Assembly (NCBI RefSeq): GCF_001632805.1
Contig: NZ_CP007220.1
Span: forward strand, 868,001-932,000
Source of the DNA: Mycobacteroides chelonae CCUG 47445
GTDB taxonomy: Bacteria > Actinomycetota > Actinomycetes > Mycobacteriales > Mycobacteriaceae
Direction: 5' to 3'
DNA: 64,000 nucleotides
A program made the translations under genes and the position numbers. Shown piece by piece: positions 1-64,000 of the stretch (within the stretch, counting starts at the first letter, position 1; each line of letters starts with the position of its first letter). The notes beneath the pieces were generated by a model, which was not told the origin of the DNA, made no database searches, and worked only from the letters and a program-made list of their open reading frames with translations.

Positions 1-2
1 CC

Positions 3-1121
3 GCCACTGAGGAGCCGGCTCCGGCTCCGGCTCCGGCGCCAGATCCCTTGCCGACCAACTTCCCGGGCCCGCGCCCCGCGTTTGGCACGCCGTCCTACTT
101 TGCGCAGTTGGCGTTCGCGGTGCTGCATGTGCTGGCGTTGCCGATCACGGTTCCGGTACAGGCGATCATCGGCAGTACCGAGGGCGTGCCGACGGTGATT
201 GCCGCCGCGCTCAACGACTTGTCCAGCCTGCTGGGACAGGTGCCGAAGATATCGCTACCTGGGACCGACCCCGGGACCACGCCGGAGACCTCCTCGAAGC
301 AGGTCGATCAGGCTGTCGCCAAGCCGGAAACGGCGTCCGAGAAGTCAGAGACCACCAAGCGCGACGTCGATGCGAAGACTCCCAACACGGAGCACGGGGC
401 CAAGCCTGGCGATACGCCCGCAGAGGCGCCCAAAACCGAGCATGAGGCCAAGCCCGCTGAGACTCCGGCGGACGCGACGAAGGTAGATCCGGCTAAGGCA
501 GATCCGACGAAGGCTGTCGACCCGACTAAGGCTGTCGAGCCCACGAAGGTCGTTGAGCCGAAGGTTGACCCGACGAAGGCTGTTGAGCCCACGAAGGTTG
601 TTGACCCGACGAAGGCTGTTGAGCCCACGAAGGTTGATCCGACTAAGGCTGTTGAGCCCACGAAGGTCGTTGAGCCCAAGGTAGACCCGGCGGCGGCGTC
701 GACGAAGCCCGAGCCTGCCAAGCCCGTTGCGGTCAAGCCGGAGACCAAGCCCGAACCGGTCAAGCCGGAGACCAAGCCGGAACCGGCCAAGCCTGAACCC
801 GCCAGCAGCCCGGTGAAGGTCGTCCGCGACAGCCTGAAGTCGACACCCGGTGGAACCACCACCACCGGCGGCACCAAGACGACCGAGGGATCCAAGGGCG
901 CTGAAACGGACAGCAAGACGCCCGGTGCGTCTACGGCGACCAAGGTTCGCGAAGGATCGTCCCCCTCCGCGGGTGGCACGTCCGATAAGCCCGCGGAGAA
1001 GTCCTCGACGGAGAAGCCGTCGACCGGCAAGAGTTCACCGTCATCGGAAGGGAGTTCGCATTCCTCCGAAGGAAAGTCGCACTCTTCCGAGGGCAAGTCA
1101 CACGCTGGATCTACTGACTGA
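3..1121 (+). CDS. Secreted Ala/Pro/Lys-rich protein, 5' end cut by window edge
   Basis: The frame is open to the left edge, so the true start lies outside; the in-frame TTG at 48 is probably internal. The visible part begins Pro/Ala-rich and has one hydrophobic module (about 60 residues, containing ALPITVPVQAI and LNDLSSLLGQVP) that resembles the duplicated module of the protein at 4227-5789. A long low-complexity region follows, with short repeats of the type DPTKAVEPTKVV and EPAKPE, then a Ser/His/Gly-rich tail ending KSHAGSTD. Three other proteins in this window have the same layout and related last residues. Its stop overlaps the convergent yaaA stop region by 11 bp. Cell-surface location is inferred from composition and paralogues; biochemical function is unknown. 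Confidence 0.75.
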   Translation, partial: ATEEPAPAPAPAPDPLPTNFPGPRPAFGTPSYFAQLAFAVLHVLALPITVPVQAIIGSTEGVPTVIAAALNDLSSLLGQVPKISLPGTDPGTTPETSSKQVDQAVAKPETASEKSETTKRDVDAKTPNTEHGAKPGDTPAEAPKTEHEAKPAETPADATKVDPAKADPTKAVDPTKAVEPTKVVEPKVDPTKAVEPTKVVDPTKAVEPTKVDPTKAVEPTKVVEPKVDPAAASTKPEPAKPVAVKPETKPEPVKPETKPEPAKPEPASSPVKVVRDSLKSTPGGTTTTGGTKTTEGSKGAETDSKTPGASTATKVREGSSPSAGGTSDKPAEKSSTEKPSTGKSSPSSEGSSHSSEGKSHSSEGKSHAGSTD

Positions 1122-1857
1122 CGATGATCGTAAGCGTGTTGCCGTCGCGTTCGATGTGAAGTCCGGCGCGACGGGCAACCGCAGCCACTGAGGTGGCGTC
1201 ATTGGGTTCGGCTCGGCTGCCGGCGAGGATACGTGCCAGCTTTCCCTTGTGCGCCTTGTTGAAATGGGTGATTACCGTACGTCGCCCGTCGGGATGCTCG
1301 GTGAGGCAATCAACGGTTACCGCCTGCGGGATTCGCCCCAATCCCGCGTACGAACCCGAGCGTAGGTCCACCACCAGTTCGTCGGCGGCCAGCTCCGCCA
1401 ACACCGGCTCCAGTACTGGCTTCCAGCGGGCGGACAACGACGGCTTTCCGGGCAGCTTGGACGAGGCCGACAACCGATAGGCAGGCACCGGATCATCAGC
1501 GCGTAGCAGCCCGAACAGCGCCGAGCCGACGGCGAGGCGTTCGCGTGCACGCGTTGCGGAGGCGCCGCGCAGAGACGTCACGTCCAGGGCGTCGTACAGC
1601 ACACCGGTGTACCGCTGCAGGGCAGGCATGGTGGGGGAGACCCGCAGCTCGGCATTGCGCTGGATTTCCGCATCCTGAGAGGCCGAGATGCCCAGCGCCT
1701 TCCGGCATGCCGGAGGGTCGGCGGCAAGGGCGACAAGTTCGTCGACGAGTGCCGTGCGCACCGGATTCAGCGACGGTGTGGCCAGCTTGTCCAGGCGCAG
1801 AGGAACATGATCTCCACCTTCGCGTTTGGTTTCTGAGGGTGGCAGCAACACGATCAC
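1111..1857 (-). CDS. yaaA: YaaA-family peroxide stress protein (UPF0246)
   Basis: A 248-residue protein whose N-terminus VIVLLPPSETK is the typical start of the YaaA/UPF0246 family, so the GTG at 1857 was chosen. The open frame continues upstream to 2001 but that stretch does not look like the family. Conserved segments include RYTGVLYDALD and the C-terminal HFNKAHKGKLAR. In E. coli YaaA limits intracellular iron and so DNA damage during hydrogen peroxide stress, and is DNA-binding; the same role here is inference. The length is close to the usual 250 or so residues. No clear Shine-Dalgarno precedes the GTG. It converges on the secreted-protein gene to the left. Confidence 0.85.
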   Translation of the reverse strand: MIVLLPPSETKREGGDHVPLRLDKLATPSLNPVRTALVDELVALAADPPACRKALGISASQDAEIQRNAELRVSPTMPALQRYTGVLYDALDVTSLRGASATRARERLAVGSALFGLLRADDPVPAYRLSASSKLPGKPSLSARWKPVLEPVLAELAADELVVDLRSGSYAGLGRIPQAVTVDCLTEHPDGRRTVITHFNKAHKGKLARILAGSRAEPNDATSVAAVARRAGLHIERDGNTLTIIVSQ

Positions 1858-1976
1858 GCCACAGACCGTAGCGAACTGGCCGCCGCCGACGGCGCAGCGG
1901 GTCGACAGCTGCGATGAGTTTTGGTGGTCTGGATGGTCGATATGGGTGAGTGCCCCATCCAGTACAAGGAGACCCC

Positions 1977-2759
1977 ATGCCCACTCGTGAAGAAACTCCA
2001 CTCGGCGCCCCCGCGTGGATCGACCTTGCCTCGTCGGATGTCGAGAAGTCGAAGGCCTTTTATAGCGCTTTGTTCGGCTGGACCCTGCAGGACGCGGGGC
2101 CTGAGTACGGCGGCTACATCAACGCGCACAAGGACGGCAAGGCGGTCGCGGGAATGATCGCGAACAATCCGGAATGGAATGCACCCGACGGATGGACAAC
2201 CTACTTCGCCACCGACGACATCGATGTCACGCTCCAGAAGGTGGCTGACAACGGCGGCGGAAACTGCATGCAGGCCATGGAAGTTCCACAGCTCGGATAT
2301 ATGGGACTCTTCGGCGACCCCTCCGGAGCTGTGGTGGGACTGTGGCAGCCGCTGGCCCACAAGGGGTTCCAGCTGGTGGCCGAGGCGGGTGCCCCGGTGT
2401 GGCATGAGCTGAACACTCGCGAATACAACAAGGCGGTCGACTTTTACACCAAGGTGCTGGGTTGGGATACCAAGGTGGAGGGCGATTCCGAGGAGTTCCG
2501 GTATGCGTGCGCCCAGCACGGCGGAGAACCGATCGCCGGTGTCAATGACGCGACAGTGGGTCAGTGGGCGCTTTCCGAGGGTGTGCCGGCGCATTGGGCA
2601 GTGTATTTCGGTACGCCGGATACCGACGCCAGTGCGGCACGGGTTGCCGAGCTCGGGGGAGCGGTGCTCACACCTGCGCAGGACACCCCATATGGCCGGA
2701 TGGCGCTGGTTCGGGACACCACCGGCGCTACCTTCTGGTTGTGCTCAGTCGATTCCTGA
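1977..2759 (+). CDS. Two-domain VOC (glyoxalase/bleomycin-resistance fold) protein, CFP30B/TB27.3-like
   Basis: A 260-residue protein with two tandem VOC half-domains: residues about 8-120 (starting APAWIDLASSDVEKSKAFY) and about 130-258 (starting APVWHELNTREYNKAVDFY). The layout matches mycobacterial Rv0577 (TB27.3/CFP30B), a two-domain VOC protein. The ATG at 1977 is preceded by AAGGAG at 1966-1971 with 5 bp spacing, better than the upstream in-frame start at 1950. VOC proteins bind metals and handle small electrophiles or antibiotics; substrate is not visible here. It converges with dinX, with a likely terminator between them. Confidence 0.85.
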   Translation: MPTREETPLGAPAWIDLASSDVEKSKAFYSALFGWTLQDAGPEYGGYINAHKDGKAVAGMIANNPEWNAPDGWTTYFATDDIDVTLQKVADNGGGNCMQAMEVPQLGYMGLFGDPSGAVVGLWQPLAHKGFQLVAEAGAPVWHELNTREYNKAVDFYTKVLGWDTKVEGDSEEFRYACAQHGGEPIAGVNDATVGQWALSEGVPAHWAVYFGTPDTDASAARVAELGGAVLTPAQDTPYGRMALVRDTTGATFWLCSVDS

Positions 2760-2768
2760 TCGCGGATA

Positions 2769-2812
2769 GGGCATCCCGGCATCGTCAAAGATCTTCAAAG
2801 GTCGGGATGCCC
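2769..2812. terminator. Possible bidirectional terminator between VOC gene and dinX
   Basis: A perfect 10-bp inverted repeat (GGGCATCCCG at 2769-2778, CGGGATGCCC at 2803-2812) with a 24-nt loop that holds an inner palindrome AAGATCTT. It lies between two convergent genes and overlaps the last codons of dinX. There is no T-tract. Confidence 0.5.
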
Positions 2813-3990
2813 CACTCTTCATGCCCGCCCCCGTGTAACAAGGTGGCACGGGTGACCGAGCGGGTGCCGAATCTCTCGCGTAGCTCGTCCAATGTGCTGT
2901 CCAGCGCTAGCGTGTTTGTCTGCGAACCGTCGAATGGCAACTCCAATTGCGTTGCGCCGCAGGAGTCGAAGTTGGAGACGGAGAATCCGATCAGGGTGAT
3001 GCCCCGTTCCGTGACCAGCGCAGTGGCCTCGGCGACAAGCTGGCGTGCCACTGCCAGTAGGTGTTCCGTGGAAGTTGTGGGTCGTGACACGGTGTGTGAG
3101 CGCGTCGCGCGCGTGTAGTCGTCGAACCGTAGCCGGAGCACCACCGTCCGGCAGCTGCGGCCGGTGCCACGCATCCGGCGCGCGATCCGTTCGATGAGTT
3201 GTGTGGTGATCGCGTCGATCTCATCGCCGGTGCGCCGCCGCCTCCCGAGTGCACACTGTGCGCCGATTGAGCGCCACCGTCGACCGCCCTGCACCCGTCG
3301 CGGATCGACATTATGTGCCAGGCAATGTAATTGGTGTCCCATGGCGCGGCCAACCATCGACGCCAGGGTGGACTCGCCAAGATCGGCGATGTCCGCGACG
3401 GTGTGGATTCCGTACACCCGCAGCTTCTCGGCGGTGATGGTGCCGACGCCCCACAGCGCCTGCACCGGCAAGGGGCGCAGGAATGTCATCTCTTCGTGAG
3501 GTTCCACCACCAATAGTCCATCGGGCTTACCCTGACGGCTCGCGACCTTGGCCAGGAACTTGGTGCGGGCGATACCGACGGTGATCGGCAGGCCGGCTCG
3601 ACGGCGCACCTCCGCGCGCAACGTCTCCGCGATATCACGCGGAGTGCCCGAAATACGCAGTAGGCCAGCGACATCGAGAAATGCCTCGTCGATGGACAGC
3701 GGTTCGACCAGCGGGGTGGTGTCTCGGAAGACCTCGAAGACCTTCTTGCTCGCGGCGCTATACGCGTTGAAACGGGGCGGTACCACCACGGCCTTCGGGC
3801 ATAGCTGTCGTGCCTGTCGGCCCCCCATCGCGGTGCGCACGCCGCAGCGCTTGGCTTCGTAGCTGGCGGCCAACACGACACCGCCTCCAACGATCACCGG
3901 GCGGCCGCGCAACGCCGGATCATCACGTTGCTCGACGGAGGCGTAGAACGAGTCCAGATCCGCGTGCAGGATGCTGGCTGTCCCGGTCAT
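2785..3990 (-). CDS. dinX: Y-family DNA polymerase IV, DinX/DinB1 type
   Basis: A 401-residue Y-family polymerase. The N-terminus has the metal-binding HADLDSFYASVEQ; SIDEAFLD carries the second catalytic acidic pair; PITVGIARTKFLAKVAS is the conserved palm segment and LWGVGTITAEKL the thumb helix-hairpin-helix. The text is close to mycobacterial DinX (DinB1, Rv1537) rather than DinB2, including GRPVIVGGGVVLAASYEAK and the C-terminal RSVTRATLLHGG. It performs error-prone translesion synthesis. Mycobacterial DinB1 generally contacts the sliding clamp; I did not identify a clear clamp motif in the last residues. Start is ATG 3990; no LexA box was recognised in the 236 bp upstream. Confidence 0.92.
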   Translation of the reverse strand: MTGTASILHADLDSFYASVEQRDDPALRGRPVIVGGGVVLAASYEAKRCGVRTAMGGRQARQLCPKAVVVPPRFNAYSAASKKVFEVFRDTTPLVEPLSIDEAFLDVAGLLRISGTPRDIAETLRAEVRRRAGLPITVGIARTKFLAKVASRQGKPDGLLVVEPHEEMTFLRPLPVQALWGVGTITAEKLRVYGIHTVADIADLGESTLASMVGRAMGHQLHCLAHNVDPRRVQGGRRWRSIGAQCALGRRRRTGDEIDAITTQLIERIARRMRGTGRSCRTVVLRLRFDDYTRATRSHTVSRPTTSTEHLLAVARQLVAEATALVTERGITLIGFSVSNFDSCGATQLELPFDGSQTNTLALDSTLDELRERFGTRSVTRATLLHGGGHEEWGIPTFEDL

Positions 3991-4138
3991 GAACAGATGC
4001 TCGCACCGGGGTCCGACACCAAGATCCGGTTGATTTGCCCAACAGCCAGTTGATTCGGAGAATCGCGGGTCAATCCCTGATGGCGTCTGGGAGATATTTG
4101 ACTTACGGCTAGGAAAACTATCGAGTTCGTGGTCGGCG

Positions 4139-4163
4139 GCATGGTGCAGTGTGCCCTACGTTT
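4139..4163 (+). promoter_or_regulatory. Possible promoter element upstream of the 4227 gene
   Basis: A GCATG...TGTGCCCTACG string at 4139-4160 resembles the TTGACA-linked GCATG...TGTGTCCTAC element seen twice at 48.4 and 51.7 kb before related genes. Here the -35 TTGACA is not preserved, so the match may be fortuitous. The rest of 3991-4226 shows nothing else I can name. Confidence 0.25.
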
Positions 4164-4226
4164 ATCCCAAGTTCTCCAGGTTACTTCCAGCCTATTCACA
4201 TTCTTTGCCCAGAAGGGGTGGTTCAC

Positions 4227-5789
4227 GTGCGCGTTCGCCTTCGTGCCACGGCTGCCGCGGCGGTTTGCAGTGTCTGCATCTCCGCGTCGGCTTCCGTGCC
4301 TACGATTCAATCTCTCAGCGCCAGTCCGGAACAGCACCGGACCGTCTCGACGCAGTCCTATGTGCTGACGTCGAACGAAGGCTCACTGGCGCCGTCGAGC
4401 ATCGGCTCGCTGGCGACATTGCCCGGCGTGTCAGGTTCGGCCGCGACACCTTTGGCCGCGGCTGCTACTCCGGCTCCGAGTTTGTTCCAGGCGATTCAGC
4501 CGGTGTTCACGGTGTTGGGTGGGGCGTTGACGCTGCCGTTCAATATCCCGTTCTGGTTTGTGACGGGTCAGCTGAACGCGGCCGCGAATCAGAAGCTGAT
4601 CAATGATTTCGTGACCGCTATCGGTCAGTTGCCGGGTGTGCCTGCTGCGGTGTTGTCGTATCTGGCGGGTATTCCGTCGCAGACGCTGCCGACCATCCCG
4701 TCGATTCCGGGTTTGACTGCGGCCTCTCCCACCGTCAAGACGGCGGCGTTGTCTGCGCCGACTGCTGCGGCCGCTACTCCGGCTCCGAGTTTGTTCCAGG
4801 CAGTTCAGCCGGTGTTCACGGTGTTGGGTGGGGCGCTGACGCTGCCGTTCAACGTTCCCTTCTGGTACGCAACGGGTCAGCTGAACACCGCGGCGAATCA
4901 GAAGCTGATCAATGATTTCGTGACCGCTATCGGTCAGTTGCCGGGTGTGCCTGCTGCGGTGTTGTCGTATCTGCAGGGGATCACGACTCAAACGGCTCCG
5001 ACCATCCCGACCATCCCGGGTCTCACCTCCCTGGTGACTCCTTCTTCGAAGCTGGTCACGAACGCTGCGGTGGCTCAGTCCGATGCCGCAAAGGTTGACG
5101 TCGCGAAGTCGGAAGTCACTAAGACCGGAACCGTCGAGGAAGCGGCCAAGCCGGCCACCCCGGCGGAGTCGGTGAAGGTAACGACTCCGGCCGAGCCGGC
5201 CAAGCCTGCGGAATCCGTCACCCCCGCGGAGTCGGTGAAGGTGACGACGCCCGCCGAGCCGGCCAAGCCCGCGACCCCGGCTACGCCCGCGGATTCGGTC
5301 AAGGTGACCACTCCGGCCGAGCCGGCCAAGCCCGCGGAAGCCGCCACCCCCGCTGAACCGGTCAAGGTGGCCACCCCGGCTGAGGCCGTCAAGCCGGCCA
5401 CACCGGCCGAGCCTGCTAAGCCGGCGGCTCCCGTCGACGCCGCCAAGCCGGTGGAGTCGAAGGTCAATGTGCCGAAGGTCAAGCTGCCCACCCCGGTCAC
5501 CAAGGTCGGCGAGGTCAGCGGCGGAGTCGCGACGAAGGCCGATGAGTCGGCCAAGGCCGACAAGAACGAGAAGGCCGATTCCAAGGACACCAAGTCCGAT
5601 AAGGGGTCCGCGCCGAAGAAGTCTGAAAATGACTCTTCAGCTGCGAAGAAGCCTGAGAGTGCGGCATCGTCTGCCGGGAAGCCGGAGTCCGCTTCGAGTT
5701 CCTCGTCGAGCTCGTCATCGAGTGACTCGCACTCGAGCAACTCGGGTGGTTCCTCGTCCGGTTCCTCGCACAAGGCGTCGTCGGACTAG
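4227..5789 (+). CDS. Secreted protein with duplicated hydrophobic module and Ala/Pro/Lys and Ser tail
   Basis: About 520 residues. GTG 4227 was chosen because AGAAGGGG at 4211-4218 lies 8 bp upstream and the product then begins VRVRLRATAAAAV, a plausible export signal. Two near-identical modules of about 87 residues, spaced 103 residues apart, each contain PSLFQA(I/V)QPVFTVLGGAL, NQKLINDFVTAIGQLPG and VPAAVLSYL. Next come some 150 residues of Ala/Pro/Val/Lys repeats (TPAEPAKPA, TPAESVKVT), a charged Lys/Asp stretch, and a poly-Ser tail ending SSHKASSD. It is paralogous to the gene at 3-1121. Export and surface exposure are inferred; no enzymatic motif was found. A strong hairpin follows the stop. 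Confidence 0.8.
   Translation: MRVRLRATAAAAVCSVCISASASVPTIQSLSASPEQHRTVSTQSYVLTSNEGSLAPSSIGSLATLPGVSGSAATPLAAAATPAPSLFQAIQPVFTVLGGALTLPFNIPFWFVTGQLNAAANQKLINDFVTAIGQLPGVPAAVLSYLAGIPSQTLPTIPSIPGLTAASPTVKTAALSAPTAAAATPAPSLFQAVQPVFTVLGGALTLPFNVPFWYATGQLNTAANQKLINDFVTAIGQLPGVPAAVLSYLQGITTQTAPTIPTIPGLTSLVTPSSKLVTNAAVAQSDAAKVDVAKSEVTKTGTVEEAAKPATPAESVKVTTPAEPAKPAESVTPAESVKVTTPAEPAKPATPATPADSVKVTTPAEPAKPAEAATPAEPVKVATPAEAVKPATPAEPAKPAAPVDAAKPVESKVNVPKVKLPTPVTKVGEVSGGVATKADESAKADKNEKADSKDTKSDKGSAPKKSENDSSAAKKPESAASSAGKPESASSSSSSSSSSDSHSSNSGGSSSGSSHKASSD
4464..4973 (+). repeat. Direct tandem duplication within the 4227 gene
   Basis: About 200 bp starting GCTACTCCGGCTCCGAG at 4464 recurs at 4773, and CTG after TTGTCGTAT at 4662 recurs at 4971, giving a constant 309-bp (103-codon) offset. 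The copies differ at only a few positions over their conserved part, indicating recent duplication or gene conversion. Confidence 0.9.
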
Positions 5790-5808
5790 TCCGCAATCGC
5801 AAGCTCAA

Positions 5809-5840
5809 AGGTCCCCGCGCCCGACACGGCGCGGGGACCT
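5809..5840. terminator. Strong hairpin terminator after the 4227 gene
   Basis: A perfect 13-bp inverted repeat (AGGTCCCCGCGCC and its complement at 5828-5840) with a 6-nt loop, 20 bp after the stop. There is no U-tract, as is common for mycobacterial terminators. Confidence 0.75.
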
Positions 5841-5863
5841 GCTTGTAAGCGGAACTGACATAA

Positions 5864-5878
5864 GTCAACATCATTGAC
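5864..5878. promoter_or_regulatory. Candidate MarR operator abutting the marR start
   Basis: GTCAA-N5-TTGAC ends directly before the ATG at 5879. No Shine-Dalgarno is visible there, so the site may cover a leaderless transcription start and give autorepression. A second partial dyad, TGAC-N4-GTCA, overlaps it on the left. Confidence 0.45.
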
Positions 5879-6307
5879 ATGGAAATCGATGGAACCGCGA
5901 CCCTGGGGTACTTGCTGACCCGTACCGCGACATCGCTGCGCGGCAAGGTGGCGGCCCGTTTGGAGCCGATGGGCCTCAGCCTGCCCGAGTACATCTGCAT
6001 GCAGATCCTGCGCACCTACCCCGGCATGTCCAACTCCGAGCTGGCTCGGCAGGCGATGGTCACCCGGCAGGCCATGAATGCGGTGCTGCACCGGTTGGAG
6101 CAGGAAGGCTTGATCAGCCGTCCGGAGAACGCGGACCACGGCAGGTCGCTGCCGGCTCGCCTCACCCGGCGTGGCAGCACCCAGCTGGACAAGGCGGTTG
6201 AGGCCGTGACCGCGGGCGAGAACGAGGTCATGGAGAAGTTGACCGCTGACGAGCGCCGCGCGTTGAAGGCGATGCTGGCCAAGTGCGTTCCGAGCCAGCT
6301 GCCATGA
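5879..6307 (+). CDS. MarR-family transcriptional regulator
   Basis: A 142-residue winged-helix protein of typical MarR length. The segment SNSELARQAMVTRQAMNAVL is the helix-turn-helix, followed by the wing EGLISRPENADHGRSLPARLT. These regulators bind as dimers to short palindromes and respond to small ligands. A GTCAA-N5-TTGAC dyad lies immediately before its start codon, suggesting autoregulation. Its stop overlaps the ATG of the next gene (ATGA at 6304-6307), so the membrane protein downstream is a likely co-transcribed target. The ligand is unknown. Confidence 0.88.
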   Translation: MEIDGTATLGYLLTRTATSLRGKVAARLEPMGLSLPEYICMQILRTYPGMSNSELARQAMVTRQAMNAVLHRLEQEGLISRPENADHGRSLPARLTRRGSTQLDKAVEAVTAGENEVMEKLTADERRALKAMLAKCVPSQLP

Positions 6308-6735
6308 GACGCGCCGGGTGGCTGATCGCCTTCACCGGCCTGGTGATCGGGTTCAGCGTCTGGCTTCCGTGGTTGCGAACATCGGCCAGCGGCGGGGGCA
6401 GGGCCAATGCCATCGGCGGTGCCACCGGATCGGTGGTGCTGCCACCGGGATTCGGTGCGGGACAGATGATCTTGCTGGTTTCGGTACTACTTGTGGTGGC
6501 CGGATGCATGGTGGGGCAGCACATTCTTCACCGCATCGCCCCGATCGCCGCAGGTGTACTCGCGCTCGGGCTGCTGGGGCTCGAACTGCTGTATTACCGC
6601 ATCAACGTCAAGGTGCCGATCGTGACCGGCTACGGATTCTGGATCGCGCTCGCGGCGTCGGCTATCGCGGTCGCACTGGCGATTGTTGCCCTGTTGTCAC
6701 GACCCCAGGCCGGCGAGCAGCAGTGGCACGATTGA
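6304..6735 (+). CDS. Small four-helix membrane protein, function unknown
   Basis: A 143-residue protein with hydrophobic stretches at about residues 5-23, 50-68, 75-95 and 107-132, consistent with four membrane helices. The start is ATG 6304 in an ATGA overlap with the MarR gene, which implies translational coupling. The loop after helix 1 is Gly/Ala-rich. I do not recognise a named family. Its 3' end overlaps the end of the convergent enoyl-CoA isomerase gene by 39 bp. Confidence 0.75.
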   Translation: MRRAGWLIAFTGLVIGFSVWLPWLRTSASGGGRANAIGGATGSVVLPPGFGAGQMILLVSVLLVVAGCMVGQHILHRIAPIAAGVLALGLLGLELLYYRINVKVPIVTGYGFWIALAASAIAVALAIVALLSRPQAGEQQWHD

Positions 6736-7362
6736 CCCGTACATCCCGTATTTGACGGTGCCCAGCGTATCCCGGTTCTTGCCTACCAGGGGCGCCACGA
6801 AACTCGTTGCGGTGGAAAGCACCTGGTCCTCGGCAACGGCCGCGTCGACGATCTGGTAGTTCAGCGATTCAGATCCGCCGAGCCGACGGCCGCTGGGCAT
6901 GGTGGCCGATGCCGCCTGCGGCGTCATCTTGCCCTGACACAGCGCCGACATACCGGGAGTGAACGGCATGCCGAGGTCAACCTCGGGCAGGCAGAAGAAG
7001 CCGCGATCGGTGCGCATCACCCGGTAGTCACATGCCAGCGCGACCATGGCTCCGGCGCCGAAGGCGTGACCATTGACGGCGGCGACGGTGGGGGTGGGGA
7101 ACACGAGGAAACGCGCCAGAATCTTCTGGACCTCGGTGATGTACCAGCTGAGTTTGTCGGGGTTGGCGCCCAGGAAATCGACGTCGAGCCCGTTGGAGAA
7201 GAACTTCCCGCTGCCGGTCACCACCAGCGCCGAGGGGGTCTCGTCGGCGAGGACCTCGTCGAGCAGTGCGTTGATCTGTTCGATATTCGCTGTCGTGAAA
7301 CGGTTCTCATCGGTACCGAGCTCAAGGGTGTAGATGCCTTCGGTGCGCTGCAGGGCTGGCAT
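6697..7362 (-). CDS. Enoyl-CoA hydratase/isomerase family protein (delta3,delta2-enoyl-CoA isomerase-like)
   Basis: A 221-residue crotonase-fold protein. The oxyanion-hole segments are LVVTGSGKFFSNGLDVDFL and AAVNGHAFGAGAMVALACD; the Glu in CLPEVDLGMPF is at the position used by isomerase-type members. Length and sequence style are closest to the short eukaryote-like delta3,delta2-enoyl-CoA isomerases, which shift double bonds of unsaturated acyl-CoAs for beta-oxidation. It is the last gene of a run starting at ethR (5 bp after the thioesterase stop), so a role in the same pathway is likely. The exact reaction is inferred. Confidence 0.82.
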   Translation of the reverse strand: MPALQRTEGIYTLELGTDENRFTTANIEQINALLDEVLADETPSALVVTGSGKFFSNGLDVDFLGANPDKLSWYITEVQKILARFLVFPTPTVAAVNGHAFGAGAMVALACDYRVMRTDRGFFCLPEVDLGMPFTPGMSALCQGKMTPQAASATMPSGRRLGGSESLNYQIVDAAVAEDQVLSTATSFVAPLVGKNRDTLGTVKYGMYGSIVPLLLAGLGS

Positions 7363-7367
7363 GTGTG

Positions 7368-7811
7368 TTACCTCAACTGTTCGAGAGCGGTCGCGACTTG
7401 CTCGGGAATGGGGACAGGTGTGCGGGCGTCGGAGTCCACATAGACATGGACGAACCGGCCCAGGGCGCGGGGAGCGTCTTCGACAACACCGTCGATGACC
7501 TTGAACACCGCGAGCTTATAGATCACGCTGCTGCGTCCGCGATGCTCCAGAGCCAAGCCGATCGACAGTTCGTCTGGGAAGGACACCTCGGCCAGGTACT
7601 TGCACGAGGTTTCGGCCACGACGCCGATGGCGGGCAGGTCGCGAATATCGCACCCCGCGGCCTCCATCAGCCAGCCGTTGACGGCGGTATCGAACCAGGC
7701 GTAGTAGACGACGTTGTTGACATGCCCGTAGACATCGTTATCGGCCCAACGGGTTTGGTGCCGACGGTGCACCGGGAAGTCGGCTTTAGTGGGCAATTCC
7801 GGCTTGGTCAT
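7368..7811 (-). CDS. Hotdog-fold acyl-CoA thioesterase (4HBT/YbgC-like)
   Basis: A 147-residue single hotdog domain. The motif RWADNDVYGHVNNVVYYAWFD contains the Asp and the following helix typical of 4-hydroxybenzoyl-CoA thioesterase/YbgC proteins, which hydrolyse acyl-CoA thioesters in the cytoplasm. Its ATG overlaps the stop of the alcohol dehydrogenase (ATGA at 7811-7808), so the two are translated together. With the dehydrogenase and the isomerase it makes a small lipid or alcohol catabolic operon under ethR. The acyl substrate is not evident. Confidence 0.85.
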   Translation of the reverse strand: MTKPELPTKADFPVHRRHQTRWADNDVYGHVNNVVYYAWFDTAVNGWLMEAAGCDIRDLPAIGVVAETSCKYLAEVSFPDELSIGLALEHRGRSSVIYKLAVFKVIDGVVEDAPRALGRFVHVYVDSDARTPVPIPEQVATALEQLR

Positions 7812-8905
7812 GGGCGCAGCACCTGACGCACCGCGAGTCCGTCGGCCAGTGCGTCCAGCGCGATGTTGATGTCATCGAGGGGTAGCTCCCCGGACTTCAG
7901 CTTTTCCACCGGCAACCGCCCGACGCGCCACAGTGCCAGCATCGCCGGAATGTCCTGTTGTGGTTGTGCCGACCCCATGTAGGAGCCCAGGATGCTGCGG
8001 CCCTCGGCGACGATACTCAACGCGGGCAGGCTGATTCGCGCATCCGGATGTGGCAGACCCACTGATACCGTGCCCCCGCCACGTCCGGTGAGTGCGTATG
8101 CCTGTTCCAGCACGGCGGCCGATCCGACCACCTCGAACACCCAGTCGTGCCCGCCGGGCGCTTCGTCGGGCGCGCACGCGCTGGTGGCTCCGAGTTCAAG
8201 GGCCAGCTCGCGTTTGGCCGCCACCGGGTCGATGGCCAGCACTTCGCCGGCGCCGGCGGCCGCCGCGGACATCACCACGGCCTGCCCCACACCGCCCAAT
8301 CCGAGGACCGCGACCGAATCGCCGGGGCGCACGGACGCAGTGTGGGTGACCGCTCCGAAGCCGGTCAGCATGGCGCACCCGAACAGCGCTGCGGTGTCCA
8401 GTGGTACGTCTTTGTCGACGACGACCACCGAATTACGGTCCACTACGGCATGATCGGCGAAGCCTGAGACGCCCAGGTGATGGCGGACCTCGGAGCCGTC
8501 GAGACCGTGCAGTCTGGTACCGCCACGGATGAGGTCGCCGCGGCCGTTGGCCGCCGCGGCGTCCGGGCACAGCGCGGGGCGACCCGACGAGCAGTATCTG
8601 CAGGCGCCACAGCTCGGTACGTACACCAGGACCACATGGTCGCCGGGGGAGACGTCGCGAACACCGGGACCGACTTCGGCGATGACGCCGGCGGCCTCGT
8701 GTCCGAGTGCCATGGGCACCGGACGTATCCGGTTGCCGTCGACGACTGACAGATCCGAGTGACACAGCCCTGCGGCTTCGATCCGGACCAGCACCTCACC
8801 GGGACCCGGTGGGTCGAGTTCGAGTTCAACGACTTTCAGGGGGTGTGTGTCGCGATATGGCCTTTCGATCGGTGCCGCGTGCAGCACCGCACTACGAATT
8901 CGCAC
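7808..8905 (-). CDS. Zinc-dependent medium-chain alcohol dehydrogenase
   Basis: A 365-residue MDR-superfamily enzyme. Catalytic zinc ligands are in AAGLCHSDL and GHEAAGVIAEVG; the four-Cys structural zinc site is CGACRYCSSGRPALC; the NAD-binding Rossmann motif is VLGLGGVGQAV. It should oxidise alcohols to aldehydes or ketones with NAD or a similar cofactor. GTG 8905 is preferred because GGAGG (plus strand 8911-8915) precedes it at good spacing; the ATG at 8926 lacks this. It overlaps the ethR stop by 14 bp, forming an ethR-adh-thioesterase-isomerase operon. A product ketone would be a suitable substrate for the divergent EthA monooxygenase (inference). Confidence 0.88.
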   Translation of the reverse strand: MRIRSAVLHAAPIERPYRDTHPLKVVELELDPPGPGEVLVRIEAAGLCHSDLSVVDGNRIRPVPMALGHEAAGVIAEVGPGVRDVSPGDHVVLVYVPSCGACRYCSSGRPALCPDAAAANGRGDLIRGGTRLHGLDGSEVRHHLGVSGFADHAVVDRNSVVVVDKDVPLDTAALFGCAMLTGFGAVTHTASVRPGDSVAVLGLGGVGQAVVMSAAAAGAGEVLAIDPVAAKRELALELGATSACAPDEAPGGHDWVFEVVGSAAVLEQAYALTGRGGGTVSVGLPHPDARISLPALSIVAEGRSILGSYMGSAQPQQDIPAMLALWRVGRLPVEKLKSGELPLDDINIALDALADGLAVRQVLRP

Positions 8906-9530
8906 AGACCCCTCCGTAAATCGCATTGAGCCAGACGTGGAGCAGCGTATCGACCACCTTGCCGTCGTCGACCGCGGGCTGCTGCCCGGTGAAGGTGGCT
9001 CGCATCATCGCCTGGTTGATGAGGTTGAGAGCAATGGCGATATCGCGGGCCGGGATGGTGTTCGGCGCGGCGCCGCGAGTGCGTTCGGCCTCGATACCGA
9101 GTGTCGTGTTGGAGACCCAGTTCTCTGTCACCTCGGACCAGCGTTGATCCAGCTCGGGGCTTGTTCCTTGCATGCTGGACAACGCGACGGTGAGGGCCCG
9201 GTGAGAGCCGAAGGCGTCAAAGTAGGCCTTGATCACGGCGCGCCAGTACTCGGCGGGGCTTGTCATGGCCGCGGGGTTGATGCCCGCGACGTTCGCGTCG
9301 GCCTCTTCGATGATCCGCTCGGCCAGGGTGAGGAGTACGGCCTCTTTGGAGGAGAAGTAGAAGTAGAACGTGGGCCGCGAGATACCGGCTCCACGCGCTA
9401 GATCATCGACGGAGATATCCGTCAGTGGGCGTTGCCCGAGTAGTTCCTCGGTGTTGGTCAAGATCGCTTGTATCCGCTCGTCCCCGGAGGGACGCGTGGT
9501 TTTGCGGCCTCTCGTTGCCGGTTTTGTCAC
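8892..9530 (-). CDS. ethR: TetR-family repressor EthR
   Basis: A 212-residue TetR protein. ISVDDLARGAGISRPTFYFYFSSKEAVLLTL is cited only in part here: the segment from about residue 40 to 70 is nearly the same as the DNA-binding region of M. tuberculosis EthR, and ALNLINQAMMRATFTG in the ligand domain also matches. EthR represses ethA and so lowers activation of the prodrug ethionamide. The gene starts with GTG at 9530 and is divergent from ethA; the operator lies between. Unlike a lone regulator it leads an operon with three catabolic genes. Confidence 0.93.
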   Translation of the reverse strand: MTKPATRGRKTTRPSGDERIQAILTNTEELLGQRPLTDISVDDLARGAGISRPTFYFYFSSKEAVLLTLAERIIEEADANVAGINPAAMTSPAEYWRAVIKAYFDAFGSHRALTVALSSMQGTSPELDQRWSEVTENWVSNTTLGIEAERTRGAAPNTIPARDIAIALNLINQAMMRATFTGQQPAVDDGKVVDTLLHVWLNAIYGGVCANS

Positions 9531-9554
9531 GTCTACCTGCGCATTCTATAAAGT

Positions 9555-9593
9555 TATCGACATACTGTTGACTTTCTCGACACTGCGTCGATA
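9555..9593. promoter_or_regulatory. EthR operator in the ethR-ethA intergenic region
   Basis: An inverted repeat TATCGAC (9555-9561) / GTCGATA (9587-9593) with inner GTTGAC and TCGAC blocks. From memory, the order and spacing of these blocks matches most of the 55-bp EthR operator described in M. tuberculosis. The site would control both divergent transcripts. Confidence 0.8.
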
Positions 9594-9604
9594 GCCTAGC
9601 TTTC

Positions 9605-11086
9605 ATGACCGAACATGTCGACATTGTCATCGTGGGCGCCGGAATCTCGGGGATCGGCATGGCCTGCCACGTCGCCCGTGACCTGCCGGGCAAGGACTTC
9701 GTGGTGCTCGAGGCGCGCGAGCGCATCGGTGGCACCTGGGACCTGTTCCGCTACCCGGGTATCCGCTCCGACTCCGACATGTTCACCCTGGGCTTCAACT
9801 TCCGCCCGTGGACGAGCACCAAGGGCATCGCTGACGGAACCTCCATCCGTGAGTACGTCACCGACACCGCCCGCGAGTTCGGTGTGGACAAGAAGGTCCG
9901 CTTCGGTCACAAGGTCGTCGGCGCCGAGTGGTCCTCCGAGCAGGGACTCTGGACGGTGCGGGCCGAGCACGCCGGTGAGATCGTCGAGTTCACGACGCGG
10001 TTCTTCCTGGCGTGCACCGGCTACTACAACTACGACAAGGGCTTCACACCGGAGTTCGAGGGTGTCGAAGACTTCGTCGGCCAGGTGATCCATCCGCAGC
10101 ACTGGCCGGAGGATCTGGACTACGCCGGCAAGAAGGTCGTTGTCATCGGCAGTGGTGCGACAGCCATGACATTGGTTCCCGCGATGGCCGGAACCGCTGG
10201 GCACGTCACCATGCTGCAGCGTTCGCCCACCTATGTGGTGTCGCTGCCGTCGACGGACGCGCTCGCGGTGGCGCTGCAGGGCAAGCTTCCGGCCTCGATC
10301 GCGTATCCGATCGTGAAGTGGAAGAACCAGATGGTCAGCTTCATCAGCTACCAGACGAGCCGCCGCGACCCGGAGCGCATGAAGGGCATCCTGCGTGCAC
10401 TCCTGAAGCGGCAGCTGCCTGACTTCGATCTGGACAAGCACTTCACCCCGAAGTACAACCCGTGGGATCAGCGGTTGTGTGTGGTGCCGGATTCGGATCT
10501 GTTCCGCGCCCTGCGCAAGGGCACTGCCTCCATTGCCACCGACCGCATCGCGCGGTTCACGCCCAAGGGCATCCTGCTGGAGTCGGGCGAAGAGCTCGAG
10601 GCCGATATCATCGTGACCGCAACAGGTTTGAATGTTCAGCTGGCCGGCGGTCTCAGGCCCGTGGTGGACGGTGTGCCGGTGAACCCCGCCGACTCGGTGA
10701 GCTACAAGGGTTTGATGCTGACCGGGCTGCCGAACTTCATCTTCACCTTCGGCTACACCAACGCATCGTGGACTCTCCGTGCCGATCTGGTATCGCAGTA
10801 CGCCTGCCGCTTGCTCAAGTACATGGACAAAGAGGGTCAGACGGTGGTGTGGCCCGTCGAACCCCCGACCACTGAGCGGCTGCCGTTCTTGGAGGACTTG
10901 GTCTCCGGGTATGTCACCCGTGCGGAGAGCGCGGTGCCACACCAGGTGCCGCTGGCGCCATGGCGTTCGTACCAGAACTACTTCCGCGAGCTGCCCGTGC
11001 TCAAGTACGGCAAGGTCGCCGACAAGGGCGTGCGATTCAGCAAGGTAAAGGTCTCGCGTGAGGCCCCCGTTGCAATAGGCAGGTAA
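9605..11086 (+). CDS. ethA: Baeyer-Villiger monooxygenase EthA
   Basis: A 493-residue class B flavoprotein monooxygenase. The FAD site is IVGAGISGIG near the N-terminus, the NADPH Rossmann motif is VIGSGATAMTL, and the Baeyer-Villiger fingerprint is FVGQVIHPQHWP. Segments such as GGTWDLFRYPGIRSDSDM and YNPWDQRLC agree with M. tuberculosis EthA, which inserts oxygen into ketones to give esters and activates thioamide drugs including ethionamide and thiacetazone-type compounds. It faces ethR across a conserved operator. A palindrome and a hairpin follow its stop. Confidence 0.94.
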   Translation: MTEHVDIVIVGAGISGIGMACHVARDLPGKDFVVLEARERIGGTWDLFRYPGIRSDSDMFTLGFNFRPWTSTKGIADGTSIREYVTDTAREFGVDKKVRFGHKVVGAEWSSEQGLWTVRAEHAGEIVEFTTRFFLACTGYYNYDKGFTPEFEGVEDFVGQVIHPQHWPEDLDYAGKKVVVIGSGATAMTLVPAMAGTAGHVTMLQRSPTYVVSLPSTDALAVALQGKLPASIAYPIVKWKNQMVSFISYQTSRRDPERMKGILRALLKRQLPDFDLDKHFTPKYNPWDQRLCVVPDSDLFRALRKGTASIATDRIARFTPKGILLESGEELEADIIVTATGLNVQLAGGLRPVVDGVPVNPADSVSYKGLMLTGLPNFIFTFGYTNASWTLRADLVSQYACRLLKYMDKEGQTVVWPVEPPTTERLPFLEDLVSGYVTRAESAVPHQVPLAPWRSYQNYFRELPVLKYGKVADKGVRFSKVKVSREAPVAIGR

Positions 11087-11094
11087 ATACCTGC
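11079..11094. promoter_or_regulatory. 16-bp palindrome, candidate ArsR operator
   Basis: GCAGGTA-AA-TACCTGC is a perfect dyad that includes the ethA stop codon and lies 12 bp before the GTG of the ArsR-SRPBCC gene. Autoregulation by that protein is inferred from position. Confidence 0.45.
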
Positions 11095-11096
11095 AT

Positions 11097-11127
11097 AATG
11101 GCCGGGTGCAGTCAGCACCCGGCCATT
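11097..11127. terminator. 13-bp perfect hairpin after ethA covering the next gene's GTG
   Basis: AATGGCCGGGTGC pairs exactly with GCACCCGGCCATT around a 5-nt loop. It could terminate ethA transcription. The GTG at 11106 is inside the stem, so it may instead limit translation of the ArsR-SRPBCC gene or show that this gene starts at ATG 11139. Confidence 0.6.
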
Positions 11128-11894
11128 CTCATTGGGACATGGTCTTCAAGGCCCTCGCCGACCGGACTCGGCGGGAGCTGTTGGACCGGCTGCATGAACG
11201 TAACGGCCAGACCCTCAGTCAGCTGTGCGACGGCGTTCGGATGACGCGGCAATCGGCGACTCAGCATCTGGGTGTACTGGAATCTGCCAACCTGATTACT
11301 ACCGTGCGACAGGGCCGGGAGAAGCTGCACTATCTCAATCCCGTTCCGCTCCATGAGATTCAGGAACGGTGGATTGACAAGTTCGAACGCCCGCGACTGC
11401 GGGCGTTGAGCGCCTTCAAGCAGCGAGCCGAGGAGCCGGAGATGTCTCAACCAACATTCGTCTACACCACCTATATCAACAGCACGCCCGAGAAGGTGTG
11501 GCAGGCCATTACCGATCCCGACCTCAGCGGCCAGTACTGGGGACACTCGAATGTGTCTGACTGGCAACCGGGTTCACGTTGGGAGCATCAGCGGGTGGAT
11601 GGATCTGGCATCGCCGACGTTGTCGGCACGGTCGTGGAGGCGGATCCGCCCCGAAAGCTGGTCACTACGTGGGCGGACCCGGCCGGCGGCGCCGACGCTC
11701 CCGCATCCACCGTCACCTTCCTGATTCAGCCTTATCAAAACATCGTGCGGCTGACGGTCCAGCACGCCGACCTTGCGGACCCGTCGGAGTATGCCCAGGC
11801 CAGCGGTGGGTGGGCGGCGGTGCTGTCAAACCTCAAGTCATTCTTGGAGACTGGAGCCCCGCTGCCTACGGAGCCGTGGACTCAGCCCGGCTAG
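11106..11894 (+). CDS. ArsR-type HTH fused to SRPBCC (AHSA1-like) domain
   Basis: A 262-residue fusion. Residues about 10-95 form an ArsR winged helix (VFKALADRTRRELLDRLHE, then MTRQSATQHLGVLESANLI). Residues about 115-250 form an SRPBCC/AHSA1 domain (FVYTTYINSTPEKVWQAITDP and the C-terminal GGWAAVLSNLKSFLETG). This fusion occurs in actinobacteria as a one-component regulator in which the hydrophobic cavity may sense a ligand. It lacks the Cys metal site of classic ArsR proteins in its recognition helix. Start is uncertain: GTG 11106 lies within a hairpin, and ATG 11139 would keep the HTH intact. Confidence 0.82.
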   Translation: MQSAPGHSHWDMVFKALADRTRRELLDRLHERNGQTLSQLCDGVRMTRQSATQHLGVLESANLITTVRQGREKLHYLNPVPLHEIQERWIDKFERPRLRALSAFKQRAEEPEMSQPTFVYTTYINSTPEKVWQAITDPDLSGQYWGHSNVSDWQPGSRWEHQRVDGSGIADVVGTVVEADPPRKLVTTWADPAGGADAPASTVTFLIQPYQNIVRLTVQHADLADPSEYAQASGGWAAVLSNLKSFLETGAPLPTEPWTQPG

Positions 11895-11945
11895 GCGGCA
11901 CGCGGTTCACAGGTCTGTCTCAGCCGGGATGTGCATTATGTAGAC

Positions 11946-13166
11946 ATGCGTGTACAAACTGAAGTAGACCCTCTACTCCGTCGGCTTCTGGATGAGGGCG
12001 ATAGGGCGAATCCTTATCCGCTCTATGGGGAAATCCGGGAGTTGGCCAGGAGTGGCGCCGTGCGTCCGCAGGGGCTGCCGGTCAGCGTGCTGGCGACTTT
12101 CGATGATTGCAATGCCATGCTTCGGCATCCGCTGGCCTCGTCGGACGCCCGTCATGCCCATATACGTCAGCGAGCGGGTAGTCCGGCTCCCGCGCGTGAG
12201 CCGTCACTTCTGGGTCTGGACGGGGCAGCTCACGCCAGGTTGCGCGGTCTCGTCCAGAAAGCGTTCAACGCCAAGGTCGTCAATGCGATGAGCGAGAGCG
12301 TTCAGCAGCTCATCGATGAATTACTCAACAGCGCAGCAGAAATGGGAACATTCGATCTTATTGCCGACTATGCGTACCCGCTGCCGGTGACCGTGATCTC
12401 GCGGATCCTTGGGGTGCCTCCCGGCGATGAGTCGATGGTGGTTGACACGACCAAGCTGCTCAACGGCTCACCCGGACTCGTGTTTGCGCTCACCGGTGAG
12501 GCCCCGGATAACACCGCTCAAGTGCAGGCAGACGCAGACATGCGCGCCTACTTCTCGGAGCTGGTTGCCTCGCGGCGACGTCATCCCGGTTCGGACTTGC
12601 TGTCAGCGCTTATCGATGCCGAGGCCGCTGGCGATCGCCTTACGGACGAGGAGATCGTCACCATGTGTGTGATCTTGTACTTGGCGGGCCACATCACCAC
12701 GGTCAACCTGATCGGGAACGCGGCGCTGGCCATGTTGCGTCAGCCACGGCACTGGCAGGAACTGGGAGCCGACCCGGAATATGCCTCGGCGGTGGTTGAC
12801 GAGACTTTGCGTTTCGACCCTCCCGTTCAGATGGTCATGCGTACCGCGGCGCAGGACATGACTGCCGGTGCGGTGACCTTGCCGAAGGGGGAATTTGTTT
12901 TGGTACTGCTCGCTGCGGCACAACGTGATCCGGCGGTCTACGAGGACCCCGACACATTCCATCCACGGCGTTCCGATGCCAAACACCTGGCGTTCGGCCT
13001 TGGTCCGCACTTCTGCCTGGGCGCCCCGCTGGCGCGGCTGGAAGCAAGGCTCGCGTTATCGGCTCTGACTTCCCGGTTTCCCAACGCCCACATGGTCGCT
13101 GAGCCCACCTACACATCCAATGCGGCGCTCCGGGGAATCAGTACATTCCCGTTGAGTGTTCGTTGA
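11946..13166 (+). CDS. Cytochrome P450
   Basis: A bacterial class I P450 of about 406 residues. The I-helix is LYLAGHITTVNLIGN (the acid before Thr is replaced by Ile), the ExxR pair is in DETLRFDPP, and the haem-Cys loop is FGLGPHFCLGAPLAR. It should hydroxylate a hydrophobic substrate using ferredoxin and reductase encoded elsewhere; no ferredoxin gene is adjacent. GTG 11931 is an alternative start five codons upstream; neither has a good Shine-Dalgarno. The substrate is unknown. Cytochrome P450s are numerous in mycobacteria and this one is not assignable to a named CYP by eye. Confidence 0.9.
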   Translation: MRVQTEVDPLLRRLLDEGDRANPYPLYGEIRELARSGAVRPQGLPVSVLATFDDCNAMLRHPLASSDARHAHIRQRAGSPAPAREPSLLGLDGAAHARLRGLVQKAFNAKVVNAMSESVQQLIDELLNSAAEMGTFDLIADYAYPLPVTVISRILGVPPGDESMVVDTTKLLNGSPGLVFALTGEAPDNTAQVQADADMRAYFSELVASRRRHPGSDLLSALIDAEAAGDRLTDEEIVTMCVILYLAGHITTVNLIGNAALAMLRQPRHWQELGADPEYASAVVDETLRFDPPVQMVMRTAAQDMTAGAVTLPKGEFVLVLLAAAQRDPAVYEDPDTFHPRRSDAKHLAFGLGPHFCLGAPLARLEARLALSALTSRFPNAHMVAEPTYTSNAALRGISTFPLSVR

Positions 13167-13324
13167 GCCGCCCTGGCTAACGTGGACAAACAACGCCAGG
13201 CTAAGCGTCCTTAGCCCGATTCGGGCCCTCTAGACTGTTGTGTTGTGTTATCTGCCACCCGACAGCGTCTATTTCAGCTGACCGATCCGGCGAGGGCTGC
13301 CACACGCCGATGGGCGGGGTTGTC

Positions 13325-13891
13325 GTGAGCAAACGCGAGCCGGATCACGATAGGCCGCTCGGCCGTGCCGAGATCGTGCAGGCCATCCTGGAGTCCGCCG
13401 TAGAACTCTTCGCCGCGAAGGGACCAAGTGCGACCTCATTGCGCGATGTGGCCACGCATGCGGCGGTCAATCACAGTCTGATACACCGATACTTCGGCAC
13501 GAAACAGCAGTTACTGGCCGCCACACTGCAGCATCTCGCCGATAGAGGCGTCGAACTGGCTGCATCTGGCGATCTGGATGCAGAGCGCCAGGAGCTCGGT
13601 GACCTGCATATGCGTGTTCTCGTGCGGTCTGCTCTTGATGGCTATCCGATCGCCGAGCTACAGGAGCGCAGACCGGGAATGGAATGGGTCCTGGATCAGG
13701 CGCGCCCCAACTTTCCTACCGAGCGTGCGGCGCAGCTTGCCGCGGCGCATGCGACAGCTCTGCAGTACGGCTGGCGTCTGCTCGGTCCGGTATTGCGTGC
13801 GGGGTTTGGGCTGGCAGACATGGATGATGAGGCGTTGCGCGCCGAGGTGATCGCCGAGATGGGTCGCACCCTCTCGCTACCTCGAGACTGA
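13325..13891 (+). CDS. TetR-family transcriptional regulator
   Basis: About 188 residues. The N-terminal HTH is SLRDVATHAAVNHSLIHRYFGTKQQLLAATL, quoted by its ends: SLRDVATHAAVN and HRYFGTKQQL. The C-terminal ligand domain is variable, as usual. GTG 13325 follows GGGCGGGG at about the right distance; ATG 13310 and the upstream codon at 13238 are alternatives, but the residues they add look non-coding. It stands alone between the P450 and a membrane protein gene on the same strand, either of which may be a target. Confidence 0.83.
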   Translation: MSKREPDHDRPLGRAEIVQAILESAVELFAAKGPSATSLRDVATHAAVNHSLIHRYFGTKQQLLAATLQHLADRGVELAASGDLDAERQELGDLHMRVLVRSALDGYPIAELQERRPGMEWVLDQARPNFPTERAAQLAAAHATALQYGWRLLGPVLRAGFGLADMDDEALRAEVIAEMGRTLSLPRD

Positions 13892-13929
13892 CTAGAGCCC
13901 AACGTATTTCGGCCGAGGGGCCAAGCATA

Positions 13930-13959
13930 TTGACCATTTTGTGCACAGTTGTGTACATT
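13930..13959 (+). promoter_or_regulatory. Predicted promoter of the DUF3159-like gene
   Basis: TTGACC at 13930-13935 and TACATT at 13954-13959 are separated by 18 bp, just upstream of ATG 13969. The spacer carries GTGCAC and GTGTAC half-palindromes. Confidence 0.45.
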
Positions 13960-13968
13960 CAGGTCGAG

Positions 13969-14619
13969 ATGTTAGGCGAACCCGAAAAAAGCGAGACGGC
14001 CAGCAGCGACGCCGCATTGTGGCGCGTGCTGGTCCGCCGGTTGGGTGGCGCGGCAGCGATCTTGCACGCGGCGTTTCCCACGGCGGTGTTCGCCGTTCTT
14101 GCGCCGGGGGCTGGTTTTTTGGTGGCAAGCGTTGCGGCCCTGGGTACTTCCCTGGCCATCGTGTGCTTCCAGATCGCCATGGGCAGGACTGCCCGTGGCG
14201 CGTTGATCGGGACCGCTTCCGTGGGTGTCGCACTACTCGTTGCGTGGGGAATAGGCGATGCGCGAGGCTATTTCGTCATAGGAATCTGGAGAAGTCTGCT
14301 CGCGGCGATTGCGGGAACGGTGTCAATCCTGATGCGATGGCCTCTGGCGGGATGTGCGTGGGGTTGGCTGCTTGACCATGGGACGCGTTGGCGCAGTGTT
14401 CCGCCGGCATTCCTGGCGTACGTGCTGATGACATTTTCGGGAGTGCTTGCCAATGCCGCGCGATTCGTTGTGCAGCAAGATCTCTACGACACAGACAGCC
14501 TGTCGGCGCTGGCTGCGGCGCGAGTCCTTATGGGATGGCCGTTAGGTGTCCTGCTCATCGTGATCGCTTACCCGTTGTTACGTCGGGCGCACCACGCGAT
14601 GCGTGTTGCGGGTGACTGA
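13969..14619 (+). CDS. DUF3159-like multi-pass membrane protein
   Basis: A 216-residue integral membrane protein with about six hydrophobic segments. The pattern GGAAAILHAAFPTAVFAVLA, a central RGALIGTASVGVALLVA and a later GYFVIGIWRSL resembles the actinobacterial DUF3159 family. ATG 13969 is chosen because AGGTCGAG precedes it; the ORF opens further upstream within the promoter. Function is unknown. It converges on the mmpL gene, 23 bp away. Confidence 0.75.
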   Translation: MLGEPEKSETASSDAALWRVLVRRLGGAAAILHAAFPTAVFAVLAPGAGFLVASVAALGTSLAIVCFQIAMGRTARGALIGTASVGVALLVAWGIGDARGYFVIGIWRSLLAAIAGTVSILMRWPLAGCAWGWLLDHGTRWRSVPPAFLAYVLMTFSGVLANAARFVVQQDLYDTDSLSALAAARVLMGWPLGVLLIVIAYPLLRRAHHAMRVAGD

Positions 14620-14642
14620 GTCGCAGACCGGTCAGGTAGGTG

Positions 14643-17513
14643 CTATGTGCCCACCGAGATCGGTCCGGTGGCATCGTCGGGCGCAACTGGTTTTGGCCCA
14701 AAGGGTTTGGGAGTTGGACGCGTGCGCACGTTGAGGGGCCACCAGAACCAGCGGCCCAGCATGGTGGCGATCGCCGGGGTCAAGAACGACCGCACCACCA
14801 GCGTGTCGAACAGCAGGCCGAGTCCGATGGTGGTACCGATCTGGCCGAGCACGCGCAGATCGCTGAAGATGAAGGACGACATCGTCACCGCGAAGACCAA
14901 GCCCGCGGCGGTGACGACGCCTCCGGTGCCGGCGATGGCGCGGATGATTCCCGTCTTCAGGCCCGCACCGGTTTCCTCCTTGAATCGGGATATCAGCAGC
15001 AAGTTGTAGTCTGCTCCGACCGCCAGCAAGATGATGACGGCCAGCGGGAAGATGACCCAATATAACGGAATGCCGAAGATGTACTGCCACACCACTACTG
15101 ACATGCCGAACGATGCGGCCAGCGATAGTGCGACGGTCCCCACGATCACAAGTGCTGCGACCAGGCTGCGGGTGAGGAACATCATGATGAGCAGGATGAG
15201 GCCGAGCGAGGCCAACGCGGCCATCAGTAGATCGTATTTCTGGCCGTCGGCGATGTCCTTGTACGCAGAGGCGGTTCCCGCCACATAGATCTTGGCGTCC
15301 GCCAATGGTGTTGCCTTGACGGCATCGAAGGCCGCCTCTTTGATCGCATCAATGTGTGCGATGCCCTCGGAGGTCTGTGGATCCCCTTGGTGAGTGATGA
15401 TCATGCGCGCGGCCTTGCCGTCCGGCGACATGAACAGTTTCATGCCGCGTTTGAACGCGGGGTTATCGAACGCCTCGGGTGGCAGGTAGAAGGAATCATC
15501 GTTCTTCGCATCATCAAAGGCCTTACCCAACTCTGTTGCGGTGCGGGTTGATTCTTCATTCTGCGTATTGGTGCCGTTGTTGATGGCGTAGTTGGACTGG
15601 GTCAGATCGCGGTTCTTCTCCTGTATCTCAATCTGGGGCGGAATGAGATCCACGAGTTTGGGCTGCAAAGCGTCGAGTTTGTTGAGGCTTCCGGTGACGG
15701 TTTGGAGTGCGTCGACGAGTTCATCGATACCGTCCAGCGCGTCGAAGACCGATCTCAGCGCCGCGCAGAAGGGGATGTCAAAGCAGTGCGGCTCCCAGTA
15801 GAAGTAGTTGCGTATGGGCCGGAACTGGTCATCGAAGTTCGCGATCTTGTCCCTCAGGTCCTGCGCGACTGCCACGGTCTGCTGGAACCCCTGGGTTTGC
15901 TCATGCGTGATCGCCGCACTTTGTTGTTGAAGTGCCAGCTGCTGTTTCAGCACAGCGATGGTCCGCGTCATCTGATCAGCCTGTTGGGACAGATATAGGG
16001 CCTGGTTCTCCTGCTGTGAGAGATTCATCAGCTGGCTGGCACTTGATGCACTGATCTGAAATGGAATAGAGGAGTGGGTGATCGGAGTTCCGAGCGGACG
16101 GGTGATCGATTGGACCAGGGCCACGCCGCGGGCGTGCAGAACGGATTTGGCGACGCGTTCCAGCAAGACCATTCCCGCGGGGTTACGCATATCGAAATCG
16201 GTTTCGATCATCAGAAGCTCGGGGTTCAGGCGCGCGACGGAGAAATGTCGCTCGGCGGCGGCATACCCCACATTGGAGGGAACGGAGCTTGGCATGTAGA
16301 TGCGGCCGTCGTAAGTGGTCTTGTACCCCGGCAATGCGAGCAATCCAACAAGCGTCACGATGCATGAGACGACGAGAATGGGTCCGGGCCAGCGCACGAT
16401 TGCGGTGCCGATACGGCGCCAGCCGCGGGTACGCATCGCGCGTTTGGGGTCCAGCAGCCCGAAACGGCTTCCGATCACCAACACGGCCGGTGCCATGGTG
16501 AGTGCCGCTGCCAATGTCACCAACACCCCGAGCGCTGCGGGCAGGCCCAGGGTCTGAAAGTAGGGCAACCGTGTGAACGACAGGCAGAGCAACGCGCCCG
16601 CGACCGTGAGACCCGATCCGACGATCACATGCGCGGTGGACTTGAACATCGTGTGGTAGGCGGCCAGGCGATCCTCACCAGCCGAGCGTGCCTCTTGATA
16701 GCGGCCGACGAAAAATATCGCGTAGTCGGTACCGGCGGCAATGGCGAGCATGGTCAGCAGATTCGTGGCATATGTCGAGAGGCCAATGACGCCCGTATGT
16801 CCCAGTGCTGCAACGATTCCTCGGGCTGCCGACAGTTCCACCAGCACTGTCACCAGAACCAGCGCCGTGGTGGTCAGTGATCGGTAGACGACCAGCAGCA
16901 TGATCGCGATAACAGCGAACGTGATGATCGTGACTTGGGCGGAACCTGCGTTACCTACCTCGAACTGATCGGTGATGGTGGGAGCCTCACCGGAAACGTA
17001 GGCCTTGACCCCGTCTGGAGCTGGCGTGTCCGCCACAATGCGACGCACGGCGTCGACGGACTCGTTGGAAAGCGCCTCACCCTGATTACCGGCGACGTAG
17101 ACCTGTACGTACGCGGCCTTGCCGTCCTTGCTTTGGGAGCCGCCTGCCGTGATCGGATCGCCCCAGTAGTCGGCGACGTGCTGCACGTGCTCGCGGTCAT
17201 CATTGAGCCGCTGCACCAATGTGTTGTAGTACTGATGAGCCTCCGCGCCAAGGGGTTTGTCGCCCTCGAGCACAACCATTGCCGAGCTGTCCGAGTCGAA
17301 CTCGTTGAAGACCTTGCCGATATGCCTCATCGCCAGCGTCGATGGCGCATCGGCAGCGTTCAGCGGGGCAGACCGTTCTTCACCCACCACCTCCAGTTGG
17401 GGCACGGTGGCGTTGGTCACCGCCGCGATGGCCACCCAGAACAACACAATCGGCACCGCGAGCCTGCGGATAATCCTCGCCGCCCGCGATTCTTGGGCGT
17501 GACCGGCGCTCAT
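14643..17513 (-). CDS. mmpL: MmpL-family RND lipid/siderophore/drug exporter
   Basis: A 956-residue RND transporter with the MmpL layout: N-terminal helix, a large periplasmic loop, a helix bundle (from about residue 190), a second extended loop rich in Gln that is predicted to be coiled (about 480-560), and a second helix bundle near the C-terminus. GTDYAIFFVGRYQEARSAGE and GADYNLLLISRFKEETGAG are the conserved proton-relay/MMPL motifs. MmpL4/5-type proteins export siderophores or lipids with MmpS partners and can cause drug efflux. Its ATG overlaps the mmpS stop (ATGA at 17513-17510). Confidence 0.93.
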   Translation of the reverse strand: MSAGHAQESRAARIIRRLAVPIVLFWVAIAAVTNATVPQLEVVGEERSAPLNAADAPSTLAMRHIGKVFNEFDSDSSAMVVLEGDKPLGAEAHQYYNTLVQRLNDDREHVQHVADYWGDPITAGGSQSKDGKAAYVQVYVAGNQGEALSNESVDAVRRIVADTPAPDGVKAYVSGEAPTITDQFEVGNAGSAQVTIITFAVIAIMLLVVYRSLTTTALVLVTVLVELSAARGIVAALGHTGVIGLSTYATNLLTMLAIAAGTDYAIFFVGRYQEARSAGEDRLAAYHTMFKSTAHVIVGSGLTVAGALLCLSFTRLPYFQTLGLPAALGVLVTLAAALTMAPAVLVIGSRFGLLDPKRAMRTRGWRRIGTAIVRWPGPILVVSCIVTLVGLLALPGYKTTYDGRIYMPSSVPSNVGYAAAERHFSVARLNPELLMIETDFDMRNPAGMVLLERVAKSVLHARGVALVQSITRPLGTPITHSSIPFQISASSASQLMNLSQQENQALYLSQQADQMTRTIAVLKQQLALQQQSAAITHEQTQGFQQTVAVAQDLRDKIANFDDQFRPIRNYFYWEPHCFDIPFCAALRSVFDALDGIDELVDALQTVTGSLNKLDALQPKLVDLIPPQIEIQEKNRDLTQSNYAINNGTNTQNEESTRTATELGKAFDDAKNDDSFYLPPEAFDNPAFKRGMKLFMSPDGKAARMIITHQGDPQTSEGIAHIDAIKEAAFDAVKATPLADAKIYVAGTASAYKDIADGQKYDLLMAALASLGLILLIMMFLTRSLVAALVIVGTVALSLAASFGMSVVVWQYIFGIPLYWVIFPLAVIILLAVGADYNLLLISRFKEETGAGLKTGIIRAIAGTGGVVTAAGLVFAVTMSSFIFSDLRVLGQIGTTIGLGLLFDTLVVRSFLTPAIATMLGRWFWWPLNVRTRPTPKPFGPKPVAPDDATGPISVGT

Positions 17514-17953
17514 GCGGACTTGTCCAGGCAGGTGGTGTAGCCATTCACGATGGTGACAGTCCTTTCGTCTTTGACGATGCCGTCGACGGTGATGCGGCAG
17601 CCCGTCACGTCACCACTGCCCTGCGCGCGCAGGTCGGCGAACAAGGTGGGGTCGTTGGTCACGAGCTCGTGGGACCAGGGCAGGGCAGCGTTGTCGACGC
17701 GGTGCGGCTGAGCCATCTCGTCGAGGAAGTTGATGGTGGCGGTGCTTCCCGACGTGCCGAAGACCTCGAGAAGGACGCGCTTGGGGTTGTAGTTGGTGTT
17801 CTCCATGGCCTCGGTGCCGGGACGTGACAGTTCGATGTTTGAACCGAAAATGCCATGCAGCCGTGTCACTCCGAAGGCCACTACTGCCACTACGGCCGCC
17901 GCGACGATGAATGTCCACCAGCGTTTGAGGAAACTCCAGAACCAGCCCTGCAC
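17510..17953 (-). CDS. mmpS: MmpS-family accessory protein
   Basis: About 147 residues from GTG 17953: one N-terminal membrane helix (about 15-35) then a periplasmic domain with NINFLDEM-like text (ATINFLDEMAQPHRVDNAAL), ALPWSHELVTNDPTLFADLRAQG by its parts, and GCRITVDGIVKDERT, which are the MmpS family signatures. MmpS works with the co-transcribed MmpL. Upstream in-frame codons run through the TetR operator, so a start there is unlikely. The pair is divergent from a TetR gene, the arrangement known for inducible MmpS5/MmpL5 pumps of M. abscessus. Confidence 0.88.
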   Translation of the reverse strand: MQGWFWSFLKRWWTFIVAAAVVAVVAFGVTRLHGIFGSNIELSRPGTEAMENTNYNPKRVLLEVFGTSGSTATINFLDEMAQPHRVDNAALPWSHELVTNDPTLFADLRAQGSGDVTGCRITVDGIVKDERTVTIVNGYTTCLDKSA

Positions 17954-18000
17954 CAGCGTCCACGCCCTCTCGATAGTCGCTGACCGACTTGTGTAGAACG

Positions 18001-18014
18001 GTACGGTACCGTAC
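18001..18014. promoter_or_regulatory. 14-bp palindrome, candidate TetR operator for mmpS-mmpL
   Basis: GTACGGTACCGTAC is a perfect dyad, 5 bp before the TetR ATG and 48 bp before the mmpS GTG. Its place between the divergent genes fits an operator repressing both. Confidence 0.65.
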
Positions 18015-18018
18015 TCCC

Positions 18019-18633
18019 ATGACGAATGGCGTGTCAACGGGGTTGACTAAGGCGGCGAAGAAGCGACAGTCCTCCCAGTGGACGCCCCGAGAGGTGGAGC
18101 TGCTCGCTGTCACCCTGCGGCTGCTGCAGCAGCATGGGTACGACCGGCTGTCGGTCGATGAAGTTGCCGCGGAGTCGAAGGCGAGTAAGGCGACGATCTA
18201 TCGGCGTTGGCCGTCGAAGGCGGAACTGGTGCTAGCGGCCTTCATCGAGGGACTGCGTGCGCAGTTGATCCGGCCGAATACCGGTTCGCTACGCGAGGAT
18301 CTGCTGCAGATCGGGATGAACGCGCTCGCTGACGTTCGGCGTAATACGCCGGTCATGCGCGGTCTGCTGATCGAGATTGAGCGAAACCCGGACTTGACCA
18401 AGGCATTTCGGACGAAGTTTATCGATCAGCGCAAGTTGTTACTCGACGACGTACTTGCCGCAGCTGTGGAACGCGGCGAGATCGAGGCGGCCGCCATCAA
18501 TGAGGAGCTTTGGGATCTGTTACCGGGGTACTTGGTGTTCCGTTCGTTGATGCCCGTGAGATCGCCGACGGCCAACACCGTTCGCACGCTGGTGAACGAC
18601 GTCATCATGCCCAGCCTGACCCGGAAGCTCTGA
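18019..18633 (+). CDS. TetR-family repressor divergent from mmpS-mmpL
   Basis: A 204-residue TetR protein. The HTH lies at about residues 35-65: LSVDEVAAESKASKATIYRR followed by WPSKAELVLAAF. The C-terminal region has the TetR_C-like LRGLLIEIERNPDL-type text (MRGLLIEIERNPDLTKAFR). ATG 18019 is the start; the frame opens earlier but through the operator palindrome. Regulators in this position control MmpS5/MmpL5 pumps in M. abscessus, where loss-of-function mutations raise drug tolerance; equivalence here is inference. Confidence 0.87.
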   Translation: MTNGVSTGLTKAAKKRQSSQWTPREVELLAVTLRLLQQHGYDRLSVDEVAAESKASKATIYRRWPSKAELVLAAFIEGLRAQLIRPNTGSLREDLLQIGMNALADVRRNTPVMRGLLIEIERNPDLTKAFRTKFIDQRKLLLDDVLAAAVERGEIEAAAINEELWDLLPGYLVFRSLMPVRSPTANTVRTLVNDVIMPSLTRKL

Positions 18634-18947
18634 AGCTCCGATCTCTGGTTGTGGTGGGCGTATCCATTCGGTGCTGCCGTTGGTGTGTTTTCGGGTGGTC
18701 CAGCCGTGGTCCCGCAGATGCGCATAAGGGTCGCCGAGTTACTTGACACGCCAGCGGACAAGCTAGGGACGTGCCCAAAGAGTCGAAAGCCAACCCACAG
18801 GAAGTGGAACACCGACAGCCTTAACCCGCGTGGGTGGGTACTCGTCCGCGGGGCCGAGACGTTCTAGAGCTGCGGTAACTGTAGCTAATTCGATAATAGT
18901 TCCCCGTCGGCTAACTAATCCCATAAGCAATGTTCCATACTTAGCCC
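18634..18947. other. Intergenic region with no recognised gene
   Basis: Between the TetR gene and the diguanylate cyclase. I see short dyads (ACCC-GCGT-GGGT; AGCTGC...GTAGCT) and an AT-richer last 80 bp that probably carries the cyclase promoter. A 72-codon frame at 18649-18867 has no coding character. I found no recognisable riboswitch. Confidence 0.4.
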
Positions 18948-20030
18948 GTGCGCAGCGCCCGAACCGCCCGGCCGCGACGTAGGCGGACCTCAGAGCAGGA
19001 ATACCGATTTGTCACGGGCGCCCTCGGCCGCCGGAATCTGAAGCACTTGAAGGTCACCATCGGGTTGCTGTGTATGTCGATCCTCCCGCTGGGAACGATC
19101 GTCAATATGCACCCATTGGGTCCGCAGGGCACTGGGCGCACGATTCACCAGCTACTCATCGCAGTATCGTTCCTGGTCGGGGTGTGCTGGATTGCCCGCC
19201 CATGGCCGACTCGACGCTGGGCCATCGCCTTCGTGATCTGGGCGGACTTCTCATTCGCGGTCTCCGCCTGGATGTATGCGGGTCCCATGATGCGGCTTGC
19301 CCCGGTCTTGTACATGAGCACGATCGGTGTTTTCGCCGCGTTTCTGATGGGCTGGCGCGTGTTGGCAGTGCACTGTGTCTTCGCTTCGGCCGTACTCGGC
19401 TCGATCACGCTGTGGAACATGCATAGGGGCGCGGCGACCTTCCTGGACCAGTTCCACTACAACGCACCGGCATTCACCACGGTCGTCCTCCTACCGATCC
19501 TCATACAGGCCGTGATCGAAGGAGGCAGAAGATCGATACGCGCCACTATTTCGGCCGCCAACCGCGATCCGCTGACCGGTCTGCTGAACCGCAGGGGTAT
19601 GCAAGCCACCTTCGACTATCTACTCGGCAAGCGGCCGAATCCCACAACCGTCGTGGTGATGGTGGCCGATGTCGACAGATTCAAGGAACTCAACGACGCC
19701 TACGGCCACGAAGCCGGGGATAGGACGCTACAAGACATCGCGGACAATCTGTTCGCGAACACCCGGCAGGAAGACATCGCCGCCCGCATTGGCGGCGACG
19801 AGTTCATGGTCGTCGCATTCGTAGACGATCCGGACGATATCGCCATAGTCAACGCTCGAATACGCGCTGCACCGGTGGGCGCAGGCGCTTCCGGCACCTC
19901 GATGAGCGTAGGCATCGCCTGGGCATCGACCGACACGGTGGACTTCAGCTTCGAATCCCTCACGCGGCAAGCAGATTTCAAACTATACGAAGCCAAACGC
20001 GCCCGCATACCGCGTGAGCCCACGGCCTGA
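18948..20030 (+). CDS. Membrane-bound GGDEF diguanylate cyclase
   Basis: A 360-residue protein. About six hydrophobic segments span residues 32-190 and form an unnamed membrane sensor. A GGDEF domain follows: RDPLTGLLNRRGM, the metal-binding ADVDRFKELND and an intact GGDEF at 282-286. RQED at 273-276 sits five residues before GGDEF, exactly the position of the inhibitory RxxD site, so the enzyme should make cyclic di-GMP and be product-inhibited. There is no EAL domain. GTG 18948 has no Shine-Dalgarno, suggesting leaderless translation. It is monocistronic. Confidence 0.9.
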   Translation: MRSARTARPRRRRTSEQEYRFVTGALGRRNLKHLKVTIGLLCMSILPLGTIVNMHPLGPQGTGRTIHQLLIAVSFLVGVCWIARPWPTRRWAIAFVIWADFSFAVSAWMYAGPMMRLAPVLYMSTIGVFAAFLMGWRVLAVHCVFASAVLGSITLWNMHRGAATFLDQFHYNAPAFTTVVLLPILIQAVIEGGRRSIRATISAANRDPLTGLLNRRGMQATFDYLLGKRPNPTTVVVMVADVDRFKELNDAYGHEAGDRTLQDIADNLFANTRQEDIAARIGGDEFMVVAFVDDPDDIAIVNARIRAAPVGAGASGTSMSVGIAWASTDTVDFSFESLTRQADFKLYEAKRARIPREPTA

Positions 20031-20232
20031 TCCAGCCGAAATCGTCAGTACGCGCCTTCGCTACGCACCACTGCCCGGTGACACCCGGCTTGACCAGTCG
20101 CCGCCTCCGACGCTCCAATCGAATTCATGTTCGAACGTTAACCCGGCCCGCTGGCGAGTGAGCCGCGTGGTGTGACACCAGAAACCCCTGTGACAGAAGA
20201 GATCTATCGGGGCCTACCTGTAGGTTGAAGGC

Positions 20233-20574
20233 GTGGACGCGACGATTTACCACAATCCCAGGTGCACGAAGTCCCGTCAGGCGCTGACACGTCTTGAGGA
20301 GGCCGGCGCCACCGTGACCGTCGTGAAGTACCTCGATGACGTACTCACCAAAGCGCAGCTGAAAAAGCTGATCAAGGACGCGGAGCTCACTGTGCGTGAC
20401 GCGGTGCGCACCGGCGAGGCCGAGTACAAGGAGCTCGGTCTTGCGGATGCCTCCGACGACGCACTCCTTGATGCCATGGTTGCGCACCCGCGGCTAATCC
20501 AGCGGCCATTCGTGGTGACTGCGAAGGGCACCCGGATGGCACGCCCTACCGAGGCTGTCGACGAGATCCTGTAG
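20233..20574 (+). CDS. arsC: ArsC/Spx-family arsenate reductase (glutaredoxin type)
   Basis: A 113-residue thioredoxin-fold protein. The N-terminus TIYHNPRCTKSRQAL contains the single catalytic Cys (residue 11) of the ArsC family; HPRLIQRPFVV is the conserved C-terminal strand-loop. It reduces arsenate to arsenite or acts in related thiol chemistry. No arsenite pump or ArsR gene is next to it, so a general thiol role is possible. Start GTG 20233. Confidence 0.85.
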   Translation: MDATIYHNPRCTKSRQALTRLEEAGATVTVVKYLDDVLTKAQLKKLIKDAELTVRDAVRTGEAEYKELGLADASDDALLDAMVAHPRLIQRPFVVTAKGTRMARPTEAVDEIL

Positions 20575-20654
20575 TTCCGCAGATGTCCTGATTCCGAGCA
20601 CATTTGGCACGTAGCCGCAGACTCGGGGGAGTGGCTGTTGGCACGATAGGGCCT

Positions 20655-21047
20655 ATGACTCCAAAATCTGCCAACAACAGCCTTGTGGGCGCATTGCGGG
20701 GGCTGGCCATCGGAAGGATCGTCGTGGGCGTCGCTTCCTTGGTTGTCCCCAACGTGCTCGCCAAGGCCAGCCGTGTCCCAGCGACGCCCGAACTGACCTA
20801 CATGACAAGGATATTCGGTATTCGCGCGGTTGCGCTCGGTCTCGGCTACCTGACGTCGCCCACCTCTGAGCGATTCCGGTGGCAGCGGCTTGCGCTGATA
20901 GTCGATGTCACCGATACCGTGCACGGCACCGCGCATCTGATCCGAGGTGACATTCCTCGCGTCAGTGCCGCCGCATTGGTAGCGCTGACCGGCGGTTACA
21001 TGAGCGTCGGCGCCGCCCGGCTGGCCAAGGATCTGGCGCGGGTCTAG
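20655..21047 (+). CDS. Small membrane protein, function unknown (DUF4267-like)
   Basis: A 130-residue protein with about three hydrophobic segments (IGRIVVGVASLVVP, FGIRAVALGLGYL, AAALVALTGGYM). The pattern is like small DUF4267-type membrane proteins but I am not certain. ATG 20655 is chosen; the open frame begins 51 bp earlier without coding character. Its TAG and the convergent FUSC gene's stop share the four bases CTAG at 21044-21047. Confidence 0.65.
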   Translation: MTPKSANNSLVGALRGLAIGRIVVGVASLVVPNVLAKASRVPATPELTYMTRIFGIRAVALGLGYLTSPTSERFRWQRLALIVDVTDTVHGTAHLIRGDIPRVSAAALVALTGGYMSVGAARLAKDLARV

Positions 21048-21979
21048 CGGCTGGTATCCCGTCTACCTACCAGTATGGCGGCTGCCACCCCGGCAGCGAC
21101 GCCGATCACGGTGTCCAGGCCGCGGTACAGGATCAGGGTGAACGGGTCTGCAGGGTCGGCCAATTCGGTCATCAGCATCACCAGCGGAGTGAAGAAGCCG
21201 ACGGCCAGCGCGTAGTGGCGAGCCATAAACAGCTCGGTGGGGAACAAGAATGCTATGACCAGTGCGCCTACCGCGACAGGCGGAAGGCCTAGCGTCATAA
21301 GCACTCCGGTGAGTATCAGGCCCGCCACAGTTCCCGCGGTCCGGTGGGTGGCCCGCACCAGCACTCCTTGAATTTCTCGATCTGACGGCCGTTCGATGTC
21401 GATGGCGGACAGCGGTACGGCAGCGGCGGCCATCGCCCAGTTGGCGTGATCGAAGCCCAGCAGTAGTCCGGTCCCGCCTGCCGCCGCGACGGCCAGCGCG
21501 TAGCGCAGCGCATGCCTGCCGACATCGGGCGGGGGACGACGATGCTTCACACGCGGTGTCGAGATCTCGCCGGATGATCCGATGAGACCGATCATGATCG
21601 ACAGCAATGCCGTCGACAGGCACAGTCCGATGGCGCCCGGCGGGGCGATCAGACCCGCCGGAACGGTGGCCGTGGCGCCTATGGCGAAGAGGAAGAAGGG
21701 GCCCGTAGGCCGCAGGCGTAACGCGTCGGCCACCATCGATCCAGCCATCGCGAATGTCACCTCAACCGCGACCAGCATCCAGGTTCTGGCATGCAGTGAC
21801 GAAAGCATCACGCCGAGAGCGACTCCCCCGCAGAGGAGAGTCCCCGCCTGGAGCTGGTGACGCGTCCGGCGCCAGCCGGATTCGGCGCGGCCGTAGATTC
21901 CGGTAAAGGAGCCGAAGACGATGTACACCAGTAACTCGGGCCGGCCGAAGGCCAGCAGAACCACCCCGGGGAGAGCCAA
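21044..21979 (-). CDS. FUSC-family membrane protein
   Basis: At least 311 residues with two blocks of hydrophobic helices, a layout of FUSC/aromatic-acid exporter-like proteins: an N-terminal set (to about residue 120) and a C-terminal set containing VLVRATHRTAGTVAGLIL, which is the signature of this family. Likely exports small acids or acts in the envelope. TTG 21979 is the only standard start codon in frame, but the frame stays open to 22076 and the extra codons encode HALRVAAGLALPGVVLLAFG, the expected first helix. The true start may therefore be a non-standard codon upstream. Confidence 0.75.
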   Translation of the reverse strand: MALPGVVLLAFGRPELLVYIVFGSFTGIYGRAESGWRRTRHQLQAGTLLCGGVALGVMLSSLHARTWMLVAVEVTFAMAGSMVADALRLRPTGPFFLFAIGATATVPAGLIAPPGAIGLCLSTALLSIMIGLIGSSGEISTPRVKHRRPPPDVGRHALRYALAVAAAGGTGLLLGFDHANWAMAAAAVPLSAIDIERPSDREIQGVLVRATHRTAGTVAGLILTGVLMTLGLPPVAVGALVIAFLFPTELFMARHYALAVGFFTPLVMLMTELADPADPFTLILYRGLDTVIGVAAGVAAAILVGRRDTSR

Positions 21980-22150
21980 ACCTGCGGCGACCCGGAGTGC
22001 GTGCCTGTGATCGTGGCGATCCGGACGGGTGTGCTCCCAAGCTTCCGTGGTGATGATGGCAATCAGTGTGTGAGTTCAGCGCTGGAGCTGTCCAAGAGAC
22101 ATTGCCGCTGAGTCGATAGGCGGTACCGATCGCTGGTGGTAGAACGAGTT

Positions 22151-23041
22151 ATGCAGTTCCGTCAGCTTGAGTATTTCGTGGCGCTGGCGCGGGAACGACA
22201 CTTCGCCCGCGCTGCGTCGGCGTGCTACGTATCCCAGCCGGCGCTGTCGGAGGCCATCCGCAAGCTCGAGCACGAGCTGGGTGTCCCGCTGGTACTGCGC
22301 GGGTCGAACTTTGAGGGCTTGACTCCGGAGGGAGAGCGCCTGGTCCTTTGGGCACGAAGGATTCTCGCGGACCGTGACGCGCTGGAGCATGAGGTGACGG
22401 CCTTGCGTAGCGGACTCACCGGTGAGCTGCGGTTGGGTGTGGTGCCCGGGGCGGCCACCCGTGTGGCGCTGATGGCCGATGCTTTCTGTGCTGAACACCC
22501 GCTGGTGCGGGTACGGATCGAGTCCAGCCTGCGCTCCACGGAGATCCTGGACCGCATCCGCCGGTTCGAGCTCGATGCGGGTGTGGTCTACGACGATGGG
22601 TTGCAGACCGACGGTTTTGAGCTAACCCGACTTTACGAGGAGCGCTACGTGCTGGTGGCGGGCGAGGGGTTGTTGCGTGACGCCCCCGACCCGATCGACT
22701 GGTCGGAAGCGCTAAGTCTGCCAATGTGTTTGTTGCACAAGGGTATGCGTGACCGCGATCGCATCGATGAGGCTGCTGCCGAGCATGGGCTCGCCGTATC
22801 ACCTCGCCTGGAGGCTGATTCCGTCGCAACATTGCTGGCCTTGGTAGGGACCGGCCGCTGGGCGGCCATCGTCGCACGGACCTGGTTCGCTACCGTGCCT
22901 GCGCCAGCAGGTGCCCGAGTCGTGGAGCTGCAGGCACCGAGGCTCGGGTCGCCGGTCGTGCTGGTGCGTGCCGCGGGTGAGCCCGCGTCGCTCTTGGCGC
23001 GCGCACTGGCGCAGACGGCGGCACCGCTCGACCAGCCCTGA
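22151..23041 (+). CDS. LysR-family transcriptional regulator
   Basis: A 296-residue LysR protein. The HTH is ARAASACYVSQPALSEAIRK after MQFRQLEYFVALARERHFA; the rest is the two-lobed effector domain (GELRLGVVPGAA onward). ATG 22151 is chosen over the valine/ATG codons just upstream because MQFRQLEYFV is the usual LysR start. It precedes the formate dehydrogenase gene on the same strand with a 155-bp gap that holds an inverted repeat, so it may control formate use. The effector is unknown. Confidence 0.88.
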   Translation: MQFRQLEYFVALARERHFARAASACYVSQPALSEAIRKLEHELGVPLVLRGSNFEGLTPEGERLVLWARRILADRDALEHEVTALRSGLTGELRLGVVPGAATRVALMADAFCAEHPLVRVRIESSLRSTEILDRIRRFELDAGVVYDDGLQTDGFELTRLYEERYVLVAGEGLLRDAPDPIDWSEALSLPMCLLHKGMRDRDRIDEAAAEHGLAVSPRLEADSVATLLALVGTGRWAAIVARTWFATVPAPAGARVVELQAPRLGSPVVLVRAAGEPASLLARALAQTAAPLDQP

Positions 23042-23131
23042 TCGGCTCTGCCTATTGGGCGGTCGGAACTTGGTCTTGGACACCTCACCACGGCGCGCCG
23101 GACACTGAAGATGCGTCGAATGAACGCGCCG

Positions 23132-23149
23132 GATGGCTGGAAAGCCATC
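23132..23149. promoter_or_regulatory. Inverted repeat upstream of formate dehydrogenase
   Basis: GATGGCT-GGAA-AGCCATC is a perfect 7-bp dyad 47 bp before the fdh ATG. It could be a LysR-type site or a leader hairpin. Confidence 0.4.
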
Positions 23150-23196
23150 TGCATCAAGAGAACTGGCGGCCATACGACCGCCGTGGAGGAGTGGTC

Positions 23197-24381
23197 ATGG
23201 CGAAGATCTTGTGTGTGCTCTACCCCGACCCGGTGACGGGTTATCCGCCCGTGTATGCCCGAGATTCGATCCCGGTCATCGGCGGCTATCCCGATGGGCA
23301 GAGTCTGCCTACCCCGTCGGCCATCGATTTCACCCCGGGCGAGCTGCTGGGATGTGTGTCCGGAGAACTCGGCTTGCGCCGTTACCTGGAGGCGCAGGGG
23401 CACGAGCTTGTGGTTACCTCCGACAAGGATGGGCCCGGTTCGGTGTTCGAGAAGGAGCTGCCAGAAGCCGATGTGGTTATCTCTCAGCCCTTCTGGCCCG
23501 CATATCTCAGTGCGGAGCGAATTGCCAAGGCGCCCAAACTGAAGCTGGCATTGACGGCGGGTATCGGCTCGGACCATGTTGACCTGGATGCGGCGATCAA
23601 GGCGGGCATCACTGTCGCCGAGGTGACGTACTGCAACAGCATCAGCGTGGCCGAGCATGCCGTCATGCAGATCCTGGCACTGGTGCGCAACTACCTTCCG
23701 TCACACCAGTGGGTGGTCGACGGCGGCTGGAACATCGCGGACAGTGTTGAACGCGCCTACGACCTTGAGGGATTCGATGTCGGCATCATCGCGGCAGGGC
23801 GTATCGGGCAGGCAGTAATGCGTCGGCTCAAGCCATTTGACGTTCGGCTGCACTATTTTGACACTCGTCGGCTGCCTGCCGAGGTGGAGCAGGAGCTGGG
23901 TCTCACCTATCACCCGGACGTGCACTCCCTGGTCAGCTCTGTGGACATCGTCGACATCCATGCCCCGCTGCACCCGCAGACTTATCACCTGTTCGACGCG
24001 AACCTGATCAACTCCATGCGACGAGGCTCGTACATCGTGAACACCGCGCGTGCCGAGATCATGGTTCGCGATGCGGTGGTCGATGCGTTGCGTAGCGGAC
24101 AGCTGGCCGGTTACGCCGGCGACGTCTGGTACCCCCAGCCGCCTGCCCCCGATCATCCATGGCGCACCATGCCGCACGAGGCCATGACGCCGCATGTCTC
24201 CGGCACCACGCTGTCGGCGCAGGCAAGGTATGCGGCCGGTACCCGGGAAATCCTCGAAGACTTCTTTGAGCGGCGGCCTATCCGCGACGAATACCTGATC
24301 GTCGAGGGCGGCCAGCTGGCCGGAACCGGAGCCAAGTCCTACACCGCGGACGGCTCGGCCAGCCCCGGCGCGGGCACCTAG
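23197..24381 (+). CDS. fdh: NAD-dependent formate dehydrogenase
   Basis: A 394-residue D-2-hydroxyacid dehydrogenase-family enzyme, close along its whole length to the M. vaccae formate dehydrogenase (SQPFWPAYL, LTAGIGSDHVDL, YCNSISVAEHAVMQ, and C-terminal TRFLAGTREIL-like ARYAAGTREILEDFF). It oxidises formate to CO2 with NAD. NTAR supplies the formate-binding Arg, and PQPPAPDHPWR and TPHVSGTTLSAQARYA hold the Gln-His pair. ATG 23197 is preceded by GGAGGAG. In place of the standard GxGxxG it has AAGRIG, as in the M. vaccae enzyme. Confidence 0.94.
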   Translation: MAKILCVLYPDPVTGYPPVYARDSIPVIGGYPDGQSLPTPSAIDFTPGELLGCVSGELGLRRYLEAQGHELVVTSDKDGPGSVFEKELPEADVVISQPFWPAYLSAERIAKAPKLKLALTAGIGSDHVDLDAAIKAGITVAEVTYCNSISVAEHAVMQILALVRNYLPSHQWVVDGGWNIADSVERAYDLEGFDVGIIAAGRIGQAVMRRLKPFDVRLHYFDTRRLPAEVEQELGLTYHPDVHSLVSSVDIVDIHAPLHPQTYHLFDANLINSMRRGSYIVNTARAEIMVRDAVVDALRSGQLAGYAGDVWYPQPPAPDHPWRTMPHEAMTPHVSGTTLSAQARYAAGTREILEDFFERRPIRDEYLIVEGGQLAGTGAKSYTADGSASPGAGT

Positions 24382-24389
24382 CCCACACA

Positions 24390-24425
24390 CGGCCGTTGTC
24401 GGGACGGAGTTCCCGACAGCGGCCG
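24390..24425. terminator. Hairpin terminator after fdh
   Basis: A 15-bp stem with one wobble pair (CGGCCGTTGTCGGGA / TCCCGACAGCGGCCG) and a 6-nt loop, 8 bp after the stop; no T-tract. Confidence 0.7.
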
Positions 24426-24524
24426 GCCTTCCGCGCGCACGTAAGCCCGGGTTGGCATGGATCCGGCGGGATCTGGCATCGATTGGCAGTGTCAGGGCCG
24501 CGTCATCCTGGCAGCATCGCCTCC

Positions 24525-24899
24525 ATGAGTCACAACGCATCACTGCGCAAAGCGGCAGCGGGGTTTTACGCGGGAATCGGCATCTTCGCCCTTGTGAAAC
24601 CCGCCCTGGTGCCACAGATGTTCGGCGGCGACGCACCGACCAGTGAGTCCCGCACCGAGGTTCGCGCCGTGTACGGAGGCATCCCCCTGGCCTTCGCGCT
24701 GGCCTTGGCGCAGGCCGGTGATGACGGCCCTCGATCAGCGGGTCTTCGTGCCGCTGTTCGTTACGCCAGCTACGGCATGGGGCTGACCCGATTGTTGTCT
24801 GGCGGGTTTGAACGGCGAGTGCGGCCTTGGCCCACAGGGTTTTTCGCGGCGCTGGAAATCGCTGCGGGCGCGGCACTCACCGAGCGGCTCAATGCCTGA
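24525..24899 (+). CDS. Small membrane protein (DUF4345-like)
   Basis: A 124-residue protein with three to four hydrophobic segments and the motif TEVRAVYGGIPLAFALAL, typical of DUF4345-type small membrane proteins. ATG 24525 is chosen; the frame extends upstream to 24396 through the fdh terminator without coding character. There is no clear Shine-Dalgarno. Function is unknown. Confidence 0.72.
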   Translation: MSHNASLRKAAAGFYAGIGIFALVKPALVPQMFGGDAPTSESRTEVRAVYGGIPLAFALALAQAGDDGPRSAGLRAAVRYASYGMGLTRLLSGGFERRVRPWPTGFFAALEIAAGAALTERLNA

Positions 24900-25002
24900 T
24901 ACGACGCGGGAGTTCGCGGCCCGGCTGTGGCGTAACCCGGGCCGATTTACGAACTTAGTACCCGTGTAAATAAAGAACTGACTCGCGAGTAAGCTCGCGG
25001 CC

Positions 25003-26283
25003 ATGACCGCACCTGCTCAGCGTCGCGCCGTCATCGTCGCGGGCGCGCGCACCCCCTTTGTCCGTGCTTTCGGTGACTTCACCCGCATCGACACCATCGC
25101 ATTGGCCGACGAGGCCGTGCGTGGTCTGCTCGACAACACCAAGATCTCCTCGAACGAGATTGAGGCCATCGTCTGGGGCGGGGTGATCCTGCCGGCGGGT
25201 GCGCCGAACATCGCTCGTGAGATCGCACTCGATCTCAAGCTCGGGCACGGCGTCGAGGGACACACCGTCACCCGTGCGTGTGCCTCCGGCCTGCAGGCCA
25301 TCACCACGGCGGCCGCCGCGATCGAGCGCGGTGAGTACGACGTGATGATTGCCGGCGGTTCCGACTCCACATCCAATGCCGGAGTCAACTTGCCGCAGAA
25401 GCTCATTCACGCGGCCGCCCCGCTGGCGCTGGGTAAGCCCAAGCCAAAGGACTACCTCGACGCCGCTCTGAGCCTGGCGCCGTTCACCGGCCTGCTGCCG
25501 CGGCGACCCAAGATCGAAGAGCGGACCACTGGTGAGGTGATGGGGGAGTCCGCCGACAAGATGGCCAAGATCCACGGCATTACCCGCGAGGCACAGGACG
25601 AGTTCGCGGTGCGCTCGCACCATCGCGCGGCTGCCGCCATCAAATCGGGACGCTTCGACCGTGAGGTGGTGCCGGTCAACGGTGTCACCCGCGACGGCCT
25701 GGTCCGCGAAAACACCAGCATCGAGAAACTCGCAACGCTCAAGCCGGTCTTCAATCGTGACGGCACAGTCACCGCGGGCAACGCCAGCCCGCTGACCGAC
25801 GGTGCCGCCGCCGTGCTGCTGATGAGTGAGGAAAAGGCGCGGGCGCTCGGTCTGCAGCCCCTGGCCGCCATCCGGTCCTGGAGCTATGTCAGCGTCGACC
25901 CGGCCGACGAGGTGCTCATCGGACCTGCCATCTCAATGCCGCGCGCGTTGGAGAAGGCAGGGTTGACTCTTGCCGACGTCGACTACGTAGACATCCACGA
26001 AGCTTTTGCCGCGCAGACTCTTTCGGTGCTGGAGGCCCTCGGTTCCAAGAAATGGGCGGCCGACCGGCTCGGGCGCTCCGAGGCCGTGGGCACGCCCGAT
26101 ATCGACAAGGTGAATGTGCACGGCGGCTCGGTATCGATCGGCCACCCGTTCGGAGCCACCGGCGCGCGCATGGTCACCACCATGGCCAACGAGCTCGCGC
26201 TCAGCGGGAAGAGCACCGCGCTGTTGGGCATTTGTGCGGCCGGTGGTCACGGCGCCAGTGCCGTGCTTGAACGCGTGGAGTAA
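25003..26283 (+). CDS. Acetyl-CoA C-acyltransferase (FadI-like thiolase)
   Basis: A 426-residue thiolase. The acyl-Cys is C93 in TVTRACASGLQA; later motifs are VDIHEAFAAQTL, GHPFGATGARMVTTM and the C-terminal catalytic CAAGGHGASAVLE. Segments GAPNIAREIALDLKL and MAKIHGITREAQDEFA resemble FadI, the thiolase partner of FadJ in beta-oxidation. It cleaves 3-ketoacyl-CoA to acetyl-CoA plus a shortened acyl-CoA. No hydratase/dehydrogenase gene is adjacent. It ends at a strong bidirectional terminator. Confidence 0.92.
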   Translation: MTAPAQRRAVIVAGARTPFVRAFGDFTRIDTIALADEAVRGLLDNTKISSNEIEAIVWGGVILPAGAPNIAREIALDLKLGHGVEGHTVTRACASGLQAITTAAAAIERGEYDVMIAGGSDSTSNAGVNLPQKLIHAAAPLALGKPKPKDYLDAALSLAPFTGLLPRRPKIEERTTGEVMGESADKMAKIHGITREAQDEFAVRSHHRAAAAIKSGRFDREVVPVNGVTRDGLVRENTSIEKLATLKPVFNRDGTVTAGNASPLTDGAAAVLLMSEEKARALGLQPLAAIRSWSYVSVDPADEVLIGPAISMPRALEKAGLTLADVDYVDIHEAFAAQTLSVLEALGSKKWAADRLGRSEAVGTPDIDKVNVHGGSVSIGHPFGATGARMVTTMANELALSGKSTALLGICAAGGHGASAVLERVE

Positions 26284-26300
26284 TCCTCCTAAGACGGAAA

Positions 26301-26338
26301 ATGCCCGCCTACAAGCGTTGTCGCTCGTAGGCGGGCAT
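26301..26338. terminator. Bidirectional hairpin terminator between thiolase and Mce operon
   Basis: ATGCCCGCCTAC and GTAGGCGGGCAT form a perfect 12-bp stem; AGCG-TTGT-CGCT extends it after one mismatch. It separates convergent transcripts ending at 26283 and 26352. Confidence 0.85.
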
Positions 26339-26351
26339 CACCCATTGCGTT

Positions 26352-27125
26352 CTAGCCGCCGTACCCGGGCTTCAGGATCGGGGCGATGGCGCCAATCGGG
26401 ATATGCGCTTCCACAGTGCCGCCATCCATCGAGTACACCCGCTGGCCGGGGGAGTAATCGATCGGGTAGTCGTGGGCGACTGGGTAATCCGGCATGTAGA
26501 TGATCAGCTCGTCCGGTGTCAGCGCCCAGGCCTTGTACGCGCCGGAATACACCTTGTCCGGAGTCCACCGGTCGGGCGTGAACGGATAGGTCTGTGGGGT
26601 GTGCCCCGGCGCGGCCCGATCCAGTGCCTCGATGATGAACGGCTCGGCGATCGGCGGGATGGCGTTCAGATCGCCGCCCTTGAGAATATCGGCGAGCACC
26701 AGGCGCCTACCGCCGTCGTAGTTGAACGTCCGGTAGGCGTTGTTCACCTGCGGGCCGTTGGCGTGGTAGTCCTCGTGAAACACGATCGATGTGGTGCTGC
26801 CGTGGTTGAAGATCTGGAAGTTCTCCTCGCCATAGCTGTCCTGAATCATGTCAGCGCCCTTGGCTTTCCAGTTGTTGTACAAGTTGCGCAGGTACTCACG
26901 GATAGCGGGGTTGCTGTCCACCAACTCAGGGATGGCGACCTTGATATCGCGATCTGCCTTACGCGGCGAGGTCACCACGGTGTGGCAGTAGAGCCCGTCG
27001 AAATTGCCGCCGAGCTCGCCGCAGAAGGACTGCGCCGACGCCGACGCCAACGGCGCGCTGCTGATCGCCAGCGCGACGGCACACGCCCCGGCAACTCCTC
27101 GGACCAAGAGTTGAGAAATCCGCAT
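26352..27125 (-). CDS. Secreted MPT64-like protein (DUF3298/RsiV-like)
   Basis: A 257-residue protein with a Sec signal peptide (cleavage after ASA near residue 31). The mature N-terminus SFCGELGGNFDGLYC has the Cys pair with 11-residue spacing seen in MPT64, and the later NNAYRTFNYDGGRRLVLADI and ALTPDELIIYMPDYPV follow the MPT64/Rv3036c layout. These are secreted mycobacterial antigens, some reported as esterases. GGAAAGG precedes ATG 27125. It lies 20 bp after the Mce-associated protein, making it the last gene of the mce operon, an unusual partner. Confidence 0.82.
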   Translation of the reverse strand: MRISQLLVRGVAGACAVALAISSAPLASASAQSFCGELGGNFDGLYCHTVVTSPRKADRDIKVAIPELVDSNPAIREYLRNLYNNWKAKGADMIQDSYGEENFQIFNHGSTTSIVFHEDYHANGPQVNNAYRTFNYDGGRRLVLADILKGGDLNAIPPIAEPFIIEALDRAAPGHTPQTYPFTPDRWTPDKVYSGAYKAWALTPDELIIYMPDYPVAHDYPIDYSPGQRVYSMDGGTVEAHIPIGAIAPILKPGYGG

Positions 27126-27145
27126 GATGACCTTTCCTGGCCGAC

Positions 27146-27823
27146 CTAGAGGTACGTCAGGTCGCTTGCGAGCCAGCGACCGTCGATCTTCACCATCGTG
27201 ATCTTCATTCGATTCTTGTCGACACGTTGATCACGCACATTAACGTTCTTGACGCTCTGATCGACCATCATCAGTATCACGACTTTGTCCGTGGACTTGG
27301 ACTCGATTGCCGAGTTCACGACTTTGCCCTCTGCTCCCGACTTGTTGTCGATGAGCAGCTGCCGCAATTGGATGCTTGCCTGGGTGAAATCGTCCTTGAA
27401 CTTGCCGGTGGCTCCGTTGAGGATCTGCCGGAAGTTCTCGTCGATCTTGTCTGACTCGACGCTGGTCAAGACCTCTGTGTAGGCGACCGCGACGGCCTGT
27501 GCCTGCTCTCCGGCCGCATCGATCTGGTGCTGTCTCCACACCTTCATGCCCACGACACCCGAGAACACCAGAGCCCCGACCAGGATTGCCGCGAAGGCTC
27601 CGATCGCGGCATAACGCACCCACGACGACGTTCCGGAAGAATCCGCATCGTCGTCGGCCTTGGGTGCGTCCGAATCAGACTCTTCTGCCGCGTCGACGTC
27701 GTCGGCCTCGTCGGTGTCGGTCGGGTCGGTTTCCGCGGAAGTGTCCGCGGCGTCTTTCTCGTCGACCTTGTCCGCCTCGGCGTCGCTTGTGGAATCGACG
27801 TCATCTTTGGTCATGGTGACCAC
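27146..27823 (-). CDS. Mce-associated membrane protein (Mas)
   Basis: A 225-residue protein: an acidic Asp/Glu/Ala-rich N-terminus (about 1-65), one membrane helix (about 70-93) and an extracytoplasmic domain ending MKITMVKIDGRWLASDLTYL, the usual end of Mce-associated proteins. These are thought to stabilise the Mce complex, like Mam/Mas proteins of mce1 and mce4. GTG 27823 has AAGGAG eight bases upstream; the ATG three codons later is too far from it. It follows mceF by 37 bp. Confidence 0.85.
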   Translation of the reverse strand: MVTMTKDDVDSTSDAEADKVDEKDAADTSAETDPTDTDEADDVDAAEESDSDAPKADDDADSSGTSSWVRYAAIGAFAAILVGALVFSGVVGMKVWRQHQIDAAGEQAQAVAVAYTEVLTSVESDKIDENFRQILNGATGKFKDDFTQASIQLRQLLIDNKSGAEGKVVNSAIESKSTDKVVILMMVDQSVKNVNVRDQRVDKNRMKITMVKIDGRWLASDLTYL

Positions 27824-27860
27824 GGTAGTAGCTCCTTGAATCTGATTCGCAGGTCAGGTG

Positions 27861-29111
27861 TCAGTTCGGCGGTTCGATCGGCAGTGTCGGTCCACCATAG
27901 GTGGTGGGTACCTGGAAGCGGCCCTTCGGTGTCGGGTCGGCCTTCTTACCCATATCGGCGCCCATGGGAGGTCCGGCGGTGTCGTCCCCAGCAGGTCGCG
28001 GCGCATTCTTGGCACCGCGAATCAGGACGGCCGGATCCGTGTCCGCGCAGTAGTTGGCGTAGAGGAACGGCTCGGGGTAGTCGGCGGCCGACAGCGGCAG
28101 CCGCGGTGTCGGGTAGTCGCAGACGTAGCGCGGGTACAGATCTGCAGTGGCCCAGATTCCGCCGTCGTGCATGATGCTCATCAGCGCGTCGAACACCGAG
28201 GCCCGATAGTTGGGGAACAGGGCGTTGAGGGCAGGAACGCGCAGGTAGAGCAGCCGTGAGGCGGTTGCGAGATTACCCAGCAGGGTCACCATGGTGTCGG
28301 AGTTGTCGGCGAACAGGTTGTCGACGGCGCCCAGGGTTTTGGGGGTTTGATCGACGAGGGTGCGGTAGCCGTTTTGCATCTTCTCGATGCCGCGCAGGGT
28401 GCGGCCCAGCTCGTTGGCGGTGGCTTGGATGCCCGAGTTCTTGTCGGCGGCCAAGGTGAGCACCACCCGGCTGGTCTTGAGCAGGCTGGTGGTCTCGGGC
28501 AGCACCGAATCCAGGGTGCTCAGCAAGAAGGTGCCGCCGTCGATGATCTCGGTGAGCTTGCGCGGGCCTTCCTTGCTCAGGCTCAGTTCCTTCTTGATGA
28601 GCTCCAGCTTCTTGGGATCCACCTGCGCCAGCAGACCATCGGCATCAGCCAACAGCTTGGCCAACGTCACCGGCACCTGCGCACCCTCAGAGATCACGGC
28701 GCCGTCCTTGAGGAACGGACCCTGATCCGAGACGCCTTCGAAGTTGATGTACTGCTCGCCGGCGGGTGACAGGCCGGTGACGCGCACCTTCGCGGATACG
28801 GGAATCTTGTACTTCGACTGGATCTCGGCGACCGCGTCGACACCCTGCGGGGTGATGGCCAACGACTGCACCGTGCCCACCTTGACGCCGCGCAGCGCGA
28901 CATCCTGGTTGGGCAGCAGACCACCGGACTCCGGCAGCTGCACCTTGACGCGGTACGTGCCCGAGAACGGGCTGATGCGCAGCGCACCTACCGTGAGGTA
29001 GGCGATCGCGACCAACAGCACGGTGGCCAGCGCGATGCCCGAGAGCAGCATTCTCTTGCGATGCCCGGCACGGATGGTGCCGACCAGGCCATTGGCGAGC
29101 GCGTTGATCAC
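27861..29111 (-). CDS. mceF: Mce-family protein MceF
   Basis: A 416-residue MlaD-domain protein, sixth Mce of the operon. A signal-anchor helix (about 20-45) precedes the MlaD domain (YRVKVQLPESGGLLPNQDVALRG) and a long helical region. The C-terminus is Pro/Gly-rich. GTG 29111 overlaps the mceE stop (GTGA) and has GGAGGTGAT upstream. MceA-F form a hexameric tunnel that carries lipids across the envelope toward the YrbE permease. Confidence 0.92.
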   Translation of the reverse strand: MINALANGLVGTIRAGHRKRMLLSGIALATVLLVAIAYLTVGALRISPFSGTYRVKVQLPESGGLLPNQDVALRGVKVGTVQSLAITPQGVDAVAEIQSKYKIPVSAKVRVTGLSPAGEQYINFEGVSDQGPFLKDGAVISEGAQVPVTLAKLLADADGLLAQVDPKKLELIKKELSLSKEGPRKLTEIIDGGTFLLSTLDSVLPETTSLLKTSRVVLTLAADKNSGIQATANELGRTLRGIEKMQNGYRTLVDQTPKTLGAVDNLFADNSDTMVTLLGNLATASRLLYLRVPALNALFPNYRASVFDALMSIMHDGGIWATADLYPRYVCDYPTPRLPLSAADYPEPFLYANYCADTDPAVLIRGAKNAPRPAGDDTAGPPMGADMGKKADPTPKGRFQVPTTYGGPTLPIEPPN

Positions 29112-30421
29112 TGGCCCATCACCTCCGGTCCGGGGGCGGGAACGGGCGCCGGTGCGGTGCCGGGGACGGGGCCAGGAGCGGGCGCCGACGCGGGCTCGGC
29201 TTGTCCGGGAGGCGCCGGCACCGGCACGCCCGGCGGCGGTCCCGGCACGCGCTCGATCACGCCGGGTTCGGTCGCGCTCGGTCGCATCGGGACGTCCTCG
29301 CCGTACACGCCCTTGCCCACCACGCGTTCCTGAAGACGCCACAGCGTGTACTTGAAGGAGCCGACCAGCTGAGCCCAGTTGTAGCGCTTGGGGCCGTGCG
29401 AACCGATATCGCCCTTGAACCCGGCATCGGGGATCGATCCCAGTACCAATTTGTCGATACTGACGCGTACCGAAATCGCGTTGCTGGGGGTGGATTTGAT
29501 GAGTGTGGTGATCTGCCGGTTGAGGCCGTTGATATCGATCGTCGGGTCCTGCGCGATGTCATTCCACGACTTGGCAATCGTGTTCGCGTCCTTGATGACG
29601 CTGTGTCCGCTGGTATCAGTGCCCGCGATCGACGGGAATTTCTGCAGCTGCTTGGTGGTGGCGCCGATCTGAAGAACCAGCTGCGAGAGCTGAGCGGTGT
29701 TGGCGGCGAGCGCCTCGGTGGCTGGATCGGCCTCTTTCACGATGTCGGTGAGAGTCTGGTTCTTGGTGTCGAGCTGGTCGGCCAACTGCGAGGTCTGGGT
29801 GAGAGCATCAGAGATCTGTGCCGATCGCGTATTCAACGTTCCCAGTAGGCGATTGGAGTCCTTGATCAGATCGCCGAACGCCTGGCCCTGATCGCCGGTT
29901 GCCTTACCGAAACCGTTGATGACATTGGTCAGGTTGCGTACCGCGCCGCCGTTGGAAACGAGCGCCGCCGAGCTGAGCACGGATTCCACCGTCGCCGCGG
30001 CCATCGTCGAATCGAGGCCGATGGTGTCGCCCTCCTTGAGGATGGGCGAGTCCGAGGTGGCACCGGCCGGGGGGCGAATCGAGACGAAGACGTCGCCGAG
30101 CGGTGTCGCGGAACGCAGCTCGGCGGTGCTGCCCTTAGGGAGCCGGACGCCGTGGATGATGCGCAATGTGGTGATCGCGGTGTAGTTACTCACCCGCATG
30201 TCGTCGACCTGGCCGACATCCGCGCCGGCCAGCTTCACCTTGGCGTTGTTCGGCAGGTTCAGGATGTTCGAGAACAGGGCGGTCAGATGGTAGCCGCCCG
30301 ATCCGACGCCGGGGGCGGGCAGCGGGAGATCTCCCAGACCGTTGGTGCCACAGCCGGACAGGACGGTGGCCGCCAGCATCGCTGCCGTGCCCATCGCTGC
30401 CAGGCGCTTGCGTGTAGCCAT
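29108..30421 (-). CDS. mceE: Mce-family lipoprotein MceE (LprK-type)
   Basis: A 437-residue lipoprotein; the lipobox LSGC falls near residue 24 after a short signal peptide, as in other MceE proteins. MlaD domain text is YHLTALFSNILNLPNNAKVK. The C-terminal 60 residues are Pro/Ala-rich. ATG 30421 shares one base with the mceD stop; a GTG directly before it (30424) is an equal alternative. The lipid anchor probably fixes the Mce tunnel in the outer part of the envelope. Confidence 0.92.
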   Translation of the reverse strand: MATRKRLAAMGTAAMLAATVLSGCGTNGLGDLPLPAPGVGSGGYHLTALFSNILNLPNNAKVKLAGADVGQVDDMRVSNYTAITTLRIIHGVRLPKGSTAELRSATPLGDVFVSIRPPAGATSDSPILKEGDTIGLDSTMAAATVESVLSSAALVSNGGAVRNLTNVINGFGKATGDQGQAFGDLIKDSNRLLGTLNTRSAQISDALTQTSQLADQLDTKNQTLTDIVKEADPATEALAANTAQLSQLVLQIGATTKQLQKFPSIAGTDTSGHSVIKDANTIAKSWNDIAQDPTIDINGLNRQITTLIKSTPSNAISVRVSIDKLVLGSIPDAGFKGDIGSHGPKRYNWAQLVGSFKYTLWRLQERVVGKGVYGEDVPMRPSATEPGVIERVPGPPPGVPVPAPPGQAEPASAPAPGPVPGTAPAPVPAPGPEVMGQ

Positions 30422-31539
30422 CACTTTTGCCCCATCGCCGCGAGCCCGTCGAGCACATAGGAGAGGCCGAAATCGGGCCCATAGTCCTGCAATGTTCCTG
30501 TGCTGCAGCCCAGTTGGCGCAGGCCCATCATGTTGCAGATCTCCTTGGCGGTCTGACTCTCGAACAGCAGCTTGTCTGTGAGAAATCGTGCGCGCAGCGA
30601 CCCGTTGTCCTGATCGATGATGTTGTAGAGGTTCTCCACGGCCAGCGGCGCAAGGTCGAGGGTCTCGGCGAGCTCACGTTGGTTGTCCGAGACCGTCTTG
30701 AGTGCCGTGTTGCCGTTGAGGACCGCCGCCTTGATGTGGTCGCGGTTGACTTCCAGGAGGTCGCCGGCCTGCTTCACCAGATCATTGAGCTTGCGCCCGG
30801 TGTTCCCCGTGCCGAGCGCCTCGTCGTCGATGATGTTGCTCAGTTGGTGGATGGTGGTGGAGAATTCGCGCAGCTTGCCATCGTTAGCCGCCGCGGCGTC
30901 GAACAGTGAGCTGACGTTCTTGATGATGGTCGTCATCTGCTCGCGGGTGGTTACGCCGCCCTCTGAGCTGAGCCGCAACGCTTTTGACAGCTCGTCAAGG
31001 CCTGACTTGATCTTGTCGCCGTTACCGTCGGCGACTCCGGCGGCCGCATTGATGATGTCGCCCACCGGCCCCTGGCCGTTTCCGTCGCCCTTGAGCGATA
31101 CCGACAATCTGTCGAGCATGCCCAGTACGCGGTCGAATTCCACCGGCGTCTTCGTCTTGTCGAGTCCGATGGTGTCACCGTCCTTGAGTGTCGGCCCACC
31201 CCGGTACGGGGGAGATAGCTCGACCTGGCGATCGGTGAGGATCGATGTCGACAGGGTGACGGCCTGCACGTCGACGGGCACCTTGACGTCCTTGTCGACG
31301 GTGAACTCCACGTCGACATACCCGGATCGGGGGGTGATCTTCGTGATCTTGCCGACTGGCATGCCCAGCACCGCAACAACATTGGACTCGTACAGTCCAG
31401 AAGCGTTGTCGAACTGGGCGGTCAGCGTGATGTGATCCAACTGCGACTTCACGTAGTACGCGCCCGCGCCGACGATCGCGGCGACCACTAACGCGATCGT
31501 TGCGATGACGGCGATGGCCTTACCTCTGCCGCTACTCAT
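30421..31539 (-). CDS. mceD: Mce-family protein MceD
   Basis: A 372-residue MlaD protein: signal-anchor helix (about 7-30), then LTAQFDNASGLYESNVVAVL and GKITKITPRSGYVDVEF of the Mce domain, followed by long amphipathic helices. It lacks the Pro-rich tail common in MceD proteins of other mce operons. Its ATG overlaps the mceC stop (ATGA). Confidence 0.92.
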   Translation of the reverse strand: MSSGRGKAIAVIATIALVVAAIVGAGAYYVKSQLDHITLTAQFDNASGLYESNVVAVLGMPVGKITKITPRSGYVDVEFTVDKDVKVPVDVQAVTLSTSILTDRQVELSPPYRGGPTLKDGDTIGLDKTKTPVEFDRVLGMLDRLSVSLKGDGNGQGPVGDIINAAAGVADGNGDKIKSGLDELSKALRLSSEGGVTTREQMTTIIKNVSSLFDAAAANDGKLREFSTTIHQLSNIIDDEALGTGNTGRKLNDLVKQAGDLLEVNRDHIKAAVLNGNTALKTVSDNQRELAETLDLAPLAVENLYNIIDQDNGSLRARFLTDKLLFESQTAKEICNMMGLRQLGCSTGTLQDYGPDFGLSYVLDGLAAMGQK

Positions 31540-32582
31540 TTGCAGTCCTTGAAGTACTGGATCATGCCGAATTGCTTTGCGCGACCGCTGATTGCGCACA
31601 TCCAGGAGTCGACGGCCAGGCCGTTGGGGGCATTGAACTCGATGGCGTTGCCGGTGCCGGTGGCATTGGTTACGCCGCGCAGCGCGACGGGTGCAACCTG
31701 CAGAATGCTGCGCAGCAGGTCGTCATGCTGGCCGAGCATGTCGGTGAGCTGATGCAGCGTCTTGAGCATGTCGTCGAGCTGCGGCCGGTTCCTGATGACG
31801 ATCTTGCTGAGCTGCTCGACCAGGTTGGTGAGCGACTGCATCATCGCGTGGAAAGTGCCACGGCGCACCACGAATTCGCCGATCAGGCTCTGCCCCTGAT
31901 TGATCAGGGTTCCCACGCCCTGCTGCTGACGGTGCAGCGTGTTAGTGACCTTTTCGGTGCTCTTGAGCAGCGTGCCCAACTGGTCGCGTCGTTCGGCGAT
32001 GATTCCCGACAGTGTCTGGATGTTCTGCATGGCCTGGGGGACCACCTCGGGCAGCCCGTCGAGCTGTTTACCCAGAATGCTCAACGACTGAGCCACCTTG
32101 TCGAAATCGACCTGGTCGAAGGTGTTCGTCACGTCCTTCAGGGTCGCCTGCAAGTCGTAGGGGACCTCCGTGTGGGCGAGGTCGATGGTCTTGTTGGGCA
32201 ACGACCCCGGTCCTTCCGGGCGCAGGTCCAGGTATCGGGAACCGAGGATCGTGGTCACCCGTATCGCGGCCCTGGTGTCCTTACCCAGCTTCACGTCATC
32301 GCTGACCGAGAGCTTGGCCTCGACGTGATCTCCGACCAGCTTCATGCTGGTGACCGTTCCCAGCGGTATGCCCGCCACGGTGATGGGCTGACCGGACCGC
32401 AGCGATGCTGCCTGCGCGAACTCGGCGGTGTAGGTGGTGTACCCGAAACCGATTGCCTTGACGAGCAGCATCCCGCCCACGAGTGCGCCAATCACGGCGA
32501 TCGCGATGAACCCGAGCCAGGTCTTGTTGTAGGTCTCGACCGGCCGGTTCTTGATCTTCTGCCATCTCGTTTGTTCAGCCAT
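31536..32582 (-). CDS. mceC: Mce-family protein MceC
   Basis: A 348-residue MlaD protein: a signal-anchor helix (about 18-45), the Mce domain beginning YTAEFAQAASLRSGQPITVA, and helical repeats. It is short and has no Pro-rich tail. The start lies 8 bp inside mceB. Confidence 0.92.
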   Translation of the reverse strand: MAEQTRWQKIKNRPVETYNKTWLGFIAIAVIGALVGGMLLVKAIGFGYTTYTAEFAQAASLRSGQPITVAGIPLGTVTSMKLVGDHVEAKLSVSDDVKLGKDTRAAIRVTTILGSRYLDLRPEGPGSLPNKTIDLAHTEVPYDLQATLKDVTNTFDQVDFDKVAQSLSILGKQLDGLPEVVPQAMQNIQTLSGIIAERRDQLGTLLKSTEKVTNTLHRQQQGVGTLINQGQSLIGEFVVRRGTFHAMMQSLTNLVEQLSKIVIRNRPQLDDMLKTLHQLTDMLGQHDDLLRSILQVAPVALRGVTNATGTGNAIEFNAPNGLAVDSWMCAISGRAKQFGMIQYFKDCK

Positions 32583-33633
32583 TGGCCAGGTTCCTGCATC
32601 GCGGGGTGTGCTGGGTGACGTTGCCGGGTGTCGCCGCGTTGACGATGATCGGCACCACGTCGTTGAGGCCCGGGAAGAAGCCGGTGATGTTCAGATCGCA
32701 GATATAAGCGTTGCCGTAGGCGCCGTCACCGGTGATACGAGCCAAGCCCTTGAGCAGCAGCGGTAGGTTGCCGCCGAGGAAGGCCAGCTTCGGCTCGATC
32801 TGCACCATGTGCTTGGCGAAACCTGGTTGGCGCGTGATGAGTTCATCGAGCGACGGGTAGACCTCGTCGGTGATCTTTGACACCCGCCGCAGGGTCTGTG
32901 CCAGTGAGCCCACCGAGTTGACCAGCTCCGGACGGCGGGAGTCGAAGTCTGCCACGACCTTCCGGGTGTTCGTGATGGCCTTGTCGAGACTGTCGTTCTG
33001 CTGCGCCAAGTTCCCCGTCACTGTGCTCAGGCTGGTGATCACATTGCCCAGCACCTGGTCGCGACCTGCGAAGGTCTTTGTCAGCGTGGAGGTTTGGTCG
33101 ACCAGCGAGGTGATCGAGGCCTGATCACCCTGCAGGGACTGGATGACGCCCTTGGTGAGATTGTCGGCCTGCTCCGGTGAGAGCGTGCTGAACAGTGGCT
33201 CGTATCCGTTGAGCAGCGTGGTGACATCGAAGGAAGGATCGGTGCGCTCCAGTGGAATCGTCGACCCCGCCGCCAGCACGTTGGTGTCACCGGTCTTGCC
33301 GAGCGACAGGCCCAGGTACCGCTGACCGACGATGTTCTGATACGTCACGGAGGCAAGAGTGTTGCCGTACAGCTTCTGGTCGTTCTGGACGACGAAGTCG
33401 ACCTTGGCTTGATTGTTGTTGACTAGCTCGATCTTCTCCACACGTCCCACGCGCACACCGGCCATGCGGACGTCATCACCGTCTCGCAACCCGTACACAT
33501 CGGTGAAGACCGCCGAGTACGCCGTGGTCCCGCCCGCCACATCACGGCGCAACGTGGCATACACCAGCCACGTCAGCACCATCGCGACCGCCATGAAGAC
33601 GACCAGCGCGATCAACGGACCACGGAACTTCAT
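32575..33633 (-). CDS. mceB: Mce-family protein MceB
   Basis: A 352-residue MlaD protein: signal-anchor at the N-terminus (IALVVFMAVAMVLTWLVYAT), Mce domain YSAVFTDVYGLRDGDDVRMA, and a C-terminus with the paired Cys region YICDLNITGFFPGL common to MceB proteins. Its ATG overlaps the mceA stop (ATGA). Confidence 0.92.
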   Translation of the reverse strand: MKFRGPLIALVVFMAVAMVLTWLVYATLRRDVAGGTTAYSAVFTDVYGLRDGDDVRMAGVRVGRVEKIELVNNNQAKVDFVVQNDQKLYGNTLASVTYQNIVGQRYLGLSLGKTGDTNVLAAGSTIPLERTDPSFDVTTLLNGYEPLFSTLSPEQADNLTKGVIQSLQGDQASITSLVDQTSTLTKTFAGRDQVLGNVITSLSTVTGNLAQQNDSLDKAITNTRKVVADFDSRRPELVNSVGSLAQTLRRVSKITDEVYPSLDELITRQPGFAKHMVQIEPKLAFLGGNLPLLLKGLARITGDGAYGNAYICDLNITGFFPGLNDVVPIIVNAATPGNVTQHTPRCRNLANG

Positions 33634-35198
33634 TGGGATCCTTCCTTCGCGAGCGAGACCGTGGTGCCCCGCACGACCGGGCCGAGCAGCAGCTGCGTGG
33701 AGGAGCTAGCTGGCTTATCGGTGATGACACTGAGCTGAGTGCGTTCCACCGCGCTACCTACCGGGCCCACCGTCCCGCCGAACGATGCCGGTGCGATCGG
33801 TGCGCCGCCACCGTCCCGTGCGCCGGGAGCAACCGGTGCGGCCGGCAGCGGGGGAGGTGGTGGTGGCGGCGGCTCCAGGAGATCGGGATCCGCGGTCCCG
33901 GGGACGCGCGGCACCGGCACCGCCTGCCACGGCGGCAGTGGGGGGTTCGGGTCCGTCAGGTTCGGGCCGCCGGGGGGCACCACGTACGGCGGGCCGACCG
34001 CGATCAGATTTCCGTTGGGGCCCACTACAGTTCCGCGTGGTGGCTGCAGGTCCGGCGGCACCTTGTAGTTCTGGGGAAGCAGTTCTTCCGGCAGGTCTGG
34101 ACGCACCACGAGCTCGGGTGCGGTGAAGCAGCTGGGACCCTTGAGCTCGCCATAGCGTGGGCAGTCGGCTCGCGTGTAGCTGTATCCGGGGGTCAGCGAG
34201 AGGTTCACCCGCATGTTGCCGGTATCCACGTCGGACAGCCAGGGATTCTCGAACCATTTCTGATTCATCTGGTTGATCTTCTGGAAGATCATCTGGAACT
34301 TGCCCGCGTTGTTCGAGAACGTGCCGAGGACGGGCGTCAGTTCCGTGGTGATGCCGATCAGCTGATCGGTGTGATTGTCGAAGGCCTGCCGGGTGGTGCC
34401 CACCGTCGTGAGGCCGCCGTTGATCAGGCTGGTCAGCTGTTCGCGTTTTTCGACAAAGGTCTGCATCGGTTTGACGGCCTGGTGCAGCGAGTCGAGCAGT
34501 TCGGGTGCGGTCTGCTTGAGCCCCTCGGTCGCGTCGAGCAGAGCCTTGACCGTGGACGGGCCGGTGTCGGTCACCACGATGTCGTTGAGCTGGGCGATGA
34601 GGCGGTTCAGCTGCGCACCGCCGGTGAGGAGCTTGACGCGGCGGTTGTCGGTCGCGGCTCCCAGCGCGGCCAGGATGCCGGTGGAGTGGTCGTCGCGGCC
34701 GCGACCGGTCGCGGTGAGGACATCGCGCAACTTGCTCACTGTTGTCTGGAACAGAACGGTCGGCAGCTGGGTGTCCTCGGCGATGTGTGCGCCCGCGCGG
34801 ATCGGAGCACCCTGCCCCCGGTCCACCAGCTGCACCGAGGACACCGCGAAGACGTTGCTGGGGACAACGCGAGCGGTGGCGGTGCTAGGGATGGACTTGG
34901 CGTACTGCGGCTTGAGGTTGATGTGCACGAAATTGGGCTGCCCGTTGGCGGCAGGTGTGACCCCATCGACCTCGCCGACCAGAACACCGTGGTACTTCAC
35001 GTCGGATTTCTGGGGCAGCCCATCACCGACGTTGTTGAGATCGGCAACCACACGGACGAAGTCGTTGAGACGCCCTGTGGACTTCAGCATCATCACGCCA
35101 GTGACCAGTGCGGCCACCACGATCATCGCGACGCCGGTACCCAGCAGGAGCTTCTCGGATGGCCCACGGCCGTCCGTCTCAAAGGAATTCGCCGCCAT
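33630..35198 (-). CDS. mceA: Mce-family protein MceA with long Pro-rich tail
   Basis: A 522-residue MlaD protein, first Mce of the operon. A membrane helix (about 16-40) is followed by VRVVADLNNVGDGLPQKSDV and KYHGVLVGEVDGVTPAANG of the Mce domain. The C-terminal about 150 residues are Pro-rich (a run of nine prolines with one break), longer than usual for MceA. ATG 35198 directly follows the yrbEB stop. The gene order A-to-F is assigned by position. Confidence 0.92.
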   Translation of the reverse strand: MAANSFETDGRGPSEKLLLGTGVAMIVVAALVTGVMMLKSTGRLNDFVRVVADLNNVGDGLPQKSDVKYHGVLVGEVDGVTPAANGQPNFVHINLKPQYAKSIPSTATARVVPSNVFAVSSVQLVDRGQGAPIRAGAHIAEDTQLPTVLFQTTVSKLRDVLTATGRGRDDHSTGILAALGAATDNRRVKLLTGGAQLNRLIAQLNDIVVTDTGPSTVKALLDATEGLKQTAPELLDSLHQAVKPMQTFVEKREQLTSLINGGLTTVGTTRQAFDNHTDQLIGITTELTPVLGTFSNNAGKFQMIFQKINQMNQKWFENPWLSDVDTGNMRVNLSLTPGYSYTRADCPRYGELKGPSCFTAPELVVRPDLPEELLPQNYKVPPDLQPPRGTVVGPNGNLIAVGPPYVVPPGGPNLTDPNPPLPPWQAVPVPRVPGTADPDLLEPPPPPPPPLPAAPVAPGARDGGGAPIAPASFGGTVGPVGSAVERTQLSVITDKPASSSTQLLLGPVVRGTTVSLAKEGSQ

Positions 35199-36056
35199 CT
35201 AGCCACCCAACCTCGCACCTGCGTCGACGCTCCAGAGCGCCATGGTGAGCAGCATGTTGACGATGATCACGAGTGTGATGGCAGCGCGCATGGCATGCCC
35301 CGCAGCTACGCCCACGCCTTCGGGGCCGCCGCTGGCGTAGAAGCCGTAGTAGCACTGGATGGTCGAGGCGAGCCACACGAAGATGATCGCCTTGATGACC
35401 GAGTAGAAGATGTCGATGCCACTCACGCCGATGCCGAAGTAGTGCAGGTACGAACCGATGGATCCACCGCTCATGATCCCCACCATGATCTGGCAGGACA
35501 GGTAGCTGACGGCAAGGCACGCGACGTACAGAGGAATGGTGACCACGGTGGCCGCCATCAGCCGGGTGGTCACCAGGTAGGGGATGGGCCGGATCGCGAT
35601 GGAGTCCATGGCATCGATCTCTTCGGAGATGCGCATGGCACCGAGCTGTGCGGTGAAGCGGCAGCCGGCCTGGGTGGCGAAGGCGATCGCGGCCATGATC
35701 GGGGCGAGTTCACGGGTGTTCACCAAGGAGGAGATGATGCCGGTGGCCGGGCCCAGCCCCAGCAGGTCCAGGAAGTTGTAGCCCTCGATGGCCACCAGTC
35801 CACCGGCGATGATGCCGAGGACGATCATGACGCCCGCGGTACCACCACCGACCACGAGAGACCCGTTGCCCCAGGCGATATCGGACAGATGCCGGAGGAA
35901 TTCTTTCCAATAGTGGCGCAGCACAATGGGTACGCCGGCGATCGCGCGGAAGAAGAACGCGACCATGTGGCCGAGCCGGGTGATCGGCTTCTGCGCCTTG
36001 TTGTAGATGCCGACGAAGGGCCGTGCAATCGGGGGCACATAAGTTGATGCGGTCAT
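35199..36056 (-). CDS. yrbEB: YrbEB-type MlaE permease of the Mce system
   Basis: A 285-residue MlaE/YrbE integral membrane protein with five to six helices and the family text LAPIMAAIAFATQAGCRFTA and AQLGAMRISEEIDAMDSIAI. It pairs with YrbEA as the permease of an ABC-type lipid importer driven by the MceG ATPase, which is encoded elsewhere. It starts one base after the yrbEA stop. Confidence 0.94.
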   Translation of the reverse strand: MTASTYVPPIARPFVGIYNKAQKPITRLGHMVAFFFRAIAGVPIVLRHYWKEFLRHLSDIAWGNGSLVVGGGTAGVMIVLGIIAGGLVAIEGYNFLDLLGLGPATGIISSLVNTRELAPIMAAIAFATQAGCRFTAQLGAMRISEEIDAMDSIAIRPIPYLVTTRLMAATVVTIPLYVACLAVSYLSCQIMVGIMSGGSIGSYLHYFGIGVSGIDIFYSVIKAIIFVWLASTIQCYYGFYASGGPEGVGVAAGHAMRAAITLVIIVNMLLTMALWSVDAGARLGG

Positions 36057-36057
36057 G

Positions 36058-36915
36058 TCACAGCCCCGTCCGCGGGAACATCATGATGTACAGCTGGCTG
36101 ATGGCGAGGTTGACCGTCATCAGCAGCAGGATCGATTCCACGACGGCCGCATTCACCGAGTTGGCGACACCGATCGGGCCGCCCTTGGTGGACAGACCCT
36201 TCTGGCAGGCCACCACTGCCACGATGGCGCCGTAGATAACGGCCTTGATGAGGGCCAGGATCATGTCGCCGGGGGTCGCGAAGGCGGAGAAGGTTGTGAC
36301 GAAGCTGCCCGGGGCGCCGTTCTGCCAGTAGACATTGAATAGGTAGGCGCCGAGGAATCCGACGAAGCACACGACTCCGGTGAGCGCGATACCGATCATG
36401 ATGGCTGCGGCGAAGCGGGGGACGACGAGTCGCCGGATCACCGAGACGCCCATGACCTCCATGGCGTCGGTCTCCTCGCGCATGGTGCGCGAGCCGAGGT
36501 CGGCGGTGATCGCCGAACCCACCGCCGCGGACATCAGGAGAGCGGCCACGAGTGAGGCGGCCTGCCGGATGATGGCGATGCCACTGGCCGCACCGGCCAG
36601 TGATGTCGCACCGACCTGCCCGGCGAGCAGTGCGAACTGGATGGAGAGCGTGACACCGATGGGCAGGGTGACCAGGATGACGGGCACGACGGCGGTGCCG
36701 GCCTGGAAAGCGCCCTGCCTGACGAACTCCTGCCACTGGAATTGGCCGGTGAACAGGTCGATGAAGAACCACTGGATGGTGCGGACACCGAGCATGAACT
36801 GCTCGCCGACGGTCTTGAGTGATTCAAGCGGGTGGCGCTTGACGTATCCGGTCGTCCAATCCTGGATCGCCGCAACGCCATCAGTGGTGGCGCGGCGCTC
36901 GTCTTGTGTGGTCAT
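36058..36915 (-). CDS. yrbEA: YrbEA-type MlaE permease of the Mce system
   Basis: A 285-residue MlaE/YrbE membrane protein, first gene of the ten-gene mce operon. Conserved text includes SAAVGSAITADLGSRTMREE and TDAMEVMGVSVIRRLVVPR, with the EExDAM pattern that contacts the ATPase. ATG 36915. The operon promoter must lie in the 476-bp region shared with the divergent 37392 gene; no FadD or regulator gene precedes it. Confidence 0.94.
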   Translation of the reverse strand: MTTQDERRATTDGVAAIQDWTTGYVKRHPLESLKTVGEQFMLGVRTIQWFFIDLFTGQFQWQEFVRQGAFQAGTAVVPVILVTLPIGVTLSIQFALLAGQVGATSLAGAASGIAIIRQAASLVAALLMSAAVGSAITADLGSRTMREETDAMEVMGVSVIRRLVVPRFAAAIMIGIALTGVVCFVGFLGAYLFNVYWQNGAPGSFVTTFSAFATPGDMILALIKAVIYGAIVAVVACQKGLSTKGGPIGVANSVNAAVVESILLLMTVNLAISQLYIMMFPRTGL

Positions 36916-37391
36916 CGCAGGTGGCCCGCGCAGACGCAGCTCAGAGTGGTTGCGGCTACGGCAATCAATGCGGCTCCCTGTGTGACCTGGAACACAAATC
37001 CCAGCAATCTACGAGTACGTCTCGGCCATCATGGGCTATTCGGTTCCTGGATACATGCGAAACGCGAAAATGGATTCAGGCGTGAACGTAAATTGACGGT
37101 CGTCTACTGGGGTTGTAGTACCCCGATGGCCGCGAGGTTTGCTTGTTTGCTTCGGCCGTCAAGTTGCTCGCCGTAAACGCTTGTTGACGTCTCTGGCAAA
37201 CTTTCGTCAATCACTTTGCGTGAGTAAGGCCCCTCCTTGCGCTGCTCGCAGCGACCGGGGCCGGTCTGGGCACGCAGTGTTACCAAACAAATCGCAGGTA
37301 GACACGATTTTCAAATAACGACTATGAGGTGGGTCACACGTTTACAGTGCTGCTCACGTTTCAGGTTTCCTCAAAGGAGAGGGTTGCGGTT
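36916..37391. promoter_or_regulatory. Divergent promoter region between mce operon and the 37392 gene
   Basis: No gene is supported here. A TTGACG at 37093-37098 precedes the dyad GGGGT-TGTAGT-ACCCC (37109-37124), a candidate operator. The last 70 bp before 37392 hold AAAGGAG (37373-37379), followed by GAGGG eight bases before the TTG start. Confidence 0.4.
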
Positions 37392-39734
37392 TTGTCCAAG
37401 CGGCATCGAAAGTCATCCAAAAAGGTCGTCGTCCAACGCACCGTGACGGCGGTCGGCGCCGTCGCCGCGACTGCCAGCTTGGCTTTTGTCGGGCCCACCG
37501 CGCAGGCGGCCGCGGCGGCGCCGGACTACAAGGGTGCGGTCACCGACTCTAAGGACGCGCTCAATAACTACTTATCCGGGACTAATGCGATCGGATCGGC
37601 TGCCGGAGGCGTCTGGAATCCCATCGCTCAGGGATCCGGAGGGCTGCTCCCGACGTTCGGGACGAGCCTTACCCACTCCAATCTGACCAGCATCGCCGAC
37701 CTCCCGGATGTGCTGCGGAACCTCGCAAGCACTCCGCTCCCGACGGCTGTTCCGGGAGTCATTCCCGCGATCAAGATTCCCGGGCAGGGTTTCGTCGACC
37801 TGCCACTGCCGACGACCATCCCGGGCGCCAACCTGCTCAATGGTCTGGCCAACGCGCTTGACGGTGTGTTCAACAACCCCATCATCGGGCCCGTCGTCAA
37901 CCAGCTTCCGCCCCTGAGCGACATCGTCGACGGACTGATCGCCGAGCAGGACAAGTTCACGGCGGGCTACAACTGGCCGCTGCTTCAGGCCAGCGGCCTG
38001 ACAACCATCACCAACACCTTTGTGCAGACACCGAGCGGGCTCAACATCAAGATCCCGGCCTCGCTGGACCCGCTGGGCATCTTGCCCGACTCGGTCCGAA
38101 TCCTGCCCGATGGCACCTTGCCGAACGTGACGGCCTGGGTCCCGATGGGTGCGGGAAACTACACATTCCCGCTGGGGATGGAGACCGGATGGTGGGCGAC
38201 CGCGCCCACCTTGGTGGTCGACGGCGGTGCCGTGAACGTTCCGCAGACCGTGCTGTCGATTCCCATGTGGGCCAACGGCATCAAGGCTCCACTGGGGCTG
38301 GGGCAGGCAGGCCAGTTCAATGCACATGTCCTCATCCCGACGCAGAACGGTATCTACTCGCCGGTCGGCACGACGTTGTCCAACTTCTCCGTTCCGATGC
38401 TCGGCCTGGGTATGACGAATCTCAATGTGACGACCGGAAACTATCTCGGCACCAACGGATTCAATATCAACAACGGGCAGAACATGATGGTGTTGCAGAC
38501 GCCGTTCTCCGGGGCGCTGCCGATACCGATCGTCTATTCCCTGGGTGGCTTCAACATGGGGACCGAGGGCATGGGCTTCACGCTGCCATCGCTGTTCGGT
38601 GTTGGGCTCATGCCGACATTCCAGATCGGCACGGCACCGGGGGCCAACACGCCTCTGGGAATCATCCCGCCCAACCTGATTCCCACGGGTGGCATCGTGC
38701 CAACCCAGCTCATCACCGTCTCCGGCCTGATCAGTACCGCGCTCGGAATACCGGACCCGACAGTCGAACTCGCCAAGGCTCTGACTCCGCTGTACAAGGG
38801 TTTGGTTACGCCCGTCATGACACCGATCTCGGACATGCTCACCGCGCAGTACGGGAATCTGTTCAATGGTGCGGCGTCGAACACCCTGCAGGCCTCCAAG
38901 TTCTACAAGGATGTGATGACGCAGCTCGCCAGCGTGATCGGTGCGGCTCCCGCGCCGCTCTCGTCTCCGGCGCCCAACACCTTGGCGGCCACCGATACGC
39001 CCGCACCGGCGGCCACGCACGTCGAGGCTTCTGCGCCGGCGCAGAAACTGGGCGCTGCGACGGCACCTGAGGCCAAGCAGCTTGAGGCTCCGAAACTGGA
39101 TCTCACCTCGAACCTCGTCGCCGCCAAGGACAAGGTTGTCGAGAAGGTCGCGCCGGCGCCGCTTTCCGCATCCGCATCCAGCGCTTCGGAATTGAGTGCG
39201 ACGCCGATCGGCGAAGCGGCAGCTCAACCTGCTGCCGCTGCCGCTCCCACGCCGGATGTCGCGAAAGAGGCCCCCAAGGCCGAGGCGAAGGAAGACTCGA
39301 AAGACAAGGAGAAGCCGGCGAAGCCGGTCGTGAAGGAGAAGCTGCAGGACAAGGTCGATAAGGCGAATAGTGCGCTGAAGGATTCGGCCAGTGGGTCGAT
39401 CAAGCAGACGAGGGGTGCGATCACCTCTACGGTGACTAACACGATCGAATCTGTGACTTCTACTCAGTCCGAATCCAAAGCTGCTGAGGCGAATAAGGAT
39501 TCAGGCACGTCGTCGGTGACCAAGAGCGACTCCGATAGCGGCAAGCATCATGAGGATTCCTCGGGTGCGTCCAACAAGGTGAAGGTCAAGGTGGCCTCGC
39601 CCAGTGAGTCGGGTGGAAAGCATCGCGCGCCCGAGGCGTCGTCCGGTGGTGGTTCGAGCGCGGGCGGTTCGGAAGGTTCGGGTGCCCATGGCGGATCGTC
39701 GTCAAGTGCAGGAAAGCACTCGGCGAGCGACTAG
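37392..39734 (+). CDS. Large secreted protein with Ser/Gly/His-rich C-terminal tail
   Basis: About 780 residues. TTG 37392 is preferred: the GGAGAGGG element sits upstream and aligns with the start of its paralogue at 48655, and the product begins SKRHRKSSKKVVVQ plus a hydrophobic segment ending in AQAAA, a clear export signal. The middle (about 50-520) is a hydrophobic, Gly/Pro/Asn-rich domain (ILPDGTLPNVTAWVPMGAGN, LLQASGLTTITNTFVQT) that I cannot name. After it come Ala/Pro-rich spacers, a Lys-rich KEKLQDKVDKANSALKDSA segment and a tail rich in Ser, Gly and His ending GKHSASD. The last 140 residues are almost the same as those of the 48655 protein. Surface function is inferred. Confidence 0.78.
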   Translation: MSKRHRKSSKKVVVQRTVTAVGAVAATASLAFVGPTAQAAAAAPDYKGAVTDSKDALNNYLSGTNAIGSAAGGVWNPIAQGSGGLLPTFGTSLTHSNLTSIADLPDVLRNLASTPLPTAVPGVIPAIKIPGQGFVDLPLPTTIPGANLLNGLANALDGVFNNPIIGPVVNQLPPLSDIVDGLIAEQDKFTAGYNWPLLQASGLTTITNTFVQTPSGLNIKIPASLDPLGILPDSVRILPDGTLPNVTAWVPMGAGNYTFPLGMETGWWATAPTLVVDGGAVNVPQTVLSIPMWANGIKAPLGLGQAGQFNAHVLIPTQNGIYSPVGTTLSNFSVPMLGLGMTNLNVTTGNYLGTNGFNINNGQNMMVLQTPFSGALPIPIVYSLGGFNMGTEGMGFTLPSLFGVGLMPTFQIGTAPGANTPLGIIPPNLIPTGGIVPTQLITVSGLISTALGIPDPTVELAKALTPLYKGLVTPVMTPISDMLTAQYGNLFNGAASNTLQASKFYKDVMTQLASVIGAAPAPLSSPAPNTLAATDTPAPAATHVEASAPAQKLGAATAPEAKQLEAPKLDLTSNLVAAKDKVVEKVAPAPLSASASSASELSATPIGEAAAQPAAAAAPTPDVAKEAPKAEAKEDSKDKEKPAKPVVKEKLQDKVDKANSALKDSASGSIKQTRGAITSTVTNTIESVTSTQSESKAAEANKDSGTSSVTKSDSDSGKHHEDSSGASNKVKVKVASPSESGGKHRAPEASSGGGSSAGGSEGSGAHGGSSSSAGKHSASD
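39321..39734 (+). repeat. Long direct repeat, copy 1 (3' end of the 37392 gene)
   Basis: Two blocks, about 39321-39442 and 39541-39734, are nearly the same as 51169-51290 and 51391-51591, separated by a divergent stretch. The copies are in the same orientation, about 11.85 kb apart, and flank the glycan cluster. Confidence 0.88.
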
Positions 39735-40876
39735 AGGCGCACGGCTCCCAGCACGATATCGGCGATCCGGGAACGGAACGCCTCGGGTGAGAATCCGCAC
39801 GCCTGCGACCGGATGGCGCTGGTGTCGTAGTCGGCGGGGTTGAAGTCCCGCATCAGCTCGGCGAGCTGTGCTATGACGGCGTCATCCGGGCCGGCCTGTA
39901 CGTGTTCACCGGTAATGCCGGGCTCCACGGTGTCCAGAGCACCTCCCGCGCCCAGCGCCAGGACCGGTGTTCCGCACGCCATTGCCTCGACGGGGACGAT
40001 CCCGAAGTCCTCCACGCCGGGCATCAATAGGGCGCGGCATCGCCGGTACATGTCCAGGAGAACCTCGTCGGATGCGGCGCCGAGAAAGGTGGTCTCGGGC
40101 CCGGCGATTTCTTCTAGGTGATCGCGGAATCGTCCCTCGCCCAGCACCACTAGGCGGCAATTGGCCCGTTGCGCGGCCCGGATGGCTAGGTCCGCACGCT
40201 TGTACGGAACCAGCCTGCCCGCACACAAATAGAAGTCCTCGCGGGCAATCGACGGATCGGGAGAGAACCTGTCGATGCGTACGGGTGGGCTGATCACTGT
40301 CGACGGCAGCCCCCACCAATCGCGAATCCGCTCCGCCACGGCATGTGAGTTGGCGATGACATGCGATAAGCGGGGTGCTGCCCGCAGTTCGCCCCGGCGC
40401 GCGAGGTTCCCCAATGCGGACAGGGCGATTCGTCCTGCCCGGCTTGCCATCTCGTGATCACGAAATGCGCGGTCCCATGCCCAGCGGGCCGGGCTGTGCA
40501 CGTATGCGATGACGGGAGCATCGGTGGCGAATGCCGCCTGGGTGGCGAATGAGTGATGACTGATCAGCACCGCGTCGAGGTCATCGCCGAGCGGGAGCTT
40601 CCTCAGGGCGCTGGGAACCAGGGGAAGCAGTGGTGCGTGCGACCTGCGTCCGGTAGCGCTGTAGGCATTGTCCAGCCAGGTCCCCGAAATCGGTTCGTGC
40701 GGTGCATCGTCCGGCCAGCCCGCGGCTTCCAATACCTGCTGGCGGCAATGGGGTTCCGTGATCGGCGCGAAGACTTTCGCCTGCGGCCAGGCCTTCATGA
40801 ATTCGGCGACCACCAATTCCGAGCCGCCGAACTCGGTGAAACGTTCATGGACGATCGCTATACGCGATGAGTTCAT
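39731..40876 (-). CDS. Glycosyltransferase family 4
   Basis: A 381-residue GT-B fold enzyme. IVHERFTEFGGSELVVAEF is the N-terminal nucleotide-sugar-transferase opening; LCAGRLVPYKRADLAIRAA begins the second Rossmann domain, and EDFGIVPVEAMACGTPVLA carries the E-x7-E motif of retaining GT4 enzymes. It is the last gene of the minus-strand glycan operon; its stop overlaps the convergent 37392 gene by 4 bp. Donor and acceptor are unknown. Confidence 0.88.
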   Translation of the reverse strand: MNSSRIAIVHERFTEFGGSELVVAEFMKAWPQAKVFAPITEPHCRQQVLEAAGWPDDAPHEPISGTWLDNAYSATGRRSHAPLLPLVPSALRKLPLGDDLDAVLISHHSFATQAAFATDAPVIAYVHSPARWAWDRAFRDHEMASRAGRIALSALGNLARRGELRAAPRLSHVIANSHAVAERIRDWWGLPSTVISPPVRIDRFSPDPSIAREDFYLCAGRLVPYKRADLAIRAAQRANCRLVVLGEGRFRDHLEEIAGPETTFLGAASDEVLLDMYRRCRALLMPGVEDFGIVPVEAMACGTPVLALGAGGALDTVEPGITGEHVQAGPDDAVIAQLAELMRDFNPADYDTSAIRSQACGFSPEAFRSRIADIVLGAVRL

Positions 40877-40886
40877 AGTTCCCTCC

Positions 40887-41498
40887 TCAGCATCCGGGGG
40901 TCAGAAAAGCCTTGACGTAACTGCCGGACTGCCGGACGAACATCCACGACCAGAAGGCAACTCCGGAAGGAGTGGGACTAGCGACCATGGTGAGCTCCCC
41001 GTCGAAACACTTTCCGACGATGTAACGAGCACGCGAGACGTGTGGCGTGAAGGTGATGACGATGATGTGATGCCAGCCGAGTTCCTGTGCCTTGGCGCGT
41101 ATTTCCTGGGCCTCGCCCTCGGTGGTCCAGGGGTCTGGGATGAAGCAGCTGACCGTGAATGTGAAGTGGCCCTTGCAGTACTTGTCCATGTTGCGGTCAT
41201 TGGCACCGGTCGACTGTGCGATCAGCAGGTACGGTGCGTACCCGCGTTTCGCCAGATCCAGCCCGACGTCGAATCGCTCGTAGGGAGTGCCGCCCAATAC
41301 GACGATCGCGTCGGCGGGCCGTAGCGGATCGGTCTGCGGGTGCATGTACACACGCCAGCCAGCGGTGACGAACCCCGTCGTGAGCACGGCGATCGCGATC
41401 AAGGCCAACAGGACTCGCCTGCGCCACCGTGGTCGCCGGTCGGCGGCAGGCACTGAGGGCTCATCGGTGGGCATTTCCGTGGCGTCAGTGGAGCTCAT
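40887..41498 (-). CDS. YdcF/SanA/ElyC-like DUF218 membrane-anchored protein
   Basis: A 203-residue protein: one N-terminal membrane helix (about 28-48) and a DUF218 domain (ADAIVVLGGTPYERFDVGLDL, then WHHIIVITFTPHVSRAR). Relatives (SanA, ElyC, YdcF) affect envelope polysaccharide and cell-wall assembly. It sits inside a glycosyltransferase operon, overlapping the preceding gene by 14 bp, which supports a role in glycan export or assembly. Confidence 0.83.
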   Translation of the reverse strand: MSSTDATEMPTDEPSVPAADRRPRWRRRVLLALIAIAVLTTGFVTAGWRVYMHPQTDPLRPADAIVVLGGTPYERFDVGLDLAKRGYAPYLLIAQSTGANDRNMDKYCKGHFTFTVSCFIPDPWTTEGEAQEIRAKAQELGWHHIIVITFTPHVSRARYIVGKCFDGELTMVASPTPSGVAFWSWMFVRQSGSYVKAFLTPGC

Positions 41499-42489
41499 CG
41501 GCGATTTCCTTGGCGCGGTCGACGTAGCGGTGCGATCCCTGCGTCACGCGAAGGTGGCCTGCCCCCGCGATCTTGGCGGCTTGCGCCGGATGGCAAGCAC
41601 ACCACTGCAGGATCTCGCCAAGTTCGGCCTCGTTGGAGAACAGCAGACATTCGGTTCCCTCGTTGAGCAGCTCGCTGTGTTCATCGGTGCGTTCCCCGAC
41701 GAACAGCCCACCGCACGCGGGTATTTCGAACGTTCGACAGGTGTGGGTGTCGCGGTTGTCAGAGTTCAGCAAGACCAGGTTCGCGGTGACGGACGCCACG
41801 GTGGTCGCGAAGTGATCGCCGTAGACGGCGCCACCGACTGTGGCTCCGGTGGCCTGCAGCGAGGGCATGCGTCGCCAGCCCGGACCACGAACAAGAAGAT
41901 TCTTCCCGTGCTCGTTGCCGAGTCGGGCGATCATGTCGGATCTGTCCGGGCGTCTGGCTCCGATGAACCCCACAAGATACTGCCGTGCAACCCGTTTCGC
42001 GCACGCACGATGCCACGCGGGGTCGTAGGCGCTGCGTACGAACTTCACTCGGCGCGCGCCTCGGTCTTGCAACTCGGTCACGTTGTGGCGTTTGGTGGTG
42101 ACCACCAGATCCCACTCGCGTTCGTGCGCCAGGTAATCAGTCGTCGTGTTGTAGGGATTGCCGACATCATCGGGGCTGTAGTGGACGCGGACTGCTGCCG
42201 GAACCTGGAGTAGTCGTGCCTGGTCCAGGTGGATCGATTTGAACCCGAAGAGCATGTCGGGAGTGAAATCTCGCGCAATGGCATCGATCTGATCATGCAC
42301 GGAGTTCTGCACCCAGGATGCCCTCCGGCGCATGGCCTTTGAGTACACCCAGGCCGGTGACAGCCTGGCAGGCAAGGTGACTCTGGTGGTGTCCACCACG
42401 ACCACCTCATGGCCCGCCTGGCGGAATCCGTCCGCCATCGACCGGGCATTACTGCCCACCCAGTCATCTCCGATAAAGAGGATCTTCAT
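41485..42489 (-). CDS. CgeB-like glycosyltransferase
   Basis: A 334-residue protein beginning MKILFIGDDWVGSNARSMAD, a Rossmann-type start, with a C-terminal CRTFEIPACGGLFVGERTDE motif and EHSELLNEGTECLLF, both typical of CgeB/DUF3880-type spore-maturation glycosyltransferases. ATG 42489 overlaps the flippase stop (ATGA); the upstream extension lies within the flippase gene and was rejected. It probably adds one sugar during assembly of the cluster's glycan. Confidence 0.83.
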   Translation of the reverse strand: MKILFIGDDWVGSNARSMADGFRQAGHEVVVVDTTRVTLPARLSPAWVYSKAMRRRASWVQNSVHDQIDAIARDFTPDMLFGFKSIHLDQARLLQVPAAVRVHYSPDDVGNPYNTTTDYLAHEREWDLVVTTKRHNVTELQDRGARRVKFVRSAYDPAWHRACAKRVARQYLVGFIGARRPDRSDMIARLGNEHGKNLLVRGPGWRRMPSLQATGATVGGAVYGDHFATTVASVTANLVLLNSDNRDTHTCRTFEIPACGGLFVGERTDEHSELLNEGTECLLFSNEAELGEILQWCACHPAQAAKIAGAGHLRVTQGSHRYVDRAKEIADELH

Positions 42490-43784
42490 CGCACAACACC
42501 CTCTTGCTCCGATTCGGTCTCGATGAGCACGCCTCGTTCCCGTCTTGCCAGGTGCCTGATTCGGACCAGATACCAAATGGCTACTCCGAATTCGGCGCCG
42601 ATCACGCCGCCAATCAGTGCCCACACGGAGTGGCTCCAGGATGCTGCGATCAGCCCGGCCACCGACGCCGCTGTACCTACCACCGACGCTACGAGGACAC
42701 CATGCATGTCCTGACGTACCGGTAACAGCGCGGTGCTGATGTACGAGCTGATAGTGCTTGCCGGAAGAATGAGAAGCTCGGCGCGCAGTAGGCCGACGGC
42801 CCCGAGGAACTCGCTTCCGAAAATGAGGTGAACTATCGGTGTCGCGAGCACCCAGAGTAGAGCTGCTGCGAGTATGGCCACCGCGACGGCGCCGCGTAAT
42901 CCCCGCAAGCCGGTGCGCCAGAAGTGTTCGTGTCCACTGCGTTTCGCCATCCGGGGCAGCAGCACCAATCCGATCATATCCAGGAGAGATTGCATGGCCC
43001 TGACCAGACGATCACTCGCCGAGAACAGGCCCAGCGACACGGCGTCGAGCATGGCGGAGTAAATGGCCGGTGCGCCTTGCCCGTATCCGGTGGTGAGAAG
43101 TCGTGAGGTGGCGATCGGCCAGCTGGTGCGGAGGATGCGGCCAGGTGCGTAGGGGCGACACAGTCCGCCGAAGGTGCGCAGGCTGTCCCACCAGGTGCCG
43201 GCGACCGTCAGAACTGAGGAGCCCAGCAGGCACAGCACCGCGGTGGACGCGTGTGGGGAATGCGGTAGTAGCACGATGAGAAGAACGAGGTAGGCGATGC
43301 GCCCGGAGCCCTGGTAAACCGCGGATGCGACAAACCGCCCCTGCCCAATGAGCAGCCAGTCATCGGAGGTGGCCCAGAGCCCACCGGCGAAGAGTCCCAA
43401 CAGAATCATGTGCACATACGAGGGCGCCCCGGCTATCCAGCCGACGCCGAACGCGGCGCCGAGCACGGCCAGGGTGATCAACCTCAGGGTTAAGTAGTCG
43501 GTACGCACCTGCCGGAGTTCGGCGGGGGTGTTGCGTAGGGCGGGCACTTGAGCCGCGAGGAACGGTGTCATGCCCAGGTCGACGACGATGGAGCCGAAGA
43601 AGTACGCCGCCATCCCCACGGCCAATAGCCCCATTCCCGCCGGGCCCAGAATTCGGGCAAGTAGTGGCACGGTCGCGAATGTCACGACGTATTGGCCGTA
43701 CTTGCCGAAGACAACGGCCCCGAAATCCCGGGCCAGTCGTAATGCGCGGGGAAGCGTTGCGCTGTTTCGCGGTCCCCTAGACAC
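42486..43784 (-). CDS. Wzx-type polysaccharide flippase (MOP/MATE superfamily)
   Basis: A 432-residue membrane protein with about twelve hydrophobic segments, beginning FGKYGQYVVTFATVPLLARI, the usual opening of O-antigen/teichoic flippases. It should flip a polyprenyl-linked oligosaccharide across the membrane. GTG 43784 overlaps the preceding glycosyltransferase by 8 bp. Such flippases are rare in mycobacteria, and no Wzy-like polymerase is recognisable in the cluster. Confidence 0.85.
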   Translation of the reverse strand: MSRGPRNSATLPRALRLARDFGAVVFGKYGQYVVTFATVPLLARILGPAGMGLLAVGMAAYFFGSIVVDLGMTPFLAAQVPALRNTPAELRQVRTDYLTLRLITLAVLGAAFGVGWIAGAPSYVHMILLGLFAGGLWATSDDWLLIGQGRFVASAVYQGSGRIAYLVLLIVLLPHSPHASTAVLCLLGSSVLTVAGTWWDSLRTFGGLCRPYAPGRILRTSWPIATSRLLTTGYGQGAPAIYSAMLDAVSLGLFSASDRLVRAMQSLLDMIGLVLLPRMAKRSGHEHFWRTGLRGLRGAVAVAILAAALLWVLATPIVHLIFGSEFLGAVGLLRAELLILPASTISSYISTALLPVRQDMHGVLVASVVGTAASVAGLIAASWSHSVWALIGGVIGAEFGVAIWYLVRIRHLARRERGVLIETESEQEGVVR

Positions 43785-44961
43785 TGCGCTCTTCTAACGA
43801 TGCAGTCGCGCGACGGTTGAGGACCTGCGCGAAGAACGATGCGACGGTCTGTGCCGAGTCGGCGATATCGAATTTTCTGGCCCGAGACTGACCGGCTTGC
43901 GCCAATCGGATTCGAAGGTCACGGTCTTCAATGAGACGGTCGAGGGCATCGGTCAACTGATCAGCGTTGCCGGCGTCGACCAGCAGCCCGTGAACTCCCG
44001 ATTCAATAGCCTCAGCGGGACCGCCGGGCTGGGTGGCGATGACTGCGCAGCCCGCGCGCAGCCCTTCGACGACGACCTGCCCGAAGGGCTCGGCGATGAC
44101 CGAGCAATGCACCAGGATGTCGGCGGTGGAGAGGATGTCGGAGGGGTCGTCGAGATGCCCGGTGAATGTCACCGGCAGCTGCAGTTCGCTTGCCAGGTCT
44201 TCTAATTCGGTTCGAAAGGAATCCTCGCCGAAGAAGGTGCCGCCGACGAGGTACACGCGCTGAGGCTTAACGCTGGTGTTGGCCAGCGCCCTGAGGAACA
44301 CGTCTTGTCCCTTCCATCGCGTCAGTCTGCCGACGACAGCGACAACGGTCTCGGCGGGCGGGCGCTGGGGCGGGTGTTCTGTGTCGAGTGTCCGCAGAAA
44401 ATCCAGCCCGGGGTACGCCACGACGCCCGGGCGCCGCCGTGGCCGGAGGGAGTTCTGGGTGGATCGGCTGTTGGCGATGTATCCGTCGGACACCATCATG
44501 CCGATCATTCGGATAAGGAATGCCAGTGTGGCACCGAAATATTCAGCTGATATCCGATCGTGAACGTGCCAAATCAAGGGAATCCGCGCTCGTTTGGCCG
44601 CAACGGCAGACATGATGAGAGCTTTTGTGCTCCCCGCGATCAGCACATCGGCTCGGTGCTCCCGCACGACGGCTCCCAGATCCCACCCGAGCCGAACCAG
44701 TGCCGCGGCTCCGGTCAACCTGCGCAACCATCCGGAACCGTCAATGGTGACGCTTCGGCTATCGAAAGTGTTGGCCAACAATGATGTTTGTATGCCTTGG
44801 GACTTCATTGCGCTGACCATGGGGCCGTCTTCGGTGTAGATCACGGACGGTTCGACGGTGAACTCCGCGGGCACATTGCGTAGCGCCGACAGCAAGCGCG
44901 AAGTTGCCAGTTCCGCGCCGGAGGGCGCGGCCGTGTGGGCGACGAATACTGCCCGGATCAC
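43777..44961 (-). CDS. Glycosyltransferase family 4
   Basis: A 394-residue GT-B enzyme. VFVAHTAAPSGAELATSRLL is the N-terminal domain opening; VVAVVGRLTRWKGQDVFLRA and IAEPFGQVVVEGLRAGCAVIA (quoted in pieces in the family E-x7-E motif) mark the donor-binding domain. GTG 44961 overlaps the upstream stop (GTGA). Earlier in-frame residues read as non-coding. Probable role: sugar addition in the surface-glycan pathway. Confidence 0.88.
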   Translation of the reverse strand: MIRAVFVAHTAAPSGAELATSRLLSALRNVPAEFTVEPSVIYTEDGPMVSAMKSQGIQTSLLANTFDSRSVTIDGSGWLRRLTGAAALVRLGWDLGAVVREHRADVLIAGSTKALIMSAVAAKRARIPLIWHVHDRISAEYFGATLAFLIRMIGMMVSDGYIANSRSTQNSLRPRRRPGVVAYPGLDFLRTLDTEHPPQRPPAETVVAVVGRLTRWKGQDVFLRALANTSVKPQRVYLVGGTFFGEDSFRTELEDLASELQLPVTFTGHLDDPSDILSTADILVHCSVIAEPFGQVVVEGLRAGCAVIATQPGGPAEAIESGVHGLLVDAGNADQLTDALDRLIEDRDLRIRLAQAGQSRARKFDIADSAQTVASFFAQVLNRRATASLEERSV

Positions 44962-46049
44962 GCGCTCAACTCCGAATACACGGCATGGTGACGCTGCGCG
45001 GTGGCCGCCCAGGAGAACGACTCGGCATGTCGTCGGCACTGCTGCGGGCTAGGGAGCACGCCATCGAGTGCCGAAATGAGGCGCGCCCCAAGTGCTTCAG
45101 CGTTGTCGGATGGCACGATCAACGTGGGGTCCAGACCGCGTACCGCATCCGGGAGTCCGCCACAGTCGGTGACCACGGCAGGCCTGCCGGTGGCAAGGGA
45201 TTCGAGTGCGATCAATCCGAACCCCTCAAGAGCCACGGATGGTACGACGGTGAGGTCGGCAAGTGTGTAGAGCTGTGTCAGGGTGGGGTCGTCCACACGT
45301 CCGGTGAATTGGATGCTGTCGTCCAGACCCGCCGCTGACACCTGTGCTCTCAGATCATTTTCGGCGGTGCCCGTGCCCACGATCATCAGGCAGGCATCTG
45401 GATGCGCGGATACGACGGCCGGCCACGATTCGATGAGGCGGTGAATTCCCATGCGGTGTTCGAGCCTGCGCACGCAGAGCACCGTGCGCCGCCCGGTGGG
45501 GGCCTCCAACGGTGGCAGCAGTCCGAATCGGTCGAGGTCGACCCCGGGTGGAATGACTTCGATGCGATCCGCCGGTATCCGATAGTCCTCGATCAGAACG
45601 TCACGGAATCGATCCGACAGGACGATCATCCGCTCGGCGCCGGTGTACCGGAGGCGCTCGACGACGTACTTGGCATGGGAACGGAAGGCTCCGGCTCCTG
45701 CGAACCTGCTTTCTGCCGCCCAGGGTCCATGGAAGTGCACAACTAGGCGGCTGCGGGTGCGCCATCCGGTGGCCGATGGTCCATACAGGCAGAAGTGGCG
45801 ATCAAGAATACCGGGTTGTCGCAGCCCGGATCGATCGTTGAACGCGGTGAGAACCCGCGTTCGAGTGGACCCGCCGGTGGCGCCCCAAGACCATCCACCG
45901 TCAGAGGGCACCCCGAATGCGGCGGCCGACAATTCAATGTTGTCCCGGTGGCGGAGCGCGGTGAACAGATCGGTGAAGTACCGATTCAACCCGCCCGGCA
46001 ACGAGGAGAACCACTCCGCGCCGGTCATGTGCACTCTGATGGGCGCCAT
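44958..46049 (-). CDS. Glycosyltransferase family 4, first gene of the glycan operon
   Basis: About 363 residues. An N-terminal GGLNRYFTDLFTALRHR loop and the C-terminal EGFGLIALESLATGRPAVV (E-x7-E) are GT4 hallmarks; VLCVRRLEHRMGIHRLIESW opens the second domain. ATG 46049 has GAGG at suitable distance; ATG 46061 four codons upstream is an alternative. The gene heads the six-gene minus-strand operon and is divergent from the sugar-phosphate transferase across 0.8 kb. Confidence 0.86.
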   Translation of the reverse strand: MAPIRVHMTGAEWFSSLPGGLNRYFTDLFTALRHRDNIELSAAAFGVPSDGGWSWGATGGSTRTRVLTAFNDRSGLRQPGILDRHFCLYGPSATGWRTRSRLVVHFHGPWAAESRFAGAGAFRSHAKYVVERLRYTGAERMIVLSDRFRDVLIEDYRIPADRIEVIPPGVDLDRFGLLPPLEAPTGRRTVLCVRRLEHRMGIHRLIESWPAVVSAHPDACLMIVGTGTAENDLRAQVSAAGLDDSIQFTGRVDDPTLTQLYTLADLTVVPSVALEGFGLIALESLATGRPAVVTDCGGLPDAVRGLDPTLIVPSDNAEALGARLISALDGVLPSPQQCRRHAESFSWAATAQRHHAVYSELSA

Positions 46050-46833
46050 ATCAGGCCTCATCTCTACTGCTGGCGATCTTTGCTATCGGTGACGGCTGCG
46101 GCATCGGTCCGACGTCGCGCGTCGTCCATCGCCACGCATGTGTTCGCCGACATGCGTGGTCCGCCTTGGGGGCTCGGCCCCATCCCTCATGTTTGTTCAA
46201 TGTTCAACCGACACAACATGCACGTGTTCGTGGCCGCCGATAGGTTCATATCCATTGATGCTCATAATGCCGGAGTGGGCCAAACAATATTTCCGACTAG
46301 CACGATGCTCTTCGGATGCGAAATTCATGTGCGCACCGATGTTTCGATGCGCCTAGTTCATGCCGCCAGACAGCCGACTCGTCTCTAGCCTGCAACACAC
46401 CGCTGGTGCTCCGCAACCTGAGGCAGAGGTTTCGCTCACTGAAAGTTGGGTTTGACCTTGCCTTTAATTTGCCCGCAACTGGCAGGCGCGTAGTGTTCAA
46501 GATAACGCTGTGGCGGGCAGGGACGGGCGCGTTCCGCGTTGCCTGAATCAGCCTGACCTGGCTATGTTATGAAAATGTTACTTGCCGGTGAGCGTTGTGT
46601 GATTGGCGTGAAGATTAGCAAAGGGTGTCGGCGGGAGATGTTTATTAGATGATTCTTATTTCCCTGCAATAAAACTTTCATTTGTGGCGCTGCGATGGGT
46701 GAAGTAGCGTGACAGTCATCACGTGGCGTGTTTTTGGTCGTTATGGAAACCTCTACACGTAAATAGGTCGGGCTCAATTGCCTAAATCGTCCATACGAAT
46801 CAACCGATATGAACGAACGGGTCAAGTGCACTT
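46050..46833. promoter_or_regulatory. Long AT-rich divergent regulatory region of the glycan cluster
   Basis: No gene is supported. The region is clearly richer in A and T than its neighbours, particularly 46550-46830, which would suit binding by the nucleoid protein Lsr2 (inference). It contains a CRP-type palindrome at 46708-46723 and several short stems. Short frames here have no coding character. Confidence 0.5.
46708..46723. promoter_or_regulatory. CRP-type binding site (CGTGA-N6-TCACG)
   Basis: A perfect palindrome with the half-site and spacing of the mycobacterial CRP (Rv3676) consensus, 111 bp before the ATG of the polyprenyl-phosphate sugar transferase. Confidence 0.65.
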
Positions 46834-48300
46834 ATGGATTTGAAGAGCGTCGTTAGTGACGGAATTCAACGGAGGGTAGAAGCGCGCCCCGGAGGGCTGT
46901 TCTACCTGCACCGACGATGGGCGCCGGCGGCTGACCTGGTGGCCATCGCTCTCACGTCGCTGGTCTCGTATCAGCTCGCGCATCATCTGCTGTCCAGTCG
47001 GCAGGACCTAGGTCGTTGGTATGCGGCAACAGATGTTGTGATCGCCGTCACGTGGTTTGCTGCACTCTCGCTGCACACGGTCGGCCCGGGAAAGGCGTTG
47101 CGGGCGGTCTTGCAGCAATGGCAGACGGTCGTCAGCGTCACGTTCCAGTTGTTCACGATCGTGCTGCTCACTTATCTCATCTCGCGCATCGAGCTGATCG
47201 ATATTCGGCATCTGGTCATCGAGATACCGCTTGGACTGCTGGGCATACTGGTCGCTCGGTATGGGCTGCGGCGTATCTGGGGCTCGGCGGGCCGGACCCC
47301 GGTGCTGCTGGCGGGCGATCACGATGCCGTCCGGGAGATGGTTACCGCCTTTGGTCGTCACCGGGATAGTGGCTTCGAGGTTGTCGGCGCGTGCACCCCC
47401 GGAGTTGAGCATTGGCTCGGGGGGCAGGCGATTGAAGTAGGTGATCACCGGGTGCCGATCGTCGGCGATGACCGCCACGTGGTCGAGGCTGCGCAGCGGA
47501 CATCGGCCCAGATCGTCGCGGTCGCGATGACCAATGGGCTTGGACGCAAGGAGCTTTCAGTGCTGGCCTGCGAGCTCGGAGATCTGGGAATCGAGCTCGC
47601 GGCATCGCCGGGGGACGTGGATGAGACTGTCGTGACGACAGCGGAGCGGGGTCTGGAGCGGGTCCACATGCTGGAGATGCTCGCCCCGGGCCATCGCCGG
47701 GCCCGATCGATGTCGAAGGAGGCATTCGACATGGCGTTCGCGGCGGCCGCCATTCTGGCCACCGCGCCGGTGATGCTCGCGATTGCCGCGGCCATCAAGC
47801 TCACCAGTACCGGGCCGGTGCTCTATGTGTCTGAACGAATCGGCTTGGACGGCGTCCCATTTCGGATGATCAAGTTCCGCAGTATGTACACGGGCGCCGA
47901 CCGCGATACCGCGGCGATGATCGACTCGGCAGGAAGCACGCCCGTCTTCTTCAAGGCGAAGGAAGATCCCCGCATCACCCCGGTGGGGGCGTTCATCCGG
48001 AAGTACAGCCTCGATGAGCTGCCCCAGTTCTTCAACGTGCTGTTCGGTGACATGAGCGTTGTCGGGCCGCGGCCGCAGGTGCAGCGGGAGGTCGACGCTT
48101 ATGACGAGACGATGCGGCGACGGCTCCTGGTGAAACCGGGTGTTACCGGCCAATGGCAGGTCAGCGGCCGTAACGATCTTTCCGTCGATGAATCTATCCG
48201 TCACGACATCTCGTATGTCGACAACTGGTCCATGGGGCTCGATATACGCATCATTTCCCGGACTGTCGGCGCGGTGGTGCGCAGCGAGGGCGCGTACTGA
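46834..48300 (+). CDS. Polyprenyl-phosphate sugar-1-phosphate transferase (WbaP/CpsE-like)
   Basis: A 488-residue initiating transferase. Four to five N-terminal helices and a flavodoxin-like CoA-binding-type domain (about 140-260) precede a C-terminal bacterial sugar transferase domain: FDMAFAAAAILATAPVMLAI helix, then RIGLDGVPFRMIKFRSMY, KYSLDELPQFFNVLFGDMS, VGPRP and KPGVTGQWQVSGRN. It links a sugar phosphate to polyprenyl phosphate, starting glycan assembly. It stands divergent from the glycosyltransferase/flippase operon. ATG 46834 lacks a strong Shine-Dalgarno. A two-tier terminator follows. Confidence 0.92.
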   Translation: MDLKSVVSDGIQRRVEARPGGLFYLHRRWAPAADLVAIALTSLVSYQLAHHLLSSRQDLGRWYAATDVVIAVTWFAALSLHTVGPGKALRAVLQQWQTVVSVTFQLFTIVLLTYLISRIELIDIRHLVIEIPLGLLGILVARYGLRRIWGSAGRTPVLLAGDHDAVREMVTAFGRHRDSGFEVVGACTPGVEHWLGGQAIEVGDHRVPIVGDDRHVVEAAQRTSAQIVAVAMTNGLGRKELSVLACELGDLGIELAASPGDVDETVVTTAERGLERVHMLEMLAPGHRRARSMSKEAFDMAFAAAAILATAPVMLAIAAAIKLTSTGPVLYVSERIGLDGVPFRMIKFRSMYTGADRDTAAMIDSAGSTPVFFKAKEDPRITPVGAFIRKYSLDELPQFFNVLFGDMSVVGPRPQVQREVDAYDETMRRRLLVKPGVTGQWQVSGRNDLSVDESIRHDISYVDNWSMGLDIRIISRTVGAVVRSEGAY

Positions 48301-48301
48301 T

Positions 48302-48336
48302 ACTCGGTCGATGGCCCATAGGGCTTCCCGAGTTTT
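48302..48336 (+). terminator. Two-tier hairpin terminator with T-tract
   Basis: ACTCGG (48302-48307) pairs with CCGAGT (48328-48333); within the loop GCCC-ATA-GGGC forms a second stem. TTTT follows. It lies two bases after the sugar transferase stop. Confidence 0.65.
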
Positions 48337-48376
48337 GGTGTGCGGCCTTGTGGCGCACAATCTTTCGATCAGGTTC

Positions 48377-48468
48377 TTTGCGGACCGAATGGTCACCGCA
48401 TTCAATCGGTAAATGCGTGTTAGCGCCAGAACACATCGTTGACAGCATGACACTCTGTGTCCTACGGT
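48377..48468 (+). promoter_or_regulatory. Promoter region of the 48655 gene, copy 1 of a duplicated element
   Basis: Contains TTTGCGGACCGAATG at the left, then TTGACA (48439-48444) and TACGGT (48463-48468) 18 bp apart. Between them is GACAC-TCT-GTGTC, a dyad positioned to act as an operator. The same arrangement recurs at 51631-51766. The rest of 48337-48654 has no gene; the ribosome site GAGGAGAGG is at 48636-48644. Confidence 0.6.
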
Positions 48469-48654
48469 TCCTTGGGTGGTACCCCTAACTGGCGACGAGC
48501 TTTCCCTCGAGTACCAGATGCTGATTGCACATGGCTGTGGTACGGGGCGTTCCTTGCAAATTCGCTGCGAATAGGCATTGTCGATTTCTCAATGGCCAGT
48601 GGGACTTTCGGCGTACAACGCTGCTCAAATTTTCTGAGGAGAGGTGTCGTGCTT

Positions 48655-51591
48655 ATGTCGGGTCGGGATGTTCGGTCGTCGAATAACGTTCCCAAGCGAT
48701 CGGGGAAGCAGGTCCTTGCCGGCGCGCCGGTGCCTGCCCGCCTGCCATTTTCTACGTCGCGGGTGATGTTGGCGACGACGGCGCTGGTGACAGTGACGGC
48801 GCTGACAGTCGGTGTGGCGGCGCCGACCACCGTCGATTTCTCACGCCCCGAGCCCCAGGCCGCGGTAGCACCCGCTCCACGTGCGATGAGTCTGGAAGTT
48901 CAACTTGCCTCGATGGTGGGCGTTTACGGGGTGGGGCCTGTCTTCCAGGCGTTGCGCCTTGCCGGGGTCGGCAGCCCGGATGCAGTCCTGACTAACGCGG
49001 TGGGGTTGCTTAACGATCCCAGTTTGTCCTCGGCGGTTAAGACGCTGCTGGACGTGCTGAACACGATCAGTCCTGTCGAGCCTAAGGTGCCCGGTTTCGG
49101 GCCGGCGGGCGTTTTCGATTCCGTGAACGAGCTCAGTTACAGCATGGGCGCTTTCAGTGGCCTTGAAGGCGTTGTAGATACTCTCAATAGCCCGTGGATC
49201 AATTGGATTCCCGGTATTAGCGCGATCGGCAATGATTTGCTGACGGTACTGAACCAGCGGCGTGCATTCATTCTCGGGGATGGTCTCGGCGGCACCGATA
49301 ACGCGCTTGCGTTACGCCAGATGATCAAAGACGTCGAGTCCGACAGTGCCTTGTGGGGGGACGATAAGCACGGTGTGACTGGCGTTGTCGCTGTGCTGTT
49401 TCGCAATACGTCGCGCCCTGGCGGCGGCCTGATGGCGATGGTCACCCCCATCTCGGAGTTGTTCGGGCTGAATCTCAATAATCCCGGCGCGGGCAGCTAC
49501 ACGAATGCAGGGGCCAATGCTGGTCTTGCCACCAAGGTTCTCAATATCTCCGTCACCGATGTCGGGTGGAAGTACGACCTACTTTCGGACGCTCCGTCGA
49601 CGCTCGATCCACTTGCCTGGGCGAATTCTGTCGCGGGTGTGGTCATGCCCACCTACCTGATCCCCGATAAGGACAAGGCAGTCCCGGCGGCCGCCAACCT
49701 TGTCGGTCAGTTGCTTCCCGGGCTCATCAACGCAGGGTTGGTCACTGCTGATCCGACGGGGGGACAGGGGCTCCACCTGCTTACCCAGGGCACGATCCTC
49801 GATGTGGTGAATGGCCCCCTGAACAGTGCGCTGAATGCGGTTCTGGGGCCGGTCTTCCGGTCGATCCTTGGCGCTGACTTCAAGTTCCCAGTGCAGGGCA
49901 TCTCCACCTACGTCACCTATGACTCGGGTAACCTTCCGCTCCTCGAGCCCTTCCACATGCTGCCTCGCCTACTCGGATACACGGGCCTGGCGGACATCAC
50001 CACACCCGTTGCCGACTCGTTTGAGAGTGTGCTCACCCAGCTGGTCGCGCTTGGTTACCAAGATGTCAAGGGCACCACCGACGCCAACGGCGTGATGACC
50101 TTTACCCGCGGTATGGATATGGCCGGTGTGCAAGCGGATGTTTTCAGGGCCCCGACCAACATCAACTGGGCGCAGCGCTTTGAAGTCCCGCAGACGGTGT
50201 TCAACGCGCTGATCGACGGTTTCAGCAATAACCTGCTGAGCCCGGAGAAGCAGAGACTCACGTTGTTCGGTAACAGCGCACTTGGGGATGCCATCTATAA
50301 GAACGCGTTGGTCATATCTGTGGCTCACGCGGTGCGCGAGGGACTGACCCGGCTCAAGAGCATCGCCAACCCCATGTTCAACCAGGCGCAGACCATGCTC
50401 AAGCCGGTGGCCGATGCACTCGACGCTGCCACAGTTCAGGTGAACAAAGTGATCGACCAGGGGCGTGCCGCGGTGAGGGCTCTGAACATCGATGTGAGCA
50501 AGCCACTGTTCGATGCGAATCGTGCGATCAACGAATCAACTAAGTCGTTGGATAACGGGCTTGTCGGAGCAGTGCAGAGCGCGGGTGCTCACGCAGTGGC
50601 GGCGCGTTCCACCGCGGCGCTGATTGCGATGCCGGAAACGCTACCCACGCCCCAACAGCTCACCGCCGGAACACCGGACGTTGCCTCGCACGTGCTGGGC
50701 ACCAACGGATCAGGCAAGGAAAAAGAAGCTGCCGTTGTCAACGGCGACGCCGCGTCGGCGCTCGAGAAGATCTCGTCCGCAGCGCCTTCCGCATCGAAAC
50801 CACGTGTGGTTGTGGACACTGAGTCCTCGGCGCAGCACGCTGCCGAATCGGCTAAGGACACCACGAAAGAAGACCTCAAGGCCGCGCCTCAGGCGGACAC
50901 GAAAGATAGGGACAGCCGGCTCAAGCCAGCAGTCAAGGAAGGGCTGCGCGACAAAGTAGACCAGTCACTCAAGAAGCAGGTGACTGACACCCAGGACACC
51001 GGCAGCGTCGCCGCTTCCACGGTAACCATTACCGATGCATCTGCCGCGGCGGCGAAGACTGACAGCGCTAAGCCGGTTGTGGATGCTGGGTCCAAGCCTT
51101 CTCAGAGCAAGCGGAACAACGACTCTGGTCAGCATCAGGAGGCCTCCAAAGATAAGGGGAAGCCTGTCAAGCCGGTCGTGAAGGAGAAGCTGCAGGACAA
51201 GGTCGATAAGGCGAACAGTGCGCTCAAGGATTCGGCTACCGGGTCGATCAAGCAGACGCGGGGTGCGGTCACCTCTACGGTGACCAACACCGATGAATCC
51301 GCCACCTCAACGAAGACCGACAGTGCGAAGTCGGCTCCTGCCGATGCGGCTGGTTCGTCGAAGGGAAACAAGACCAAGCCGGACTCCGACAGCGGTAGGC
51401 ATCACGAGGAGTCCTCGGGTACGTCTAACAAGGTGAAGGTCAAGGTGGCTTCGCCCAGTGAGTCGGGTGGAAAGCATCGCGCGCCCGATGGGTCGTCCGG
51501 TGGTGGTTCGAGCGCGGGCGGCGGTTCGGAAGGTTCGGGTGCCCATGGCGGATCGGCTTCTAGTGGCGGAAAGCACTCGACGGGCGACTAA
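48655..51591 (+). CDS. Very large secreted protein, PE-PPE-like middle, Ser/Gly/His-rich tail
   Basis: About 978 residues from ATG 48655 (GAGGAGAGG 10 bp upstream, aligned with the paralogue at 37392). Export signal at about 35-65. The middle, about 90-560, has TYVTYDSGNLPLLEPFHMLP and SVLTQLVALGYQDV, which resemble the C-terminal half of the PE-PPE hydrolase-like domain; no GxSxG Ser nucleophile was recognised. Residues from about 560 are helical, then Ala/Lys/Asp-rich repeats, then the shared KEKLQDKVDKANSALKDSA segment and a tail ending GKHSTGD. No PE or PPE N-terminal domain is present. The role is unknown; surface display is inferred. Confidence 0.78.
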   Translation: MSGRDVRSSNNVPKRSGKQVLAGAPVPARLPFSTSRVMLATTALVTVTALTVGVAAPTTVDFSRPEPQAAVAPAPRAMSLEVQLASMVGVYGVGPVFQALRLAGVGSPDAVLTNAVGLLNDPSLSSAVKTLLDVLNTISPVEPKVPGFGPAGVFDSVNELSYSMGAFSGLEGVVDTLNSPWINWIPGISAIGNDLLTVLNQRRAFILGDGLGGTDNALALRQMIKDVESDSALWGDDKHGVTGVVAVLFRNTSRPGGGLMAMVTPISELFGLNLNNPGAGSYTNAGANAGLATKVLNISVTDVGWKYDLLSDAPSTLDPLAWANSVAGVVMPTYLIPDKDKAVPAAANLVGQLLPGLINAGLVTADPTGGQGLHLLTQGTILDVVNGPLNSALNAVLGPVFRSILGADFKFPVQGISTYVTYDSGNLPLLEPFHMLPRLLGYTGLADITTPVADSFESVLTQLVALGYQDVKGTTDANGVMTFTRGMDMAGVQADVFRAPTNINWAQRFEVPQTVFNALIDGFSNNLLSPEKQRLTLFGNSALGDAIYKNALVISVAHAVREGLTRLKSIANPMFNQAQTMLKPVADALDAATVQVNKVIDQGRAAVRALNIDVSKPLFDANRAINESTKSLDNGLVGAVQSAGAHAVAARSTAALIAMPETLPTPQQLTAGTPDVASHVLGTNGSGKEKEAAVVNGDAASALEKISSAAPSASKPRVVVDTESSAQHAAESAKDTTKEDLKAAPQADTKDRDSRLKPAVKEGLRDKVDQSLKKQVTDTQDTGSVAASTVTITDASAAAAKTDSAKPVVDAGSKPSQSKRNNDSGQHQEASKDKGKPVKPVVKEKLQDKVDKANSALKDSATGSIKQTRGAVTSTVTNTDESATSTKTDSAKSAPADAAGSSKGNKTKPDSDSGRHHEESSGTSNKVKVKVASPSESGGKHRAPDGSSGGGSSAGGGSEGSGAHGGSASSGGKHSTGD
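51169..51591 (+). repeat. Long direct repeat, copy 2 (3' end of the 48655 gene)
   Basis: Nearly the same as 39321-39734 in both sequence and orientation, except for a divergent central stretch. Confidence 0.88.
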
Positions 51592-51630
51592 AGGCGCATG
51601 GTTCGGCTGACAATCGATCAGCAGTGCATC

Positions 51631-51766
51631 TTTGCGGACCGAATGATTTCAGCTTTCAATCGACGGATCTGCATTAGCGTGAGATTAGTGCGCTGAAATG
51701 TTGGCCGACGTAAGAAATTTACGCTTAAACACCGCGTTGACAGCATGACACTTTGTGTCCTACCCT
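51631..51766 (+). promoter_or_regulatory. Promoter region of the GDPD-like gene, copy 2 of the duplicated element
   Basis: TTTGCGGACCGAATG at 51631, TTGACA at 51737-51742 and TACCCT at 51761-51766 with an 18-bp spacer carrying GACAC-TTT-GTGTC. The order and wording match 48377-48468, but the distance between the left block and the -35 is about 44 bp longer here. Confidence 0.6.
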
Positions 51767-51833
51767 TCGTATAGGCACTCCCGGCGCGGTGTTGAATGAA
51801 CCGCACTGCTTTCCAATTTGAGGTGATCCGTAA

Positions 51834-52799
51834 ATGCTTGGTGCGTGGTTTTTAGCTTCTGGTTTTATGGTTATGACATTCGCAGTGGCCGGATGTGGTC
51901 ATTACACCGGCGACGAAAATGGGCATGCGACATTTGCGGAGACTATAGCGCCACCAAGCAACGATCAGCTCCCTGTCGATGTCGACTCCAGGCCAATGCT
52001 GATCGCGCACCGCGGCGGTACCGCCGATTACCCGGAGAACACACTTCTGGCAATTGCTAATGCTCAAAAATCAGGTGTCGGTGGGATGTGGGTAACCGTC
52101 CAGGTCAGCGGTGACGGGATACCGGTGCTGTATCGCCCGGTTGACCTGTCAGTGTTGACAAATGGGAGAGGGCGGGTGGACGCCCAGACGGTGAAGCAAT
52201 TGAAGGAGCTGAATGCGGGGTGGAATTTCGTCAGAGGGGACGTCAACCCCTATCGTCAAAAGCCGGTCCAGATACCGACCCTAGAGGAGGCGATCGGCGC
52301 GATCCCGCCGAGTATGCCGCTGTTTCTCGACCTGAAGCAGATGCCGGCTCAGCCCCTGGTGGACGCGGTCTCCCGGGTGCTGGTCAAGGCTGCCGCTGTA
52401 GAGAGATCAGTTATCTATTCGACAGATGCCGAAGTGTCTGCATTAGCGGCCCAGAGTGGTCTAAAGGTCGCCGAAAGTCGCGATATGACTCGTCAGCGTC
52501 TCTTGAACATGGCACTGAACCATCGGTGTGAGCCAGCGCCAAGCACCGGAAGGTGGGCTGGTTTTGAGCTCCATCGCGATGTCGTCGTGTCTGAAAAATT
52601 TACGTTGGGTACGGGGGTGTCCCAAGTCGATGCTGAGCTCTGGGACCCTAGCTCTATTGAGTGTTTCAACTCTCAGCATGCTGGCATGAAGACGATTGGT
52701 TTTGCAGTGAAAACCGAGGATGATTTTCGTCTGGCCCGCAAGATTGGGCTAAATGCGGTGCTGGTCGATTCGCCCCTGGCAGCACGAAATTGGCAGTAG
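51834..52799 (+). CDS. GDPD-like lipoprotein with lost catalytic residues
   Basis: A 321-residue protein with a lipoprotein signal (lipobox VAGC, Cys 21). The fold is that of glycerophosphodiester phosphodiesterase: IAHRGGTADYPENTLLAI contains the His-Arg-Gly and Glu-Asn-Thr motifs, and PLFLDLK the later acidic strand. The metal-binding Glu-x-Asp of the second strand is replaced (W86, T88) and the His-Asp pair is replaced by Arg-Pro (101-102), so it is probably not an active phosphodiesterase. GAGGTGAT lies 6 bp before the ATG. Transcription uses a copy of the 48655 promoter. It is followed by a small HTH-membrane protein gene. Confidence 0.8.
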   Translation: MLGAWFLASGFMVMTFAVAGCGHYTGDENGHATFAETIAPPSNDQLPVDVDSRPMLIAHRGGTADYPENTLLAIANAQKSGVGGMWVTVQVSGDGIPVLYRPVDLSVLTNGRGRVDAQTVKQLKELNAGWNFVRGDVNPYRQKPVQIPTLEEAIGAIPPSMPLFLDLKQMPAQPLVDAVSRVLVKAAAVERSVIYSTDAEVSALAAQSGLKVAESRDMTRQRLLNMALNHRCEPAPSTGRWAGFELHRDVVVSEKFTLGTGVSQVDAELWDPSSIECFNSQHAGMKTIGFAVKTEDDFRLARKIGLNAVLVDSPLAARNWQ

Positions 52800-52814
52800 A
52801 GAAGTTTTCGAACA

Positions 52815-53189
52815 ATGCCTGACGCACATGTCTACCCGTTAAATGCTGAACTAGCCGAATTGCGTTTCATGGCCGGCCGGCCCAGTTTTCGCAGCATCAG
52901 CCGGGCTATCGGGTGCAGTCACACGACGGTCGCCAAGGCCTTCGCGCCCGGAGCGATCCCGTCGTGGGAGATCCTCCATCTGGTTGTGCGTCAGCTGGAC
53001 GGCGACGTCGACACTTTTCGTAAGCTGTGGTGCGACGCCGTACGTAAACAGGAAAACCGAGTCAGCGGTACTCAGAATATTGCCACAGTGCCAATACGGC
53101 GAATCGTCACCGTTTTTGCACTCGCGGCCGTCGTCGTATGTGCAGGAATGCTGTTGATGATCGCTCGCCCGTCAACACGCTATCGATGA
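52815..53189 (+). CDS. Small HTH protein with C-terminal membrane helix
   Basis: A 124-residue protein. The N-terminal SFRSISRAIGCSHTTVAKAF is a helix-turn-helix of the type common in short actinobacterial regulators, with SWEILHLVVRQLDGDVDTFR following as in the XRE-like family. A basic linker leads to one membrane helix (about 95-115, IVTVFALAAVVVCAGMLLMI). It starts 15 bp after the GDPD-like gene, so the two are co-transcribed. Membrane-tethered regulation is a possible role. Confidence 0.72.
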   Translation: MPDAHVYPLNAELAELRFMAGRPSFRSISRAIGCSHTTVAKAFAPGAIPSWEILHLVVRQLDGDVDTFRKLWCDAVRKQENRVSGTQNIATVPIRRIVTVFALAAVVVCAGMLLMIARPSTRYR

Positions 53190-53504
53190 TAAACGGCCAG
53201 TCGAGGCGTTTCTTTATATCTTGAAATAATGAGGGCCATTCGGTGTGCAGTCCTCGTATGTCTGAGCTCCGCAAGAATAGCAATGCCGCAGGTAAACCAT
53301 GCTCCAAATGGATGCGATTGGAAATTCATGGATAGTCATGGCGCTGATCTGTAAATGTGGACGTAGGACGTGCGTAATCGCGATAATAATCATTTACATG
53401 ATCGAGTACAGCGTAGTGTCAGACAGGGGCCTGACGTCGAACGGGTTTCTATGATAGGCACAGTACCGGGATGGGGTAGTGCTGCGTATTGTTGGTCCGA
53501 GGCA
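53190..53504. other. AT-rich region with no supported gene
   Basis: Lower GC than the surrounding chromosome; marks the left edge of the accessory region. Open frames here are short and without recognisable domains. Confidence 0.4.
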
Positions 53505-53804
53505 ATGGAACTGCTTTTCTGGCTTTCGTTGATCGTTTTCATCCTCATGGCTACCTTGCGGACAAAGAATACCGATGCGGGCAGTGATCCCGTGCAAGCA
53601 CGCCCATCGTCGTCATACTCCGCAGATAAATTAGAGAATTCAATGGGTCCAATTGACCTGAATAGAACGCAAATCAGTAGTGGCACGTTAAGCGATATGG
53701 CTCCGCAATCGGGTGTGTCACTAGAGGCGGTGGGCCGCGTACTTGGATGTGCGCGGTTTGTCTTTCGCGATACGTCTCATTTACGGGATAGAGGCGAAAA
53801 TTGA
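53505..53804 (+). CDS. Possible small membrane protein, unrecognised
   Basis: Ninety-nine residues from ATG 53505, opening with a membrane helix MELLFWLSLIVFILMATL and then a soluble Ser/Asp-rich part. The frame is open further upstream to 53370, including ATG 53451. I see no named domain. Its stop overlaps the TTG of the next frame by 4 bp, which supports a real gene pair, but base composition is AT-rich and evidence is weak. Confidence 0.3.
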   Translation: MELLFWLSLIVFILMATLRTKNTDAGSDPVQARPSSSYSADKLENSMGPIDLNRTQISSGTLSDMAPQSGVSLEAVGRVLGCARFVFRDTSHLRDRGEN

Positions 53805-54025
53805 GAGCATATTATCGGCTGCAGCTCTCAGATTACGACGAGAATAGAGATACTTCCGTGTATGTAACCAACTGGGATGAAGGGCAAGGTCTTGCCGCCG
53901 CGTCCGCTGCAGATCGCGGCTGTTCGATGGTATTGCGGAAGAAGGAGCCTGACTATGCGGATTGGTGGATGTACAGGGGCACGTTACTCGTGGGGATCGT
54001 GTCTTTGGAGCGAAGTTATCAATAG
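53801..54025 (+). CDS. Possible small protein, unrecognised
   Basis: A 74-residue frame starting with TTG in a TTGA overlap with the preceding frame. It is rich in Tyr, Trp and Asp (YYRLQLSDYDENRD), unlike random translation of GC-rich DNA, but has no recognised domain. Low confidence. Confidence 0.28.
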   Translation: MRAYYRLQLSDYDENRDTSVYVTNWDEGQGLAAASAADRGCSMVLRKKEPDYADWWMYRGTLLVGIVSLERSYQ

Positions 54026-54165
54026 CAATAGAAATTGGTGGCGCTCTTTATTTAATTCAGCTTGAATAGGCGGAATTTTGTGGGGCTGTAGGCCTGTGTC
54101 AACTCTTGCGGGGCCGTGTGCGCTTCGGCACGCGGGAGTGAAACGGTGCGAAGTAGCGGAAGGAG

Positions 54166-54238
54166 TGCCCTCGGCAGGATTCGAACCTGCGACACCGGCT
54201 TTAGGAGAGCCGTGCTCTATCCCCTGAGCTACGAGGGC
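54166..54238 (-). tRNA. tRNA-Arg (anticodon CCT)
   Basis: A 73-nt cloverleaf on the minus strand: acceptor stem GCCCTCG/CGAGGGC, D-arm TAGCTCAGGGGATAGAGCA, anticodon loop CTCCTAA (anticodon CCT), T-arm GTTCGAATC and discriminator A. CCA is not encoded. It reads AGG codons. The 3' end points toward lower coordinates. tRNA genes are frequent integration sites for mobile elements. Confidence 0.95.
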
Positions 54239-54426
54239 GGGGGACCGGATGGAATCGTGGATGAAAACCCATGACGATATCGGTTTGGGCGTTCGTCGGT
54301 TGATTTTGTGTGGTCCGCTGATCGTTTTGCGCACCCTACAGGGGAGAGGGCGCCCGGAGACAGCTTAGCGGCCCGAGGGGGTCAGAGCGGTGAGTGGGAC
54401 AGTGAGACGATGGATTGTCGGCCCGG

Positions 54427-55740
54427 TTAAGTGTCGGATGAGGTTTGTTGTTGACGTAGCCATCGAGCCAGGCTGTTGCGACCGATAGCGAACCCGAGCA
54501 TGACCAGATACTGGCGAGCCGCCGAGTAAGCGATCATGCGTCGGTTGTGCAGGGTCTGCTGGATGAGGTTGTTGATCGATTCGGCGTCTTCTCTCCAGCC
54601 GTAGCACCGGCGGTAGATGCCGTCTGTGCCGTTTTTGACGTATTGGCGCAGGTGCTCGGCGCGGTTGTAGTGGCGTTTGGCGTCTTCGTCGGTGATGTCC
54701 ATGCGTTGGGTGTGGACGGTGCCGCAGGCTAGAGCGATCTCGATGTACTCACGGAAGGTGCCGTCGGCGTTGCGGCGAAAGAATCTTTTGGCCACGGGGC
54801 TGGGGATGTCGGTGGTTTCGCCGGTGTCGAGGATGTGGTGTTCGCAGATTTCGCCGCGTTTTGTCCACAGTTCATGGGTGTCACCGCAACTGCAGACGAC
54901 GGTGGCTGTGGGAGTGGCTTTGGTGCCGCGGTGGGCGGGGCAGAATACGGTGAGGCCGCGTTTGATGAGTCGGTTTAGGTGTATTCCTCGGAGCGCGCCG
55001 TCGTAGCAGACTCCGTGCAGCCCAGTGGTTTTAGTGGATAAAATTTCCAGGGCTGCGGTGGCGATTGCGGCTTCGCCGCCATCGCATTTGGCGATGTGCC
55101 GGATGTCGAGAATGATTTGGTCGTTGCGTCGGTCATCGGCACGGACGGCGGCGAGCCAGAACTTGGCACCGAATACCGGTTCAGGATCGCCGCCTTGGGT
55201 GTGGCGGTCGGCGTTGAGGTGACGGCCTTGTCCTCGCCATTTATGTGCTGTTTTCTCGGAAACTGGTGAGGGAGCGACTTTTCCGTCGGCAGCTACGAAA
55301 TTGGCGCGGTGCGGATTGCTGGTTGAACGTCCTGCTGCAGGATTGAGCCAGCCGTGTTCGTGGGCTTGGGCGATGGCGAGGTCGCGGTACTTTTCGGCGA
55401 TGGCCTCGACCTGCGTGCTGATTTTGCCGCGATGGTATTCACACATGTTGCGGGTCGGCGGCAGCCTGCCCAGATCGATTCCGGCGGTGAGATAGACGCT
55501 GTCGCGGATAATCTTCCAGCAGTGTCGGTTGGCGATGGTGCTGGCGGCCTTACGATGCGAGCCCAGGACTCCGGCAAGTGCTATGTAGATGACGTAAACC
55601 ACGACCGGGTGGGTGCTCGGGCGGCCGCCTTCCCCAAGGCGCGAAGTGGTGAGGGTGTCGGCGAGCAGGTGGATATCGGGGTTGGCGGTGATCGCTTCGA
55701 CAAAATCGATGTGACTGGGGGTCCATTCGTTGTCATACAT
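54427..55740 (-). CDS. DDE-type transposase, coupled to an integrase-like gene
   Basis: A 437-residue protein. Possible catalytic triad: D152 in FVAADGKVAPS, D247 in GVCYDGALRG and E384 or E387 in GWREDAESINN, followed by the helix HNRRMIAYSAARQYLVMLGF, a layout like IS1182/IS4-type transposases. A Cys/His cluster (VVCSCGDTH and GEICEHH) interrupts the catalytic domain. ATG 55740 overlaps the upstream integrase-like gene by 8 bp, so the pair is translated together; the frame continues upstream inside that gene. Terminal inverted repeats were not recognised. Confidence 0.7.
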   Translation of the reverse strand: MYDNEWTPSHIDFVEAITANPDIHLLADTLTTSRLGEGGRPSTHPVVVYVIYIALAGVLGSHRKAASTIANRHCWKIIRDSVYLTAGIDLGRLPPTRNMCEYHRGKISTQVEAIAEKYRDLAIAQAHEHGWLNPAAGRSTSNPHRANFVAADGKVAPSPVSEKTAHKWRGQGRHLNADRHTQGGDPEPVFGAKFWLAAVRADDRRNDQIILDIRHIAKCDGGEAAIATAALEILSTKTTGLHGVCYDGALRGIHLNRLIKRGLTVFCPAHRGTKATPTATVVCSCGDTHELWTKRGEICEHHILDTGETTDIPSPVAKRFFRRNADGTFREYIEIALACGTVHTQRMDITDEDAKRHYNRAEHLRQYVKNGTDGIYRRCYGWREDAESINNLIQQTLHNRRMIAYSAARQYLVMLGFAIGRNSLARWLRQQQTSSDT

Positions 55741-56677
55741 CGCCCGCAACCCACTGGTAGCCGATGAGTGCAGCGGTGCTGTCAAGTGAGCGAGAGCCGA
55801 TGAGAGCGGCGGCGGCCTCGACCCGCCCGGTGCGATCGAAAACGCGGCGGGCGGCATAAGCGGTCAGTGAAGAAGGGCGGATGCTCAGATCATCGGATAG
55901 GCCTGCCCACGTGAGGATCTCGCGAACCGTCACACACACCCGCGCTTGCTTATGTGCGTCGCTGCCTGTCGCGGCAGTACACAGCACTGGCGACTGGTGG
56001 CCCTCGGGAAGAGGATTGCTTAGGTAACAGACTCGTTCGGTGATAATGCGAATGGTCCAGGTATCAAGGGGTAGCCGTCTCGCGCGATGTTTGGCCGACC
56101 CGTGTGCTTGTACATGTGCGGCGTGCAGCCCAACGTCGGCGGCGGTGATGTGCCCGAGTTCTGAAGTGTGTGCTCCTGCCAGGAGGAGCGCAGCGGTCAC
56201 TGCGTGACGAGTGCTCGGACCGTGTTGACAGGCCATACGTATTAGCGCTGCTTCATCCTCGGAGACTGGGCGACGAGATGACGCTGTTCGAGCAGGAAGA
56301 ATGATGTCGCTGGTTGGGTCGTTTAGGGTCAGGCCCTCGCGCCGCGCCGTCTGATAAAGGGCACGAAGAGTTGCTCGCCGGTTGTGCATGGTCGCTACGG
56401 CAGTCCGCGAGACCAGCCCGCAGCGGTTTCTTCCACGCGCGACGATGAACTTCTTGATCAAGTCCGGCGTGACATCGTCGAGAGTGGCGATCCTGTGAAC
56501 TGCCGCGAAGCGCTGGAAACGGTCTGCGATGGAGGTGAGCTTGTCGAGTGTCTGTGGAGATAGTGCGCCCGCATTAGTGGACTCAGCCCATATGCGGACT
56601 GCTGCGTCGATCGCGTCCGGCAGGCTGGTCGGCAGCGACAGCTTGAGGTGCTGCTGCGAAGGATCATCTGACGTCAT
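55733..56677 (-). CDS. Tyrosine recombinase homologue lacking catalytic residues
   Basis: About 314 residues. The N-terminal part (about 40-140) looks like a SAM-like core-binding domain (ATMHNRRATLRALYQTARRE). The C-terminal part follows the tyrosine recombinase fold, but the Arg in G-L-R-x-S-E-L is His (LLLAGAHTSELGHITAADV), the His-x-x-Arg box is missing (PSSLTAYAARRVFD) and only the final Tyr (ALIGYQW) remains. Probably inactive for strand cleavage and may act as a DNA-binding partner of the transposase. ATG 56677 is chosen; ATG 56755 is an alternative. Confidence 0.68.
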   Translation of the reverse strand: MTSDDPSQQHLKLSLPTSLPDAIDAAVRIWAESTNAGALSPQTLDKLTSIADRFQRFAAVHRIATLDDVTPDLIKKFIVARGRNRCGLVSRTAVATMHNRRATLRALYQTARREGLTLNDPTSDIILPARTASSRRPVSEDEAALIRMACQHGPSTRHAVTAALLLAGAHTSELGHITAADVGLHAAHVQAHGSAKHRARRLPLDTWTIRIITERVCYLSNPLPEGHQSPVLCTAATGSDAHKQARVCVTVREILTWAGLSDDLSIRPSSLTAYAARRVFDRTGRVEAAAALIGSRSLDSTAALIGYQWVAGDV

Positions 56678-56787
56678 AGTGACGCCATATCTGCGCTTAC
56701 GGGCACATATGAGCTCCTCGCGAAATGTGCCGTGAACAGGGAAAACCAATCGCATGGATTGTTCTTGTAGCCGCGATCAGGGCATGC

Positions 56788-56893
56788 TAAACTCTTCATT
56801 AGGCTCCTGCGGGAGTTGGGATAGCAAAGAATCCGGACGGCATCCGGCGAAGTTCTTCAAAGAAGCACCAGTTCCTAGGCTGGTGCTTCTTTT
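56788..56893 (+). ncRNA. Candidate small RNA or attenuated leader ending in an intrinsic terminator
   Basis: A promoter-like TTGTAG (56765-56770) / TAAACT (56788-56793) pair with 17-bp spacing precedes about 100 bp without a gene. The transcript could form a CCGGA-CGGCA-TCCGG hairpin (56833-56847) and ends at a perfect 12-bp stem (56860-56891) followed by T-rich sequence. TTCT-TCAA-AGAA overlaps the terminator's 5' arm and could act as an antiterminator. It may be an sRNA or a leader for the gene at 57033. The remaining bases of 56678-57032 show nothing else. Confidence 0.42.
56860..56891 (+). terminator. Intrinsic terminator with T-tract
   Basis: AAGAAGCACCAG and CTGGTGCTTCTT pair perfectly around the loop TTCCTAGG, followed by TTGTTT. 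Such classic terminators are uncommon in mycobacterial chromosomes but common in phage. Confidence 0.8.
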
Positions 56894-57032
56894 GTTTCTG
56901 GGTCTATGACGTAGACACGCGAACCTCCTCGTGAATCAATAATCGAGCGTAGATCATAGATCCACCCTTCGTCTATTCTCTATTTGTGTTCTTGCCTTGG
57001 TATCCTGGGGAAATCCCGGGAGGAGCCACTGG

Positions 57033-58223
57033 ATGACCGCGACTGCACCTGGCCGGTTCGACGGTCCGAGATTGGCTCGCCAACGAGAAGCCGCCGGGTT
57101 GTCACGGGCTGACCTTGCGGCGCGTGTAGGCACGAATGTTGAGGTTGTGGGTCTGTGGGAAGACGGCGGTGTCACGCCTGTTGTCAAGTACCTTCCGCGA
57201 ATTGCTCAGGTCGTCGGGCTCGACGTTTTCGACTTGTACCTCGATCCAGCCGCGCGTTCCGGTCTTGCAGGACTGCGCATACGCGCAGGCCTGAGCCAGC
57301 GCCAGCTCGCGCGGCGTCTCGGTGCTCCCCAGACCGCTGTCTCGAATTGGGAGCGAGGCAAAGTCTCCTTACCGCCCGATCGGCATGCCCCGTACTCAGC
57401 GGCGCTTGAGGTTTCGCTTGATCTCATAAGGTCGGCTGCCGCCGCTAGCGCCAGAGTCGATCTGCCGACGCAGGAAAACAGCGAAGAGTCGTCGGCTGCA
57501 CGAAGAGATAAACGGAAAGTTGCCAAGGTGACCCCCACTGCCAAGGAGATGGCAGGACGCAAACTGGGTTCGGCGCATATCGTGGCTGTTGCCGAGATGA
57601 CATTCAACAACGATCAGTTGGTGGACAATCCGATTGTTCGTGTCTACTCGCCCCAAGGTGTTGACGAGAAGAAGTCACCTAGCGAAGATTTGGACGACAT
57701 ATTCGATCGGGTCGTTGAAAAGCTCGTTCGGTATGGTTTCAGGAAATGGTGCGTTCATCATGAGGCTCGGGTGATTATTGATGGCAAAGCGATGTATGCC
57801 GTACGTCATCAGAAGGGCGACGCAGACGAAGATCGGTGGGATGAGTCTCAGAATTTGATGGGTATCTTGACTCCGCAATTCTATCCCATCGGCCATCCCG
57901 ATACTGTTGAGACCCTTTCAAAGAAATCCGAATTACGGCGAGAACTTCATGATCAACTTCCGGGTTCTGATGATCAGGAGCGCCTTTTTGTCATTGCCAG
58001 ACTGACAGATACGGTCGGCTGGTTGGAAGATCAGGTCTTGCCATATTGCCCATACACGGTTGTCGTCATAGGGGGATCGAAATGGGACTATATTCCGGTG
58101 CTCTACGACCATACTGAAACTCGGGTGGCCCAGAGAAGTGTCACGTTTGAGGCGCTAGGTGTGAAGCGGAGTACAACAATGCAAGAGCTACTACACAAGA
58201 TATCAGTAGCTGATTTTTCGTAG
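57033..58223 (+). CDS. Protein with two XRE-type HTH domains and unknown C-terminal domain
   Basis: A 396-residue protein. HTH 1 covers about 10-70 (LARQREAAGLSRADLAARVG) and HTH 2 about 78-130 (LRIRAGLSQRQLARRLGAPQ, then TAVSNWERGK). Residues about 180-396 are a soluble domain I cannot name (KWCVHHEARVIIDGKAMYAV). ATG 57033 follows GGGAGGAG at 9 bp. GC drops from about 60% in the HTH half to roughly 48% after it, suggesting a fusion of parts with different origin. It lies 61 bp before an FRG-domain gene on the same strand; a 21-bp inverted repeat covers its stop codon. Confidence 0.72.
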   Translation: MTATAPGRFDGPRLARQREAAGLSRADLAARVGTNVEVVGLWEDGGVTPVVKYLPRIAQVVGLDVFDLYLDPAARSGLAGLRIRAGLSQRQLARRLGAPQTAVSNWERGKVSLPPDRHAPYSAALEVSLDLIRSAAAASARVDLPTQENSEESSAARRDKRKVAKVTPTAKEMAGRKLGSAHIVAVAEMTFNNDQLVDNPIVRVYSPQGVDEKKSPSEDLDDIFDRVVEKLVRYGFRKWCVHHEARVIIDGKAMYAVRHQKGDADEDRWDESQNLMGILTPQFYPIGHPDTVETLSKKSELRRELHDQLPGSDDQERLFVIARLTDTVGWLEDQVLPYCPYTVVVIGGSKWDYIPVLYDHTETRVAQRSVTFEALGVKRSTTMQELLHKISVADFS

Positions 58224-58241
58224 CTGAATACTATTCAGCTA
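58221..58241. promoter_or_regulatory. Perfect 21-bp inverted repeat at the stop codon of the 57033 gene
   Basis: TAGCTGAAT-ACT-ATTCAGCTA starts with the TAG stop itself, 43 bp before the FRG gene ATG. It could be the operator of the double-HTH protein, or a hairpin that sets the ratio of the two proteins. A related GTAGCTGA string lies just upstream. Confidence 0.6.
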
Positions 58242-58284
58242 CTACCCGTGGACAGATATCTACTATCACTTATATGATTTCATC

Positions 58285-59232
58285 ATGGCCGATTCACTAA
58301 TGATGGTTCCTGCCGACCTCACATACATCGATCCGGGGCCTCTTCGTAGAGGGGATGCGTTTGCCCATTGGATCGATGTCATCAGTTCGCTCGCCCTTCG
58401 GTACGAGGAGGGGGCTTGGGATAGCTACCACCCCAGAACATACTGGCGGGGACAATCTCGCGCCTGGCAGATGGCACCCGGTTTACATCGACGAATACGG
58501 GTAAGGCATCAAGGGGAGTTGTCTAATGACTCTGTTGCTTGGTTGTCCAGCGACTTAGTGGCAGGAGCACGTGCAATCGGATTGTTCCCGCATATGGTTC
58601 CCGCCCTGGGGGATATGCAGCTATTGGCATATCTTCAGCACCAAGGGGCAGCGACAGCCCTTCTCGATTTTTCCTCAGATTTCCTCACCGCCCTCGCAAT
58701 GATTTGTTTCGACACCTCCGCATATGATGAAGACGGAGTATTGATCTGTTACCGCTATCAGCCGTACAACGCCGCATATGTTCGTGCTTTTACCCGCGCA
58801 ACACCAGAAACCGCTTTCGGAGGCGTGTCTAACAACCAGGTAAATCTGTTTCATGCACCGTACCTCACAGCCCGGCAGCATATTCAACGCGGCGTATTCT
58901 TCTTCTCCAATGTTATTGAAAACAACAATAATTCGACAATGGCTATAGTCATCGAAAATCACACGGACTCGATCGAATCTTACTATCGAGAGCATCGAGT
59001 GAATGGCCCTTTGATGAGCAGGACGCATCCGATCGAATCAAACAAGTGCGCGGCAATTATCGTGCCCAAGGAACATAAGGAAGTGATGCGAGAATGGCTT
59101 CGAGTGCAGCACCAGCTTGATAATAACTATGTATATCCCGAAGCGCTGTCGCTCGATATTCACCGTCAATATATTCAAGAAAATTCTTCCGGCTCACCGT
59201 TGGGGTCCAATATGGGGCAGAAGCTTTTCTAG
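58285..59232 (+). CDS. FRG-domain protein, possible defence effector
   Basis: A 315-residue protein. The FRG domain spans about 48-200: YWRGQSRAW (53-61), then LLAYLQHQGAATALLDFSSD (113-132), matching the family's aQHxGxxTxLLD signature. FRG domains occur in phage-defence and toxin-like systems; their reaction is not well defined. GC is clearly low for this genome, indicating recent transfer. It forms a two-gene unit with the double-HTH protein upstream. No membrane helix or signal peptide is visible. Confidence 0.75.
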   Translation: MADSLMMVPADLTYIDPGPLRRGDAFAHWIDVISSLALRYEEGAWDSYHPRTYWRGQSRAWQMAPGLHRRIRVRHQGELSNDSVAWLSSDLVAGARAIGLFPHMVPALGDMQLLAYLQHQGAATALLDFSSDFLTALAMICFDTSAYDEDGVLICYRYQPYNAAYVRAFTRATPETAFGGVSNNQVNLFHAPYLTARQHIQRGVFFFSNVIENNNNSTMAIVIENHTDSIESYYREHRVNGPLMSRTHPIESNKCAAIIVPKEHKEVMREWLRVQHQLDNNYVYPEALSLDIHRQYIQENSSGSPLGSNMGQKLF

Positions 59233-59504
59233 CTGGCCGCTGATCTCAAAGCAACGGACCGGTAGTGCTGATCGAATGTGACGTGTATGCAGAGACCCGG
59301 ATGCTGCCGTGGTACGCAGCCTTGAAGTGATGAAGGAACTGCGCCACCGGATCGAACTGGTCGTCACCGCCGGAGACTTCTTGTGCTGGGATCTGCGCCC
59401 CATCGCGCAAACGGGTACCGATAATGTGCGCTGCCAGAAGGTGTGGAATAGGCGACGGTGGTGGGGGTCGTGCCCTGTCACCCGGCTGAAGCAGAATCGA
59501 CCAT

Positions 59505-60845
59505 ATGGAAAGACGCGAGCCGACCCAGGAGGACATAGCACGTCAGCGGAAGCATTCGATCGGGCTGCGCAGTACACAGATCAACCGAGCCGTGCTGACT
59601 CTGGGTGTCTACGTGTTTGACGCCACTGTGACGGACAAAGGCGACGATTTCAGCACAGTTGTCAGCATCATCCCTGAGAAGGCCTCGTTCGCCACGCCGT
59701 TCGCCATCTACCACGCCGAAAGCGCCATTGCGGCAGATGCTTTCGGTAAGGCGCTGGGCGCCCATCGAATCCCGGCCAACTTCAAACATGACAGCTTCGA
59801 ATTTCCGCTACACCGCAGGGTCAGTACATCCTGCAACTTCTCGCTGAGTGGCAAGAAACTCACCATCACTATGCACGGAACACCCCGGCGCACTGTGATG
59901 CGCGGACTGAAACTGGACTCCAGAGTCGTCTACTTCCTGAGGCTCACTGAGACTCTCGGCATCGAGATCAGACATGGCGACCAGACCCGCTATTTCGGAA
60001 CTATCGTCCAGGAGGGTAGCGGGATTAGCAGGCCCGCCCTGGCCGCGCATCGCGGCACGGTCAACGCCGGTATCCGCGAGAAATCGAAAGACTGGGAGAG
60101 AGTTAACCCCTTCTATGAAAGCGTGTTCGTGGGCGGCGACGATTCCGGCGACGACCACACCTATGTCGGATATGCAACCCGTGACCGCGAACAATTTCCT
60201 CGCGGCGCCACCCGATCCACCTGCATGCACTGCGCCGCCGCCACGTCACTGACTATCGAACATTGCACCCCGAAATGGCTCGCCGATCGCCTCGCGGTAA
60301 CCCCGGTGACGGCAAAAATTCTTTGCGAACCGTGCAATAAGACATTCGGTGCCGAACTTGAGGATCCAATCGCTGAGCTTTACGACACCAAGATGCTCAC
60401 CGACCCCGCTCACCGAATCCTGGTCTCGCGCTGGGCTGTGAAGACAGCGATTATGCTCTCGGCGGTATCGAACGTGTCAATCCGGCAAGAACTGTTTGAC
60501 TTCGTGGAAGGCCGCGAGACCGACTCGTCGGTTTCGGTGTACTGGTGTGACAACGCCCGATCGCTGCTCGACAGCGGATATCACTACGTGGTGACTAAAT
60601 TTCGGCCCGAGTTGGCCGCCGACTCATTCCTGTTCGCAATGAGTTTCGGCGCAACGTCCTTTGTCGTTGCGCGCACACCCACCGAACTCGGCAGGCTGCC
60701 GCTCATCGACCGGTGGGCGCCTAGCTTCTTGCCCGGTCAGGCCAGTGGCGAGGACATCAAGATTCACGACTGGATCATGCGGAACAAGTTCGGTGTCGAT
60801 CTGTACTACGGAGGCTATCGAGACCGGCCCGCCCAGAAGCGCTGA
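59505..60845 (+). CDS. HNH-type endonuclease-like protein
   Basis: A 446-residue protein. The zinc/HNH region covers 240-285: CMHC (240-243), TIEHCTPKWL with H253, and CEPCNKTFGAELE (274-286), an order typical of HNH nucleases. The N-terminal 200 residues and C-terminal 160 are not recognised. ATG 59505 is used. Genes on both sides are also defence-like. Nuclease activity is inferred from the motif only. Confidence 0.72.
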   Translation: MERREPTQEDIARQRKHSIGLRSTQINRAVLTLGVYVFDATVTDKGDDFSTVVSIIPEKASFATPFAIYHAESAIAADAFGKALGAHRIPANFKHDSFEFPLHRRVSTSCNFSLSGKKLTITMHGTPRRTVMRGLKLDSRVVYFLRLTETLGIEIRHGDQTRYFGTIVQEGSGISRPALAAHRGTVNAGIREKSKDWERVNPFYESVFVGGDDSGDDHTYVGYATRDREQFPRGATRSTCMHCAAATSLTIEHCTPKWLADRLAVTPVTAKILCEPCNKTFGAELEDPIAELYDTKMLTDPAHRILVSRWAVKTAIMLSAVSNVSIRQELFDFVEGRETDSSVSVYWCDNARSLLDSGYHYVVTKFRPELAADSFLFAMSFGATSFVVARTPTELGRLPLIDRWAPSFLPGQASGEDIKIHDWIMRNKFGVDLYYGGYRDRPAQKR

Positions 60846-60944
60846 GGTGCTCCATTATGTGAACTCGTGGAGGCGAGCCTGCTGCACTTTCCTGGTCACA
60901 CAAGAGCCCGTTTAGGCCAACATGATTGGTGTTGACATCCGTGA

Positions 60945-62654
60945 TTAGTAGCAGTCGCGGAACATTTTGCGGCGCCAGAGTCGCCGGTCTTTCGGCGCTT
61001 TCGTGTCGAGCGCAACCTCGGTTTCCACTTGCCAGGTCAGCACTCCAACGATTGTTACTTCGTCTGGTTTACGTTGGGCGTATTGCTGTTTAATGTCGGC
61101 TAGTCTTCTGTCGCGGAAGCCGAGGTCGGAGTTGAAGTAGGGCAGCGCAATATCGCATTCCTCCATGCTAAAAGCCTCTATCTTGCGGAATTCTTCCCGG
61201 AATTCCAGATATCGGCGGAGGTCATCGATTCCGTCGAGGCCGTGCAGGACGAGCAGCCAGGCGTGAAGGTCGGCCACTGCGATTCGTGTGGTATCCGCTT
61301 GCCCTGTCACGCGTTTGAGCATCCGGGGGTCACCCAGGGAGCTGTTGTAGGCGTGCAGAACCACACCGAGACCCAATGCGTTGGTGCCGTGGTATTCGGT
61401 GTCGTCGTTCCCGACGAGCGGGACGCCGTTGTCCAAGGCGGTCAGCCGCAGATGGAGCTGCTCGTAGACCTTCTTGAGTTCTTCCTCGTAGGTGCTGGCT
61501 GCGCTGCTGCCGGGGTTGGGTGTCTCGTATGCCTTGGCCTCACCGAGCAGTTGGACGGTGTTGCCGATCAGGGCGATATCGACGTCGGTCGGATCTTCGC
61601 CAGGCTTGACCTTGATCTTGTGCCCGTGGGGAATCGGCCGGCATTCGTGGCCGATGGCTTCGGTAATGAGGGCATGCACGGCCCGTTCGTAGAGCTCGCC
61701 CTTGGTGAGCTTGCCGGCGACTTTCTTGGCCGGCGGGTTCTCGTCCTTGCGTCGTTTCAGGAGGGTTTCGACGGCGGCGAGCAGGGGACGCTCCAGCGCG
61801 AACAGGATCTGCCCCGCGGGGCAGGGCAGCAGGCCGTCGTCGTAGCGCACGAACGGCTTGGTCTCCATCTGGTAATCCTCAGCGGCCTGCTCAAACGAGA
61901 GGTATTTGAGGGAGCCCTCGCCCTGTGCCATCAGCTCGGCCAGCTCGATGCCGCTGTCGACGGGGTCGATCGGCGGGTCGCCGTCGCGATACCGGCAGAC
62001 GGTCGCGAAGATCCGGTCGAGGCTTCCGTACGTGAATTCACGGAGCCTGGAGGCGAATTCGGGGTCGGCGTGGATCTCGCGCAGAATTTGAGTCGCGATT
62101 TTCCGGCACGCCCAGTGGTAGCGGATGGCCATGGAGCTGGTGCGCGCCATGAACAAGCGGCCGGGCATCGCGTCGACCGCGAGCGCCAGGTCGGGATCGT
62201 CGGTGTCGTCGGGGCGGTACACGTCGGCCAGCCATTTGAGCGGCCACCAGTGGGCTGCGCGGGTGTAGTAGTCGTTGATCAGGGCCGGGTCGAGTGAGTC
62301 CCCGGTGGCGGTGACTGCCAGTACCCATCGGGCGCGGTTGAGGAACCCTGTTGTGGTGAGCGCGCCGCGGATGCGGGGGTCGATGTCCAGGGGGATCGCG
62401 GCCCGAGGGGACAGGGCTTTGAGGAGTTGATCGCATTCGGGTGTCTGCGCGGCGAGGGCTTCGAGGAGTTCGCCGTGCTGGAGCGGCAGACCGGGCGGCA
62501 TGGGTGGCGGCTGCTGGCCGCGTGCCCTGGCCGCCCACACCTTTTTCACGTATTCGATGAAACCTTCGTGGCGGCGGCGGATCTCGGGCGGCAGGAACGG
62601 CAAGATCGCGTCCGTATTGCTCACGCCATCGTCGCTGTGGTTCTTTCCAACCAT
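60945..62654 (-). CDS. PD-(D/E)XK nuclease-like protein, otherwise unknown
   Basis: A 569-residue protein from ATG 62654, where AGGGGCGGA precedes the start; the frame is open upstream to 62969 but that part reads as non-coding. Residues about 318-378 show a nuclease core: KGELYERAVHALITEAI (E320/E323), DPTDVDIALIG (D357/D359), and LLGEAKAYE (E372, K374). The N-terminal 300 residues are helical and not recognised. It is divergent from an OLD-family ATPase gene 329 bp away; the two may form one defence unit. Confidence 0.68.
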   Translation of the reverse strand: MVGKNHSDDGVSNTDAILPFLPPEIRRRHEGFIEYVKKVWAARARGQQPPPMPPGLPLQHGELLEALAAQTPECDQLLKALSPRAAIPLDIDPRIRGALTTTGFLNRARWVLAVTATGDSLDPALINDYYTRAAHWWPLKWLADVYRPDDTDDPDLALAVDAMPGRLFMARTSSMAIRYHWACRKIATQILREIHADPEFASRLREFTYGSLDRIFATVCRYRDGDPPIDPVDSGIELAELMAQGEGSLKYLSFEQAAEDYQMETKPFVRYDDGLLPCPAGQILFALERPLLAAVETLLKRRKDENPPAKKVAGKLTKGELYERAVHALITEAIGHECRPIPHGHKIKVKPGEDPTDVDIALIGNTVQLLGEAKAYETPNPGSSAASTYEEELKKVYEQLHLRLTALDNGVPLVGNDDTEYHGTNALGLGVVLHAYNSSLGDPRMLKRVTGQADTTRIAVADLHAWLLVLHGLDGIDDLRRYLEFREEFRKIEAFSMEECDIALPYFNSDLGFRDRRLADIKQQYAQRKPDEVTIVGVLTWQVETEVALDTKAPKDRRLWRRKMFRDCY

Positions 62655-62983
62655 TTCCGCCCCTGCTGATGTGTGATGTGGCACGGCCCCGTCGAGTTCG
62701 TGCGGTTCCCTCTTGATTTGAGGTTTGCACGCCGATATGTAGGTGTCCACTGAATTCGCAGCCGGTGTGGCGGGTTTACCCGATGAGATACCGCTTGGTG
62801 ACGTGGTTAGTTCTCGGGAGACGCTCCGTCTCGGATACGGCATCACGACACGTACACAAAGCCGCTGAGCCCGGAGACAGCTCCTTTTGTTGGCCACGTT
62901 AGTAACACGGGTGGCCGGACGAGTCCCGGAACGGATTGAGAACACGACACTGTTCGTGCCGCCCCGCAAGTAGGTTGAGCGGC
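62655..62983. promoter_or_regulatory. Divergent intergenic region between nuclease-like and OLD genes
   Basis: No gene is supported. It has GGCCAC-N13-GTGGCC (62892-62916) and CACGA-N6-TCGTG (62943-62958), either of which could be an operator for the divergent pair. Confidence 0.35.
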
Positions 62984-64000
62984 GTGCATATCGATCGTGT
63001 GGACGTCGAGCGGTTCCTGGGGTTTGAGAGGCTGAGTATCGAAGTCGACCCCCAGCTGCAGCTCATCGCAGGTCCGAACAACGCCGGCAAGTCCTCACTT
63101 CTCCGTGTGCTTGAGGCGTTCTTCGCGGACCCGTCAAGAGCGGATCTCCAGCGGCTGAAACCCTTACACGATTACTACATTCAGGGCGGCCCGCGCATGA
63201 TGTCGAGCATTCAGGTGCAGTTCGCTGGTCTGACCCCGGAGGAAGTGGAGGCCTTTTCCGACACGGTGGTGAGGAGGAGCGGAACCTTCTGGGTCAAGAT
63301 CTCTTGCACTCGCGGCGGGACGATCAGCTACCACACGAGCCGCAATTCATCACGCGCCAGCGACATCTATCAACGGGTGCTAGAAACCTTCAGCTTCGTC
63401 AAGATCCCATCTGTCCGTGTGAGCGAAACAGACCGAGGCGAGAACGACCAGTCGTTGCTTCGTCTGCACGAGACCCTCGAAGGCGTCCTGGTCCGCTCGG
63501 GCGGTTCACGGAAGACGCAGCTGCAGAAGGAATTCGAGAATGCGATCGCTCCTGTCGAAGAACTCGTACACAGAGTGCTGAGCGAGTCGATCGAGGCAGT
63601 CGCCTCCGAATTGCCGTTCCGAGAGCGCGATCTCGGCATCAAGCTGCCAGACTCCCGGCACGCACTGCGCGGAATGCTCAACGAAGCCGTCATCACGAGC
63701 AAGGGCGAGATCGAGATCTCCATCGCTGAGCGCGGCACGGGGTTCCAGTCCGCGATGGTGCTCGGCATCCTTCGGTACGTCGCCTCTCGGAGCAACCAGA
63801 CGGCAGGCAAAGTCGTGTTCGTGATCGAGGAGCCCGAGGCGTTCCTCCATCCACAGACTCAGCGTGCGATGGCAAAAATCCTCCGGGACATCTCCAGCGA
63901 CGCACAACTCCTCGTGACGACCCACAGCCCGGTCCTCGTGGACTCCTTCTCCGTCCGCCGCATCGTCCGACTGCCACTGAGCCCGTCCGGAACGAACTAC
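62984..64000 (+). CDS. OLD-family AAA ATPase, 3' end cut by window edge
   Basis: The frame opens at GTG 62984 and stays open to the right edge (339 codons visible). The product is an ABC-type ATPase: Walker A GPNNAGKSS (30-38), signature-like ERGTGFQSAM (249-258), Walker B VVFVIEEPEAFLHP (277-290) and H-loop TTHSPVLVD (His 314). This is the OLD family, which in complete form adds a Toprim nuclease domain; that part is not visible. OLD proteins act in phage exclusion, and GajA of Gabija is a member. Which subtype it is depends on the downstream genes. Confidence 0.82.
   Translation, partial: MHIDRVDVERFLGFERLSIEVDPQLQLIAGPNNAGKSSLLRVLEAFFADPSRADLQRLKPLHDYYIQGGPRMMSSIQVQFAGLTPEEVEAFSDTVVRRSGTFWVKISCTRGGTISYHTSRNSSRASDIYQRVLETFSFVKIPSVRVSETDRGENDQSLLRLHETLEGVLVRSGGSRKTQLQKEFENAIAPVEELVHRVLSESIEAVASELPFRERDLGIKLPDSRHALRGMLNEAVITSKGEIEISIAERGTGFQSAMVLGILRYVASRSNQTAGKVVFVIEEPEAFLHPQTQRAMAKILRDISSDAQLLVTTHSPVLVDSFSVRRIVRLPLSPSGTNY

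Follow-up and report, generated by a model that had tools for sequence, protein, structure and literature searches.

A long disordered C-terminal module common to two otherwise unrelated, putatively exported proteins of Mycobacteroides chelonae

Four genes with Ser/Gly/His-rich ends

The window analyzed here is a stretch of 64,000 nucleotides from Mycobacteroides chelonae CCUG 47445 (contig NZ_CP007220.1, positions 868,001 to 932,000). An initial annotation had described four open reading frames in it, here called g1 to g4, with Ser/Gly/His-rich ends and the last residues HAGSTD, HKASSD, KHSASD and KHSTGD, and reading the sequence of the window bears out both the frames and their ends. The four genes and the features around them are as follows.

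1..1121, + strand: g1, 3' part of the gene for a 609-aa exported protein with two hydrophobic repeats, a K/P/T spacer and an S/G/H tail ending SHAGSTD
4227..5789, + strand: g2, 520 aa, with two hydrophobic repeats and a tail ending SHKASSD
27861..36915, - strand: mce operon (six Mce and two YrbE), divergent from g3
37392..39734, + strand: g3, 780 aa, with an export signal, a beta-rich conserved domain (about residues 46-517) and a disordered tail
39291..39731, + strand: tail module of g3, sharing 80% protein identity with its homolog in g4
39731..46061, - strand: glycan cluster between both tails (GT4 glycosyltransferases, DUF218, glycosyltransferase, polysaccharide flippase-like protein)
46834..48300, + strand: exopolysaccharide polyprenyl glycosylphosphotransferase (TIGR03025)
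48655..51591, + strand: g4, exported protein of 978 aa with a disordered tail, related to PE-PPE (PF08237) hydrolases and having Gly where the nucleophile is presumed
51175..51588, + strand: tail module of g4, homologous to that of g3, with weaker homology from about 50725
51834..52799, + strand: GDPD-family protein, present in 4/10 Mycobacteroides loci, including all three with g4

The start of g1 lies upstream of the window, the full gene being G000:C1:867292-869121. Judged by eye, each protein runs from a hydrophobic N-terminal stretch through a domain and an Ala/Pro/Lys- or Lys/Ser-rich spacer to a Ser/Gly-rich end, so that the proposed order of parts holds in all four, but the domain that g3 and g4 were supposed to have in common does not exist. 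The export N-termini, including that of g1, which is of the export type, were likewise assessed by eye. g2 is a distant paralog of g1 (30% identity), and its good matches are named Mycobacteroides, apart from one named only Mycobacteriaceae bacterium; its predicted structure (pLDDT 39.5) was too poor for use. g1 and g2 form a diverged pair, probably of another origin than g3 and g4.

The g3 domain belongs to a β-rich actinobacterial family unrelated to the g4 domain. Its structural neighbors suggest a β-barrel, the best Foldseek match having an E value of 0.07 and the top two matches not being barrels. However, the ten strands predicted from the structure model (mean pLDDT 57.7) lack alternating hydrophobicity, 949 of 1000 shuffles scoring as high; as far as the strands of this model go, that would set the domain apart from Gram-negative outer-membrane beta-barrels, and we do not favor the barrel reading.

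For g4, no match to PF08237 was found at E 1 in the window's own protein. Among its relatives, which match the last 45 positions of the family, P0066 (24.6 bits) and P0113 exceeded the cut-off of 21 bits, P0060 (16.4) and P0088 (17.4) fell below it, and P0065 gave no match. In the 110 readable sequences among the 120 relatives listed (of 201 found; 10 were unreadable), the nucleophile position is Ser in 94, Gly in 15 and Asp in 1, and an elbow-like motif E-S-L/M/F-G-G occurs in 94. g4 lacks the GxSxG/S motif and reads ILGDGLGG at the presumed site, which, judging from the sequence, would correspond to the nucleophile elbow. g4 is likened to the secreted PE-PPE esterases/acyltransferases through the PF08237 scores and the elbow-like motif of its relatives, but differs from them in that Gly replaces Ser, neither a PE nor a PPE domain is matched, and the tail is long.

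YrbE/Mce genes adjoin g3 in all ten Mycobacteroides loci, and mce genes occur in the fetched stretch of only 2/18 other genomes. For this reason, we do not press a partnership between g3 and mce.

Two pairs of tails and probable exchange between g3 and g4

Tails were compared by local alignment, each pair being scored against 500 shuffles. The number of shuffles scoring as high as the observed alignment was as follows.

Last 40 residues: g3-g4 0, g1-g2 5, g2-g3 12, g2-g4 238, g1-g3 292, g1-g4 350
Last 60 residues: g3-g4 0, g1-g2 40, g2-g3 16, g2-g4 219, g1-g3 161, g1-g4 266
Last 100 residues: g3-g4 0, g1-g2 2, g2-g3 1, g2-g4 82, g1-g3 61, g1-g4 134
Last 200 residues: g3-g4 0, g1-g2 0, g2-g3 0, g2-g4 7, g1-g3 1, g1-g4 1

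Over the last 40 to 60 residues, three of the four between-pair comparisons were no better than shuffled letters, and g2-g3 was slightly better. Over 100 to 200 residues, between-pair scores exceeded most shuffles, in our view because shuffling destroys the patchiness of the tails. When the g1/g2 tail profile was run on g3/g4 and vice versa, 120 to 364 of 400 shuffles scored as high in 11 of 12 tests, the exception being the g3/g4 profile on g2 over 80 residues (23/400). On the strength of the shuffle alignments and profile cross-tests, we rejected the proposed four-member family with related ends in favor of two pairs, the contrary evidence being g2-g3 and the stretches of 100 to 200 residues. 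Profile-profile comparison of g3 with g4 gave a match confined to the tail (54 columns). The view that domains differ between pairs while ends are conserved also needs amending, since the domains differ within the g3/g4 pair as well and the ends are only partly conserved. Among the four, as far as sequence comparison goes, only the homology of the g3 and g4 tails is clear.

g3 and g4 thus carry one same long C-terminal module on unrelated N-terminal domains. The module is predicted to be disordered, pLDDT falling below 50 over residues 529-655 and 673-780 of g3. Over the last 50 codons, DNA identity between g3 and g4 of the same genome was 93.2% in the window, 96.7% in L104 and 84.7% in L112 (= sp. 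D16R12), whereas the orthologs of the window or L104 were only 73.0 to 75.2% identical to those of L112, the domains of the same genes being 87.8 to 90.8% identical. The orthologous ends of the window and L104 are so alike (96.6 and 90.7%) that this contrast comes from two lineages in three genomes. In these three genomes, which have both genes, the last 50 or so codons do not group by gene, and an AU test on the last 55 codons (12 rows) rejected a single clade of the three g4 tails (p 3.1e-6); in the tail tree, the pairing of g3 and g4 of L112 has a support of only 83/85, and one of nine inner branches is starred. The last 50 to 55 codons of g3 and g4 therefore do not track the separate histories of their genes, as both tree and identities show, which points to ongoing recombination between the tails. 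Over the last 130 codons, the g3 orthologs of the window and L112 are 77.9% and the g4 orthologs 63.7% identical, as against 61.1% for g3-g4 within L112; this loss of the by-genome pattern shows that exchange is patchy and located at the very end. Either gene conversion that recurred or separate captures of the tail would fit.

g4 is absent from 7/10 related loci, and most likely it took the g3 module by recombination. The tail ends, as direct repeats flanking the glycan-synthesis cluster, would then undergo continued exchange. In D16R12, g4 lies elsewhere in the cluster and a decayed remnant of genes 37/38 lies between g3 and g4, a rearrangement that tail-to-tail exchange may have caused.

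Searches for a sorting signal

C-terminal sorting signals such as LPXTG and PEP-CTERM consist of a common end on several exported domains. The initial annotation had proposed such a sorting or anchoring role for the four tails, and it was right in that g3 and g4 carry one module on unrelated exported domains, which is the likeness to these signals. The tails of g1 to g4, however, have neither a hydrophobic segment nor a basic end, at most four genes per genome were found, and their last residues vary. The profile search that the annotation had suggested found the module to be specific, generic low-complexity tails at large remaining unmatched: there were matches in 11/396 genus genomes, ten of which we took as Mycobacteroides. 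These were orthologs of g1 to g4 only, plus two weak mid-frame matches, and in the ten Mycobacteroides genomes all 23 tail hits reach the final residue of their ORF. No fifth tail-bearing protein was found in the organism's own genome, and in five named relatives the profile matched only orthologs of g1 to g4. An extra own-genome match (G000:2455061, E 0.08) was discarded as antisense to an oxidoreductase gene, with the next stop 128 residues on, as was a match in G199 (E 0.008) inside a chelatase-like gene, away from any C-terminus. A pattern written in DNA letters for H-x3-D-stop, which accepts TGG as well and demands C or G for the middle bases in between, occurred 74 times compared to 62 times for the reversed control. 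On the basis of these profile searches and counts, we rejected a genome-wide sorting signal, the many substrates per genome expected of one being absent. The literature searched, largely outside subscription papers, contained no description of these tails. Recombination better explains what g3 and g4 share.

The last few residues of the tails look more conserved than the rest. A final D is found in 18/20 g3 proteins (P0020, frame-shifted at its end, being excluded) and 7/7 g4 proteins, which is more conservation than a pure spacer needs, as well as in 7/7 g1 genes read, including that of the window, and in 2/11 g2 proteins; 2/20 g3 and 9/11 g2 proteins lack it. Outside Mycobacteroides, 26/38 tail clusters of the g4 family and 16/29 of the g3 family, among listed members, end in Ala-Ala, whereas composition predicts 1.3 and 1.0, and the background, taken from part of a single genome with crude gene calls, was 14/611 genes. 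M. smegmatis has a g4 relative of its own with such an end (P0088). At positions -3 to -8, no residue reaches half of the clusters. Given these ends, selection may be acting on the extreme C-terminus, and it could act as a lineage-specific targeting or anchoring signal, KHSxGD in Mycobacteroides and Ala-Ala in Mycolicibacterium and Tsukamurella. We consider this unlikely, since clustering leaves inheritance within families in place, 12/38 and 13/29 clusters (a few being fragments) lack Ala-Ala, none of the six disordered-tail genes in the one-genome sample ends in it, and KHSxGD-like ends occur in Mycobacteroides only on g3/g4, 2/20 g3 proteins differing even there. A K/R-H-A-A-D motif was picked only after the ends had been seen. 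A broader version, in which unrelated exported proteins of Mycobacteriales would carry fast-changing disordered tails with only the extreme C-terminus fixed, as the same Ala-Ala or KHSxGD ends, and read by some envelope machinery (e.g., a mycomembrane inserter, a wall ligase or a mycoloyltransferase), appears still less probable.

Function of the tails

Judged from sequence, the tails most likely serve as disordered, Ser-rich, modifiable tethers in the envelope. Being flexible and hydrophilic, they would span the wall or capsule layer or stick to it, could be modified (O-mannosyl or O-acyl), and would hold the domain at the surface. The tails could instead be nonfunctional low-complexity drift, homogenized just by repeat recombination, given that the resemblance between g1/g2 and g3/g4 is mostly accounted for by composition and that tail lengths and repeats vary freely; this is quite improbable, since GGKHRAP-type blocks and ends are kept across Mycobacteroides and long in-frame tails are retained in 10/10 g3 genes.

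A more specific proposal, that the Ser/Gly tail is O-mycoloylated and thereby tethers the protein to the mycomembrane, is doubtful at best. Like the exported corynebacterial proteins that carry this modification, ours have a flexible Ser/Gly-rich stretch; Corynebacterium sites are Ser/Thr residues in such stretches, often several close by, but the same source describes mycoloylation as so far undemonstrated in mycobacteria, which lack strict Cmt1 orthologs (PMC11066868). In PorH, the mycoloylated Ser 56 stands next to the last residue, 57, yet replacing Ser56 alone leaves surface exposure intact, which is lost only on a double change with PorA (PMC12632848). Metal binding seems highly improbable, since each tail has just two or three His among its last 40 residues, and these are scattered and unclustered.

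Taken together, we hold with moderate confidence that g1 to g4 are exported proteins of the cell envelope with two distinct origins, and that the apparently recombining tail of g3 and g4 acts as a tether rather than as a signal for dedicated sorting machinery. A C-terminal rule would provide a handle on how mycobacteria position exported proteins in their outer layers. The present case shows that low-complexity ends easily pass for a common signal. One such end has apparently been swapped between neighboring genes, and the Ala-Ala ends offer a cheap lead, open to testing. Repeats within genes may, in addition, shuffle a glycan cluster.

The four genes and their families

The genome (5.03 Mb, a single contig) has its nearest named relatives in Mycobacteroides, within the chelonae group. 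The four open reading frames whose tails had been described in the initial annotation were present as stated, and both the genes and their tails are real. All encode exported proteins with Ser/Gly-rich tails:

1..1121, g1 (3' part; the gene starts upstream of the window and encodes 609 residues)
4227..5789, g2
37392..39734, g3
48655..51591, g4

Both g1 and g2, which were 30% identical overall, have an export-type segment at the N terminus and two hydrophobic repeats. g1 was present in four of the five named relatives searched along with its own genome; the good matches to g2 carried the name Mycobacteroides, one being named only Mycobacteriaceae bacterium, and the rest of the 39 matches were low scoring. 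Members of the g3 family were also found in Tsukamurella and Mycolicibacterium, while the g4 family is large, its Mycolicibacterium members often being named PE-PPE domain-containing.

The AlphaFold2 model of g3 (36 sequences; mean pLDDT, 57.7) was folded at about residues 46 to 517, with a disordered tail. The structural neighbors listed were mostly outer membrane barrels, but since their Z scores were middling (best, 11.7), Foldseek with this model returned no significant match, and the alternating hydrophobicity looked for in its strands was absent, we do not claim a barrel identity for the domain. The g3-family genes of four genus genomes (G241, G137, G404, and G116) carried one in-frame TAG.

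Some g4 relatives matched the end of PF08237, and the PE-PPE active site is described as GxSxG/S with Ser, Asp, and His (PMC3037379). The presumed nucleophile motif was readable in 110 of the 120 listed g4 relatives (201 found), with Ser in 94, Gly in 15, and Asp in 1. Gly occupied the presumed nucleophile position in g4 itself and in its nearest relatives (P0059 to P0063 and P0065 to P0067, including a Gordonia amarae MAG and M. fallax). If this motif is, as we infer, the nucleophile elbow, g4 is probably an inactive hydrolase, because Gly replaces the presumed nucleophile Ser of 94/110 readable relatives.

Tail likeness within and across pairs

The tails of g3 and g4 aligned with 52% identity over g4 residues 691 to 978 and 80% over g3 residues 634 to 780, and none of 500 shuffles did as well. 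The two pairs had been proposed to form one four-member family with related ends, and for this the comparisons across pairs were divided. Over the last 200 residues, the result that favors the four-way claim, all four cross pairs beat most shuffles (0 to 7/500 as high). However, over the last 40 or 60 residues, 161 to 350 of 500 shuffles scored as high in three of the four comparisons, g2-g3 lying slightly above the others (12 and 16/500); over the last 100, the counts were 1/500 for g2-g3 and 61 to 134/500 for the other cross pairs. Moreover, in all but 1 of 12 tests, a profile of one pair's tails failed to recognize the other pair's tails; in the remaining test, 23/400 shuffles scored as high. 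We read the likeness over long stretches as patchy composition in common. Common descent of the tail is clear for g3 and g4 only, and a four-member family lacks good support.

The search of mycobacterial genomes with a terminal profile that had been proposed recovered g1 to g4 orthologs and no further family; the profile was made from all four tails and hence cannot itself unify g1 to g4. In the own genome, it found g1 to g4 and one match (E, 0.08) antisense to another gene, and in five named relatives it gave 12 matches, all g1 to g4 orthologs by place and, where the ends were read, by sequence. Among 396 genus genomes, 11 had matches. Ten were exactly those carrying the close form of g3, with 23 matches, every one at the last residue of an open reading frame; these ten, taken as Mycobacteroides, all have the close g3 adjoining mce genes. 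The eleventh had a single weak match inside another gene. No fifth tail-bearing protein thus joined g1 to g4 in the own genome or the 396 genus genomes. Enrichment of an H-x3-D-stop DNA pattern was not clear either (74 occurrences versus 62 for the reversed control). With matches limited to g1 to g4 orthologs and weak nonterminal ones, we see no good evidence for the general sorting signal that had been suggested.

Locus order and probable exchange of the g3/g4 end

The following neighbors accompany g3 and g4:

27861..36915, minus strand, mce operon, divergent from g3
39731..46061, minus strand, glycan cluster
46834..48300, plus strand, sugar transferase
51834..52799, plus strand, GDPD gene

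The order mce operon, g3, glycan cluster, sugar transferase, g4, GDPD gene was identical in locus L104. Among ten Mycobacteroides loci (the window and nine others), g4 was present in 3 and the GDPD gene in 4, while mce genes adjoined g3, divergently (27861 to 37392 in the window), in all 10; elsewhere, mce genes lay within the fetched stretch in only 2/18 genomes. The glycan cluster adjoined g3 in 8/10 loci and was not within the fetched stretch in the other two. For Mce1, possible feeding by further outer membrane factors is left open in PMC9882608.

In sp. D16R12 (L032/L112), the order was mce, g3, g4, glycan cluster, sugar transferase, GDPD gene. Between its g3 and g4 lay decayed pieces (about 10427 to 10660 in L032), a remnant of glycosyltransferase gene 37/38, that matched the gene 37/38 region of the window within 39609 to 40979. 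Plausibly, an unequal exchange between the g3 and g4 tails would have duplicated the cluster, one copy then being lost.

Over the last 50 codons, g3 and g4 of the same genome were 93.2, 96.7, and 84.7% identical in three genomes, while orthologous ends of D16R12 and the window or L104 were only 73.0 to 75.2% identical, although the domains of those orthologs were 87.8 to 90.8% identical. Between the close window and L104 the contrast is weak, because orthologous ends were 96.6% (g3) and 90.7% (g4) identical. In a tree built from the last 55 codons of 12 tails, with only 1/9 inner branches starred, grouping of all g4 tails in one clade was rejected (P = 3.1e-6). The end pattern was gone when the last 130 codons were compared (within genomes, 79.8, 81.5, and 61.1%; orthologs, 95.9, 77.9, and 77.1% for g3 and 91.3, 63.7, and 61.9% for g4), a result at odds with exchange of the entire tail; the exchange would therefore be confined to the end, or patchy. 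g3 and g4 share one common module whose end has apparently been exchanged by recombination.

The g3 tail of sp. CBMA 271 grouped with the window clade (the starred branch, 100/99), while its domain did not, so that tails may also have been exchanged between strains. Separately, window genes 47, 48, 52, 53, and 54 (54427 to 62969) had counterparts of 97 to 100% identity next to this locus in sp. LB1 (L110, 14343 to 19900), where the neighboring cluster was 80 to 88% identical; these genes look like a recently transferred island.

The extreme C terminus and putative tail function

Outside Mycobacteroides, as assigned by identity and with a few fragments among the listed proteins, 99/113 g4-family (P0065 to P0177) and 23/36 g3-family (P0022 to P0057) relatives ended in Ala-Ala. 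When the tails, stripped of their final two residues, were clustered at 65% identity, the pair ended 26/38 g4-family and 16/29 g3-family clusters, whereas the composition of the individual tails predicted 1.3 and 1.0; descent within each family remains in this comparison. As background, 14 of 611 crudely called genes (a tenth of one genome, G116) and none of 6 disordered-tail genes in that sample ended this way.

Mycolicibacterium g4-family tails also carried, some 43 to 80 residues before the end, a K/R-H-A-A-D motif, a pattern picked after the fact, that recalls the Mycobacteroides GGKHSAGD end.

In Corynebacterium, O-mycoloylation is described as favoring Ser/Thr within flexible Ser- and Gly-rich stretches, and the same source states that protein O-mycoloylation has not been shown in mycobacteria (PMC11066868). 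In PorH, reported to be linked to the cell wall, the modified Ser56 adjoins the last residue, and replacing Ser56 alone did not abolish surface exposure (PMC12632848).

That two unrelated domains share a terminal pair, on tails that otherwise change, is the strongest hint in this analysis that the end matters. The best explanation as a whole, which we hold with somewhat better than even confidence, is that the four genes have two origins, that the g3/g4 end has been exchanged, and that the tail would serve as a modifiable tether.
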